Assembly: GCA_905250025.1 (NCBI GenBank)
Contig: CAJNOJ010000384.1
Coordinates: 1 to 64,000 of the forward strand
From: Adineta ricciae
Lineage: Eukaryota; Rotifera; Eurotatoria; Adinetida; Adinetidae
DNA: 64,000 nt
Reading direction: 5' to 3'
Shown: positions 1 to 64,000 of the stretch, one piece after another
Layout: every line of letters starts with the position of its first letter
Position numbering within the stretch: position 1 is the first letter of the stretch
Program-made: the position numbers and the translations under genes
Notes under the pieces: model-generated
Database searches by the model: none
Seen by the model: the letters and a program-made list of their open reading frames with translations, nothing else
What the model was told of the DNA's origin: nothing

Positions 1-319
1 CTTTTAATTGTCGACTAAGTGTAGAAATATCGACATTAAATTCTGGTTGAATTTGACGTAATGAAACTCCAGTCTTTTGGTCAGTCAAGCGTTTTAGTCG
101 ATTTAATTGTTGTGTTGATAATTTTTTAGGACGACCAACTCTAGGCTTATCGCCAATAGCACCAAATTCTTCATACTTTTTAATGATTCGATATATAGTT
201 GGACGTGGAATTTGTTCTTGTAAAAAATGATTTACAGTAATTCTTTTTTCATGTTTAGCAAAGTTCACGTAGTGTTGTACAATGCGTTTTTCAAGGAATT
301 CTCTTTCTGAACGTACCAT
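1..319 (-). CDS. Tc1/mariner-type transposase, N-terminal part (runs off window)
   Basis: Reading the minus strand from the ATG at 319 gives about 106 codons with no stop up to the window edge. The protein begins MVRSEREFLEKRIVQHYVNF and contains two helix-turn-helix-like segments separated by a GRPKKLS linker, the usual N-terminal bipartite DNA-binding layout of Tc1/mariner transposases. The catalytic DDE/D part would lie before base 1, so intactness cannot be judged. A probable terminal inverted repeat follows at about 441-474. A pogo or IS630-like relative is the main alternative. Confidence 0.7.
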   Translation of the reverse strand, partial: MVRSEREFLEKRIVQHYVNFAKHEKRITVNHFLQEQIPRPTIYRIIKKYEEFGAIGDKPRVGRPKKLSTQQLNRLKRLTDQKTGVSLRQIQPEFNVDISTLSRQLK

Positions 320-474
320 TGTATTATGAATAAAGATGAACTAATTTGTTTTATATCAAACTGAACTTCTTTCAGCGCTCTATCACGTGATATAGGGAGA
401 AAGGAAAAAAGTTTGTTTAACCCGAGATATATATAAAACAAATTTGTCTCAAAACTTATGCAACATGGGTTAGG
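1..474 (-). mobile_element. Tc1/mariner element, partial
   Basis: This comprises the transposase start, about 120 bp of 5' leader, and a putative terminal inverted repeat at 441-474. Read on the minus strand, the repeat opens with CCTAACCCATGTTGCATAAG, a mariner-like end, and is flanked by TA at 475-476 as expected for a TA target site. The other end is outside the window, so the repeat cannot be confirmed by pairing. Confidence 0.5.
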
Positions 475-476
475 TA

Positions 477-1909
477 TTTTCCAATAGTGTGTCGCTTCTT
501 GTGCCTTCGCTCTCTTTTCTTCGTCTTTGTCTCCTAGTTTATCTTTCCAAATAAACTTCCAAGAAGGCCGACCGCCTCGCGGTACACCTATCTTTCTCTC
601 CTCATCACCGACCGAAGGATTTCTGACGTTGGGAAATTCGAGTTTGAGGGTGAATTTCGTTTTATTCGCTGAGCCTGGGCCTGTTCCTTCCTTTTTACAA
701 AGGAGATATGTTTCTTTATCTGTTCTGAAATCTTTTGTAGAAGATGGTGAGCTGAACGGTATTCAAGGACGTCATGCGTACAAAGATAGTAGCTCAAGAA
801 CTTACACGAAAAGATCTAATGCATTGTACATAATGATGCTTTTAATTGAAGAAATCCGAAAAAGTGATATGAGCTTGGTATCATCCTTGCTTTGTAGGCT
901 ACATACATCATATCCTTTCATGGGAATTTAGTAGAAGTAGTTCGCAAAGCGATATACCCGTCAGTGGAATTCCATCTTAGTAATTACAGACGCGTGGACT
1001 GTAGAAACAGTATTCTGAACACATACCGCACTATGAAAGGTGTTCGTTTCGAATAACCTTGCCAGACTTCCGATAATATTGAAAGGGATTTGACGAATGA
1101 ATATTCCTCAATGAAAATATTCGACAAGGTATCATTTTGTTGACAACAGAGAAAAGAATCGGATTATCGCTGGAAGACACAGGTGAATGTTCAAAATTTT
1201 CAAGTAGTCTACTGTATATCGTCCGTCTATGAGTGGTTTAGTAAAGCATTTATGAAAATTTCCATGCGCGTGATGTGAAAAAAGAAAAACAGAGGACAAA
1301 GGTCAATGGTTGGCCGTTAGTGGCCGCCTGACTAGCCGTTGAGCGATGAATTTTTCAGTCAAAATAGCTAGTGCTGGAGAATTATCCCCTGACAAATGGC
1401 TAATCGGTCTGATTCCTAAAACGAACTCTTTATTCTATTCACTCTAGTGTGTGGCATAATGCCATGATTCAGTTGAGCACTAGTAGCAATCGCAGTGCGT
1501 TTTTTCTCTTTCAAAGTCTATGAATGTGTTCAGCATTAGGAAAACTCTTTCAGAAAAGGGTCAGCAAATCCAAAGGATGAGCGTTACTTGTATCAAATAT
1601 GTGCATGTACACAAGATCGTTTTATTAATTAGAAGCACTGGGTTTGAATAGGTTTAGTGAGAGCTAGAACACTAGGGAGAATAACATATGAAAAACATGA
1701 CGTCATATGGAAGAAACGAACGAAAATATTTGACATCATGAATAAAAGATTTTTCCTTCTGAACAGTCTGTATGAAAATATGTAGATGGCTAGAGAAAAC
1801 AACAACAAAAGTCAATAGTCAGTGAAAATAGAGAAATAGAAAAAGAAGTCTCGTTATACTTGATATAATCTAACAGACGTAAAATTTTAGTTCAAATTGT
1901 ATAAGTATC
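477..1909. other. no recognisable gene
   Basis: There is one open frame of 134 codons at 527-931 on the plus strand, but it is overlapped by a minus-strand frame and has no domain I recognise. The remainder is AT-rich with frequent stops on both strands. Nothing supports a gene here. Confidence 0.5.
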
Positions 1910-3604
1910 TCACATCCAAATAATAATAAACACTCCCCTCATGCTGAAATCAGTACTCCAGTATATCAATTGTCCTGTCTGATGTCGAAGTTCATTTAAA
2001 CTTTTCTTATAACTTTCAAGCCCGAAATCTGGCACATGTTCATCAACAGCACCATCATCAGCTAGTTTTAGTGTAAGATTATTTAGTCTGGGGAAATCAG
2101 CTCTTATTCTTCTAACAAGTTTCTGTAATTTATCTGAATTTCCAACACTAAATTCACTATGTAGCCTAAGTGTGAGTGATTTCAGATTCGGTGTGATATG
2201 TGCTAGATTAGAAAAGAATGTCGGATCCTGATCATTAAAGAAATCATCCTTAATCAGCTGGACATCATTTATTTTTCTGGAAATACTTGCAGAAGTAAGA
2301 AACTGTTTCAGAAGTAATAGAGCATCCTCTGTACCATCGTCTTCAAGAACTAAGCTATGTAGATTAGGTGCAAGTGCGATCACTTTAGAAAGAAATGAAC
2401 GTATCTCAGGGCTGGAATCTACCGTCGATTTGCAAATGTGAATTGTGTTCAAATGTAGGAGTTTAAGATCGTCGCTCAGTTGAAATGAACTAGGTGGATT
2501 GACATACAAAAAGGAACTTTCAGGAACATATAGTGAAGTAACAGCAAGTAACTCCGATCGAGGAAGGTCTGACTTGAGTTCTGTTCTTTTAAATCCTAAT
2601 CGCCACAATGACGTATCGAAAGGTTGCGGTCGTGGATTAGTGTAAGCAGAGTAGGTTGAGTGAGCTGATATTAATATTTCAGCATTTGGAAACCGTTGAT
2701 CCGGCCTATATTTCGTACGAATATCGTATTCGAAAGTTTCTAACTGGTCAACGTTGTTTACTAAACTGTGCAGCTTATCGAAGTCCGAAAAGTCTTTCTC
2801 TGCATTGAGAATAATTAGACCTAAATATTTCAGATTATTTTTGAAGTTGTTCAGAAGTTTGCTTAACATATCGAAGTTTGATTGATTTAAGTTGTTTTTG
2901 TTATTTTTTGATTTCAGCTGACGACAATCGATTTCTAAATGTAGCTTTTTCAATGTGTCTGGTACTTCTATCACTTCCAAATCAACAAAAGTATAGAATG
3001 ACAATTTCAATTCGTCGAGGTTTACTGCAACTTGGAATAATTTTACCAAATCAATAGTAGACATTAAATTAATGGACAGACGTTTGAGATACGGTGTTTG
3101 TTGTGTTACACTTGTGAAGTAATCAAAGCTATATGAATGAAGCACTTTCAGTGTCTGTAGATTAGGTGTTGCGTACTGCGATATTGACTCTAGGATTAAG
3201 CTTCCATTTACATCAATTGATAGATATTTGAGGGTTGATATTTGTAAAACTTGAATGAGACATTTATCTAATTTATCAGATAAAATTGTATCAGTTAAAG
3301 GTCGTTTCAGCGTAAGTGATTCGAGGCAAGATAAATGATGGAGTTGTAAATGTACTAAGTCAAACAGTTGTAATCCACTCACTGTAAGAGATCGTATGCT
3401 ATTGCTTTGGAACGGAAGAATGTGTTTGGCAAATAAACGAAAATGTTTGTAGAAGAGATCTGCTTGTGTGAGGTTCACGTTAGAAAGATACGGTTCAACT
3501 ATTTGTTGAAAACGTCGATTTAGATCTTTAAATGCATATAGTAGATCAAATCTGTGTAAATAACGAAAAACCAGTAAGAGTAATTCATCAGGCAGAGACT
3601 CCAT
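1910..3604 (-). CDS. F-box protein with leucine-rich repeats
   Basis: The intronless 564-aa protein opens with an F-box (residues 1-45, MESLPDELLLLVFRYL and following), the motif that binds Skp1 in SCF ubiquitin ligases. The remainder is a series of irregular leucine-rich repeats (for example LKYLSIDVNGS, LKRLSINLMS, LDELKLSFYTF, LKSLTLRLHSEF), which would form the substrate-binding arc. It has no signal peptide or membrane segment, so it should be cytoplasmic or nuclear. The start is the first ATG, directly at the F-box. F-box/LRR genes are strongly expanded in bdelloids, and the substrate cannot be guessed from sequence. Confidence 0.85.
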   Translation of the reverse strand: MESLPDELLLLVFRYLHRFDLLYAFKDLNRRFQQIVEPYLSNVNLTQADLFYKHFRLFAKHILPFQSNSIRSLTVSGLQLFDLVHLQLHHLSCLESLTLKRPLTDTILSDKLDKCLIQVLQISTLKYLSIDVNGSLILESISQYATPNLQTLKVLHSYSFDYFTSVTQQTPYLKRLSINLMSTIDLVKLFQVAVNLDELKLSFYTFVDLEVIEVPDTLKKLHLEIDCRQLKSKNNKNNLNQSNFDMLSKLLNNFKNNLKYLGLIILNAEKDFSDFDKLHSLVNNVDQLETFEYDIRTKYRPDQRFPNAEILISAHSTYSAYTNPRPQPFDTSLWRLGFKRTELKSDLPRSELLAVTSLYVPESSFLYVNPPSSFQLSDDLKLLHLNTIHICKSTVDSSPEIRSFLSKVIALAPNLHSLVLEDDGTEDALLLLKQFLTSASISRKINDVQLIKDDFFNDQDPTFFSNLAHITPNLKSLTLRLHSEFSVGNSDKLQKLVRRIRADFPRLNNLTLKLADDGAVDEHVPDFGLESYKKSLNELRHQTGQLIYWSTDFSMRGVFIIIWM

Positions 3605-5669
3605 GATCGAGTGAGAACTTTAAATGAAACGAAAGAGAAAAACTCGAGTTCTTTTATAACCACGTGAAGCAGAGGAAGCAAACAGTAAGTTGTGCAATAA
3701 CTTCGCAGTGTGATGAAATGTATACCATGACTCATTAAACACACAGTTAATTATACACTGCAAAAAAAGGAGTTTTACCAAACCAACAAAGGAACTTCCC
3801 TCCGATTCACGGGACGATCCTTTTTTGGTTAAGTAAAATGAAGGTTCCGTATCATAGATACCGTACGGAACCATCTGTAACTATATTAAAAAACGTTTCG
3901 TAAAAATCCATAGCTGCGAAACCTTCGTTGCATTAGTTGTTCTCGTGATTAGTCACAGATTCCTTTATAGTTATCCTCCTACAGGCTCCGTATTCACTCA
4001 CTACAGAATATATCGTTCAAAGTTACCTTTCAAACGTCCACACACCCTCACCCACACCCTCACACCCACCCTCACCCTCACCCTCAGATAATGAATTGGC
4101 AATGAAAGATTTGTTGCAATAAAAGTCGTTTTGTAAGGACGTGCTTTTGAAGAAACTCAAGTAGAGTATTTATACTAATAGAATGAGTAACTTAGTCCTA
4201 TAATCTTCGCATTTGATTTTTATCAAGTGATGTAAGAATGATTCTTTATGCGGATTACTTCCGTACTGGATTTCACGTTATGAAGTCTTAGTTGGTAGTT
4301 ACGCAAGAAAAAAGACCTAAAAATGGAACTTTCTGTTTTATCACTTAAATTCTCGCCACATTAAAGAATGCTGTAAAGATCATCAATCTTTTTTCCTCCA
4401 TTGTTTCTTTTACTGTCTGATGAGTCATAAATCAGAGATAGAGGATTGGATTTCAATTCAATCGACACACACATACTAGGAAAAAGTCAGATAACCTATG
4501 TAAATGAGTGGCGCTCAGCCGTTAGTAAGAGTCATCTTTTATTGCATCTATTCGAAATAAAAAAGAAGGCAGAGTAGAAGTTAATGTCTCACTGATGAAA
4601 CTAACTAAATTTTGTTAAGGTCCGTATAATATGATAAAATAGTTTATTTTTGAATAGTAAAACAAGACATCTGTCTATGAAAACGAGAACTGTTTATATA
4701 GTACGCAAACACACACATAGTTGGAATATACTAAATAGATATAATCTAATCTTATAAAATTCCTAAGATGTTATTACAAAGAATGGAGCCTAGATGAAGT
4801 TCCTTGGAAAACCCCTATTAAGGGGGGGGGGGTACCTCTCCCTTAAGATCGAGAGTGAGTGATATCTATAGTAATCATATATATATATAAGAAAAGAAAG
4901 AGAACAAACATATGGAAAATACCTATATCATGAGACATCTTATGGTACGTTATATTACGTACCATAACAAAGATCCTTTTAAAATTTGTCATATTGAACG
5001 GATTTTAGAAGGAAAATATTCTGATAACCTATGTCGTTCACTGCTGAACTATATACAGGAAATAAATACTTCACAGATTGAAGATATATAAACATAAAAA
5101 CAAGAAAAATGACTATGTATTCTCTTCGTCGAAAGCAAATGTTGTAATAACATAAATACACAAATTTATTTTTGAATAAATGAAATAAAGATTAACAAAA
5201 TAACATTAAAATAGAATGTGAATGTACAGGTATGAAAGTGTGAGAATATTATAGAAATTGTAAATTACTGTAAGGCTCAGTGAGTTTTTTTTCCTTTATC
5301 GTATTTTTCATTGTCATTTCAAAACCAAACTGATAGAAAGAAAGTACAGATTCATGGTTGAACAGTTCGTTGTATAATTAGTTAATTGTAACAGGAGTAA
5401 CATAATGTACAGATAGAGAAAGAGAGATAAACATTCATAAAACACAAATAATAACTGTCAAGAAAGGACTGACATAACAAAACATTTGCGTTAGATAGAT
5501 AGTAGATATAATCATACATTAGCAAACGTAATAGAAGAAGACTATGGAATTGAACTGTCTCTGTATAATTAGTTTCTGTAGAAACATTTATTTATTTGTA
5601 AAGGAAAAAAACATGGTTTATCGTGAATAAAAAGTTTTTGAATATAAATAAAAGAAAAAGCTCCATTGA
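3605..5669. other. intergenic region with a telomere-like tract and a G-run
   Basis: No gene is supported: open frames here are short and lack recognisable domains. The stretch holds the telomere-like tract at 4038-4086 and a run of 11 G at 4822-4832 next to short inverted CCCTTAA-like sequences. The last 500 bp before 5670 are very AT-rich and probably include the 3' UTR of the astacin-kelch gene. Confidence 0.5.
4038..4086. repeat. interstitial telomere-like tract (CACCCT/CCCACA variants)
   Basis: About 49 bp composed only of CACCCT, CCCACA and CACACC words. The G-rich strand reads GAGGGTGAGGGTGAGGGTGG and continues with GTGTGGG variants. This matches the general form of bdelloid telomere repeats (TGTGGG in Adineta vaga). 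It lies between the F-box gene and the astacin-kelch gene, with no gene directly attached. Confidence 0.7.
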
Positions 5670-8571
5670 TTAAGCATTAATCGAAAACAGTTCACAACTG
5701 CCGACAGACATACCACTCATAGTTAGCTGTCCTGCTATAACAAGGACTGCTGTTGATGGTGATGAAGAGCAATTAGTAAAAATAACCGATGTATGAGCCA
5801 TACGAGCAATGTTCATATCTGCTACAGCACGCCATGTATTGAGTCGATAATCATAAACCTCAGCCGAACGATGTATTGAACCGTTTATAGACAGTCCACC
5901 ACTTAGAAGAACTAATCCTGACGGTAATAAAGTTGCAGCGGGTTCAGATCGCCTTTGTATATTATTTGCTGCAGATCTAAATAATTTCGTTGTTGAATCA
6001 AATAAATAAGTTGCAGTAGTATTTAAATCACTACCAACTATTAAAAAGTGCCCATTAGGAAGCAATGTAGTTGTATGAATGGAGCGGAAGAGTGGCATTG
6101 TATTCAAACTACGAGTCCATTGTAATGTTGACACATCAAAGATTTCAGCTGAGTTATCGCGAGAACCACCTATAACTACAACCACATTCATAGATAGTAA
6201 GTATGTTGCTAAGAAATCCATTCGTTGATTAATCATTGAAGTGGTGGTTGTCCACTTATTTGAAACGAAATCATATAATTCACATGACTGAAAAAAAGAA
6301 GACTCCGTGCGATCTCCATATCCACCCATGACTAGGATTTTATTCATTGGCGCTGGCAAATAGACTGCTTGATGTCTATGTCTGCTAAAAGTCATATTGC
6401 TAACAGCTGTCCAAGTATTACTGACAGGATTGTAGATTTCTGCGGTTCTCTTAAATTTATTGTAATACCAACCACCTGTAACAAATAATCGACCATCTGG
6501 CAAAAGAGTAGCCGTGTGATATATTCGAGTATCAATCATTGATTTGCCTCTGGTCCATGTTTTTGTTGAAGAATTGTAAAGCTCCACTATATTAGCGTCT
6601 GCGTTACCTGCTATAGTGATGACACGTCCATCAAAAAGAAGAGTTGATGTATGTCCAATACCACCTACCGCAAGTGATCCTGTTTCTGACCAACGACCAG
6701 TATCTAATATAGCTAACAATGAAAAGATCTAATATGTATTATTTACAGGTTCAATTTACTTACTGCTTATTGTTGTTGTTGTCTTCGTCGTGGTAGAAGT
6801 AGTAGTTGTTGTTGATGGTGGTGCAGTACCAACTGTACGATTAAAAGTTACTTTATTGTATCCACTAGCAACAATGAAGAATGGCCCTGTCACGTTAGGA
6901 TTGTAAGTGGTAACAACTAACAGAATTGTGTCTGAAGGTGAAGCATTCAAGGTAAAACTAAATTCCCATCTCTCAATATTTTCATCATCAAAACCCTTAA
7001 TTAAATTCGCAGTCGGATTCAATGGATTAAACGCTTGATCATAAATGTAAGCAAATGTATCAATATTACTATAACATTGGAAGATATATGAACCAGCAGC
7101 TGAAACTTTTATATTAATAACTTCATAATAGAAGTTAGCTGACGAACTCCCATTACGAGTATACATTAAATTTTGCTTTGTCAATTCACCAGAATAAGTT
7201 GAAACTAACAGCGATGGATATGCTTTATTATGATACAAAGAATAAACGTGTGAAAAAATCTGTGTATGTATGTATGTATGTAATAGGTGTTACCTGGTTC
7301 AACTGGTATTGTGAATGATGGTAATGAAAGAGTAGTTGATGAACAATTATAGTATCGACGAATTATTTGAATATCAGTGTTACTTAAATTATAACGTTGT
7401 CCAATTTTAATGTTTGATTGAAGTGGTTCCATGGTTGGTTTACCATTAATTGAGAAATCATATTTTGCATAGTGCATAATTGACGAGTAATCATAGGAAG
7501 TATTAAACATATCAGCAACTGGATTATTATAGATCAAGTATTGCTGATCGGCTCCTAAATTAGAAGATTAGAAAAAATAAAATCGATTCAATGTGATCTG
7601 TCCTGAAAAACAAGTAATATTACCTGTTTGCATATTCTCGGGATATAATTCTACATACAATCCACGATCACTTCGTGATTGCTCATGGAACAAACCTGTT
7701 CAGAAAAAAAAACGACAAAAATTTAGAATATTTAGCATATCTATATTCTCATTCTTTCATATCGAACTTACCTAATACATGGAGAAGTTCATGGAAAGTT
7801 CTTCCATCATCAAAACAACCTGGATATTGTAATATTACATTTCCTACCCTTCGCCCAATCTAAAGGAAAAGTAAGATATGCATTTTCAAAAGCAAATAGA
7901 ATTGATTAATTTCGCGTACCGATGCAGAACAACCTGTACCATTTTGTATTGTGATGTAATATAAATCTGTTGAGATTTTTGGTCGAAATTGTATACATCG
8001 AGCATTATTGATAGCAACTAAATTTTCTATCTTGCGCATTCGAGTTACAATAGCTGTTTGTAATTGCGGGGCTATAAAATAGATTCCTTAGTAATATAAA
8101 ATTCTCACTCTAATCATATGTAATGATGATGACAATGAAATTGCAAATGATACATACTATATCCTGATCCAAACTGATAGGGAACGATTCCATCAGGCCA
8201 ACGTGCATCATTAGCCATGTATACTAAACCACGCTGAATTCAATGGCATAAATGTTAAAGCATTACTGAAATAGAATCAACATCAACTTACTATTTTACG
8301 TGATGAACCAATTACATGTCCATAAGTTCCATCCGCTGAAAAATAAAACAATACAAATGAACATGTCTATTAGAATATCTCTAATACTTACGTAGTCGTT
8401 CTAGATTTTCAAATTTGGCGTGTGGATCTTTCGTAAAAAGCTAAACTTACGCAGTATATTTTTCATATAATTTCAAAGGAACATTCCACTTACCTCTACA
8501 CTGAATACTGCATGTACATCCGCAACAATACTGATAATAATCCATAAAATAAAAGCAATTACATTCATCAT
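5670..8571 (-). CDS. secreted astacin metalloprotease with C-terminal kelch propeller (multi-exon)
   Basis: Nine or so exons with short introns read from the ATG at 8571. The product starts with a signal peptide (MMNVIAFILWIIISIVADVH). The astacin domain follows: RWPDGIVPYQF, then HELLHVLG (7771-7793) spliced to GLFHEQSRSDR (about 7660-7696), together the zinc site HExxHxxGxxHEQSRxDR, and the Met-turn SYDYSSIMHY near 7471-7500. An all-beta domain (about 6780-7226) and a Thr-rich linker come next. The last exon (5670-6718) encodes about six kelch repeats (HTATLLPDGRLFVTGG type). Frames join across each GT-AG pair I checked, for example HVL-G-LFHE and ISS-T-ILDTGRW. It is likely an extracellular protease that uses the propeller for binding. 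Coordinates span introns; the 5'-most small exons are the least certain. Confidence 0.85.
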
Positions 8572-10394
8572 ATTAATCGAACTGTGGCTCGGATTAATGG
8601 TTACCTACCTTTTTTCCACCTACTTATATATTGTACAATAGTCATGAACTATTAGATTTTGATTGGCAGATAATGATCATTTGTATCCAGGCTTTTTTGT
8701 TAATAACTTATTGCTAAATCTATCATATTTGCTCATATGTTATGAATATAATAAATATATAATCTGCATGACTTTGATTGATCCAAACTATCGGGAGAAA
8801 AATCAGCTAAGTCATGATAATAAACAAAACAAAAAAAAATATGACTATCGACGGGTTTACCTGTAGAAAATAACGAGATATATTTCTTCTTCCTATCTCA
8901 AAATATTTCTGTCATGTACGTCATTTTACTCAGATTTTTTCACATTAATCTATCGATATTCAGTTATGAAATTACTCGTCACTAAACAGTAGTAACTGAA
9001 ATCCAACCATTCATCTCTTCTTTAATAATCAAATGAAGGTAAATATCATCAAATATGTGTTTATTTTTTAACTAAATTTGAAAGCTCAGATTTTCTTCGT
9101 TTAAGTCGATTTGTTTATAGAAGAGAGTGAAGAGTTTTTTTTGTCGTTTTATCTACGGTTCGATAAATTATTGTACAACAAAAGTGTAAAGTGGAGAATT
9201 CTTAGATATTGTTTGTCTTGAAAGTAAAAGATGAATGTAGGTATGGAATGAAGTTGTTCTATGCGTTTAATAAAACTCAGATCTCGTACAAACCAAAAGG
9301 ATTGGTAAAATCCACCTTTTTCGACAGATGATGCAAGCAGAGAATAAATATAAAGAAATGTGGATAATCACTTTTCTTCTTGTTGAAAAGAAGTATTGTA
9401 TTTGAATTCTTTTTTAAATAAAATAGTCCTAAAATCATTGAGAATTAGGTTATTTCTTATTTTAATAGACTCTATTCATTGTTTCTATAATCATAATCAA
9501 TTGAATTAATCATTTCATATTATTAGTACTTTTATTGATACTTTGACTCTTGATATATAAAAAGTCTTAATCAGAATTTGTCTTGTTAAACTTACTATTT
9601 TTCGAAATATTCGATGGATTATAAAAATGTTTCAAAAAGTTGAAAAATCCTTTGTCGACAATTTTCAGATGTTTGTTGAATAGTTTATATTGAATTGTTT
9701 TCTCAACGATCAATTTATTCTCTTTCTCGTAGCGAAGAGTCTTAGAAACATAAATTGTTTGTTTGCTTGCTTGCTTGTATGTCCGCAGGGTCAGAAAAAC
9801 ATTGAAAATCGATTTTTCTGAAAAGACATTTCAGATGTATTTCGATGCGGAGACTTCGAATCTGATGTTACTTTTTGGAAACTTTTCATAAAAAAATTTG
9901 TTTAGACAAAGAACGACTTTCTTTACAAAAAGGTTTTGTTTTACAAAATTTTACCAAAGGGTTTTATGGGTCAAGGAACTCGAATCTGATATCATCTCTT
10001 TGAAATTTTTCATAAAAAAATTTTTTTGAGACAGAAACCCAATTTTTTACAAAAATGTTTTTTTGTAAAAATTTACAGCAGAGATTTTGAGGTTGGAGAG
10101 AAGAAATCTGATGTTATTTTTTGAGAATGGAGAAAAATTTTTTCAAACCGAGGATACCGATTTTCAGAAAAACACTTATAACTTGTTTACGAGTTCGACC
10201 CTTTCTTGCTCCAGATGCTGAACGGAAACGTCTAGATGAACTTGACAAAAAAAGAAAACGAGAATGTACCTCTTTCGCTTTTTGAACGTGTATAAATCAA
10301 TACACTGTTAAGAGTTTAGTGCTATTAGAAGCATATAAAATGTATTATTACTTTTCAAATTATCTTAAAATGATTATTCGTATATGTTCATTTT
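8572..10394. other. intergenic, AT-rich
   Basis: No gene is supported. The part from 9826 to 10180 is a degenerate tandem repeat (separate entry). A short plus-strand frame at about 10190-10284 encodes a charged segment (APDAERKRLDELDKKRKREC) ending in a stop; it may be a gene relic but I do not recognise it. Confidence 0.45.
9826..10180. repeat. degenerate tandem repeat, about 120-bp unit, roughly three copies
   Basis: The order of words recurs: TCGAATCTGAT, then TTTTTGGAAACTTTTCATAAAA, then a poly-T/A stretch with TTTACAAAAA. Recurrences start near 9848, 9970 and 10095. The copies have diverged by substitutions and small indels, so this is an old array. No coding potential is seen. Confidence 0.45.
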
Positions 10395-10505
10395 TTTACC
10401 TCTTCTGTTGTCATTATGAAGAAGAACACTGATATTGTTTGCACCGTAGTTAGCGGTAACTATATCGGGTTTGTTGTCATTATTGACATCGACGACTGCC
10501 ACTGA
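10395..10505 (-). pseudogene. FG-GAP/VCBS-repeat gene fragment cut by a scaffold gap
   Basis: The minus strand reads VAVVDVNNDNKPDIVTANYG followed by ANNISVLLHND. This is the calcium-binding DxNxDxxPD loop of an FG-GAP/VCBS propeller repeat. A GGTAAA that could be a splice donor follows. The fragment abuts the N bases at 10506-10507, so the gene is probably broken by the assembly rather than complete here. Bdelloid genomes carry many secreted proteins with such repeats. Confidence 0.6.
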
Positions 10506-10507
10506 NN
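10506..10507. other. assembly ambiguity (NN)
   Basis: Two N bases directly after the VCBS-repeat fragment. The continuation of that gene is absent on the other side, so sequence has probably been lost or misjoined here. Confidence 0.9.
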
Positions 10508-11284
10508 ATCGATATTTTCTCAAAAACTAAAGGTTCGATCATTATGAAAATTTTAGGGTATATACAACTTTTGATGCTCTATAAGCTCATGGGGAAATAA
10601 GATCAAAGTTTTGACTTAATAAATATGTTCCATTGTATATACCTCTAATAGGTGTATATGGATTATGTCCTCTGTGAAGCCAGTAACTCCGCCAAAAAAT
10701 CGACAGAATTCAAAAAAAATGGAGGATAGATGTAACTTTATATGATCTATGAAATGATGGGGGAAAAAGTGGGGGTCAAGGGGGGGGGGGGGGGGAAGCC
10801 CCCCCTTAACGGAAAAAATACAGTTATTCACTTGTAACATTTCGTTTGGATAATTCATCAGTTTTTTCTAAATATCAAAGTTACTCAATGTTTCACTTAT
10901 GCAAAGATGTACGAGTGAAGAGAATTCAATGACAAAAAATCATTATCTTTGTATATATTATAACTAATTTATGCGAATATCTATTTGAGTGAACAGATTA
11001 TGAAGGATCTATTAAAAATTTAATTAAAAAAGTCACACTTGAGAGTGATTATCGACTGTTATATATAATTATTAAAGAACAAAAATAGTTTTGTTTTATT
11101 TGAAAATCACATCTCTAAAATATTCTGCCTTTTTATGAGGATGAGAGTGACTTCTTTCGTTCATAGTTATCGAAAGTAAATTAAGTAAACATTCGAAATA
11201 TAACAATTTTGTTTTATATGATTCAAAGGAAAAAACATAAATTCATTGAAGTTCAAGTCTTTAATGTATGACATACATATGTGT
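10508..11284. other. intergenic with homopolymer G16/C7
   Basis: No gene is supported. A minus-strand frame at 10616-10858 encodes PPPPP only because it crosses the G-run at 10780-10795. The G16-AAG-C7 block (10780-10805) could fold on itself. The remainder is AT-rich and leads into the 3' end of the DUF4246 gene. Confidence 0.5.
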
Positions 11285-12741
11285 TCAATCCGATTCTGTA
11301 TGATCTAGAGCAGAAGACATGTTGCGAATTCCGTAGTGTCGTCTTTTACGAGATAAATCAGCATTTGATTTAATAAAAACAATATCACCACTGTTACCAA
11401 AATGAATGCCAGCCCAACCACTTTTCTCATTCAACATTTCATGTCGAACACGTGCTCGAAATTGTTTTTCATCTCCATCCATTTTCCACATATTCTTTTT
11501 AAAAAATGAAAGTATCTTTTCAATCACTAAATCCGGTAAAACTTGTCGTTGATGTTGATCTTCTATTTTAGCTAAAAGATTTTGACATTGTTCATAACTA
11601 ATCAACGGTAAATTTGATATTGATAAAACATCAATTGGATATTTCGGAGAAACGACGAAAAAATTCACGAATGTACGACGACGAGCAATCGAAGTTGCAT
11701 TTCGCATCGAACAGAAACGATGTGCTAAATTATTGGCAAAAACAATCGCAGTATCAGTTTGAGGCATAAGATAACGATTGATTTCAATATCACCCCATTC
11801 AGCATATGTTTTGCTCGGTGTTGTAGCCGGACGAAACTTGAGCGCACCACCTTCAAGTTGATCATCGATATGCAAATAATAAACACCAACTCCTTGAATA
11901 TTTTCTGTACGACCTTCGGTATGCCAACGACCAGAATATTTTACTCCTAAATAGAAGAAAAATAATAACGATGATATTAAGAATTTCTATTTTTCTGAAG
12001 AATTAATTCACCTGGTTGAAGATTATAACTCTGTACTTTCACAACAACTTGTAATCGAATGTCATCAGTCTGTTTAACAAAATCGAGTATTTCTCCAAAC
12101 ATTGGTACTAATTTCGCGAATATTTTTTCTAACTTTCGATATGTACGAACATATTGTTCGGTCATTGGTAAATGATTAATAGGTGTTTCAATATGTACTT
12201 CATAATTGGAATCATTATGAACAATTCGAAATTCACTTGGAGTCCATTGATAAGTGTCACGTAATAATAATGATGAAGGAATATTTGTTTCGTCGTCAGT
12301 TAAATCTTCATCGGAATTATCTTCATCAGATGAAAGAATTATGGGAATTGGAAATTCATTAGGTCGATAGAGTAAAAGATCTGGATCAATAATATCTTCT
12401 ACAGGTGATGGAAACTTATGAAAATCTTTTCGTTGATCATTCAATTGATAAAATGTTTCCAAAAGTTCTTCTCTTACATTTGTATTATTATCATTATCAA
12501 TGAAATTAGATAGACCATCAAATATCCATATGGGATATTTAAGAGTAGCAGAACCACCATCACCATATCGAACATTCTGAGTTGCAAATTCTTTTGGTTG
12601 ATAATAATAACCTTGAAGACATGTGGATGGACATTGAAGACTGATCTGTTTACTTGCGTTTAACCAATCGTCTTCATCAGACATATTATCATTTGTTTCA
12701 TCATCATTAGAAGACTTGTTTTTTGGAATTCCAGCCGCCAT
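11285..12741 (-). CDS. DUF4246-family protein, probable Fe(II)/2-oxoglutarate oxygenase fold
   Basis: Two exons (12012-12741 and 11285-11946) separated by a 65-bp GT-AG intron join in frame at QPG-VKYSGRWHTEG, giving 463 aa. The C-terminal half matches my knowledge of DUF4246: LQVVVKVQSYNLQPG, GRWHTEG, VGVYYLHID, ALKFRPAT. The H252-x-E254 pair, H319 (NNLAHRF) and following arginines are placed as in Fe(II)/2OG oxygenases, so that activity is inferred. The N-terminal 160 residues are acidic and low-complexity (DEDNSDEDLTDDE). There is no signal peptide, so the protein is intracellular. DUF4246 proteins are common in fungi and in bdelloids, so ancient horizontal transfer is possible. The substrate is unknown. 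Confidence 0.75.
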
Positions 12742-13898
12742 TAACTGTCCTCTGAAAGAAAGAAAGAAAGAAATGAGTCTTTGTAATTACGAATTCACAT
12801 GAAATGTTGTTTTTCTGTTTCTTTATGATGATGTATGTTTTATGAGTCAATATAATCATAAGAGAAATATTAGAAATGAATGAAAAACATTCTATCGATA
12901 TCAAGATCAAATTTGTACACAGAATGATTCTTTAGGAAGAGCGAATCAATATTGATTACCATGGCTGAAAACGACTTCTACAACACTTTTAGAACATTTC
13001 AGATTATTTTCAATAACAAAAAATAGACATTTTTCAGATACGGCGAATTCGCTTTGCCAAAAAGTAATCGAGATTAACAGGAAATGAAAATTGTTTTGAT
13101 ATATAATTTCGAACACAGAAATCTTAATTTAATATTTATTTTTAATTTGTTAAATAAATTTGACTCTATTAATGACTTATGCATTCCTCAAAATTGAGGT
13201 CGATGGGATTCGTTCGACCATCTGAAGAAGCAAATTTTTAAAACAGTAAATAGTTTTGACACTTTGAAGACAATTTTGTACTTTCATTCTTCGTCAATGT
13301 AATCGATATGTAACAAACCTTTGGCACAGTTACTATAAAATGTGAACTTGGATGGGTTTCAAGTGTCATTGTGAATGTAATGAATGCTTTTGTTTATGTA
13401 CTTGTCTATCAACAAGATACTAAAGGTTCTTTTGAAAAGATTAATAATTTTCTTACCACTGTTGATTGATTTAATATCAAAATATTATTTTTCTTCTTTT
13501 CGATGAATGTTGACGATCTTATCTCAAATTAGATTCATAGACATACCATACATAACAAATCAACATAAATCTCAATGGATTCGATGTCTTGGACAAGTCT
13601 TATTTTTTCAAACGAGCAAATAATCTCTCTTGAGATGGTTATTGGAAATCATTTTCAAAAAGAGAATATCGATGGTATAAATTGGAGACTTTTGACTGGT
13701 AAAACTCAAAATTACTTCCCATGAAAATCACCTGCTAACGCGAATATTCACTTATATGATATTTTGAATACAACGACAAAATTTATTTGATATATGAATG
13801 TAAACTATTGACAATACTCTTTAAAATCTTCAAGGTAAAGGTATAAATATGAGAAGAAGAGAAATATTTTCATTTTCGAACAAAGTATACAACATTTA
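12742..13898. other. intergenic, no gene seen
   Basis: Directly upstream of the DUF4246 start there is a pyrimidine-rich acceptor-like sequence (minus strand, CTTTC repeats then CAG), so a short 5' UTR exon may lie beyond it. A GAAA microsatellite sits at 12757-12773. Otherwise there is AT-rich sequence with stops on all frames. Confidence 0.4.
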
Positions 13899-14953
13899 CT
13901 ATTCATTAGGTATGTGAATTGAAATTCTTGGTATTTCTGGTATGACTTGATTATTGATTAAATTCGTTCGCCTTCCTCCATTCAAATATCTTTCATAAAA
14001 TATATTTTTTAATTGTTGACGAAATCGTTTTGATAAACAAACATAAATATAAAATGGACTCTAAACATTTCCAAAGAGAATGTTAACAAATCTGTAAAGG
14101 AAACACTTATTATACTGACCGCAAAATAAAAAGTATGTAAATCAACACTTAAAATAAGTAGACATTTTATTAAGTCGTTTATGGAGAAATAAAATTGTGC
14201 AATAAATATCATTAAATATGGTGATATAAAAATACAATTGAAAATCACTTGAACAAGAACCATTTGTGTTAATTGTTTATCTAATTCACGTCGAATTAAT
14301 GGAACTGTTCGATAAGCGAGATTTCTTACATTATAATATGTTAATAAACCAAATATTATCATTGTAATTAACGGTAAAACACACATCAGTAACAGTACAA
14401 AGCCAAAACTAATGTACATTCCAAATTTGATATTTGAACTTCCACAGATTAATAAGTTCGAATCGAATGGCAATTGAATTATATCAATATAGAATGCAAA
14501 TGGAATTCCATGAAGAAACCAAAATATAATCATTCCTATGATAATATTACGAGCTAATTTTACATTACAATATCGATGTAAGAAAGGATAATGTGAAGTA
14601 CTTAGAAATTGATCAATTATTGCGAGACATATCGATGTAAATGATATTAATAACCATAATTGAAAGAAATAATATCGATATTTACATAATAATGTTGAAG
14701 TTATTGACCAATCATTTCCAAATCCATAAATCATTATATGACCAGGTAACCACATAAGTAAATGAAGAAGATTTGCCAATGACATAATTATCAAATAGAA
14801 TACACATGAACTATTTCGAAATGTTCGAAAACTTAAAAATATAGTTATATTTAATAGACCACCAACTACACCAAGTATAAGAATGATAAAACCTAAATAT
14901 ATTGTAATTTGACGATATAAATATGTGTAAAATGAAATCGAAGATGTCGACAT
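13899..14953 (-). CDS. seven-transmembrane receptor, rhodopsin-like (class A GPCR)
   Basis: Two exons (14120-14953 and 13899-14060) with a 59-bp GT-AG intron give 331 aa. Seven hydrophobic segments are visible: TM1 near residues 17-40 (GGLLNITIFLS), TM2 from about 52, TM3 after the conserved Cys at about 90, and so on to TM7, which joins across the splice as FYFA-SPFYIYVCL. The C-terminal tail is basic (SKRFRQQLKNIF), as at helix 8. Reading on without splicing gives an unrelated tail and loses helix 8, so the spliced form is preferred. It belongs to the large class of bdelloid orphan peptide-receptor-like GPCRs; the ligand is unknown. Confidence 0.8.
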
Positions 14954-16305
14954 GTTGTTGTGTTTCTTTCGAATAATTTTTTACCAAAGAAAACAAATTT
15001 AAAAGAGACATAATAAGTCTCTTCTTTTATAATGCACATAAAGTTTAACGGGCATTAATCAAGTGTCTTCCCAAGGAGATCATTTCTTATCTTTGAGCAA
15101 CTTCATCATATTTAAACTAAGTTAATTTTATATTTCATAGAAGTATTCATTTCAGGGTCAAAGTAAGAACGCAATAATATGCAAATACAAAAAACGTGGT
15201 TGAAAGGCAAGTTTTCTATCCGACGAACAAACAGTTGCGACATACTAAATGAAATGTGCGAAACATTAATTCATTTCTTTTATTGCAAAAGAGTTATACT
15301 GTGGATAGGAAATACAATGGATCGGTCATTTTAATTGTTGTCTTGATGTAATTTATATCGAATTACACGATCGAATCCATTGAAATTTGACATTGAACAA
15401 AGCACTCTAAAACTATGTTGGCAAAAAAAGCCATTAGGTCATTTATTTGTTTGTTGTACAGGTATATTAGAAACTGATTGTGTAAAACATCGTCTAGTAT
15501 ATGATCGTAAGACATATTTTAGGTGGAATGAAATTAGCTGAATCAAATGAACTAATGTCTATAATATCAACACTAATAACTGTTGAGTCTGTAGAATTAA
15601 TGTTACGCCTTAAGGTTGACTGAAATGAGAAGATATTTCGGAATGGTTTCGGTTAATTAGAAAATGAATTTTGATGTTGAATTAAATTTTTGCAGTAGTC
15701 GTAAGTTGAAAAGTGTCAATATCAGTACGAAAACATTACTCTAATTATTTGATTATAAACTTTTCAATGTATCACGAACATCAGATATTTGTTAATTCTT
15801 TCTGTAACTGTTACATTTCATTCGTTTAAAAACTCATTAACATTAATTGATAAATCTTCAAGGCAATTGAATGGTTAGTTGCTGAGAAAGACAACGTCAT
15901 ACATAATCTTATAGAATATTGGATTTTAGGAAAAGAGATTTTTTTCATTTATATTTTGATTGGACGATACAATTTGATATACATTTCCTCTTGAAGATTT
16001 TGATAGGAAAAATTGAGTATTTCTCTTATCTTTATATTTTCAATGCCGCTTATTCTTAATGAATTTTCTATTTCAGTTGTATTGCAGATGTGAAAACTGA
16101 ATCAACTAGTCAATTAAAGAGAAGAAAAACAAATTACAAGATGTTTGTATTCTGGGAGATGGAAAACTTCTACTTCTTCAGATAAATTGTTGTTTACTCG
16201 TCTTTGTAATGCATACGTTCGTATTCAATCGATCAAAGTTTGGTTTTTTTCAAATGTATCGATACATCAGCATCGGTTCTCGTGTTGCAGAAGTAAATCT
16301 TACGT
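14954..16305. other. intergenic, no gene seen
   Basis: The stretch is AT-rich with only short frames. A short readable segment on the plus strand near 15400-15540 has interrupted frames and no domain that I recognise. I see no RNA gene. Confidence 0.4.
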
Positions 16306-17436
16306 TTAGTTTTGTAGAAAATGACCATTAAATGTGAGAGAGGTAGTAATTGTAACCATGTCCTTGTTCAAAATGACATAAACTGGCTTTGGTGGTGGAA
16401 GAAGAGGAGTTGGACCTGGGGGAGGAAAATTCTTTCCAAGTTGTTTTACATATTGTTTAACATCATTCATATACAGTATTAAGTCATTTTTTTGATTGTG
16501 TTTCATAGCAAATTCTTCAAAATAAACATTTACTTCTTCTAGAGTTGGTATGTGGTCTATTGTAGGTAGATTTTCTGACCACATCAAACGATACATAGTT
16601 AAAACATTAATAATATGTTCTAGAGTGGGCATAGTTAATAATTCAGTTGATAATAATGCTTCTCCACCTGTTAATAAATATAAATGACTCATTGTCCAAG
16701 GATACCATTCGGATTGAATTGTTACATATCCATGTTCGATATGTTCATCGGAACTATTGTATTCATTTAACTGCTTGATCCAATCTTTTATAGTCAATAA
16801 GTCGTCAGAAATAGAATCGATTGCATAGGCAGGATCGATAACCATTGGTCCTTCACCATCTACATTGACACATAATGCTACATGTGGGATTCTTATGGAA
16901 TTTAGACAAGAAATCATATTTTCTCGAAGTGGAATACGAAAACCATCTGACATTTTCATGTAGAAAGGCATATATTGAGACGCGTAATAGCCAGATTTGT
17001 TCATCTGACGCGGTGATCTAGGAGATCCATGAAGTCCTAGAAAATATACAAAAGCTAGTGCTTTTGCTGCTCCAGGTAGTTCAGAACATATTGTTTCGGC
17101 CATCGCACGCATAAGTACTGCACGATAAGTACAAATTCCATCACCATGTGCTTGTTGCCAACTATACAGAGGATGATTTTGTATAGTTTTGTAGATTTTA
17201 CGGACAAAGTTCTTCGGTAAACTATTAGTAATAACAAATTTAGTATTTAGAAAATTATTCGTATCTTTTGACTGAAATGCCAGTTGCTCTTTATCACTGA
17301 TTGATTCTTCTAAGAAATATTTAGTTTTATCATCTGGATTATTGGAAGTTTGTGAACGTGACGTATTCGGAAGATGAGAATCAGGAAATTCTTTGTGTAG
17401 ATCAAACCAGTTCATGTTCATAAACTTAAGACACAT
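16306..17436 (-). CDS. protein-glutaminase-like Cys-His-Asp protein
   Basis: A 376-aa intronless frame. Three segments are arranged like the papain-fold protein glutaminase domain (Gln_deamidase_2 type): Cys102 at the start of a helix (GDGICTYRAVLMRAM), His185 (IPHVALCV) and Asp201 (MVIDPAYA). That enzyme deamidates protein glutamine to glutamate. The assignment is inferred from the order and local context of the three residues, not from a search. The C-terminus has a Pro-rich stretch (FPPPGPTPLLPPPKP). The frame is directly continuous, through one TGA, with an EF-hand frame upstream (17437-17658). The two may therefore be one gene, read as a nonsense allele or as two products. No signal peptide is seen. 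Confidence 0.5.
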   Translation of the reverse strand: MCLKFMNMNWFDLHKEFPDSHLPNTSRSQTSNNPDDKTKYFLEESISDKEQLAFQSKDTNNFLNTKFVITNSLPKNFVRKIYKTIQNHPLYSWQQAHGDGICTYRAVLMRAMAETICSELPGAAKALAFVYFLGLHGSPRSPRQMNKSGYYASQYMPFYMKMSDGFRIPLRENMISCLNSIRIPHVALCVNVDGEGPMVIDPAYAIDSISDDLLTIKDWIKQLNEYNSSDEHIEHGYVTIQSEWYPWTMSHLYLLTGGEALLSTELLTMPTLEHIINVLTMYRLMWSENLPTIDHIPTLEEVNVYFEEFAMKHNQKNDLILYMNDVKQYVKQLGKNFPPPGPTPLLPPPKPVYVILNKDMVTITTSLTFNGHFLQN

Positions 17437-17658
17437 TCATTCACTTTCATTGTCCAGTATCGAATTGGTGAATGATAGATTTGCTTTTCTCAAACATTTC
17501 TTAAGTTCATTTTCGACGATACATCCAGTTTTCGTTTGATCAAATTTTTGAAGAAAATGAATGGTTTCTAATATTTCAGAAGGTTTTATTTCGCGTCCAA
17601 AAGAGGTAATGTTGTTATTGGCATGGTTATGTTTTCGTGTACATCGTATGTTTATCAT
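17437..17658 (-). CDS. EF-hand-containing N-terminal segment, in frame with the glutaminase-like protein
   Basis: This 73-aa frame contains one canonical EF-hand loop at residues 40-51 (DQTKTGCIVENE, with D1, T3, T5, G6, I8 and E12) flanked by helices ILETIHFLQKF and LKKCLRKANL. Its stop codon TGA is followed immediately, with no spacer and in the same frame, by the ATG of the glutaminase-like frame. The likely history is a single EF-hand plus glutaminase-like protein split by one point mutation. Stop-codon readthrough or sequencing error are the alternatives. Confidence 0.5.
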   Translation of the reverse strand: MINIRCTRKHNHANNNITSFGREIKPSEILETIHFLQKFDQTKTGCIVENELKKCLRKANLSFTNSILDNESE

Positions 17659-18187
17659 TTACATTTTATATACTTGATTTCTCATGTGTGACAAAAAAGT
17701 ATGTTTTGATTTGAATTGATTGAAAATAATATGAATATGTTGTCAGTGAGAGTATATGGACATTAGACATACTAAATCATCATCAAATCTAAGAAGTACA
17801 GTACACAAAACTTGCACAGATATCATCAACAACAACACTAAATTATTGACTGATTAGAATTTATCTAAGATTTCCATTTGAGAATTTTCTTCATGTATAT
17901 TGTGATTGTCGAAAAATCTCTATCAGTAAATTTGACGAATAAACGATTCTGATTGAAATAGTTGAATTTGATTATTATTACAATCTGCAACAATGTAAAT
18001 ACCACAAGAAATCTTATTACAATCTATAGTAGCATCGTGTATTTAGCACATGAATTATTATACAGGATATTTCATTACAAACATTGATGAAACAGATGGA
18101 TAATGATAAAAGAAAAAAGAAACGATATATTTCGCTATGATTCTTTCATATCTGTGTACGAGACAACCTTTTCGATTACTCCAATGA
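17659..18187. other. intergenic between divergent genes
   Basis: This region contains the presumed promoters of the minus-strand EF-hand frame and of the plus-strand membrane-protein pseudogene. No motif stands out, and the sequence is AT-rich. Confidence 0.4.
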
Positions 18188-19076
18188 ATGGAAATATCAA
18201 CTCATCATCGAAAGGATATATTTAGAAAATTCTTTGATTATATGAAAAATATAAATCTATTTGATGACGATGAAGATCTCAATCTAATCCATCAATTACT
18301 CGCAACTAAAATTTATCTGATTCTTTTAGTTACTTCTCTTATTATTATTGTCATTTTTACTAATTACATTTACTGTTCAAACTCAAACTGTCATCATTGA
18401 TTTTCCTACAGAATTTCTCTTCAATCTCCAAATACACCCTCACCCTCACACCCACCCTCAAGATCATCATGTTCTCTAACCAAGAATATCATTGAACAAC
18501 AAGTGGAAACATTTTTCGCTCGAATCGATTCGCTTTTGAAGAATTTTATCAACGAAACATCATCTAGCTATCAACAATTACATGATCATCAATTACAAAA
18601 TATATTCTTTACTAATTGGGATTTGCAGGTATTAACTGCGAAAGATAAATCTTTTATGTTAACAAATCCAATTCAATAGAATCAAAGCCTGATAAAATGT
18701 TTCTCTGATATGTCATGTTTAAAAAGATTATTTTCTTTTATTGGTAGTTCATATACTCCATCACCTCTGAAGTCTATCTATTAGTACGCGTTTTACACCG
18801 ATCTCATCACAGTTTTCATTGGATTTATTGAATCATGGTATGAATACAAGTAATTATCCAAATTATTTCTCAAGATGTGTTCCATTAGCATGTCAATATA
18901 CATATATGAGTCAGATGAACAATATGTACATGTTAACAATGTTTCCTGGTCTATATGGCGGATTGGCAGTCGAATTAAAATTAATTATTTGGTATAGTTT
19001 ATATTTGTATTGGAAAATACAACATTGGTTTGCTGTTCGTAGAGAATCTGTTGAACCTGTACATCGTATTACATGA
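18188..19076 (+). pseudogene. two-TM Cys-rich membrane family member, disrupted by a telomere-like tract
   Basis: Pieces of a family unit lie in order but in different frames. 18188-18400 encodes the cytoplasmic start and TM1 (IYLILLVTSLIIIVIF). 18465-18680 encodes the mid-ectodomain (IIEQQVETFFARIDSLLKNF). About 18690-18780 encodes the LIKCFSDMSCLKRLF segment. 18819-19073 encodes the C-terminal YFSRCVPLACQYTY and PGLYGGLAVELKLIIW. The part expected between TM1 and the mid-ectodomain (the CPCS and FH-CSS motifs) is missing. In its place is the telomere-like tract at 18435-18460. Several stops and frame changes make it non-functional. Confidence 0.75.
18435..18460. repeat. telomere-like tract inside a membrane-protein pseudogene
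   Basis: Twenty-six bases of CACCCT/CACACC words, the same type as at 4038-4086. It stands exactly where about 80-100 codons of the family ectodomain are missing, so it marks a breakpoint rather than a chance match. Confidence 0.7.
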
Positions 19077-20294
19077 AGAATATCTTAAAAGTGTATTGTC
19101 TTCATCTTACATTCTGAAAAAGAAGAAGTCAATAATAATTTGTTAGTGTATATTTTCTACAAGATACGTCGAATGCTACAAAAACAATCGTCGATCATTG
19201 AAAATCGTATTACGGCACTTTTGAATACATGATCATCCGCTAGTAGATCAACTCTAGTTCTTCTTATTCAGCAGAGCACTCAAAGCGTCGTGGCCAGGAT
19301 TTTTAGTATACCCGAAATAATCAGAAGTAATAAGGTAACAGAATTAGTAGTTTTCGAGCAGGCAAAAAATCGGAAATAGATGTAAACTCGCTTGAAAAGA
19401 GTTCATTTTGAGTAGTTAAATACATGTGAAAATATGCGATCGTGTATAGACGGAGATATTTCCTAATTCGCATGATTCACAATTAAAATATTCTCATTGT
19501 AAAGCGTTTTCCACCTGATTTTGAGAATTTATATAATCCAGTGCATATCCTGAACAGTTGAAAGAATTAATTCTTTTATATGCATATATATTTATGACTG
19601 CGATTAATACTCATTTATATATGATTTACAAAAGAAAATAAATGCAGAAACTTCAGATTCTATCTCAGGGTTGAATCGAGTTTTTAGTTTTCGAAAATTA
19701 ATAATTATGTAAACAAAAACATTTTCACTCGAGGGCGTTAAATGAGTCGGCACGACGATGAGCGTCTTTGTTTTTTTATGTTCTATAAACCGCTCATCGC
19801 ATCGATCTCGATTACATTGATCTTTCTAGAGTTGTTGTATCGACGGATGAAGAACACTGGCCAATTCCAGTAATGCTCTCATATTGTTAGTCTACTATGG
19901 CGGTAAGAAGCTTCAAAGCTGTTCTCAAAAACGTGTTATTAGTACTTTGACAATGGTCAATTGAAGCCCAGATTTAATTGTAAGAGAGGCCGTTTTTGAA
20001 TGTGTTCCCATCCGTCACAGCATTCAGTACAACCGGAATGTTCTCCATTCATTTTGAGCTCTCACGAAATCGAAATCTATATTGCAAACTTTGATGACGA
20101 TAGCTGCAGCAGAGCGTTTTGACTAACAGAGAGGTCATCTGGGTGAAATACGGCCAGCCGGACGGACATTTTGATCACGCAAAATACATTTTTAGATGAA
20201 ATGTTAATCATCAGGATCTTTCAACACTGTTTCTTGTCACATAAGAATACCGACACATCGACGGTGCACGTGTCGAATAATAATTGGTTGCATT
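19077..20294. other. intergenic, no gene seen
   Basis: No open frame of note and no recognised relic. It separates two pseudogenes of the same family that lie in opposite orientations. Confidence 0.4.
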
Positions 20295-20704
20295 TTACCA
20301 GGATTCAATGAAGAATTCGTCAATTATTGCGCGAACATTGAAAGGAGGTGCAATGTAGAAACTATTGTACAAAGCAGATAATGTCGTTAAGCATCTGCTA
20401 TGATAAAGGCATTCAAGTGTTGGCAATCGACGACCAAAAGCAGGCCAGAGCAGTAGAGAGACCATCGACAATACCAAATATTGCGTAGCAATGATAAAAG
20501 CTCGATTGAAACGTTATTCGTATGTATTAGATTACTCGTGTTTGCCCAATCTTCAATGAGCAACTCGGAAACAATGTTTTTCATTTTGTTGCAAATGAGG
20601 AATGATTTGATTTGGTGACAATGATTAATTATATTCACATTGACCTGTACAATAACTATTTTTACCGCAAGAGCATCTGTTATCAACGCTACTGTTTGGC
20701 ACAT
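20295..20704 (-). pseudogene. degenerate fragment of the two-TM Cys-rich membrane family
   Basis: The minus strand keeps the late ectodomain of the family in two frames. One frame (20295-20477) reads LPTLECLYHSRCLTTLSALY and then IDEFFIESW. These correspond to the STLECFYD-C and L-FIE-W motifs of the intact genes. The upstream part (to 20704) contains VSELLIEDWANTSN, a second copy of the same W motif. No complete frame exists and the TM2 part is missing. Confidence 0.6.
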
Positions 20705-20843
20705 AACGAAGTATTGAAACTGTCGTATGAGGGTTGATATCTGAATATGAAATGTATCTCTTGATATGACTTATGTATTCATAGACTATATCGCATTAAA
20801 TGCAACTAGCTCATTTCTCACTGTACCATTTGCCATTTGACAT

Positions 20844-20900
20844 CTCGAAACTTGAATTCGAGTATTCGACAAGCTCGAATAGTTGGATTCAAGTTTCGAG
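20844..20900. repeat. nested inverted repeat (hairpin)
   Basis: The 14-bp arms CTCGAAACTTGAAT (844-857) and ATTCAAGTTTCGAG (887-900) are perfect complements. Inside them is a second pair, ATTCGAG/CTCGAAT. A related sequence occurs at 37515-37535, so it may be an end or core of a small dispersed element. It lies upstream of neither flanking coding start at a regulatory distance that I can justify. Confidence 0.5.
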
Positions 20901-21096
20901 TTTGACAATACTGTAACATATAGTTATCTTCAATATTATGTCGAAAAGGAAAATGTCATCAGTACAATAATAGAAAATTTATATGTTCATTAGCTAAATA
21001 CTATTAAGCTTCATTTTATTCATAGATTTCATATTGATGAATCATTGATAATCAATTTCGAAAAAGTGTCAATAATGATACACACTAGGAAAATAA

Positions 21097-23652
21097 CTAT
21101 TCTCCTAATAAATTAAAAAAACGCATTCCCCAATAACTTATTAAAAAAGCAGTTGGATCTGATTCTACAAATCCATCACCACCATCCAAATCATAGACAT
21201 TATAACCCCATGTATCAACAGTTCGTTCGTCAGGTGGTAACATTTTTATTGAGCGAAGTGCTCTCTCCATATCACAAAAAGCAGGCACATTAATTTGAAC
21301 ATCCAATCGATCACTATTGAATTGTGGCCAGTTAATAAGTTCTAATGGCCAACGTTGCATATACCATATTCCATCTTTTGATAATGAATTACAATCGAAT
21401 TCAGGAGAAGTTCGACGAGATGTTTTGAATAAATGCTGAGTTTGATTCACCTGACCAGTGGCATAACAATAAATGAAATTATAAAATGGTGATTTATCCA
21501 TTTGTTTATACTTATGCGCTAGTTCTAATCCAATCGTCATATATTCTAATAGATTATCGACAACTGATTGTGCACGTTCCTTCTGAGCTTGAGATAAGAG
21601 AGGCGTAGAAGTAAGTTTATTAATTGCAGAAACTAAATTAAAATAGGACCAATAAGCGAGTACATCATTCCAATATTTAACTTGACATACTGCAATCATC
21701 TTTTGATTAATGATATTAACATCATAATGGTAAGTGTCAATAAGAAGTTTCGTAGCATTAAGAAAACGTTCGTCATCACTATAAACATAAGTGTGAATGA
21801 GAAAAGCCAATATTTCAAGACTACCAAGTCCTCGTTCATCTACATAACCAATATCACTATTTATATCTAACGGATTCCAAACACCTCTTTGAGTACCATT
21901 CGTACCTTCTAAATACCAATCATGAGTTAAAATATGATTAGTGATATTGAAAAGTAACGTATAAGCTCTCTGGCGTTCATCATCATTACTAGCTAAAATA
22001 TCATGTACTAATGGATGAACAAATTCATGTCCGACAGCTTCATCAGATGAAGTATCACCCTCATATTGAAGAGTTGGATAAATAGGAGATAAAAACCATC
22101 GATGTGGAGCAGGAGGAGTCTCATTACGTTTTGCAATTGAACGAGCAGGATAACCAGGAATACCTGTAACTTTATGAAGAAATTCTAATGCTTCAAAGTG
22201 AGTCCATGCAGATGTTTTGACTGCTGCATCTTGAGTTACTTTATAGCGAAAGATTTGACTACTTAAATACTTTGAAGTGCAAAGACCATCATTATCATCT
22301 GGCCCTTTGACACAAGTACGACTATCTCCCCATGATGACATACTGCAGCCCGATACCAAATTATATCTGTCATGTCTACCTGGTTGATTGAAGAAATCTT
22401 GAAAATGTTTTGCTTTTTGTGCCAATGTCCACATTTGAAAATGAAGAACGGCTAAGCCTTTACTAGTGACTGCTACAGCAGTACTGCCGAATACAGCCAA
22501 TGAAACTATATTGACCAATGAATCGCGATTAGGCATATATCGAGCACTATTAAATACACGCCAAGCATTCATGTCGCTATCATTAGGATTATAACGCATC
22601 ATTCCACGAATAGAGCCCAACCAAACTCGACTGTCAGATAATGTTGAATGGCTTACACCTAACGTAGTAATATTAGCAAATGGTAAATGACCAATATATG
22701 ATCCTGGGTTAGAAATTTGTCCTGCCAATCTAGAAAAAAACCAATGTACGCGTCCTGTCGACATGATAATTGGTGAAAGAAGAGTAATGCCAGTGTCTTG
22801 CCCTATCCATAATTTATCTTGTTCATTATTATAAACTAATGCAGTGATAGGTGCATCAATGAGTCCAGTGATTAGCTCACGGCGCCATTGTTCATCGTCA
22901 TTGGTATATGAATAAATCCAGAGTTTGGTTTCTGTACCAATGAAAGCTGTTTTATGTTGTGAACTCCAGGCTAAAGACGAAACAGATTCATTTATTTCAT
23001 TAATATAAGGATGAATAATAAATGTTGAAAGATCTAATCCATGAAATCCTGTATTCGTAGCAATATATAACCATCCTGCTGTTCCTATATCATCTATAAA
23101 CAAACCGGCTGTAATATTGGAAATATTTGATAAAACAGAAGGAAACGCGATAGTTTTTATGATGCTGCAAGAAATTGCATCTGATTGATTGCATAAAATT
23201 AACTGTATACGTTGTAAGGAGATGAGAGCAGCTGTACAAATCATAGCAGTAGTTTTATTGTGTGAAGCAACCAAGAAGCTTTTTGTGTCAATTTCAGGCA
23301 AAACTACTGAAGTTTTGTTGTCAGACAAAGACATCCAAGACATTTGTAGTGTTTGAACTGTTGAATTAGTATTTTGAGTTAATAACCAAAAACTTTCAGT
23401 TGCTTGAAAATAATATTGTGGCAATGCAATAACTTGATATACATTTTGAATATTAGTAAGTACTGGCCAAGCAGTAGATTCATTGGCAAATGGCGCGAAT
23501 AAATAACGTTTAGCTATGACCTGTTCATATTCGACATCTGGAATAGGTTCCGATAATATTCGATGAGCATTAATCAGAGATCTATGTTTTACTAAAAATA
23601 GACTATTGACTATTATTATATAGACCAAGGACCAAACGAATGTTGACCACAT
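21097..23652 (-). CDS. secreted beta-propeller / alpha-toroid protein, 851 aa, intronless
   Basis: It begins with a hydrophobic signal or anchor (residues 5-22, FVWSLVYIIIVNSLFLV). Residues about 60-420 carry propeller-like repeats: TAFIGTETKLWIYS, DKLWIGQDTGITLL, SRVWLGSIRGMMRYN and AVAVTSKGLAVLH. These resemble the sensor propeller of two-component regulators (Reg_prop). Residues about 470-851 are helical with GDTSSDEAVGHEF and motifs typical of an alpha/alpha toroid, and many N-glycosylation sites. The function is unknown; a carbohydrate-active enzyme is possible but not shown. The absence of any intron in 2.5 kb is unusual beside multi-exon neighbours and would fit retroposition or acquisition from elsewhere. 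It lies inside the membrane-family cluster but is unrelated to it. Confidence 0.7.
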   Translation of the reverse strand: MWSTFVWSLVYIIIVNSLFLVKHRSLINAHRILSEPIPDVEYEQVIAKRYLFAPFANESTAWPVLTNIQNVYQVIALPQYYFQATESFWLLTQNTNSTVQTLQMSWMSLSDNKTSVVLPEIDTKSFLVASHNKTTAMICTAALISLQRIQLILCNQSDAISCSIIKTIAFPSVLSNISNITAGLFIDDIGTAGWLYIATNTGFHGLDLSTFIIHPYINEINESVSSLAWSSQHKTAFIGTETKLWIYSYTNDDEQWRRELITGLIDAPITALVYNNEQDKLWIGQDTGITLLSPIIMSTGRVHWFFSRLAGQISNPGSYIGHLPFANITTLGVSHSTLSDSRVWLGSIRGMMRYNPNDSDMNAWRVFNSARYMPNRDSLVNIVSLAVFGSTAVAVTSKGLAVLHFQMWTLAQKAKHFQDFFNQPGRHDRYNLVSGCSMSSWGDSRTCVKGPDDNDGLCTSKYLSSQIFRYKVTQDAAVKTSAWTHFEALEFLHKVTGIPGYPARSIAKRNETPPAPHRWFLSPIYPTLQYEGDTSSDEAVGHEFVHPLVHDILASNDDERQRAYTLLFNITNHILTHDWYLEGTNGTQRGVWNPLDINSDIGYVDERGLGSLEILAFLIHTYVYSDDERFLNATKLLIDTYHYDVNIINQKMIAVCQVKYWNDVLAYWSYFNLVSAINKLTSTPLLSQAQKERAQSVVDNLLEYMTIGLELAHKYKQMDKSPFYNFIYCYATGQVNQTQHLFKTSRRTSPEFDCNSLSKDGIWYMQRWPLELINWPQFNSDRLDVQINVPAFCDMERALRSIKMLPPDERTVDTWGYNVYDLDGGDGFVESDPTAFLISYWGMRFFNLLGE

Positions 23653-24829
23653 TATACCACGTTAGAATAAAAAAATGTTTTGTAGAGGTAAGAAAAATGA
23701 CTTACATATGATATAGTTACAGGTAACGGCAACACGAAGCAACGATATCATAAATATAGATTAGATTAATTGCATACAAGATAAAATATTTAATGTTGTG
23801 AAGCTTTCTTTTTAAATGCAAATAGTTGATGTTGTTGAAAGACACTTTATAAAAAATAAAAACACACCGTAACTTAATAGTTTATACTAGAGCGTGTGGA
23901 TGCGAATGTATTTCACTCAGACCATCCATCTGCTACTTACAGGTCTTTGTTATAGGGTGAGAGTGAGCTAACAGATCTGGGTGAAAATTACACAAATCAT
24001 TTTTTTTGTATGCGTTAACGTTAGCAACGTTTTTGTTAAAATATCTTTGTATTATAGACTGATTGAATAACTGATTCCTGAGTCAACAGAGAACTTAATA
24101 ATAACATCATTCAGTAGGTGTTTATTTGATATTAACCCCTTACAACAGAGTGCGTCCTCCAGAAGACATTAGACTACTCGTTATATAACGGAGGAATCAC
24201 GCTTTATTTCCGAAGGTTACTATTTTTCAGAATGCAGACAGTCCAAATGGACGTAAGATCGAAACAATAACGTACCGAGGCTGCTGTCAAACACCTAAAC
24301 ATAGATTACAAAATTTTCAATCCTTTAGCCACATTCGATTTCTCGGACATCCCTATTTTCTGAGCATACAATATGAATTTTGAGTGATATTATTAGATTA
24401 TGTTTTATATCGATGTAATACGATACTCTCACATTGCAAAAAGTATCATTTTGGTATAGCACTATTTGTCACAGTAATTATCTTTATCATAAATAATAAG
24501 AGATGTTTCAAAATATCATCAGAATGAACTTATAATAATTCTGAATCCTGTTACACTAAGTCATCCAAGCGTAAATCTATGAAGATTATAATTCACTCAC
24601 GCCGCCCGAGTAAGAAAACTTTTTGAGTTCACTCAATAGTTCTGACCACCACATATGCTTACAGATGGACCATAATCTCTACTCAATTAATTAACCAGTA
24701 GAAAGAATCGAATAACTTGAATTTCAATTAAAGACAAGAACAACAACAAATAAGTTATGATTGTGAGATAGACTTGAATACGAATGCTACACATACGATA
24801 GACAAATCTGTGTTGTTGTTATAATTATT
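23653..24829. other. intergenic, no gene seen
   Basis: AT-rich and without a supported open frame. It includes the presumed promoter of the 851-aa gene. A short GGGTGAGAGTGAG motif at 23956-23968 weakly resembles the telomere-like tracts. Confidence 0.4.
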
Positions 24830-24965
24830 CCTCATGAAAAGTTTGAGATGGGAAACCAGAATCGAAAGTATCATTGTAGAGATACCCATATGTATCCAAA
24901 CTACTGCTCAATGTAATTAGTATAATATCCATTTGTTGATACATTAATCTCTACAGCTTGATAAT
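24830..24965 (-). pseudogene. relic of a secreted all-beta domain (copy 1)
   Basis: On the minus strand, in two frames, the sequence reads QAVEINVSTNGYY and, after a frame change, SSLDTYGYLYNDTFDSGF. It parallels the all-beta domain of the astacin-kelch protein (INIKVSAAGSYIF and DTFAYIYDQAFNP). No flanking exons are intact. Confidence 0.5.
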
Positions 24966-25324
24966 AATAAAGTATTACTTAGCAAACATCCTTACAGCAA
25001 TACATTTTTTGACCTAGAATTTGTCAAAGCTGACAAATAGGTCGATTACATTTGCGAAGAATCTAATCACAAGCAAAATGAATAAGTTGTCTTTTCAAAA
25101 AGTCTTCGTCTGTAATCGAACGGGTCAATTTGTCTCTCATTACTTCGATCCAGTAATAAACAGGTTTTCTGAACTGATTCTAAGAGATAATGAGAGATAT
25201 AGTGCACGTGAAGTATGATTTTTGCACGATAGATTTGGTAAAATAAGGAAAAAATGAACTTTAAAATGCGTTCCTGTAGATTGAAGAAAACATTCTAATC
25301 CGATCTGTCCAAGCGTAGTCAACC

Positions 25325-25475
25325 GTCGCTATTTTCAAGTACAAAAGTTTGAAAGAGAAACGAGGGATCGAAAGTACTATTGTATAAATATCCATATGTA
25401 GTTAAATCATCATCCGATGCAATACTGTAGTATCCATTTGCCGATACGTTAATCTGAATAGCTTGATAAAACTAG
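25325..25475 (-). pseudogene. relic of a secreted all-beta domain (copy 2)
   Basis: The minus strand reads YQAIQINVSANGYYSIASDD and then LTTYGYLYNSTFDP. It is a better-preserved sister of the relic at 24830-24965, 500 bp away. A TGA ends the frame after VLENSDG. The parent was probably a secreted protein like the astacin-kelch chimera. Confidence 0.5.
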
Positions 25476-26434
25476 CATGGCTGAGATCAAATGGCTTCCA
25501 CGACAATACATTAGAGTATAAGTGTGCTTGAAGTTGATATGTAAGTTGAGTACACTATTGGGGAATTACCTATCGAAAGAGCCATAAACAATGAAAGTTT
25601 TCATTTATATCGGTCTTTCTAAGTAAGAATTCGAAAAGATGTTCATGGCATCTGATTTTGACCACAATGATGTTCTTCTATTTCATATTACTACAAATTA
25701 CTCTGATTTAAAATTAAATGAATTTCCTGCAAATTCATATTTTTAACATAACGATAAGCATGATAAAATTTATCGGTGTTTTATGGATACAAAACACTGA
25801 CTATGCTACTATAGAGAAGATGGATGATCTATCTGATATGAAAGCGCTCCAAATAACATATATGGCAAAATCAATAAGAAAAAATCGAAACTTGCTGATT
25901 TCTAAAATAAACGAGTTGGCTTAGGAATGATTAAATGATGTATATAAGTTCGACCTATACGAAAAAAGATTGGCACAGCATGAATTAGTAACAAACACCA
26001 TTGCAGCAGTTTGACATATTTTTCATCAAACAAAATAATATGTAGAAATATCAAAGATAACATTGGTACAAAAGAAAGACAATAAATACTGTAATATCGA
26101 GAAAAATAAACTATGATACGAAGAATTAGGAAATCGCATACGATCAATGTGTGACTATTGAAGAGAAAAAAGACACTTAAAACAAATTTTCTCATGTAAT
26201 TTTCAGTTTGAAACTTAATAATAATTTATTTGAATATAAATTTAAAAAGAGATTATTTAGATAGACAGAATGAGTAATGCTAAAATCTCATCTCTCTCTC
26301 TAATGTAAAAAATATTCTCGTCTTTCACTCATAATAAAATGTGCTAATCGTCATTTGTCGTGCTGGTTATAATATCCAATCTAAGAAGAAAAAAAAAGAT
26401 AAGAATATTTTATTTGATTCCTAAACTTCTTTCT
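25476..26434. other. intergenic; one hydrophobic frame of doubtful status
   Basis: The minus-strand frame at 25902-26195 (97 codons) encodes about three hydrophobic segments (IYCLSFVPMLSLIFLHII, WCLLLIHAVPIFF). It could be a GPCR remnant, but nothing beside it completes a gene. Otherwise the sequence is AT-rich. Confidence 0.35.
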
Positions 26435-29400
26435 TTACTTTGCGATAAATATTGAAAATATAACGAGACCTGTTATTGTTATTAGTAATAGAGTACAGAT
26501 AAAAATGATCTTAAAAGAACATTGAAATGATGAATTATCAACATTTATGGATGTTTCATTAATTGAAGAATTCTGTTGAATAGGATATTTTCTTTTCTTA
26601 CGATATTGATAAATTTTAAATAGAATCTGTACGATTGTAGGACAAATCCATTGTAGAACAATAGTTAAACCACCTTCTAGACCAAGAATAAGAGTTATTG
26701 TATAAAGTAAATTAAAATTTTGAATATATGCATATGAACATAATAATGGTGAACATTGTTCATAATATGATGAATAATTGATTTTTGTTGTCCATCGTTC
26801 AACAAAGAGATCATCAACAAATTTACTAATAGTTGTATTCATTAAAAATCGACTCGTCATGATTGGTAGTGCATTTGATGAATTAACATAGTTTGTGTAT
26901 TGTTGAAGAAGATTTAAACATGTTTGATTATAGAAACATTCAAGAGTTGAACTAAGAAGTGATTCACTTGGTGTACAACCTATTTTCAAACCTTGAATTG
27001 GAATCAATTTCAATGGATTTATTTCAATAAAATTTGCTTGAGTAGTACAATTTGAATATAATCCACAAGAACATTGTTCATCATAGATTAGAGCTTCGGT
27101 TGGTGCATACATTCCACGAGGATCATTCCAAGGTACAATATATTCAAAATTTGTTCCATACATTGATATAATTGCATTTCCATGATTGATACTACGAATT
27201 AAATAGAAAAGACGACCAAAGATATTAGATGTCATTGGTTGATTTTGTTCAATTAATGATTCGAGATGTTGACTAAAAGTTTCTTCGGATAAAAGTTCAG
27301 TTGTAACTAATAGAAAAGAAAGAACTTGTTCGATAGAATTCTTTACTGTTTGTATAGACAGATTGCATAAACCAGTTAAAAATTGCAGATGGGCAGAAAC
27401 GAAACGGCGATAATCATTTCGTGCATAAGTAGAAAAATTCGATAGAAGATTATTGGTAAGATCAATTCGCCATTGATTTGATACAAATGAACTCGAACAA
27501 ATCTGAAAAGATCGAAAAAGAATAAGAAAACATAATGTTGAAGATTCTTTACCTGATGAAATATTGGTTCAATATGAATAAAATGATTGTATGATGATGC
27601 AATCACTGAACAAGAACATTTTAAGTTATCACCATAAATACTTTTCATATGTTTATATTGATAAAAAGATGGGTGATCAAATACTTCGGTTAATGTTCTC
27701 GGTTGAATGATTGTATATAAAATAAGAATAACAAAAGAGATAATAAGTAGAATGATATATAAACGTGTAGCCAATCGACCAAGATATTGGGCAATTGTTT
27801 GATCAATATTATTATCGAAATCTCGTATAAGAAATACATTTAGATTGACAAGAGTTTTAAATAAAAACGTAATTGAATTCTTTGACTTTGTTTTCCAACG
27901 TTCGGCCCATGACTGATGTCCATTTTTTCTTTCAGATTGTTTTTTCCTACGTAATTTTGGTAAATGAAAGATAAATTTATAAAGATATGGTGTAAGCAAA
28001 TGTAATGTAGCAGCTAAGCCGCCAATCATAGACAATAATACTATCAATATTCCGATAGTAGTTTTCGAACGAACTCTTTCTGAATAAGTACAATGACTTG
28101 GTGCACATGAATGATAATATTGATCATACGATAATGATGAATTCCATTGTTCAATCATCATATTTTTTATAATGATTGAAATTGAAGTATTCGGAGGGAA
28201 ACGATGTAATGTTGGATCGTAGACCAAACTAGGAATATTACACCATAATGGATGTCTTTCACATAAACCAGGTATTTGTATTTCAGTAATATTTAATAGA
28301 TTTGAAAGACAATTTGAATTTGAATAAAAACATTGAAGCGTTGAAAGAAACAAAGATTCAGTTGTTCTACAACTCCTACGAAAATCTGGTAGTACGGATA
28401 GAATATTATATTCAGAGTCAAGTACAGAATCATATGTATTGTTATAAACAGCACTAATACTTTGACAATGTGGATTATTGGCACATACACATGTGTTCAT
28501 TGTTGAATTAACATCAACAATTTGCGGTAAACGAAATGCTATCTGAAAGAGAAAAATAAGAGTAAGTTTCATAAAAAAAAATGCACATACCTCTAACCAT
28601 TCATCACCAGTTGTTTCATTCGATGCTACAGTCACATGTAAATTCTCATCATGTATATTCCAAAAAAGTACCACTGATCCCATATAAGGTTGATCAATAT
28701 GCATGAAAAGACTTGCTATTTCAATGAGAAGATCAAAATAAGTAATTGTTGTATGATAGAATTGATGAAGAGTAGCATTCATTTGTAGATTAAAATCGAA
28801 TTCGGTCAGAACATTAGACACAACCAATGATTGTAAGAGAAAACGACTCACAGCATTTTCTCTCGTTCTATTCGCTAGTTGACAAAGATTAGATAACAAT
28901 CGTAAATATCCATGCGCTCTATGACGCCAATCTACAGGAATCCAAAGAGATGAAAATTCTTCCCACAATGAAATCCATTGAGGATCAATAAATTCACTTG
29001 AACATATTTGATGTAAAGTTGGAGATAATGAAATAAAATCTTCATAAGGAATAGTTGTGTTAATACAAGAACATCGAAGTGTCTTTGAATGTAAGACTTG
29101 TAAATTATTGTACATATCTATAGATGGATTGACTACGGATCTTGTCACGATTTCAGTACTTAATGAAGTAAAGAAAATAAGAACAAGAAATAAACCTAAG
29201 AACACATAGTTAAAATCAAAGAAGGAAAAGAAATTTGACAAAAATTATCGTACCAATGAAGAGAATTAGATAGACACATGTGATAATTCTTTGTTGTTTG
29301 ATATTCGATTTAGATCGTTTATTTTTATTTTTAAATAAATTTAATCGTAGAAGTGATTGGTTCAGCATACGCATACGTTCCACGTAAGATACTAGAAACT

Positions 29401-30983
29401 TAGATATTTATTAAATGTTCTATTATATAGTAGAATTACCTGACTCAATATTTGGATTTTTTGATTGCCATTTTAATGGAATTTTAATAAAAACTAATGC
29501 GATGACACGGCATATTAATGTAAGACTACCATAGAGACTAATAAAGAGAGTAAGTGCAAAGGAAAAATTCGTCGAATTCGTTGCTCTATATGTACAAGAT
29601 GACGGTGCACACTCTTTGAAATATTTCGAATAGTTAAGCGTTGTTGACCATTCATTAATGAAAAGATTTGTTAAAATATTGTATACAGATATATTTTGTT
29701 TTTCAGAACGTAGAACATAATTGGACCAATTGTATGACATCTATACAAAAAAACAATTTTATAACACAGATGACAATGAGAAGTATGTCGGAAAGAAAGA
29801 TATTCCATACTCGATTAAGCTCAGGAAAATAATCTGATAGTAATTCAAGACATTCGATATCATATAGACAATCTAGTGTACTTGAAAGAATGGCTTCAAC
29901 AGGCGTACATGCGCCATAGAAGCCTTTGATTAATGTTGTATTTGATTCAATTATAGACCATTCTTCATGAGATGAATAATGTGAAATATTTGAAACAGAA
30001 AAGAAATCAGCTGCACTAATTGGATTTTCTTTACCACATATAGCGCGTACTTCTAAATAGGAATCATTTTCAGTACTGGTGATCACTTTTGTTGGTTTTT
30101 GGTAAGCAGCAAAATGGTCTTTATTTACTGTCGTGTAAATAATACTGTTGGTGTTAAGAGCTGAAATTAGATAGTTTCCTTGTGTAGTCGTTTTGAGATA
30201 ATTTAAATATGAGACAATCATAATAGATGCATTATTCCTATAAAAATCTACAATGCTATTAATTCGATACTGAACTTCTGTTTCTCGAAGAAGATAAATC
30301 GTGACAAACTGATGATTATCAAATTCTAATTGATTTTGAGAAATTGTCTTTTCTGAAAGTAAACAAAAACTAGCGAGAAGTTTGAACTAAATGTGAAAAA
30401 ATAAATTGAGAAAACTCTTTCAACATCATTTTCGTTTTACTTGAGAATTGGCTGTTGTTCGAAAATCTAACGTACCATATCGACTTGCATCAGATAGATA
30501 CAATGTTCTAATCCATTCTTCACTAATGAAAATGCTCGAACAAACAGGATGAAATGTGATGAGATTGGAGACGAAAATATTATACGGAATCGCAACTTTC
30601 GAACATGGACAAGATAATGTTGTCGAATGTTTGATATAGAGCTGCTCGAAAAGATCAAGAGTAATAGGAGACGTTGTAATTGTTCGAGATTCTGGTCTCA
30701 TCAAGGCCATATAAAAAAGAATATAAAGTGATACTAAAAAGAAGGGAGTTTATATTTTGAGAGAATTATTTTCTTGTAATTATTCACTTGAAAGAAGAAA
30801 AATATAGAACCAAGTTGCATATGTTTGGTATTGAAGAATAGTTTTAGCATCCTGTAGATGGTCATTGTCATCGTCATCGTCATAATCATCTTCTTCAGGA
30901 AGGAAGAGATTATAATTACGTATATAATTTGTAATCCAACGGAGAATAGTTCTAGGTTGAATCATTGTAAAAACCCAAAGCAA
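26435..30983 (-). CDS. three-unit fusion of the two-TM Cys-rich membrane family
   Basis: Eight exons with seven short GT-AG introns (30734-30787, 30387-30440, 29741-29810, 29392-29439, 29196-29253, 28543-28590, 27503-27552) leave 4167 coding bases, a multiple of three, about 1388 aa. Three family units follow each other. Unit 1 spans 30983-29440 (CPCSKVAIPY, FHPVCSS, CTPVEAILSSTLDCLYD, CAPSSCTY). Unit 2 spans 29391 to about 27860 (CSCINTTIPY, LHQICSS, CVCANNPHC, CAPSHCTY). Unit 3 spans about 27850 to 26435 (CSCSVIASSY, GCTPSESLLSSTLECFY, CSPLLCSY, LGLEGGL). Each unit has TM1, ectodomain and TM2. Units 2 and 3 share one uninterrupted exon, so their fusion is seen directly; the unit 1-2 join depends on the 48-bp intron. 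Six membrane segments are expected. The family function is unknown. Confidence 0.75.
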
Positions 30984-31332
30984 AATTAACGAAAATAAGT
31001 TCGATATAAAGATTATTTATACCTATATCGATATATTTTTTATTTTGTCTGATGCACAGAAATAGTATCAGTATAGGCGGTAATATTTGCAGATTAGATC
31101 GATAGATATATATATCATTTTTCTTTCGTATTGGTTGAAGAACGAAAACGAACTTATATAAATATGTATTGGCATTAGAGTATAGATATTCAAACTTTTC
31201 TTTCTATAAAAGCATATTTTATGGCTTATTAAAAATTTGTCATCCTAGAAGCCATTTGCAAACACATTTCTTACCATATCAATTGACGGATAGGATCGTT
31301 CATCTTTTTAGTTTTTAACTTCGACAATACAA
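30984..31332. other. short intergenic stretch
   Basis: It is AT-rich upstream of the three-unit gene and probably contains its promoter. No separate gene is visible. Confidence 0.4.
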
Positions 31333-31525
31333 CTAATTTTCAGTTAGATATGCACCACTACTCTCTATGACTTGTCGCCATTGGTCTGCCAGAGATAGGA
31401 TACAGCATTCGTCGAAGTTCTTTGACTTTTGACCAGAGAAGTTGGCGATATTCATTTTTATGTCGTTGAACTTTCTCCATTGAGTTTTATCCCTCATTTT
31501 CGGCTGTATAAAAGCGTGATGTCTT
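31333..31525 (-). mobile_element. mariner transposase C-terminal relic
   Basis: The minus strand reads NFDECCILSLADQWRQVIES and then SGAYLTEN before a stop, which corresponds to the terminal L-RW-K-I--G-Y- segment of mariner transposases. The region upstream (about 31470-31525) has QWRKFNDIKMNIANF. The catalytic core is missing, so this is a dead end-fragment. It is a different lineage from the element at 1-474. Confidence 0.55.
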
Positions 31526-31903
31526 CCGAAATAAATAATAATGTAAACAATAAAATATACGCATTCTTCCTCATATTAATATAGAACCGCGTTGTGAGAA
31601 ATGATACGAAGAGAAAATCCAAAAGAACGATTTACGGACGAAAGAATCAGCTTCTGCTACGGTCGAGTTGGGGGAACCAACCATTCTTCTCTAAATCTCA
31701 CTAACTTTGGAGGATGCGAGGACTTATCAAAGATCATAGAAAGATAGCGTGTTTCGCTGTTTCTTTTGGTAAAAAAAGAAATTTTTGTACACCTTTCAAA
31801 TATTTTCACATTGTTTTCATGAGCAAGAGCATCGAGATGATCATACTTGTTTTCAAACATACCTTTCCAAAATACTTTCTTTGTTATTATGTTTCATAAA
31901 ATG
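31526..31903. other. unassigned sequence before the duplicated block
   Basis: A 67-codon minus-strand frame (31657-31860) is overlapped on the plus strand and has no recognised domain. No gene is supported. Confidence 0.35.
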
Positions 31904-31923
31904 CACCCTCACCCACACCCTCT
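31904..31923. repeat. telomere-like tract at the border of the duplicated block
   Basis: The bases CACCCTCACCCACACCCTCT directly precede the first base (31924) shared with the duplicate at 43157. The second copy lacks the tract at its border, so the junction differs on the two sides. Confidence 0.65.
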
Positions 31924-33600
31924 ACCTCATATATAATGCTATATATAGTACTAGAATCACCCTATCAAGCGTACATCTTATCGTAATAATTAATGTAGAT
32001 CATACAAATGCTAGAATAGTGAAACGACATGAAAGATCAAGAATAGGATGTTTATTCAAGTTCAGATTACGTAGTGCAGAAACAACTTGTACAATCTTGG
32101 TTGCCTTATGTAGAACTGTAAGAACATGTACACTTCCATCTTGAGGGTGGGCGTGGAGTTAAATTCTGTTCGCTGCTAGATATTACGATTGTTTCGTTGT
32201 TCGTATTAGACTAAATGTTTTTTCGACTTAGCAAGTGAACTTCACAATTTGATGTCATTTTACTGATTTTCTCGTAGTTCGATTCGTTAGTTTTAGTTTG
32301 TTGTTTGCAAGTATAGATTACATTATTCTTCAGCAATTCTTCCGTTGTTCTCATTGGTAATAGTGGTATCGGTAATCACTGACACATTTCTTTATGCTGT
32401 TGACAAAGAATATATTTTTCAAAACTCTACGCTAAAACTGACCACTAACCGTTGTACTTTGAAAAAGAAATTAAGCTTCTGATATTTAGTATAGCCGTAT
32501 AGACTACCATATGCTACACCCTCACACACACCAGCTATACTTCGCGTAGTTATAAGTAAGACCACAGGATAAACCTACGGAATTCTCTGAAAATGAACAA
32601 ATTTAGGAATATTCGTCTATCAACTGCACTTCAACTTCAACTTCAAGAAGTCTGGACAACAATCAGCAGTTACCGCAAAACTACCAATGGTTTCGTAGAT
32701 CAGGTGAAAACCCATCGGAGTCGTAACGAAACCATCTTGGGGTGTTGGAAATGATTGTCAAAATCTTAGAGTTTGACGAAACTACCTATTTTTAGTGTAT
32801 ATGTGTGTGTGTGTATGTTATTGCATATAGATATAGATATTTTTTAAATAAACATCTTTCACCTAACGACACGACCTAACAATGCCCGTACATACTGTTG
32901 GATAGAGAAAGTGCTTAACTACAAACCTACATAGATCTCACTTTGTAGTCGAAAAATTGTGTGTAACTCATAATCACCTTTCTGTTCATCAACTAAAATC
33001 AGACCTAGAAACAGCTTTCTCTCTGCGTCAAGAGTGTTTCGCTGTTCAGCTGTTGTTGCTCGTTCGTGATAAATTTCTGTTCATCAACTAAAATCAGACC
33101 GGGAAAAAATTTGCTTTCTTCCTCAGGGTATTTCGCTGTTCAGCTGTTATCTTTCAATAAAATAAAGAGAGAAGTAGCACATATTTGTCAGCTGCTGAGT
33201 GAAATAGAGAAAAACTGTTTCTGTTCGGCAAATCATTTGGAAAAACTTCAAATGCAAGGTGAGCAAGTTGACAGTGTTGGATGCTTTAGACGCCTCAAAC
33301 GGTTTTTTGTTGAACTAAATGTTTTTAAAAAGAACTCAATCGACGAAACAAGCATTAAAATAGAACGATGGTCTTCGCGTATATATATTGTTGTGCTGTG
33401 CTTGTCAATGTCAATTCTACTGGCTTACAACGGATTACATGTCGAACAAGTTCAGGTGGAAGTGAAGAATCCTTCTTTAGAAACATATCGGAAACTGATT
33501 ATGAAATATAGTGATAGTGTTGTCGAATGTCCATGTTCTCAGATTTCTTCTTTATATGAGTCATTCATTCAGCTGACACCCACATATCATAGTATTTGTT
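31924..33600 (+). repeat. segmental duplication, copy 1 (partner 43157-44721)
   Basis: About 1.6 kb is nearly identical to 43157-44721, differing by scattered single bases and short indels. Copy 1 has an extra tandem repeat of about 100 bp near 33060-33160 (TCTGTTCATCAACTAAAATC occurs twice, at 32989 and 33076). The block carries the upstream region and first exon part of the membrane-family gene at 33252. Two weak telomere-like words (32142-32158 and 32516-32530) lie inside it and recur in copy 2. Confidence 0.85.
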
Positions 33601-34613
33601 CAAGCAGTTTCATCTCTCAACAATGGATTGAAGCATTATTTGATGCTTTATCGACTATGCGTTATTTTTTGGATTTTCGGACAACAGGTAGTTTAGAATT
33701 TCAATCCATAAGAGAAATATGTAGCTTATCGCAGTCAACTTTCAACAGTTACATAGAAGTATTCTACAATGAAGAATTCATAGCAGGCTATCTGGTACAT
33801 GAAAATGTGTTCGAAGCGCAAATAGCAACGATTGTGGATAGCTTTCGTTTGGACACTATATCGAAATTTGCTTTTTCTTTTTCACTTTCGCAGCTGATCA
33901 TGCATTCAAATTTATTGGTTTCTTGCATTCAAGCGAACTATATATATGTATATTACACCGTAGATAAAATCAACTGGGGTGTGGCTGTAGGCGATGTTTT
34001 TGTGCCGCTAGCTAATGGCATTAAGTGCTATTGTAACTCCGCGTCAACCGATTGTCCTCAGGCACAGGGATTCTACGACTTACAATTGCCCGTTAGCGTA
34101 TTAGTGTGGCCAACGTATACACCAACACGAATTCTTGAAAATTGGTCGTCTGGCTGTTATGCTATGGATCAAATTCTTTCAACTTCTATCGAACGAACTT
34201 TCTTGAGTAATCAAACTGCACTTGACATTTTTGTCTCGTATTTCAATAACTCATCGCTGTCGAATATGAAGCGACCGATTGCTTTGAATAAATCAAATGT
34301 GATCAATCAAAATAGTACTTTCAATGAGGTTGTACAAAGTACTATGCTTCTTAAAGACTTGCGAATAGAAGTCAACTACTCACTTTATTTTGCTGACTGT
34401 CGACCCAAATCTTGTCTTTATACAATCCAGCAGCACTACAGCTTTCTCTATATGTTTACTACCCTTTTTGGCCTCTATGGTGGTTTATCAGTGGCTCTTC
34501 GGTTGATTATTCCACTTGTAGTCGGATTCTTGGTTCGACGCGTCTTTCGAAAATCACCAACTATTCCTTCTACCAGTGTGGGTAAGTACAGAAAGAAAAA
34601 CTTGATCTTCTGA
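33252..34613 (+). CDS. two-TM Cys-rich membrane family protein
   Basis: I start at the ATG at 33252 (MQGEQVDSVGCFRRLKRFF), because the other members begin with a similar short cytoplasmic stretch and the extra 62 upstream codons lie partly in a local tandem repeat absent from the duplicate. The product is about 453 aa. TM1 is RIYIVVLCLSMSILLAYNG. The ectodomain has VKNPSLETYRKL, CPCSQISSLYESF, YHSICSSSFIS, DFRTTGSLEFQ, CYCNSASTDC and CRPKSCLY. TM2 begins at FGLYGGLSVALRLIIPLVV, followed by a basic tail (RRVFRKS). A GTAAGT at the end (SVG-KYRK) may be a splice donor to a further exon. Plasma-membrane location is inferred from topology; function is unknown. Confidence 0.8.
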   Translation: MQGEQVDSVGCFRRLKRFFVELNVFKKNSIDETSIKIERWSSRIYIVVLCLSMSILLAYNGLHVEQVQVEVKNPSLETYRKLIMKYSDSVVECPCSQISSLYESFIQLTPTYHSICSSSFISQQWIEALFDALSTMRYFLDFRTTGSLEFQSIREICSLSQSTFNSYIEVFYNEEFIAGYLVHENVFEAQIATIVDSFRLDTISKFAFSFSLSQLIMHSNLLVSCIQANYIYVYYTVDKINWGVAVGDVFVPLANGIKCYCNSASTDCPQAQGFYDLQLPVSVLVWPTYTPTRILENWSSGCYAMDQILSTSIERTFLSNQTALDIFVSYFNNSSLSNMKRPIALNKSNVINQNSTFNEVVQSTMLLKDLRIEVNYSLYFADCRPKSCLYTIQQHYSFLYMFTTLFGLYGGLSVALRLIIPLVVGFLVRRVFRKSPTIPSTSVGKYRKKNLIF

Positions 34614-34783
34614 GGCTAATACTGCATTGTTGAGAAAAGCAATATAATATTATACGATTGAAAAAGGAAAAAAATTATGAGAATCTGCCAAAGTAATTGG
34701 CGATTCTAGCAGTGTAACTGTTTGAAATCGGCAGTCTGAATCTATTTAGTTAAAATCAAACGTAAACTGTAGACAAAATCCAT

Positions 34784-37700
34784 ATGATATCTAATCAGTT
34801 GAAGAGGAACTATTTTGTAGATACAGTCATGGTACGAACTAAAATGTGGAAAAAGCAGACAAGAGAAATGGCGATGCAAACCTGGATTTTATTAAATGAT
34901 CTGAATCTATTCAAGTCATCACCTCGACAGCATGGATCAGATATCAGACAACAACGCTGGATGACGCGAATTTATTTTTTAATTTTTGGCCTTTTTATCA
35001 GCATTCTTATGATTTATATGATGGCGGATGTTGAAATAAAATCAGTCGAAGTCAAATATCCTTCAATGACTACAGTAGAGCAGCTAGAATTTGAAAGTAT
35101 TAATGGATTGATTTCATCTTTACAATGTTCATGTACAAAATTCATTGTACCGTATGGTTCATTTATTCAAGTCCAGCAGCCTGTCTACCATCAAGTCTGC
35201 TCAAGCGCCCTAGTGACGCCAAGCTGGCAGAATACCCTTAGTGGCTCTTCGGCCGGTAAGAAAGTTTTCTGTTATGCAGGATAGATCGACATTATGAGTA
35301 TTTTTATCTTAAAATACTCGGAATAAGGGAGGCGCGGTGTTGATTTGCTGACTGTCGTTTCTAACTGAAAGATGCCATACTATTTCACATACAAACGACA
35401 GTCAGCGGTTTTGTCGATGTACAGTGATCGGAAATATCAGTGCAATAATGCCAGTTTTTTCAGTATTATCGCTGATACCGCACACCCTTAAATATTCCCA
35501 TAATTAGTGGTGTAAGCAAGGATGGGCTAGGTTGGGTACTGCCCATCTTTCTTGAGAACTTGCTTTTTGTCATAATAGACATAATGAAACACTACTGTTT
35601 ACATTCATTCATACGTTTTCTCAGGTATAGTTGAGTCGTATAGTCAGTTCAAGGGGAAACAAACCGATTTCTATCAATAGAAGTCAGTTTGACATCAGAG
35701 AAATCATCACAGTTCATTAGAAATTACTGGAGCTAATAATTTTTTCAATCAACAAGTAAGATATGATTTCCAGAACTATTTTCAAGATGCACATACGAAG
35801 AGTAGAAAACGAAGGTTTTGCGATCTGAAATTTCGAAAAAAACTGAAAAAGCATATAAAATCATTTAAATAAACTTTAGTCACTATGAACACTATCTAGT
35901 TTTTACTCCAAGTATTCATAAACTATAAAGAATACATGGGTCATCGCGCGTATTTGTTTCCTATTTACAATTCGAAAAATTGGAAAAATCAAGAAAAAAT
36001 CACAAAAATTCACAAAACTGCTCTTTAGGAAACATGATCTGAAAAGATGTTGAAATACTTATGAGTAGAAATTCAGACCTATAATATTTGTCCACAGCTG
36101 CGACCGGGATCGATCCGAAACAGGACCTTAAGCATATCGACACCATTCTGCGGGACATTCCCTAGCTGACAAAAATACTAAAATACAGGCTGGAGCATCA
36201 CATTTCAATTAAAAAAGCGTCACTCTGGCAAACCCCCAACACATCCAATTCTTCATACAAGTGATCGACAGACAAATAGACTGACTATCAAACTGTATCA
36301 CAACAAACAGACCAAATGAATCATGCTTCACATTTTTAATTCCACCGGAGATGACACCGAGAGCTTTTTCGCATTGTAAATACATATTATATGTTTATTC
36401 TACGAGACAAGAATATCATATGTTATATTTAAAAAAAGTGAAAAATCGTTAGGGCGGCGTCCAACCATTCATCGAATCTTGATTACACCACTACGCATAA
36501 TACTAATAGAAATCGAGGAAAGAAGTTATAGTATATATATCACTAAAAGCATCTTGAAGATAAGGTCACAAATCTACTTTTATCGTTCAATTTATTTATA
36601 ATATGTTGAGAATCTGGTAAATTTTTTCATAGAAGAAAATCTCTCACGGAAATTGAAATAGTGTTAGGCAAACTATTTGATTACTTACTTTTTTATGTTC
36701 AGTCTTATCCTTTGAAAAAACGATATATATTAAGCAAATTTAGTTCGGTTTTGTCGAATCATATGTCATCTATGGAATGAAACTTTTGTTTGACCAGATC
36801 TGATCGACAAATCAATGTATCCGTACATAGAGAAAGCATAGAACATTTTTAAAAGAAGCAGAGTGTAGATTTAGAAAGAAATATAAGTTATAATTAAACA
36901 CCAATGCACATTCTTCAAATTTCACTCTCATATATGAGATGAAAAGTGGATCCTCTTTCCATTCGTTCCCTCACTAACTCTCTATTCTTGATCTGATTAT
37001 GAACACATTGATTTATGAGTGAGTTATTGTATTCAAAACGTACGATGACGAGGAAACACTTCTCGACAAATTGCTGTATCAACAAAGTAGTCTGTGAAAG
37101 AAATTTTTTTGGCAAACTATACAATTATTTTTTTTTCTCCACAAACCAACTACAGACAGCATACACCTTATATAGTTACAGTCTAGCTTTGCATCAGTCT
37201 CCATCAAATAATTAAAATCGATAGCGTCGAATAAGAATGTAATGATGATTCAGTGTAAGACTGCGGTTATTGAATGTGAAGTCTACATGCGAGACACTTG
37301 ACATTAGTCATCGTCAAAACACTCATACATCATATACGCATTGTTTTTCTTTACCTTTTGTCTATATTATGTTCCCAAAACATCATGACAAAGAAAAATC
37401 ACGGATGAAACGCATCGACTACAGATATTTATTCCACTACTTCTAATATATAATGTTAAGCAAGAGTAAATACGGAAATCATGAAATCAATGTTCAAATT
37501 CGATTCCTGTCAGTAATATCAAACTCGAAAGTTAAATTCGAGTATGTGAAGTATCCTTACCCTCAGATACTCTCCTACACACAAATAGTCGAATAGATAC
37601 TTGAATGCAAGTTTCTTGTATTACATACATGATTCATATAAGAATTGTTCATTTTGACAATAGTTTTAGTGCAAATTCAGAATAAGTAAGGAGTTGAATT

Positions 37701-38984
37701 TGAAATTTGTTTTCACATATGTCAAAAATAACAATTCTGCCATTCAAATCTGTGACAATTAGTTGATCGGCTTTGACAGAGAGCTAAGCGATATATCAAC
37801 AATTGTGAGAAATTCATTTGATAAAATCCATATTGCAGGCACACAAATGTTTCCGAAGTACTTTACGTTATTTGTAAGTAGAATGCACAGTCTAACGTTG
37901 AAGTTTCTGATGTATATGAAAACCCCAATTTAAACTAGTTAAATCGGATCTGAGACCAAAAACTACACTAAAAAAATATATTGATTCAACTTCAAAAAAT
38001 CTATTTGATTTAGGTGGTACTTTGAAATATAAATTCGACTTTACGACTACTGCACAAATATTTTCGATATTGAGAACGCTTTGCACGTTTTCCAATAAGA
38101 CAATTTTTCAGTCACTAGCAGATTTCAAGCAAACAAAAATAGTCACTACGCAACTAATCACACGCAGTATCTTTGATGTTCAAATAAACTCTACTATCAA
38201 CGACTTTAGACTGACAACAATAAATAGTTTTTTACGATTTCTTCAAGTTCAGAGCAATATTTCTTTTATCAACCAAATTATCACTGGCCTATGGAAAAAC
38301 GTTTATATTTATGTATTGAATTCGTCTAATCCCATCCCATTTATTAGTCCCAGACAATACAACAATTCGAACTATATCTGCTCATGTGCGAATGATTCAA
38401 GCTGTCATACTGCATTGGGTGTATATAGGTTTTTTGGCCAACCAGTAACACCACTATATACTGTTCCTGGAATGTATGCATCATGCTCAATCATGACTTC
38501 GTTTTTAGTTTCAACACTGGAATGTTTTTATGATAATACTGACTGTGTGGACCAATTGGTAAAATTTTATAATAGGACTCAATTCAATATAACTCGACTT
38601 AATTCTTCTCCTAACGCTAGTCGCTTTGCAGAAAATATTACGATGGGTGACCTACTCTCTCAACTATTCATTGAGACTTGGGACACATCATCGAATTATT
38701 CATCATATTTTCATCAGTGCAAACCAGCATCGTGTACTTATAAGATTTCACGACGAAATAGTGGAATAGAAACTGTGACACGAATTACTGCTTTGATTGG
38801 TGGTTTGTCAATTTCTTTGAAGATCATTGTTGTTTTACTTGGCGCAATACTGGCTCATTCTATACGCAGACGTCAACAACAAGAGATGATAGAATCAAGT
38901 AAGAAAACGCTTGAAATAGAAGCCCATGAGTTAAAATGTGTAAAGCATTACCGACTATCTATCTATGCATCGTTCTGTCCTTAA
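34784..38984 (+). CDS. two-TM Cys-rich membrane family protein with a 2.8-kb intron
   Basis: Exon 1 (34784-35255) encodes the cytoplasmic start, TM1 (MTRIYFLIFGLFISILMIYM) and the first ectodomain motifs (KYPSMTTVEQL, CSCTKFIVPYGSF, YHQVCSSALV). Exon 2 (38014-38984) encodes the rest (YKFDFTTTAQIFSILRTLC, CSCANDSSCHTALGVY, VSTLECFYDNTDC, CKPASCTY) and TM2 (ALIGGLSISLKIIVVLLG). A GCCG-GTAAGA donor and a TTTAG-GTGG acceptor join in frame to 480 aa, and the joint falls inside the segment that is continuous in the sister gene (RYFLDFRTTGS). The 2758-bp intron is about 50 times the local norm, so an insertion is likely. If splicing fails, the two halves are pseudogenes. Confidence 0.65.
35256..38013 (+). 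other. oversized intron with inserted, non-coding sequence
   Basis: Bounded by GT and AG as above. It contains no frame that I can support. It does contain a perfect 14-bp inverted repeat (35347-35406), a tRNA-like promoter segment on the minus strand (about 36103-36170), and a sequence near 37515-37545 related to the hairpin at 20844. The content looks like one or more small non-coding elements nested in an originally short intron. Confidence 0.5.
35347..35406. repeat. perfect 14-bp inverted repeat
   Basis: GCTGACTGTCGTTT at 35347-35360 is the exact complement of AAACGACAGTCAGC at 35393-35406, with a 32-bp loop. It lies about 90 bp inside the oversized intron and may mark the end of an inserted element. 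Confidence 0.6.
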
Positions 38985-39583
38985 TAACTAACTTCAGGCA
39001 ACTCAAAGGAAATACAACCGTATTACTCTAAACATTTTGTTAGTTCGCAATCACATCGTTATGCTCGTCCTAGTTAACATAGCTTTAAATCTCAATTAAA
39101 AACTTGAAATCATTCGATAAAACAGGAATAAAACAACTGTAAACCTACGGTTTTTTTCAAAGAGAAGTATGCTTTTTCTTTCATATTGCTCTTTGTCAGA
39201 CACAAGAAATATGTGAACAATCAGTGACTGAATAAAATAGTGCTGAACTTAATATACTGTGTGATTACGAACTATTCAAATTATTAGGAGTAAGGAAGAA
39301 AGAATGGGCTGAGACTGTCCATGAGTTCAGAAGAATTCATATGATTTTATACAATTGAGAATAAAATCGTCTTTTTCTATCCATCAATTGCGTCTCTGAT
39401 TCACATCTCTAATCTAATTGCTCTCTTTACTAAATAAAAGCGTAAGTAGGAAAAATAGGACAGAGTCGATGCATCTCATCATCAAAACTAACCTTTTCTT
39501 AACAAGTACCTTCGGATTGTTTGAGAGAATGTAGTTTTTTTGTGTATTTTTCTATGTCATTCTTTTTGATAGATTACACTATA
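38985..39583. other. spacer between two family genes
   Basis: About 600 bp of AT-rich sequence contains the presumed terminator of the upstream gene and promoter of the downstream one. Nothing else is visible. Confidence 0.4.
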
Positions 39584-40834
39584 ATGGCACTGAACCTAAA
39601 GATTTTTGAGTGGTTAAAAAAATTAAATATTTTCGATGGCATGACGAACAATACAGTTGAACAACAACGTCGAGCAACGCGTCTTTATATAGTTCTTCTT
39701 ATTATTGCATTATTCATTCTTATTCTTAATAATCTGCTAGTACATTTCTTTCATACTTTCACAGTATCAAATCCATCGCTAGATCAATATCGTGAATTAG
39801 AACACCGCTATGGTATAGACGCCATTAGTTGTCCATGTACTCAATTATCCATTCCATATGCATCATTCGTCGAAACGACATTTAACTTTCATGAACTGTG
39901 CGGAAGTCAATTTGTCTCCAACATATTCATACAAAATTTATTTCAAGTGTATAATGGGTTGAATAATTCCGATCCAAAGTTAATTGTATTCACACTTGAA
40001 GGGACAGCTTTTAGCCGCTTTCAAAGTCTTGCCATATTGTGCAATATTACCGCTGATATTATACATGATGGCCGTCAACAATTTCTTTCATCATCAGTGA
40101 TCTCTGCTTATATGATTGATATTGATCTTTTTAATCAACAAACAAATGCTGCACTCGAGAAATTTCAATCCACATTACCTCAAACATATATAAATTCGCT
40201 TGAGCTTTTACGAAGTCTTACACAAGGTAATGGACTAGTGTCTCTATTTTCGACTAATTGGTATCTTCAAACTTATAATGTTTCATATGCAGCACCTATC
40301 TATTTTCATCCACAAATCTATGGAAACTGCAGTTGTGCCACGTCATCTGCATGTACTCAACCATCGGTTCCATTTATTTCTGGTTATCTTGTTGGTTGTA
40401 CTCCACTTGAGTCGCTTCTTCAAAGTACTCTTGAATGTCTCTATGATCAGTCATGTATCGATCTTCTCACTTTCTATTTGAACATGTCTTTACCTTCTCG
40501 GATTACCTCGTTACATAAAAATACAACACGTTTCTCTTCAAATGATACTATTGACTCTATCGCTCGACAATTGTTTATTGAAACTCGATCATCTAATATA
40601 TCATACGATAATTTCTTTCAAAAATGTCAACCTCTCACTTGCTATGTGATGATTATTACACCAAATAATTATCTTATTGTTATCACTACAATATTGGGTC
40701 TTTATGGAGGCTTAACTACATTTTTAAAACTTGTTGTTCCTTGGTCGATATTAACTATTGAAAAACTCAAGAGAAAACTCAGTCAAAACAAACAAGTCAG
40801 AGCACAACCAACCACGAATATGATGGATAGTTGA
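39584..40834 (+). CDS. two-TM Cys-rich membrane family protein
   Basis: The start at 39584 (MALNLKIFEWLKKLNIFDG) matches the cytoplasmic starts of the other members better than the longer frame from 39521. The intronless product is 416 aa. TM1 is LYIVLLIIALFILILNNLL. The ectodomain shows VSNPSLDQYREL, CPCTQLSIPYASF, FHELCGSQFVS, CSCATSSACTQP, GCTPLESLLQSTLECLYDQS and CQPLTCYV. TM2 begins at ILGLYGGLTTFLKLVVPW, followed by a basic tail. All twelve cysteines conserved in the cluster are present. This is the cleanest single-unit member and the best reference for the family. Confidence 0.85.
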   Translation: MALNLKIFEWLKKLNIFDGMTNNTVEQQRRATRLYIVLLIIALFILILNNLLVHFFHTFTVSNPSLDQYRELEHRYGIDAISCPCTQLSIPYASFVETTFNFHELCGSQFVSNIFIQNLFQVYNGLNNSDPKLIVFTLEGTAFSRFQSLAILCNITADIIHDGRQQFLSSSVISAYMIDIDLFNQQTNAALEKFQSTLPQTYINSLELLRSLTQGNGLVSLFSTNWYLQTYNVSYAAPIYFHPQIYGNCSCATSSACTQPSVPFISGYLVGCTPLESLLQSTLECLYDQSCIDLLTFYLNMSLPSRITSLHKNTTRFSSNDTIDSIARQLFIETRSSNISYDNFFQKCQPLTCYVMIITPNNYLIVITTILGLYGGLTTFLKLVVPWSILTIEKLKRKLSQNKQVRAQPTTNMMDS

Positions 40835-41262
40835 AGCATCGTTTTGTTTGGTTGTTAGTGACAAAGAAAAGACAGAACAATATGACATACAACAGACTCT
40901 AAATCAATGCAGATGAAAAACATGCACTCGAAGCATTTTCAAACTTTAAAAGTCATTTAAAATCATCTGACGTCCTTACTTAGGATTATCCAAAAATAAT
41001 GTCGGAGCTATCTTATTCGCTTATAAGACGATCAGAAAAAATGTCTTTTTTTCATAGAACGATAGAGAAAATAAAGCTCTATTTTTTTCTGTACCATTGA
41101 ATTCTCCTTCAGTTAATACTATAGGCAATAAAGCTTTGATGTGAATTGTGTTTGTGTAAAACTTAAGTAACGAAAAGGCCATTATGAGTGTTCACATTTT
41201 GCATTTTGATTTAGTATTTTTTTTTCATCAAAAATCAAATATACCAGAAAATGCAGCGCGAA
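40835..41262. other. intergenic, no gene seen
   Basis: AT-rich sequence between the last intact family gene and a foldback repeat. No frame is supported. Confidence 0.4.
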
Positions 41263-41436
41263 AAGCTCTACAGTTTACAAAGAACAGTTTGTTTTTATTT
41301 TGTACCTCCTACTTTCAAAAAAAAAGAAAGCTTCTGTGTAATCAGCTTTCCCAATAATGAAAGTTGACTTCATGGAGCTTTGAAAACGAGAAGTACATAA
41401 TTAAAATAACCTGCTCTTTGTAAACTGTAGAGCTTC
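41263..41436. repeat. foldback/MITE-like inverted repeat
   Basis: The left arm contains AGCTCTACAGTTTACAAAGA (41265-41284). The right arm contains its complement with one outer mismatch region (41411-41435). Similarity continues inward for about 55-60 bp per arm, through GTACCTCC/GTACTTCT and ACTTTCAAA/GTTTTCAAA. The element of about 175 bp lies 100 bp before the retrotransposon start. It is a candidate non-autonomous DNA element. Confidence 0.55.
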
Positions 41437-41534
41437 TCATGTGACATCTTTTGGTGTATTTCGTTTTGTTTAAGAAGACGCATTCGATTGTAGAAAACAC
41501 AGGAAAGGAATTTTTCGCAACAGCCATACACTGA

Positions 41535-42664
41535 AAACTCCACCACGGAGGAGCGTTTGACAGAAGGGATGCAGATACCACCATCAGTAAAACAAAAGAC
41601 GAAAGAAACCAACCATGAACGATGATCATAGGAATCCATACCGGCTCGGGCGTCGCCCAGGAAAACACGCATAGACTGAGGCTAGCAAAGAAACTCCTGA
41701 CAGTGGGAACATGGAATGTGCAGACTCTGTGGGCTGCGGACAAGCTAGAGCCGCTTCGAAACGAAGTGAAACGTTTCAGATACGACATCATTGATATATC
41801 CGAAGTCCGCTGGACAGGAAAAGGCGAAACGCCAAGCACAACAGTGTCGCAGAGTTGATGTAAGCCGATTGACGGACGAGAAAACGAGGCAATCCTACAA
41901 TGCTACAGTAGCCAAACACATGGAAAGCATAGGTCCCACAGACGATCTGGAAGAGCATTTCGCGAGGATCTCAGAAGCGCAGTCGAGTCAAGCGTACAGA
42001 GACTCTTGTACGAGAGTCAAGAAAGCGGCAAGACAGGATAAAGAGCATTGGATCCACGAACAATGCGAGCAAGCTCGCTGAAAAAGAATAAAAGTCCAGG
42101 GTTGGACGGAATCACTGCAGAGATGCTATAAGCTGGAGGGGAACAGCTGGCGAGAAGGTACCATCCCAGAAGAGTGGGGCAAGTCTCTTCTAGTACCGAT
42201 ACCAAAGAAAGGAGATCTAAGTAACTGCTCGAGCTACCGAACGATTTCTCTTATCAATCATACGGGAAAGGTACTTTTGACAGTGCTACTAAGCAGACAA
42301 AAGGTCACCTCGATCCGTACCTATCGGAAGAACAAGCTGGCTTCCGACAGGACAGAAGTACTATACATCAGATCTTGACATTGCGGCTCATAGCCGAAAA
42401 GGCTGAACGACATTGGAAAAAAGTATACAACTGTTTCATTGACTTTCAAAAAGCATTCGATACGATCAAGCATAACATCATCTGGGGTACGTTGAAGTCC
42501 TACGGGGTGGGAACGAGATAAGGCGATCCGCTGTCACCACTCCTCTTCATCGCATACCTCGATCGAGTCATGGATCAGGTGAGACAGAACAACTGCGGAG
42601 TCCGAATCGGTGGAATGACGATATTGATCTCATGGAGAAGGACCTCGACTTACTCAAGTCAAAT
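41535..42664 (+). mobile_element. non-LTR retrotransposon, copy A, heavily deleted, cut by a gap
   Basis: It begins with AAACTCCACCACGGAG, the same first bases as copy B (49838). It then follows copy B through endonuclease (TVGTWNVQTLWAADK, SEVRWTGKGE) and reverse transcriptase remnants (SEEQAGFRQDRS, FIDFQKAFDTIKHN, GDPLSP). At least six internal segments present in B are missing. Each loss is bounded by a 3-8 bp direct repeat. It runs into the 100-N gap at 42665, so the 3' end is unknown. No complete frame remains. Confidence 0.8.
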
Positions 42665-42764
42665 NNNNNNNNNNNNNNNNNNNNNNNNNNNNNNNNNNNN
42701 NNNNNNNNNNNNNNNNNNNNNNNNNNNNNNNNNNNNNNNNNNNNNNNNNNNNNNNNNNNNNNNN
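42665..42764. other. scaffold gap of 100 N
   Basis: Exactly 100 N, the usual placeholder for a gap of unknown size. It truncates retrotransposon copy A, and the sequence after it starts with CACCCT. Confidence 0.95.
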
Positions 42765-43156
42765 CACCCTAGATATTTTGATGATCAGAGATTTTCTTCC
42801 TCTTGTTGTTTTTGCTCTTTTTAATTCAAATAAACGAGAAGAATCGTCACGAAAGACAGTTACTGATGAGTTACTATCGATGGATTTGATTCGAAAACAT
42901 CTTCATTTTCAGCTGTTGTTTGTGAAGATACCGGACAGATAGGGTTCTTTCGGTTTTTTTTCGAATACACATCTAGATGAGAGATCAATCGAATTATTTT
43001 CGGACAGATTCATTGAAAAACAATGCTTAAACCATGTTGTACACTAAGAAAATAGGTGATCAATTAAAATAAATTCAATCTCTTAATATCGAGGAGTGAT
43101 CAACCGTACTAATGTCCCGATATTCATCAGAAAAATATGATTTTTCTACCAACTCC
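42765..43156. other. unassigned sequence between gap and duplicated block
   Basis: No gene or repeat recognised. It does not match the sequence upstream of copy 1 of the duplicated block, so the duplication border is at 43157. Confidence 0.45.
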
Positions 43157-44721
43157 ACCTCATATATAATGCTATATATAGTACTAGAATCACCCTATCA
43201 AGCGTACATCGTATCGTAATAATTAATGTAGATCATACAAATGCTAGAATAGTGAAACGACATGAAAGATCAAGAATAGGATGTTTATTTAAGTTCAGAT
43301 TACGTAGTGCAGAAACAACTTGTACAATCTTGGTTGCCTTACGTAGAACTGTAAGAACATGTACACTTCCATCTTGAGGGTGGGTGTAGAGTTAAATTCT
43401 GTTCACAGCTAGATATTACGATTGTTTCATTGTTCGTATTAGACTAAATGTTTTCTCAACTTAGCAAGTGAACTTCACAATTTGATGGCATTTTACTGAT
43501 TTTCTCGTAGTTCGATTCGTTAGTTTTAGTTTGTTGTTTGCAAGTATAGATTACACTATTCTTCAGCAATTCTTCCGTTGTTCTCATCCGTAATAGTGGT
43601 ATCGGTAATCACTGACAAATTTCTTTATGCTGTTGACGAAGAATATATTTTTCAAAACTCTACGCTAAAACTGACCACTAACCGTCGTGCTTCGAAAAAG
43701 AAATTTAAGCTTCTGATATTTAGTATAGCCGTATATACTACCATACGCTACACCCTCACACACACCAGCTATACTTAGCGTAGTTATAAGTGAGACCACA
43801 GGATAAACCTACGGAATTCTCTGAAAATGAACAAATTTAGGAATATTCGCCTATCAACTGCACTTCAACTTCAAAAAGTCTGGACAACAATCAGCAGTTA
43901 CTGCAAAACTACCAATGGTTTCGTAGATCAGGTGAAAACCCATCGGAGTGGTTACGAAACCATCTTGGGGTGTTGGAAATGATTGTCAAAACCTTAGAGT
44001 TTGACGAAACTACCTATTTTTTAGTGTATGTGTGTGTGTATGTTATTGCATATAGATATAGATATTTTTTAAATAAACATCTTTCACCTAACGGCACGAC
44101 CTAACAATACCCGTATATACTCTTGGATAGAGAAAGTGCTTAACTACAAACCTACATAGATCTCACTTTATAGTCGAAAAATTGTGTGTAACTCATAATC
44201 GCCTTTCTGTTCATCAACTAAAATCAGACCTAGAAACAGCTTTCTCTCTACGTCAAGAGTGTTTCGCTGTTCAGCTGTTATCTTTCAATAAAATAAAGAG
44301 ATAAGTAGCACATATTTGCCAGCTGCTAAGTGAAATAGAGAAAAACTGTTTCTGTTCGGCAAATCATTTGGAAAAACTTCAAATGCAAGGTGAGCAAGTT
44401 GACAGTGTTGGATGCTTTAGACGCCTCAAACGGTTGTTTGTTGAACTAAATGTTTTTAAAAAGAACTCAATCGACGAAACAAGCATTAAAATTGAACGAT
44501 GGTCTTCGCGTATATATATTGTTGTGCTGTGCTTGTCAATGTCAATTCTACTGGTTTACAACGGATTACATGTCGAACAAGTCCAGGTGGAAGTGAAGAA
44601 TCCTTCTTTAGAAACATATCGGAAACTGATTATGAAATATAGTGATAGTGTTGTCGAATGTCCATGTTCTCAGATTTCTTCTTTATATGAGTCATTCATT
44701 CAGCTGACACCCACATATCAT
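43157..44721 (+). repeat. segmental duplication, copy 2 (partner 31924-33600)
   Basis: Nearly identical to copy 1 over its whole length but without the extra tandem repeat of about 100 bp. It ends abruptly at a single N (44722) inside the ectodomain of the membrane-family gene. Continuous homology and sudden loss at an N suggest either a recent real duplication trimmed by the assembler, or an allelic contig placed at the wrong position. Confidence 0.85.
44383..44721 (+). pseudogene. truncated duplicate of the membrane-family gene at 33252
   Basis: It encodes the first 113 residues of the family protein (cytoplasmic part, TM1, CPCSQISSLYESF, LTPTYH) with only a few changes from the gene at 33252. 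It then stops at the N at 44722. The frame is intact as far as it goes, so the truncation is structural. It may be a real gene broken by the assembly. Confidence 0.7.
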
Positions 44722-44722
44722 N

Positions 44723-46821
44723 AAAACATAATGTAATAATGATAATGATATATCTTCTAATGAATGCTAAAAGTACAAAATTTGCTGAGAGCATATGAAA
44801 AGTTCATCAGGTAATATCTTGATACTTTATGAAAGCTTTAAGTATCTCTCTCTCTTTCTCTCTGTATTTGTTATTTGATAGAGAAAAAGAAGCCATATGC
44901 TTCTAATGAAATACAACTACATCGAACCAGATATTGCAGATTTGTTGTAGGACAGATTTGATCTCTGCAGTATTTTTGTTTATCTCTATAATGAAGGAAC
45001 TTATCCAACTGTGAAATTACTTTTGAGATCGCAGTTAGTGCAGAAGATATATCCCAGCGAAGTAGGAAACATCTCAAAACGATAAGCTCAGTGAATGAAT
45101 TTTCCTCCTAGAGCTATTGTCATTTCATTAAGATTTTAGTCTATGACGTGGTATATATCAACCAGAGATCAAAATGAGATTTTAAAAAAGGATTCAACTG
45201 GACTCGACGAACGTTTTAGTGGAACAAAAGTTCTTATGTGCTATTCGTTTCACTTCATCCAGCACTGGTGATTCAATGAAATTTCTCAAGGTCGAGTACT
45301 CTACTCTGTTTTGGTTTCTGTTATCTATTGAACATTGCAAAAGGATTCGAGTTGGTAATAAGTTTCAACCAAAGTGTAAAGTTTTGTATACACTAACCTT
45401 AGACAAATTCTGTAAAAGAGTTCAAGCTCTTTAAAAAAGAAAAGAAAGGCTTGATTTCAAATATGAAAATTTGCTCGGATAGAGAACCCAATTAAAGAGT
45501 AATCCGTAAAGGAAATTAATAGCGTTGTCTTCGTTCGAGAGACGAAACTCAATCTGTCTATCCCAAAACAGTGCAACCAAGAATGTAGAAGAATGATGTG
45601 AAAGTATGTTGCACACATGCCTGTGACAGAAGTGTCAAAAGTTTTATGTAAACTTTCATCAAGATATAATACTTGAAATAATATGCGAGTAAATTGCCAC
45701 TTTTTATTACGAATCATCTGACAAAATGAAAATGCACCTAAACAGGTTCTAAGTGACGCATTTATTACGCTGCATGCATGGGTTATGTGACAAAATTTTC
45801 TCGATATTTTATTGAACATTAAGGAAAATGTGCGCAATGTAGTCACATTTCTGCTCATTTAAACAATAAAAATAACTCATCCCATTGAAAACCGTGAACC
45901 ATTTTGTTAGCATTTTCATGATAATAAATGTTGGCGAACAGTCTATATTAGGGGCAGTTATATTCTAAGTAGAATTGCATCTGATTAGACAATATTCAAG
46001 TCGATTAAACGATAAATACTTACAGGAAAAAGATGACTCGACATATTTCAGTATATTGTGAATATCTCTTCAACAGTACAGTATTAAGAGGTGAAATGTG
46101 TACTACTTACAGAACGAAAAGTTCTGCATCTACAATGAAAAAGTCAGCTAGATTGGACAAACCATTATAGATTTATCGAATGCACAATTTTCGAATCGTC
46201 ACTCTACAAAGTGAGTATACTCATCATTTCCTTAGCAGTCTTACTATTTCAGATCAGAAAAAAGAATTAAAGCTTATTTACCAAAAAATCAGTGTGTTTT
46301 AAGATGATCAGTTGAAATTGTTCTGAGATACTGGGATCAAGTAGAGCACAGGATTCCAAAATAACACATTAAGTAAGAAATAGTAGAGAATGTTAAGTTC
46401 TCTGAAAGTGAATGATTTATATTGTTAAATGATAGGTCCATAGTGATCAAGAACTCGAAACACTATCGTTTATCTTAGTATTAAAAATCCTGCCTTCGTA
46501 AAAAACCTCGTTATCAATGAACGTTCATTATTGTCAATTTATTTTTATAATGCCCTGGAATTCGCACAAACATGATGTGCTATTAAATCATATATTTACG
46601 ACTTTTGCAAAATTATCCTTTAGTGTCAGAAAAGGTTGAGTATGATGTGCATCTTTGACTTTTCAAGAGTGTATGAATGAGCGTTTTATTAACAAAAAAT
46701 GAATTAGTAGAAGAATGATAGATGTAGTCATTTCACCCCAATGTCGCCTATCTAAAACTTTATTAGAATTCATGATAGTCCCACGTCGATTATTTTCGAA
46801 CGAGTTTTTAGGTTCTTGTGT
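44723..46821. other. unassigned region after the single-N joint
   Basis: There is no supported intact gene. A CT-rich microsatellite lies at 44845-44864. A plus-strand frame of about 110 codons at 45524-45855 is interrupted only by four TGA codons (separate entry). The remainder is AT-rich. Confidence 0.4.
45524..45855 (+). pseudogene. possible gene relic interrupted only by TGA codons
   Basis: In one plus-strand frame the sequence reads VTEVSKVLCKLSSRYNT, NNMRVNCHFLLRII, QNENAPKQVLSDAFITLHAW and QNFLDILLNIKENVRNVVTF, separated by four TGA codons, with no TAA or TAG until the end. The composition looks helical and protein-like. I do not recognise the family. A 133-codon open frame exists on the opposite strand (45457-45858), so chance cannot be excluded. 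Confidence 0.3.
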
Positions 46822-48730
46822 TTATCGTGGTGCAGAATCTTCTGCTGTTGTTTCAGGTTCTGCTTCTGTTGTTGTTTCAGGTTCTGCTTCTGTTGCAGAT
46901 GTTGTCGATCCCGTTGATGTTGTTGCTGATGTTGTTGATGTTGTCGATGCTGTTGTCACTCCATTCGTTGTAAGTGTAGCTGCAATAGGAAACAAAGCTC
47001 ATTAAATAACAATCAGTTACTTTACATTTCAGTTTGGTGACCACAAGCACAAAATTCAAGACGCCTCATTATAGAGAAGGATTTCGCACGAAAACCTGAA
47101 TATTCTTGCGATATATCGCTAATTATTTCTTCCGCTACCAAATACATAAGTAATGATGTGTCAGTCTTAAGGGATAGAATTTGAGAAAAACATGCAATTG
47201 AAATACCAAGAATAGGACAAGTAATTACAAAGAAGAATAAACGAAACAAATTCTCTCGTCATTTTGTTTGATTTCATCTCTAATACTTTGTACAAGCATA
47301 TTCATTTTGATTGACTTCTTACTTGGAACAATGTTATCAAACGAGCAAAATTGTGCCAAAACAGTGGAAGTAGATCCATCAGCTGTTTTAATGTTGAGTA
47401 ATAATGGTTCCGAGCCTAGTTCTGATCGAATTTGGGACTTCATTGTGGGAATACACTTTTCGAAGCAATAAGATGTATGACAACCAGTACTTGGACATAC
47501 ATTCACGTATAATACTAGGTTCAATTTCGCGCCTGTTTCGCATGATAATTTGTCCCTAAGCATAATTTAGAAATAGCGAAATGCTTTATAGTGTTCTGGG
47601 AGATTCATTGATCGAAAAACAATGTTTTGAACGTCTCTGCTACAGCTCGTGCAGACGGGCTAGCTCTCTATACCAATGATAGAGGAATGTTCAAAGTTTA
47701 TATCTATAAAGGCATTTGAAGAGAAGCTCTTTATTATAGAACAGCAATGGCTTCAAAGGAAAAAGGTCTACTTTTCCATAGGTGAGAAAAAGTGGTACGC
47801 AAAGTGGTGTAACGGTTACTCTGTTGTCAAAAAGAAATAAATGTCCACACTACACCTCAAGTAAATGAACTAATTCTTTTATCAATACTAGTGACATAGT
47901 TAAGCTGTATATTCGTTAAGGCATGGTCTGAGGGACTATTTGTGAAAAAGTAAACCTTTTCCTTTGAGGCCATTACTTGTACTTGATAAGAGTTTCTCTT
48001 AGCGTGTCTTTAGGCGTGTAAACTTTGAACATTCTTCTACCACTGCCATAAAACCGCAGCTCGTTTGCTCAACCGTAATAGACATATTCAAATTCTCGTC
48101 TTGGTCAATGAACTTCCAAACACTGTATAGATGAAATTTTGGGTAAAATAACTTACGTTGCTTGGCGTTTCTTCCTTTTCGTAGTAACACCTGTGGCTGC
48201 CACAGCATAGTATTGTGCTGATTGAGCATTAAATATGTTCGCTGGATACTTGAGATGTTGATTGACCTATAAATTAGCATGTTTCTTCTGTATTTTTTGT
48301 ATGTTAGAGAAAAAAGTAATATAAACTGACTTGCTTGGCAACTGAATCGTAGTTAGTTACTGCCTGCGATGTTGAAATGGCAGACGTGACAGCAAAGGCC
48401 ATGTTGATTGATCTTATCCCTAGAAAAAAATTAAAGAAGAATACAAATAGTAATGATGATAGTGTTCATACTATCATTAGGATTGTTCACCGATATGTCT
48501 TCGCTTTTGCGACTTAGATACAGAGGTATCAACGAAATAACAATAACTCCAGCAATAACCAACAAAATCTTGCCAATAAAAAATATAGCCAAAATGGTTG
48601 CCCATGGAGAAGATAATCTAATTGGATAGAGAAGTGAGAGAATGTGAACATGAGCAGAAACGATTGTACTTATATACCGAAGTTCTCTTGTTGGGAAGCC
48701 ATTATCGTTATTATGACGATGAAGATTCAT
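46822..48730 (-). CDS. putative type II membrane protein with furin-like site and Thr-rich tail (frame problems)
   Basis: Exons on the minus strand can be joined. A cytoplasmic start and membrane segment (ILAIFFIGKILLVIAGVIV) splice to VTSAISTSQAVTNYDSVAKQ, then to VNQHLKYPANIFNAQSAQYY, which ends in KRKKRQA, a furin-type cleavage site. Further down, a Cys-rich segment (VCPSTGCHTSYCFEKCIP) occupies 47225-47563. A Thr/Ser/Ala-rich segment with EAEPETT repeats lies at 46822-46980. A frame change near 47240 and uncertain exon ends mean it may be a pseudogene. If active, it would be an extracellular or shed, mucin-like surface protein. The extent and gene model are tentative. Confidence 0.4.
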
Positions 48731-49421
48731 TTGTAATGAAATCTAAAGTAGACTATTTTTTACAGATAAAAATCATTTTGCGAATTTATATTTCAACTTG
48801 CGTCTTATCATATTCTGTTCTCTCTTAGACATAACACATATTTTCGATTAGAACTGCAGAAGTATGATAATAATTTCAAGACTATAAATTAAGTGCTTTT
48901 ACTTTCTCAACCGCTTGTCTATGATAGCGTTCGATCTTATGTCAATAATACTCTATGACGAATTAGCAGGGCATATTAAATTACTTCCTGTGGGCTCTGG
49001 AAATTTATAATGATCTGTACTCTATGAGTTTTGACTCATATACGTAGTAGTTTTGGGGTGAATTAGGACTGATGAATATAATCTATTATCGCTACACCCT
49101 TTACACCTTCTTCCAGACTGTGTTCAACAACATAGAATATTTGAATGCACTATGTATTATTCTTCTGTTCGAATCAAGAATTGATTATTCCGCGTTGAAT
49201 AAGATCTCCTCTGACTAATTTTCAGACTAGTTGGTACACTCAATTCATTGAGTTAAGACTGAAAATTGTGATTAACGTATAGTTGAATCGAAAATTGTTT
49301 AATAGGGCTAAGCATTTTTAGTCAGGCAGTAGAGCTAGGACGCAAGTTTTTGTATTTGTACTTCACGCAGAGTACTTTTTACTTGGTACCTAAACCTAAA
49401 TAGGCTATAGTTTAGCAAAAT
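48731..49421. other. intergenic, no gene seen
   Basis: AT-rich; frames are short. It contains the presumed promoter of the minus-strand membrane protein. Confidence 0.4.
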
Positions 49422-49780
49422 TATGTCGATTTAGTTAAGCGCAGATCGTTTTGTGTTTTCCTGTATGTCACGCTTTCTAATGGAGCATCCCTTCGTTGAT
49501 TTCTTCCTTTCGAAAATCGCATCGGTTCCATACAGTGTGGATAATTATATGTATACATCAGACAAGGATAACTGAAGCGAGAAAAAAGGATTACAAGAGC
49601 GACATAGAGAGTAATATAGGGAAGAAATACACTGTAATGTATCGAGCCATCATATTGCAGAGATCATCTTCTAATTTATATGGAACAAATTTGTGGGTAG
49701 AGCATTGAAGCGACTTATAAGTCCTAAGATGACCGCTACAAGATAACACAAAACGATCTACACTTAACTAAACTGACATA
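49422..49780. mobile_element. MITE-like element with about 40-bp terminal inverted repeats
   Basis: The left end reads TATGTCGATTTAGTTAAGCG, then CAGATCGTTTTGTGTT. The right end (49736-49780) is its reverse complement with a few mismatches. The 359-bp element has no coding capacity for a transposase; the 70-codon frame inside is not protein-like. It ends 57 bp before retrotransposon copy B. Confidence 0.65.
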
Positions 49781-50062
49781 TTTATGTTAAATTATGGCCC
49801 TTTTAGACTAAGATATCAGGTAAATAGTACTATGCCCAAACTCCACCACGGAGATCGGAATCCACCGGTCTGCGTGCCGGTCGCAAGTCTGGACAAAGGA
49901 GGAGCGTTTGACGGAATGGATGCAGATACCGCCGTCAGTAAAAACAAAAAGACGAAACAAACCAACCATGAACGACGATCATAGGAATCCATACCGGCTC
50001 GGACGTCTCCCGGGAAAACAAGGTCCGCTTCCTCTGCGAGTGACTAGGACAGAGTCGAAAAG

Positions 50063-50757
50063 TTGGCTACTGGAAAAACTGACGACGCTAACACGCCTTC
50101 TACGACGGAAAACACGCATAGGCTAAGGCTAGTAAAGAAACTCCTGACAGTGGGAACATGGAATGTGCAGACTCTGTGGGCTGCGGGCAATCTAGAACTG
50201 CTTCGAAACGAAATGAAACGTTTCAGATACGAGATCATTGGTATATCCGAAGTCCGCTGGACAGGAAAAGGCGAAACGCCAAGCGGTGACCTCATTTGGT
50301 CGGGAGAGGAAAGAACACATACGAGGGGTGTGGGCTTCCTCCTCAGTAAACAAGCAAAAAAGGCATTGATAGGATACAACCCAATCAACTCCTGGATAAT
50401 AACGGCGAGATTCAATGCATCTCCGTTTAAGATGACAGTGATGCACGTGTACGCACCTACTTCCACATTTTCCGAGGAAGACATCGAGGCATTCTACAAC
50501 GACATCGATGAGGTGCTCTCGAAGACAGATAAAAGGGACGTCATCATTCTGACAGGCGATTGGAATGCAAAAATTGGTAGCGATAACAGCGATTGGAAAC
50601 CTGTAATGGGGCGATACGGATACAGCGACAGAAACGAACGCGGAGAACGCCTTCTAGAATTCGCTACAGCGCATAATCTCTACGTATGCAACTCGAGATT
50701 CCAAAATAAATCGGATCGGAAGTGGACCTGGGCTTCCCCAGGTGGTGTGCAACGTCA
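50063..50757 (+). pseudogene. AP-like endonuclease domain of retrotransposon copy B
   Basis: This is a readable frame with TVGTWNVQTLW, ISEVRWTGKGE, TVMHVYAPTS, LTGDWNAKIG and ERLLEFATAHNL, the ordered motifs of the LINE endonuclease that nicks target DNA. The frame ends at KWTWASPGG, where an internal deletion has removed the section that should carry the final SDH motif. Reading resumes in another frame at VVCNVRLRFKKLK. Nuclease activity is therefore not expected. Confidence 0.8.
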
Positions 50758-51099
50758 GACTGCGATTCAAGAAATTGAAAAGCGAAGCACAACAGTGCCG
50801 CGGAGTTGATGTAAGCCGATTGACGGACGAGAAAACGAGGCAATCCTGCAATGCTACACTAGCCAAACACATGGAAAGCATAGGTCCCACAGACGATCTG
50901 GAAGAGCATTTCGCGAGGATCTCAGAAGCGATCAGAAGCGCAGTCGAGTCGACCGTACCAGTCAAGCGGGCTACGAAGAAACCCTGGATCTCCGGAAAAA
51001 CGTTTCAGACAGATACGCACAAGCGTACAGAGACTCTTGTACGAGAGTCAAGAAAGTGGCAAGACAGGATAAAGAGCATTGGATCCACGAACAATGCGA

Positions 51100-52112
51100 A
51101 CAAGCTCGCTGAAAAAGAATAAAAGTCCAGGGTTGGACGGAGTCACTGCAGAGGTGCTACAAGCTGGAGGGGATCAGCTGGCGCGACAGATACGTAAACT
51201 CTGTAACAAAGCATGGCGAGAAGGCACCATCCCAGAAGAGTGGGGCAAGTCTCTTCTAGTACCGACACCAAAGAAAGGAGATCTAAGTAACTGCTCGAAC
51301 TACCAAACGATCTCTCTTATCAATCATACGGGAAAGGTACATTTGACAGTGCTACTAAACAGACTAAAAGGTAACCTCGATCCGTACCTATCGGAAGAAC
51401 AAGCTGGCTTCCGAAAGGACAGAAGTATTGTACATCAGATCTTGACACTGCGGCTCATAGCCGAAAAGGCTAAACGACAGGGGAAAAAGTATACAACTGT
51501 TTCATTGACTTTCAAAAAGCATTCGATACGATCAAGCATAACATCATCTGGGCTACGTTGAAGTCCTACGGGTTGGAACCGAGAATGGTCACCCTGCTAA
51601 GCTAGATCTATGAGAAGGCACAGTCAGCTGTTCGCATTGGTAAAGAATACGGTGATTAGTTCCATACGAATGTGGGAACGAGATAAGGCGACCCGCTGTC
51701 ACCACTCCTCTTCATCGCATACCTCGATCGAGTCATGGATCAGGTGAGACAGAACACCTGCGGAGTCCGAATCGGTGGAATGACGATATTGATCTCATGG
51801 AGGAGGACCTCGGCTTACTCAAAAGGCAAATCGAGCTGACAAAGGAAAGTGCTGAATAGGCAGGACTGTTGCTAAATACGAACAAAACTAAAATCATGGT
51901 GTTCGGTGATAGGAAACCGGATAATAGCATCCAGCTGGCAGGTGAAACAATCGAAAACGTTGAAAAATTCGAATATCTCGGTAGCCTACTGACGTGGGAC
52001 AACAAGTGCTCGGAAGAGATTAAAAGGAGAATAGGAACGCTGAAGCACGTTTGGGGCAGCAAGAAGCTGAGTCTTGACAACAAACTGAGAGCACTGAAGA
52101 GTCCGAAATATG
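51100..52112 (+). pseudogene. reverse transcriptase domain of retrotransposon copy B
   Basis: RT motifs occur in order over two frames: KKNKSPGLDGVTAEVL, WGKSLLVPTPKKGD, LSEEQAGFRKDRS, then after a frame change FIDFQKAFDTIKHN, GTR-stop-GDPLSPLLFIAYLD, and NTNKTKIMVFGD. The catalytic FADD box is damaged: VRIGG is joined directly to a DDIDLMEEDL segment. Premature stops occur at positions that normally hold Gln or Trp. The frame ends at SPKYAHL, where the AT-rich insertion begins. Confidence 0.8.
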
Positions 52113-52115
52113 CTC

Positions 52116-52304
52116 ATTTATAAATCAATATAAATAAATCGATTTATAAATCATAAATTTTTTCGTCCGAAATTTAAAGCAGTTATAAACATTTTGTGTA
52201 TTTATAAATTCACTGGTGATTTATAAATTCTCATTGGTTTATAAATTCTTCAGGATTTATAAATCTCTTTGTAGTTTATAAATCTGTTTGATTTATAAAT
52301 ATAT
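52116..52304. repeat. cluster of TTTATAAAT palindromes inserted in the retrotransposon
   Basis: At least eight copies of TTTATAAAT or ATTTATAAAT occur in 190 bp, spaced about 15-30 bp apart by unique bases. The block splits the RT C-terminus from the element's 3' end, and ends at an N (52305). It could be a small satellite or an inserted AT-rich element. Confidence 0.7.
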
Positions 52305-52305
52305 N

Positions 52306-52500
52306 TATTTTCACAAATAGACGGAAAATCTCGAAGAGGACGGCCGTGCAGAGAGTGGCTCGATGACAGAACGGAATGGTGTCAACGTAGTGGACATGAC
52401 TTGTTCCACCTTGCGCAAGATAGACGGGCATGGAAAAATCTGATTCCGTAAATGGTTGGACCCAACGGGCGCCAAGCCTATGGGATATGATGATGATGAA
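52306..52500 (+). pseudogene. 3' terminal part of retrotransposon copy B
   Basis: The frame reads GRPCREWLDDRTEW, GHDLFHLAQDRRAWKNLI and a stop. This is the conserved C-terminal tail of RTE-like polyproteins. The element then ends with the non-coding TGATGATGATG tail. It proves that the AT-rich block before it is an insertion or filler and not the element's end. Confidence 0.7.
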
Positions 52501-53261
52501 GACAATGCATGTATGTGAGCATGGGGATTGAAACTGGATGTGGTGCGCCCCTATTTGCCTCTTTCAACTGCAGTTCGCTTGATTGCCTGAATACGACTAT
52601 CTTCCATCACAAAAACATCAATGCTCGTGTGCCACATGTACAAACTTTTTTTTAATCGCTTTCAGCTAGCAACTATAATGTGCTAATATTCCGTTTTCTT
52701 TTTTCCCTTGTGGTTTCCTAGTATTTAAACAGTTTCATGTAGGCATGCAACAGTTCTAATTCGGTTCGGTTTCAATTCTAGAATTGGTAGAAGTGGAATT
52801 GAATGACCAACATCCGAGTGCTCTAGTAGTCGCCATCGCCAAAACGCCGTCATTCCACATACCATCAGTGTACACCAAAAATTACCGTCTGTTTCCTATT
52901 TTCGAATCCGTTACGACTTAAACCATCTGATGAGACCCTTGAGGAACATCGAAACGCGTCGTGACATATTTTCCTTTGATTACTCACACCTTCCATTTGA
53001 CTGCTGATTTTCATTTGAACATCAGATGACGAACGCGAGCATAAGTCAAAGCCAACTGAGGAGACCCGTAGCAGCACTGAAACTAGTCTTGGTATTGCTA
53101 GACGCACATTCTCTCAAGTTATCATTATTATCCAATTATTTATTCGAAAATTTTGAAAAAGTGGCCTAATTACAAATTAAACTGAGAAATGTTTAAAATT
53201 TTCTTTGTGATCGAATACAAGGTTTGATTTTAATTAGGCAAATCGTGATTTTGTCTATTCC
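52501..53261. other. intergenic, no gene seen
   Basis: A minus-strand frame at 52865-53107 (80 codons) is Ser-rich with no recognised domain. No gene is supported. Confidence 0.35.
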
Positions 53262-53573
53262 CGGATCCAATTTTGAAAATTGCCTCCATTTGGGGCCATT
53301 GTATAAATATGCTTATCCCAATTTGAATCTAATGCCATACCAGTTGCAAGATTTATAATACGTTGACCCTCAAATCACCATCTTTGATGTGCACTTCCAT
53401 TTTCAGGTAATGCATAAACATGACCTTGGAAATTACTATCTAAAAATTTACCAGTCGCCCTACTCTTTAAAGAAAAAGTATTGCCGCCGTGATCTATTAT
53501 GTCTCAGATTTGATAAGGACCATCATTTGTTTCATGTGTATATGCCTTTCCAGCACCATTGGAATCAACTCTG
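53262..53573 (-). pseudogene. relic of a ricin-type beta-trefoil lectin domain
   Basis: Two successive trefoil subdomains are readable on the minus strand: TGKFLDSNFQGHVYALPENG ending in QRW, and TGMALDSNWDKHIYTMAPNG ending in QNW. They carry the QxW signature of carbohydrate-binding beta-trefoils. A third, upstream subdomain (VDSNGAGKAYTHETNDG) lacks the Trp, where a TGA stands. A second TGA follows QRW. This is only the sugar-binding fold common in many secreted proteins, here broken, with no catalytic partner visible. Confidence 0.65.
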
Positions 53574-53662
53574 AAGTGGGTTTCAGCATTTCGAAATTTC
53601 GACATTGTTTAAAAGAAACGTTTCACGAAGACTCTACAGAAGAAATTAGAATAATTTATTTT

Positions 53663-55485
53663 TATGAGGGCGAGGGTGGAAATCTGGGTGAACGTGTTTC
53701 TGTTAAATGAAGGCTGAGTTTGACAGCCGGTGATAGTTAATGTAATTCGGGATATCTTTGGAACTCAGGCTCTTAGGTGGTTGTGAGGAGTAGTATCATG
53801 ATATCTTAAAAAGTTGGGTGGCTGTGCTGGTACCATAAATTACAGGTACCCTCTGATCATTATTCTGCTGAATAATAGTCTCTAGTAGTATAAACCACTG
53901 GGAAATGCCTGTGTGTGTTTATATACGAATGACAGGTATAAATTAGAGTTTCTCTGGTGAAAGAAGAATGAATTTACTCACTGCGCGATCGAATATGAAA
54001 GTAATGTGCAACTGAGCACTCCTTTATATATGGTGGCATACCGGTAAGCAGAACGACGCATTGTGTACGTAGAGTCATACCTGACAGACAGTAAAATAAT
54101 TACTTTTCACCGGGAGTGGTAGGCAAGAATAAACATAGAATGGTTTCGAATGAGGTATTTTTTCGAAGAAATGTAAACTAATTTTTCGGCGATTGCTTCG
54201 AATTACAGACAAAGCACAAAAACAAACACTAGTAAAAAAGTGGATTGCACTTATTCACGATTATGGTTGTTAGCGTTTGTGATGAATCACACAACGCTAG
54301 ACTAGACATTAAGATGGCCCTTCTAGTAAAACTGGATTAGGACACCTGCCCGAATATCAGAAGGCGTGGGTTCGATTGTTCTCTCTTTCGCTGATGTTCC
54401 TATAGTTTCAGCTAACAATGGTTGTCGTCAATGTGCGGTCGTCAGAGGTACCTGAGTCTTTTGCTTTCTTCACAGTACTGGATTTTTCTTCGTAGTGTTT
54501 GTTTTTGTGCTTCGTCTATAATTCGAAGCAATCGCCGAAAAACTAGTTTACATTTCTTCGAAAAAATACCGATGGATGAAGCCGTAGGAAAAGATGGTGA
54601 CTGCTAACTTTGGCAGATGACAATTTGTCCTTTACATTTTGCCTTCTTACATTTTGTCTCAATTTGGCTTTGTTTTTTATATTTCATTTCACAACTTCAC
54701 TAAAGTCAATTTGTGCACGTACAATACAAATATCCCTAGCTGTATATGGTGAATCATCACTGTTTTAAAAGATCAATAGAGAAAGAATATTTATTCTCTG
54801 TCGTTTCTCTATAGCATCGATATATGTCTTTGTCATTTGTTCACTTGCACTATTAATTTTTACCATTGCGACAGATTCACACCATAGCTGAAAAAAGGAT
54901 ACAATTAAAGTCTTACAGAGTTCTCGTGGAGATCCAAAAATCTATTTGTTTACACTCACTACGAATGAACAGAAAAAAACGTATATTTCGATGTGAAAAT
55001 CGCACCATTCTATGTTTGTTCTTGCCTAGCACTCCCGGTGAAAAATAGTTATTTTATTGTCTGTCAGGTATGACTCAACGTACACAGTGCGTCGTTCTGC
55101 TTACCGGTATGCCACCATATATAAGGAGGTGCTCAGTTGCACATTACCTTCATATTCGATCGCGCAGTGAGTAAATTCATTCTTCTTTCACCAGAGAAGC
55201 TCTCATTTATACCTGTCATTCGTATATAAACACACACAGGCATTTCACAGTGGTTTATACTACTAGAGACTATTATTCAGCAGAATAATGATCAGAGGCT
55301 ACCTGTAATTTATGGTACCAGCACAGCCACCCAACTTTTAAAGATATCATGATACTACTCCTCACAACAACCTAAGAGCCTGAGTTCCAAAGATATCCCG
55401 AATTACATGAACTATCACCGGCTGTCAAACTCAGCCTTCATTGAACAGAAACACATTCACCCAGATTTCCACCTTCACCCTTCAT
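53663..55485. mobile_element. element with about 575-bp terminal inverted repeats (foldback type)
   Basis: The left arm 53663-54240 is inverted on the right as two blocks: 54481-54571 (pairs with 54160-54240) and 55003-55485 (pairs with 53663-54145). The right arm is split by 430 bp (54573-55002) absent on the left. The outer ends are telomere-like: GAGGGCGAGGGTGG on the left and CCACCTTCACCC on the right. The middle (54241-54480) has no frame but holds a tRNA-like segment. The arms differ by only a few percent, so the element is fairly young or is kept similar by conversion. No transposase is encoded. Confidence 0.75.
54314..54384 (+). other. tRNA-like (SINE-like) segment
   Basis: TCTAGTAAAACTGGATTAGG resembles an A box, and GTGGGTTCGATTG (54366-54378) a B box, at tRNA spacing (about 40 bp apart). 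The acceptor stem does not pair, so this is not a working tRNA gene. It may be the polymerase III head of a SINE or an old tRNA pseudogene carried within the foldback element. Confidence 0.4.
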
Positions 55486-55530
55486 GTTTATAGTTTTATT
55501 TGTTTCTAGTTCTTCAATATAGCGAATAAA

Positions 55531-56609
55531 ATGGCTTTATCAAACAATAATAATTTAGTAAATCCTTCGACTAGTGGAAATTATTCATTACCAGCAACAG
55601 TACCGGACGCAAGGGAAGAAGAAGAAAACGATTTACCGAATTTAGGTAACTAAAACGGAAGACTTTCTCGTTTTCTTTTTCAGGGAAATAAAGATCTTTT
55701 TTTTATTTAGTTCGTCAAGTGAGTATTCTTCAAACAGACAAAGTTTTACGTGACCATGATAATAAACAAATCTGTGCTGAACGTGTTGAAACTATTTCTA
55801 ATTGTTATGCAGAAATTTTAAATAGTCTTGGAGAAGATATTCATCGACAAGGTAAAGAACTGTAATCATTTTGATAGTAGACAACGATTTTCTTCAAATA
55901 GGTTTATTAAAAACACCAAAACGAGCAGCAGAAGCAATTTTATTCTTTACAAAAGGATATGAACAAGCGGTTTCGGATGTTGTCAGTGATGCTGTTTTTG
56001 ATGAAGAATGCGATAATATGGTTGTTATTAAAGATATTGATATATTCTCATTATGTGAACATCATTTGTAAGTTTTGAAGAATTCTATGAGAAATTTCTT
56101 TGAATTTTTTCTCAAAAGAGTTCCTTTTTTTGGTAAAGTTTCAGTTGGATATTTACCAAATAAAAAAGTTATTGGTTTAAGTAAAGTAGCAAGGTAAATT
56201 TCAAATAATCAAAAATTTTATATTTTTTTCTAATTAATTTTTTTTGAAATAGAATTGTTGAAGTATTCAGTCGTCGTCTTCAAGGTAAAATTCTAATTTA
56301 AAATCGAAGAATGTTTCATATCCATCAAATTTTAGTTCAAGAACGATTAACTCGAGAAATTGCTGAAGCAGTAAAAGAAGCAGTCGATCCTCGTGGTGTT
56401 GGTGTTATTGTTGAATGCGTGTAATGTTTTGAATTTTTAAGAAGATAATCATTTGATTGATGTATTTCTTTCTTTTAAGTCATATGTGTATGGTGATGCG
56501 AGGCGCACAGAAAGTTAATTCACGAACAATAACTTCTGCAATGATTGGTAGTTTTCAAGAAGATGTCAAAACGCGAGAAGAATTTGTTTCTCTTACAAGA
56601 TCAAAATAG
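55531..56609 (+). CDS. GCH1: GTP cyclohydrolase I
   Basis: Seven exons (55531-55645, 55711-55851, 55902-56067, 56119-56193, 56253-56284, 56336-56420, 56480-56609) join in frame to 247 aa, the usual length. The enzyme converts GTP to dihydroneopterin triphosphate, first step of tetrahydrobiopterin synthesis in the cytosol. Family signatures: [95 protein letters not shown], and KTREEFVSL. The zinc ligands (Cys and His of CEHH, and Cys of HMCMV) are present. Introns are 50-66 bp with GT-AG. The N-terminal 38 residues are variable, as in other animals. The start lies only 45 bp after the inverted-repeat element, which may have displaced the native promoter. Confidence 0.95.
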
Positions 56610-57323
56610 AAATCGAAAAAATGAAACTTAATTAATATTCATTTAATAAAACTTTATAATCGAGTGATAATTATTTCATTAAAAGATTGTTCAATATGAT
56701 TCATTTGAATATTTCTTTGTCTTACTTTCCATAATTAATACGGTGCGCTAGCATCGTATTCTTGAATTCAATCGCATCTTTTTATTATTATTATTATCTT
56801 TCTTTCTAGACAACCATCCAAAGTCCATTTTTAGTGACGCGGTGATCAAGGGATCGGAGCGTCGTCGGCCAGTTAGCTAGGTGAAGATGAGATATTTCTT
56901 CTCAGAATTTCATTAACTGTTGTCGTTTGCCCAAAATAAAACACGAATTTAGTGGTAAAATGTGGTGATGATATTTGCTAGGGTGAAGATAATTAAAAGA
57001 AGAGTAGGCGCGAAAAGATTCGTTAGAAGTCTGTTATGATTAATTGAAAAGATAATTAATGAATGCGGCGACCTCATGTCTCGCTAGATTTTAGTTCATA
57101 GAGGCTTTGATGTCATAAGTTTGTTTATGGTTTTTGTCAATTGAGAGTGGCCATTATTGAATAGAATTTTAGTAACGTATTGATTTTAAATTATTAGAAA
57201 TTATTTCTTTGTCTATTGTTACGTATAGAAGTTGGGCATAATACGATTTGTTCGTTGAAAATAAATTTTCTTTTGAAATAGTTGTTATCGGGAGATTGAA
57301 AGAGGTTGGTGTAACTAATTATT
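56610..57323. other. spacer between GCH1 and the Helitron
   Basis: AT-rich at first, then a mixed region from 56800 that could be the 5' leader of the Helitron. I could not identify its TC terminus. No gene is seen. Confidence 0.4.
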
Positions 57324-58853
57324 GTGCTGATTCCATCGATGGCACGAAGAAAATCGGTTGCTGCTAAAGTGAAAACGTGGCGAAACGCTTATCGTTGTCG
57401 TACAGGTGTTCAAGGTCTTAGTTTTTGTTGGCATGTGACTTTATGTATTATTGAAGTGGTTCAGAGATTTTCAAAATTTAAACAGAACTGTGTCATTGAC
57501 AATCATTATTCGTCTTCGAATACTCTTCAGGATAGACGAACTATGTGCACGGTTCATGAAAAGTGTATGTCGTCAGGAAGTGCCGCGTCTGAAAAGCAAG
57601 AACAACAACGAGAAGGAGAATCTGAAAATGTGATAATAGTTGGGGAAACTGTGCGGCAGTTAGTAAGCTTAGTTTCACGATGTGTTGCTCAAAGAAAAAA
57701 CATATCGTTGATAAAAGAAAAAGCCAAGTGCAATAATTGTTTGAAAAATATTCTTCATAAAAGAGGCCAAGAGCAGAATAAATGGTTTAGATATGAATAT
57801 AATAACGAGAAAAATTTTGGAAAACAACACAAAGAGAAAGCAAAGTGTTTGTTTTCAGAAAAATATCTAAATGATGAAGATTTTCGAATAAAGCATAAAG
57901 AGCATTCGCATGCTTGCTTTATGTCTCGATATCACTGAGATGGTTTATTTCGTAGTCGAATAATTTGTAAAAGTATCGCTAACTATAACAATAATGTAAA
58001 GCTGCGACGTGAAAAACAGAAACAGGATCAACATTATCGCCAAATTTTAAAGAAATGTATGTTGATGGATTTAAATGTTCATAGTACAAGTAGAATTGAA
58101 TATAATTGTTCATTGGAATCATTTCGTAAAGTTGCTAAAGATGGACCAGATTACAGCTGTACTGATTGTCGATTAAAATTCTTTCGTGATCAAGTGTTGT
58201 CGTGTATCGAAGGTAAATATTTGAAAATGTGTAAAAGCGAGGAAACAATGGAACGTATTAAATCATATTTGAATGCTAATGGTCGACAAAATACTGGTTG
58301 TATTTGTAAATTCTGTTCCGAGAAAATAAAACGCGGAGAGATGCCTAGTCGAGCAATTATTAATAAACTTGAAGTTAGTGAAATACCTGTAGAGTTAGGA
58401 AAACTAAATGATTTAGAACGACATCTCATTGCACTTCGAATAGTATTTATGAAGATAGTGCATTTAGGAGGTGGAAAAATCTCAAATAGATTCGGACAAA
58501 AAGGTGTAAAAGGACCATTGCATTGTGTTCCAGTCGATGTTGAAGAAACTGTATCTACTTTGCCACGACCGGTAGATCGATCAATGGTTATTCGATTACA
58601 ATTGAAACGTCAAATAAAGTATAAAGCAGTATGGGAAGAACAATGGATTAATCCCAATGATATTCGTACGGCTTTGTTTATTTTAAAAGAAATTAACCCA
58701 GCATATGCCAACATTAATGTAGTTGATATTATTGAAAATTATTTAATCTCTGATAAAGAACGATTTGATCGTGATATTGTTGATGAAAGTATTGAAAAGT
58801 CAATAGTGAGTGAAAGGAGAAAACTTAAAAGATCATTTAGCTTTAGGTCGTAA
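57324..58853 (+). pseudogene. Helitron N-terminal block with DUF6570-like domain
   Basis: The same frame runs from 57324 to 58853 and is broken only by TGA at 57936-57938 (RYH-stop-DGLFRS). The start is basic and Cys-containing. From 58059 there is a Cys-rich zinc-binding-like stretch (YSCTDCRLKFF, CICKFCSEKI) and then LNDLERHLIALRIVFMKIVH, a DUF6570 signature preceding the Rep region in Helitron proteins. The frame ends at SFRS, and the next block is in a different frame after 137 bases. Confidence 0.75.
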
Positions 58854-58990
58854 GGTGATAGTGCGAACGATGATGATGAGATACAGTATATGAAGATAGT
58901 GGAGATATTAGAACGAAGTATAATATAGAGACAGCGTCATGTATTCAACCAGCAAATTTCAATGATACAATCGTTATAGATAATAATAAA

Positions 58991-61240
58991 GTGATACTAG
59001 CCGTGGCGCCTGGAGAGAAAAATAAACTTAACTCTTTATTAACAGAAAAGGGTGTTGAAAAACTTGCTTTTCCTCATCTGTTTCCAGATGGTAAAGGTTC
59101 TTTTGATGAAAATCAAATGAGTAAACTCTATTGGAAAGAATATTGTAAAGTACGACTTCTCTCGTCTGATCTACGGTTTGCAAATGATCCTAGCTACATT
59201 TTTTATTTGCAATATGTCAGCGATTTGAAACAAGCCTATTCATCAAGTAATATTGCATTTCGAAAAATGATTCCTATGACAGCTAGTCAAGGTAAAGATG
59301 AAAATCAATTGAAACTACTTCTTAAAAACGATATGATTTATCGACATTTTGAAACAGTACCTGGTAGTCCACAATATTGGAATCAACGTTTAAAAGATCT
59401 ATTCGGTATGAATCGTCAGTTAGGAATTCCGACATTCTTCTTAACATTGTCTTGTGCAGATATGCGCTGGAAAGAATTTCTTGATGTCATTGCTCGAAAT
59501 AGTGGAGAAGAAGTAAAAGAAGTTTACAGTTTTCTAGAAAAAGTAAATCTTATTCGTAAAAATCCAGTTATTGCTGCACACATGTTTGAACGACGATTTC
59601 AAGTATTTATGAAAAAATTTGTGAAAGGTGGTGCATATTGTTTAGGAGAAGTTATTGATTGGTTTGCTCGTATTGAAATGCAGATGAGAGGTTCACCACA
59701 TGCTCATATGCCACTTTGGGTGAAAAATGCACCGAAATACAATGGAAAAAACACAGATGAAAAAACTATATTGGAAATTATAGAATTCTGTGATAAGTAC
59801 ACCACGACATGGTTTCCATCAATTGATGAAGATGGAGAATTGCACTATTACGTCAAGGAACTTCAAAGTCATTCACGGAATCATTCGAAATCATGTTTAA
59901 TATGTCATGGAACAATTTGCCGTTTCGAATTTCCTCGTGCTATATCACGACGAACTTTTATTTCATTTCCATATATGCCTAAAAATGACGAAGACGTTGA
60001 ACTGATAAAGATTGTGAAAAAAACGTTACGAGATATCAATATTGAATTGAATAACCTTGAAAAAGACAAGATTTTAACTTGGACAGACTTTGACACAATT
60101 CTCGATAAATACAATTGGACATATGAATACTACGAATGGTCTCTCTCAACTGTTCATAGTCGACCAAAAATATTTCATAAGAGAGAACCAAATGCACGTT
60201 GGATAAATCAATACAATGAAGAGCTTTTGAGGGCTTGGAATGCAAATATGAACATACAATTTATTTTGGATCCGTATGCATGTGCGAGATATTTAATGTC
60301 GTACACGACAAAGCCAGAACGAGAAATGAGCATACTTTTAGAAGCAACACATAAGGAATGTCGAGAAGGGAATGTAACAGTTCATGAAGAGATGAAAAAA
60401 TTAACAGGTACTTTTTTTAATCATCGACAAATAAGTGTTCAAGAAGCTATCTATCGTGCAGCAAAGATGCCATTAGTCTATTCAAGTCGAGGATTCGTGT
60501 TTGTTCCATCTCATTCGAATAGTTGTAGATTTCTTAAATCACGAGAAGCCTTGCAGCAATTAAATCCTAATGATCAAAATATATATATGAGTAATCTAGC
60601 GGATAAATATTTCGATCGTCCATTTGATGAAGAATTCCATATTTGTATGGCTGATTTTGCATCGAATTACGAGTTTTTTGCTGTAAAAAGAGTTAGTAAA
60701 AATCCAAGAACACCAATAAAATATTTGAGAACTCTTAACTTTGCTGTCAAAAAACGAGTTGGAAAATCAGCTATTATTCGCTTTCCTCATTTTCATCGAG
60801 AAAATGATGCTGAAAACTATTTCGAAAATCTCTTATCTCTCTATTTACCTATTCGAAATCGCAATGAATTGAAAAAACCATACGAATTGTTTTATGAAGA
60901 AGGAGAAATGTTTGATAATCGAGCAAAATGTAATCGAAAAGTGAAAGATATCGTTTGTGACAATCGAAAGAAGTATGAAGCTCATTTTGAAATGGCTGAT
61001 GAATTGAAGACAATTGTTGATGATTTCTCAACAGAAACGAAAGAAGATGAATGGGCAAATATTGTTTGTAACTCAGATCATTTTGAAATGACTAAAATGA
61101 ATACTACTGAAAGACAAAAGGAATGTGGGTCGTTTTCAGAGATGTTAAATCGTATTCGAAAGTTGAAAAAGAAAGAAGAAATGATAAAACCAGACCGAAA
61201 TATTCTTAAAAAATGTCATCAACGTTATTTAAATAAATGA
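58991..61240 (+). pseudogene. Helitron Rep (HUH) nuclease block
   Basis: 749 codons are open. The first part (FPHLFPDGKGSF, KEYCKVRLLSSDLRFANDPS, YIFYLQYV) is Helitron_like_N. The Rep nuclease shows PTFFLTLSCADMRW, the HUH motif in GSPHAHMPLW (His237 and His239), Cys/His zinc ligands (HSRNHSKSCLICHGTICRF) and the double tyrosine YLMSYTTKPE (Tyr434, Tyr438, Lys441). These residues nick and rejoin DNA during rolling-circle transposition. This block looks undamaged, but it stops where the helicase should start, so the protein as a whole is incomplete. Confidence 0.85.
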
Positions 61241-61241
61241 A

Positions 61242-61895
61242 GAATACAGTGTACAAGCATTACATTTATTCGCGAAAAATGTTGATGTTGACGAACACAA
61301 TAATGAAATGCCTGATCGGATATGTAACGATATAAAAGTATTTTATGAAATAGATAAAAAAGGAAATCAAGTTAAATCATGTCAAAGAAGATATAGTAAA
61401 ATTTTACATGCACCACTTCGATTAGCGAAGAACGCACGAATTATGATTACGAATAATATTTGTGTTGCTGATGGCTTGGCGAATGGTGTCACAGGACGAA
61501 TTGTTGATTTTATCGAGAATAAATATAAAGAAATTGTTCGAATTGTAATCAAATGTGATTCACCAAGCGCAGGTACTTTGCATAGGACAAGTTGTCAGCA
61601 TTGTCATAATCGTGATACTGTATGTGTAGAACGAAATAATGAGAACGATGATAAATATGAAAATAGTTCAACAGATAGCTCTTCAAATAAACAATTGCCT
61701 TTAAAACTGAGTCGGGCAATGACTATTCACAAAACACAAGGTCTTACAGTTGATGAATTGATTTTGAGCACCAAGGATCTATTTGGTTGTGGTATGGGTT
61801 ATACAGGTTTATATCGGAACAAAAGAATTAAAAGTCTCTTTTTGAAAGATCTTCATCTTGAAAAGTTCTATTGTGATGAGGGTGTGGGTGGGTGA
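61242..61895 (+). pseudogene. Helitron helicase C-terminal fragment
   Basis: It begins EYSVQALHLFAKNVDVDEHN and continues with LHAPLRLAKNARIMITNN, GLANGVTGRIVDF, PLKLSRAMTIHKTQGLTVDE and GYTGLYRNKRI, the final motifs of the Pif1/RecD-like helicase. Walker A, Walker B and the motifs between are missing, so about 300 codons have been deleted at the joint with the Rep block. The last codons (DEGVGG) are encoded by the telomere-like tract and are not Helitron protein. Confidence 0.8.
61878..61894. repeat. telomere-like tract at the Helitron 3' break
   Basis: GAGGGTGTGGGTGGGTG, on the plus strand, replaces the expected Helitron 3' end. The orientation is opposite to the tracts at 4038, 18435 and 31904. 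Confidence 0.65.
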
Positions 61896-62535
61896 TGGTA
61901 AATGTGACTTTTTCAAGAAACCCCTATAAAATTTACCATCGATGAATGCGCTGGACCAAGAGGAATCGAATGATCATATTATATTCACCATTTGACCTAG
62001 TTTGCATAGAGAAAATCGCCAAAAACATCCGGAAGTCGGCTAAAAAAATTGCCATTTCGAAAATTGGACCTACAGTATTTTAACTTTTCTCCATAAAAAC
62101 GGAAGGAATTCGGAAAATTTTTTTCTCAGAAAGATCAGAATTAAAAGCTCTATCAACCATAAAAGTTTAATGGAAATCTAAGAAAACTTTTGTACAGTGT
62201 GGTTGGGTTCATGTGGAAATCCCGATGTATTCTATCATGAATCAACATACTAAAAATATTAGTAATAAAGAAAACGATGCCAAAATAAGCGAATTGTGTC
62301 GATAGAGCGATAAGCTGGTGATACTTATATTCATATAATAGATGTGTCATTACAACGAATGTCTTTGTTGACTCATCAGTGTGCGAAAATTTTCGTATTA
62401 GGAAAAAAGCCCTGTCCGATGAAGTGTATTATTCACAAGGGGGAAACAGCCAACTCCAGATTTGAAACTGAAGATATACGGCTGCTGAAGTAATGGAGTA
62501 CAGTCGAATGTGTTCGGAGAAAATTTAATTTATCG
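61896..62535. other. unassigned sequence after the Helitron break
   Basis: No gene is supported. The sequence shows no Helitron features and leads into a minisatellite. Confidence 0.4.
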
Positions 62536-62658
62536 GAGGCCGAAGTGGAGTATCCTCCGGAGTATGGGAGTATCCTCCGGAGTACGGGAGTATCCCTGGA
62601 GTACGGGAGTACTGTCGGAGTACGGGAGTACCGTCGGAGTACGGGAGTACCGCTGGAG
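62536..62658. repeat. minisatellite, 19-20 bp unit, about six copies
   Basis: The unit is GGAGTACGGGAGTACCGTC with variants (CCTCC, CCCT, TGTC, CGCT) in the last bases. The internal GTAC words make the array read similarly on both strands, which explains the apparent open frames on both. Array edges are imprecise. Confidence 0.75.
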
Positions 62659-63018
62659 TACAAGATGTATGATTGAATTTTCGAAGCAATATTGAAATAT
62701 TATATAACAAGCATTGAATACAAGAACTTATGAATGATAAATAATTCGATTTTTAACGGATTCTTGCAAATCAGAGCTAGTCTTATTCGTTAAAACTGAT
62801 AGTTATTAGAGAATTTTCAACGTTTACAAAGCCAACAATGATTCATTAACGTTCATAACGTAAACCGATATGGGTTCAACAAGTGCAAACACGATCTTTT
62901 CTGTTCTTTTGTTATCGTCCGAGATGTTCAAATAGACGATATATAAGAAAAGCAATGAACGTTGTTCGTTAACTTCATCTTTTCTTTGGCTAGAAAACAC
63001 ATAATTCGTTCTGAACTT
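62659..63018. other. spacer upstream of the zinc-finger-like gene
   Basis: AT-rich and without a supported frame. It probably contains the promoter and leader of the next gene. Confidence 0.4.
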
Positions 63019-63915
63019 ATGCCTCGCGTTTCGAATAAACAATCACAATATTCCATCACCATTGATCTCTCTATGATACCAACAAATGCTTTCAGTCTGC
63101 GAGGAGATGCATTCTACTCTCTTGTAGAAGAACTAACATCCAAGGACGTTGAAGATTTACTCAAGATACAGAAAATTTCGAATGCTCGTTGTTTTCTAAA
63201 CACAAACTCGTTGGATTTCTTTGACATTCACAGCGATGATCCATTTATTGTCGATTTACAAGATCGTCTTTCGATAAAGACTTTGAATAAAAAAAGAACT
63301 GTTCTGGCTGGTGTACAAGGATATCTTCATTATCTTCAACAATTACTCAACTCGTTTCTTATTGCACAGAGAAATAAGCGCATCAAGTCAAACAATTCTA
63401 CCGATGCCAATAGTCATCCCCACCAAGTACCTTCGACACCGATGCCAATTACGCCTCTTTCAATCAACTCATCGACAACTGCTGCTTTATTCCATCCAGA
63501 ACATCGCCATTTTCTCAATGAAAAAATCAAAAGTTGGTGGGAGAAGCATCGTGATCAATTCAATCTTGGAAGCGATGCGCTCACTGAACCGGACGATTAT
63601 CAGATCGTATTCAATAACAAATCCGCTGTTATAAAATGTCGTTGTAATCAAACAATTAACATTCCAATACCAAAGGGACGAAAACATTGTCAATTAAGCA
63701 ATTTTTACAAGCATCTGACGCAAAGTAGTCAATGTGCCGCTGCCAAAAGGAAACGTGCGAGCACTGAGCTTGATGACGATACTGATCTGGATATTTCGTT
63801 TTCTCCATCATCCTCTGTCGATGCAGCTGGTGGATCTGATACGCAAACAACAACTGAAGACGGTCGACAGTCGACGGAATTGAATAGTAATCCAACTGAG
63901 TCGGATTTTAAATAA
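63019..63915 (+). CDS. unknown protein with a CxC...H...C zinc-finger-like segment
   Basis: I choose the ATG at 63019 (MPRVSNKQSQYSITIDLS) because the 19 codons upstream look like read-through leader. The product has 298 aa. The N-terminal half is folded-looking (LRGDAFYSLVEELTSKDVED, DDPFIVDLQDRLSIKTLN, VLAGVQGYLHYLQQLL). A Ser/Pro/Thr linker follows. Then comes a putative metal-binding segment, CRCNQTINIPIPKG with SNFYKHLTQSSQC, and an acidic Ser-rich tail. There is no signal peptide or membrane helix. It could be a nuclear DNA-binding protein, either host or transposon-derived. I do not recognise the family. Confidence 0.55.
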   Translation: MPRVSNKQSQYSITIDLSMIPTNAFSLRGDAFYSLVEELTSKDVEDLLKIQKISNARCFLNTNSLDFFDIHSDDPFIVDLQDRLSIKTLNKKRTVLAGVQGYLHYLQQLLNSFLIAQRNKRIKSNNSTDANSHPHQVPSTPMPITPLSINSSTTAALFHPEHRHFLNEKIKSWWEKHRDQFNLGSDALTEPDDYQIVFNNKSAVIKCRCNQTINIPIPKGRKHCQLSNFYKHLTQSSQCAAAKRKRASTELDDDTDLDISFSPSSSVDAAGGSDTQTTTEDGRQSTELNSNPTESDFK

Positions 63916-64000
63916 AAGCGACGTCGAACATGAAAACAAATCGGTAAGTTGCATAATTAAGAACAACTCTGAAAAGAATTTACCTAAAATTCGATCACTT
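63916..64000. other. window end
   Basis: A GGTAAGT at 63951-63957 resembles a splice donor, so the zinc-finger-like gene could have an alternative spliced end. Nothing else can be said. Confidence 0.3.

Follow-up and report, generated by a model that had tools for sequence, protein, structure and literature searches.

Hundreds of two-helix, cysteine-rich proteins, many of them in ordered threes, suggest an undescribed class of three-part surface receptors or channels in the rotifer Adineta ricciae

What are the similar membrane-protein units that recur on both strands of one stretch of the Adineta ricciae genome, and why do they lie as they do? The stretch (the window hereafter; 64,000 nucleotides, C384:1-64000) comes from a 130.46-Mb assembly of 1033 contigs. 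An earlier note, made from the sequence alone, had named nine units of one unassigned architecture with two transmembrane (TM) helices and many cysteines, and had taken their copying, inversion, fusion and decay to point to fast birth-and-death evolution, as for receptors or channels facing variable ligands. Using the protein encoded at 39584 as the sole query, we recovered parts of all the named units but one, eight in total, each at E 3.1e-6 or better. We then placed the units with a profile of 57 family members (profile A1), four rows of which come from the window.

18221..19016, plus strand: U1, a decayed unit seen as N- and C-terminal pieces (profile; 18221-18379 at i-E 4.2e-8, 18840-19016 at i-E 4.5e-15)
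~20223..20770, minus strand: U2, a possible decayed unit, marginal (best piece i-E 0.0019, others 0.07 to 0.71)
29423..30965, minus strand: U3, position 1 of the minus-strand triplet, 454 aa (spliced model, profile E 2.6e-86)
26435..29374, minus strand: U4+U5, positions 2 and 3 of that triplet, fused, 927 aa (spliced model, i-E 3.5e-86 and 4.3e-125)
33252..34613, plus strand: U6, position 1 of the plus-strand triplet, single exon (open frame, profile, tree)
34766..35284, plus strand: U7, position 2, N-terminal open frame (open frame, profile)
37920..38984, plus strand: U7, position 2, C-terminal open frame, lying ~2.7 kb downstream of the N-terminal frame (open frame, profile)
39584..40834, plus strand: U8, position 3, single exon, the modelled protein (open frame, profile, AlphaFold2, tree)
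31920..33590, plus strand: segment duplicated at 43153-44721 (blastn, 95.8% over 1137 nt and 96.3% over 518 nt)
44383..44721, plus strand: U9, a copy of the N-terminus of U6 that ends at a single N at 44722 (protein search, profile, blastn)

The window thus holds two triplets, 33252/34784/39584 on the plus strand and, on the minus strand, 30965 followed by a fused pair. The 57-row profile spans 30965-29423 (minus), 29374-26435 (minus, two units), 33282-34562 (plus), 34874-35254 with 37971-38891 for U7 (plus), 39596-40798 (plus) and 44413-44721 (plus). In the spliced models drawn from the sequence, U3 has exons at 30965-30788, 30733-30441, 30386-29811 and 29740-29423, and U4+U5 at 29374-29254, 29195-28591, 28542-27553 and 27502-26435; the GT-AG introns measure 54, 54 and 70 nt in U3 and 58, 48 and 50 nt in the fused gene. 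On these models U3, U4 and U5 read as not obviously broken, giving one 454-aa protein and one two-unit 927-aa protein. The ~2.7-kb split of U7 may be a long intron or an insertion; we leave this undecided. The list of the earlier note holds for eight units, including the decayed one it began at 18188, while its unit at 20295 is marginal and was missed by the search with the 39584 protein alone. U9, which it called truncated at 44383, stops exactly at the single N, at the end of the duplicate of 31920-33590, so that the truncation may be an effect of the assembly. A Helitron-like protein lies elsewhere in the window, at 58880-61237.

Aligning the 57 members, we find that the motifs coincide between the copies and that two TM helices around a Cys-rich ectodomain recur, as had been proposed from the letters. 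All twelve ectodomain cysteines are kept in 50 of the 57 rows; two of the other seven are partial window rows, and U6 is without the C285/C291 pair. Columns that are invariant or nearly so include C83, C85, H103, C106, C153, C249, C251, C257, C272, C285, C291, C348, P350, C353 and G376, the last being present in 56 of 57 rows. The ectodomain varies most at residues 126-137 and 216-248, and the five proteins counted carry 7-11 glycosylation motifs each. The segment before TM1 (columns 1-33) reads LNxF. A C-x-P-x-x-C-x-Y motif and a strand precede TM2, which is polar and Gly-rich, has a Gly-Gly step, and carries Lys or Arg at position 382 in 47 of 57 rows. Arg/Lys-rich flanks mark the predicted cytoplasmic side of both TM helices. 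We predict two-TM membrane subunits with both termini inside the cell and a disulphide-rich extracellular domain.

The absence of a named family, claimed at the outset, is supported by Pfam and PDB searches. None of five window proteins reached a Pfam cut-off. For the 57 members, none was above cut-off among the matches listed (25 of 37 families; best E 0.0054); each listed family matched one or two members, and the remaining 12 sort after E 0.17 with one member each. Sequence searches of the PDB with the family returned nothing significant. An AlphaFold2 monomer of U8 (mean pLDDT 91.1, pTM 0.75) places TM1 at 23-52 with a strand directly after it, a long helical pair at 138-169 and 180-215 together with strands, and TM2 at 363-406 with two strands shortly before it. 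The isolated ectodomain was modelled at pLDDT 92.7 and pTM 0.86. Foldseek found no match at E<=0.001 in the PDB for either model, nor in BFVD for the full model. Neither model had a usable match to any solved structure from which a palm-finger-thumb ectodomain could be judged. Such a lack of matches in the PDB and BFVD does not prove a new fold.

The family reaches far beyond the window. The union of six protein searches, in which the best 93-150 candidates per query were scored, gives at least 360 family places on 140 contigs, alleles and split genes included. Full-length family queries drew 1380, 1328, 1347 and 1309 candidates genome-wide, and an unrelated 376-aa window protein only 3, so the abundance lies above chance. 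C-terminal queries of 93 and 94 aa drew 883 and 873 candidates, and the best 150 of each were all at E 4.8e-11 or better. The figure of 360 overstates the number of genes, since a split gene may count twice and the near-identical pairs (C345/C747, C758/C290, C336 twice, C350 twice) are probably alleles or recent copies; it understates the family, since only the best candidates of each search were scored. Neighbouring places within 10 kb lie on the same strand in 178 of 185 pairs, some of which are two pieces of one unit.

How are these units arranged? Combining the window with loci fetched by two of its proteins (positions 1 and 3, hence not a random sample), we sorted 104 units into 43 groups: 4 single units, 19 groups of two, many of them cut off where the fetched DNA ended, 18 of three and 2 of four. 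In a tree, the 96 longer units group by their position in the triplet. The kinship test covered 19 groups, namely all 18 threes plus C747, which entered with its first three units (the fourth is a fragment), with C269 (four units) left aside and with C225, C238 and C804 having two units each in the tree. In 16 heterotypic same-strand triplets, each of the 45 units has a closer relative at another locus than among its own neighbours, and the nearest outside relative holds the same position for 44 of the 45, where chance would give about one third. The result was the same once relatives closer than 0.25 were dropped, and the sole exception is U3 of the window. These 16 triplets are not independent, as they include three near-identical pairs (C336 twice, C350 twice and C345/C747). 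Order and number are kept even between triplets at tree distances above 1. A second class, the local arrays C483, C675 and C237 (nine units), consists of units whose closest relatives are their own neighbours. Within the window, the units of the two triplets are farther from each other than from units elsewhere, and for five of the six the nearest relative is a same-position unit; the closest partner of the plus-strand triplet is C431 at each of the three positions, followed by C654, C8 and C350. In the loci examined, units often form ordered threes of adjacent genes on one strand, many of them nearly touching, and in most such threes each position is an old subfamily distinct from the other two.

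Neighbouring frames are separated by 24-599 nt (median 110, n=17; at most 400 in 15), and in several triplets they are joined outright. Positions 2 and 3 are fused at C430, C350 (twice), C225, C238, C758, C141 and, as a spliced model, in the window; positions 1 and 2 at C804; and all three at C345 (1279 aa) and C747 (1287 aa). The longest open frame among the matches listed, 1325 aa, has room for three units, and frames of 1235-1325 aa occur on C422, C559 and C447, judged by frame length and not by unit content; frames interrupted by introns would escape such listings. Clustering the at least 360 places at 2.5 kb yielded 118 ones, 62 twos, 34 threes and 4 fours. The share of clusters with a single detected place (118 of 218) is due in part to the scoring of only the best 93-150 candidates per search. 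Places also differ from units: C180 has three places and two units, and C407 is without its middle unit. Of the fours, three (C350 twice and C8) are triplets in which one unit is split, and the remaining one is C269. From a random list of 12 clusters on contigs outside this set we took four, each previously known from two places, and three of them proved to be exact triplets with no further unit within 1.6-3.0 kb on either side. The fourth, C858, has two units in its stretch, one without its middle.

Estimating selection in 35 pairs, 33 of them usable, we obtained dN/dS values of 0.10-0.87 with a median of 0.38, the highest in the array group C675/C1028. We also looked at trans-splicing, using the Rotifera spliced-leader exon tabulated in PMC3795323. 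The genome has 44 places that match this exon with 1-2 mismatches, each followed by GTA, and none for the reversed pattern used as a control. The exact 23-mer occurs nowhere in the genome. We take the 44 places with a donor, against a control of zero, as the mark of a rotifer with trans-splicing. Acceptor-like sites stand before 11 of 17 downstream ATGs, compared with 7.0 in shuffles; 27 of 500 shuffles reached as high, which is a weak enrichment.

Three old paralogues that lie side by side in a fixed order, evolve under purifying selection and are joined into chains at several loci have the look of obligate partners. Hundreds of copies, many of them in ordered threes, suggest a large undescribed class of three-part surface receptors or channels. 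From these data we infer, with a probability of roughly 45%, that the units are expressed together as subunits of a (hetero)trimeric surface receptor, perhaps a ligand-gated channel, belonging to a chemosensory or recognition repertoire. The three products of a triplet would assemble with one another, most likely into a (hetero)trimer that has six TM helices in all, and would be co-expressed through a single transcript resolved by spliced-leader trans-splicing or through outright fusion. TM2 might line a pore or couple the three chains, and its Gly-Gly step and its Lys/Arg in 47 of 57 rows fit either a pore or a packing role. The variable ectodomain could bind diverse external ligands in the service of chemosensation or recognition, and the local arrays may represent a branch that is homomeric or has expanded recently. 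The trimer, the pore, the ligand and the operon are each inferred. The most specific version, an A:B:C heterotrimeric ligand-gated class with an unseen ectodomain fold, encoded in three-gene operons resolved by spliced leaders and supplying hundreds of units to a rotifer sensory or recognition repertoire, is tentative and, taken as a whole, doubtful. If the proposal is right, a very large animal gene family has so far gone without a name or a recognised fold, and its ordered, partly fused triplets would make it possible to predict, from sequence alone, how many subunits there are and which are partners. A further interest would lie in how a small animal with few neurons assembles its repertoire for sensing or recognition.

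The main rival for the triplet layout is plain block duplication, in which blocks of ~4-5 kb are copied whole and the triplets are a by-product with no joint function. Such copying alone yields same-position relatives, so the order of the triplets is not proof of a complex, and near-identical blocks do exist, as in the three pairs above. Against it stand the order and number kept between very distant triplets, the fusions inside triplets, with an open frame roomy enough for three units, and dN/dS below 1; we consider it rather unlikely as the whole explanation. Adhesion or self/non-self recognition proteins, with the same topology and triplets in a recognition complex that has no pore, are a possible reading, although we would not favor it. 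The glycosylation motifs, the two variable ectodomain stretches, the hundreds of copies and the dN/dS of the C675/C1028 group would all suit it. However, TM1 and TM2 are equally conserved (mean entropy 1.95 for each), TM2 is the more polar of the two, and a plain anchor needs neither the Gly-Gly step nor the Lys/Arg.

Heterotrimers of related subunits are known among DEG/ENaC/ASIC channels (PF00858), which share with the predicted rotifer proteins two TM helices, both ends inside, a Cys-rich ectodomain and a Gly-rich TM2. P2X receptors (PF00864) are trimers with two TM helices and a large disulphide-rich ectodomain. A very divergent branch of DEG/ENaC (or P2X), retaining trimer and topology while its sequence became unrecognizable, would explain the gross layout from TM1 and its strand through the Cys-rich helices and strands to C-x-P-x-x-C-x-Y, a strand and TM2. 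Yet neither PF00858 nor PF00864 appears among the matches listed for the 57 members (25 of 37 Pfam families), and PF00858 is absent from the five window proteins. The genome has DEG/ENaC genes of its own, with 90 ASC stretches, none of which overlaps the 227 family places then known; hhalign of profile A1 against three ENaC proteins of the same genome gave a probability of 0.2%. The HG motif before TM1, expected of DEG/ENaC, is seen in those three proteins and is missing from columns 1-33 of all 57 rows. The genomic triplets and in-frame fusions also set the rotifer family apart from DEG/ENaC/ASIC, as the two long ectodomain helices of the model do from P2X. Such a branch is improbable, and two-TM subunits in threes may recall ENaC, ASIC and P2X in working principle and not in descent. 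Envelope-like genes of mobile elements or viruses might account for the high copy number, and the window does contain a Helitron-like protein. We regard this origin as very improbable in view of the introns in the spliced models of some copies, the same-strand layout, dN/dS below 1, the lack of a BFVD fold match at E<=0.001, and the lack of a relative in IMG/VR and GTDB contigs, searched with patterns from one protein.

The receptor or channel role proposed in the earlier note is plausible as a hypothesis. Insect chemoreceptor arrays are similar in their many tandem genes, decay and diversifying receptors; unlike the rotifer proteins they are seven-TM proteins, and they are not known to form ordered triplets. 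Large family expansions are on record for the rotifer Adineta vaga, and defence, chemosensation and cell-cell communication have been proposed as their roles (PMC3846280), but none of the families named in the accessible part of that paper is two-TM and Cys-rich. Neither transmembrane nor receptor is a word used in the accessible part of the main text of PMC5916493. Local duplication, decay and fusion are borne out in the window. Fast local birth-and-death as the main source of the window copies is not, as the nearest kin of the triplet units lie elsewhere and dN/dS never exceeds 1; it does fit the local arrays C483, C675 and C237.

The window also carries features of a mobile-element character, a repeat pair and, near the cluster of Cys-rich two-TM genes, two other genes:

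11980-12786, minus strand: DUF4246 protein (E 1.1e-9), near the cluster
14012-14980, minus strand: rhodopsin-type receptor, weak match (E 6e-8), likewise close to the cluster
41660-42657 and 50107-51822: one element present twice (nucleotide comparison), probably reverse-transcriptase-like
53664-54144 and 55004-55485: two inverted copies of a repeat, 95.4% identical across 483 nt
57939-58850, plus strand: DUF6570 frame, adjoining the Helitron_like_N protein
58880-61237, plus strand: Helitron_like_N protein (E 2.2e-33)

From our reading of their translation, the elements at 41660-42657 and 50107-51822 are likely reverse-transcriptase-like. Pieces of the two copies are 94-97% identical, and a 100-N gap (42665-42764) lies directly past the end of the first.

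Performing the PF00858 (DEG/ENaC) search on the A. ricciae assembly, we found 90 matching stretches; ordinary DEG/ENaC genes are also present in this rotifer in sizeable number. Thermotoga maritima, one of the control genomes, also came above the PF00858 cut-off, which we judged odd.

A separate branch of the Cys-rich family occupies local arrays on contigs C543, C220, C630, C237, C675, C1028, C269, C553, C483 and C114 of the same assembly. The nearest kin in this branch are mostly neighbours, and several of the arrays likewise comprise three units.

The assembly also holds 44 spliced-leader-like sites with a donor (for example C6:235172-251415, C8:239422-343231, C77 and C99), many of them arranged as inverted pairs about 156 nt apart. 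Their first base is T, whereas the rotifer leader in the table of PMC3795323 begins with G.
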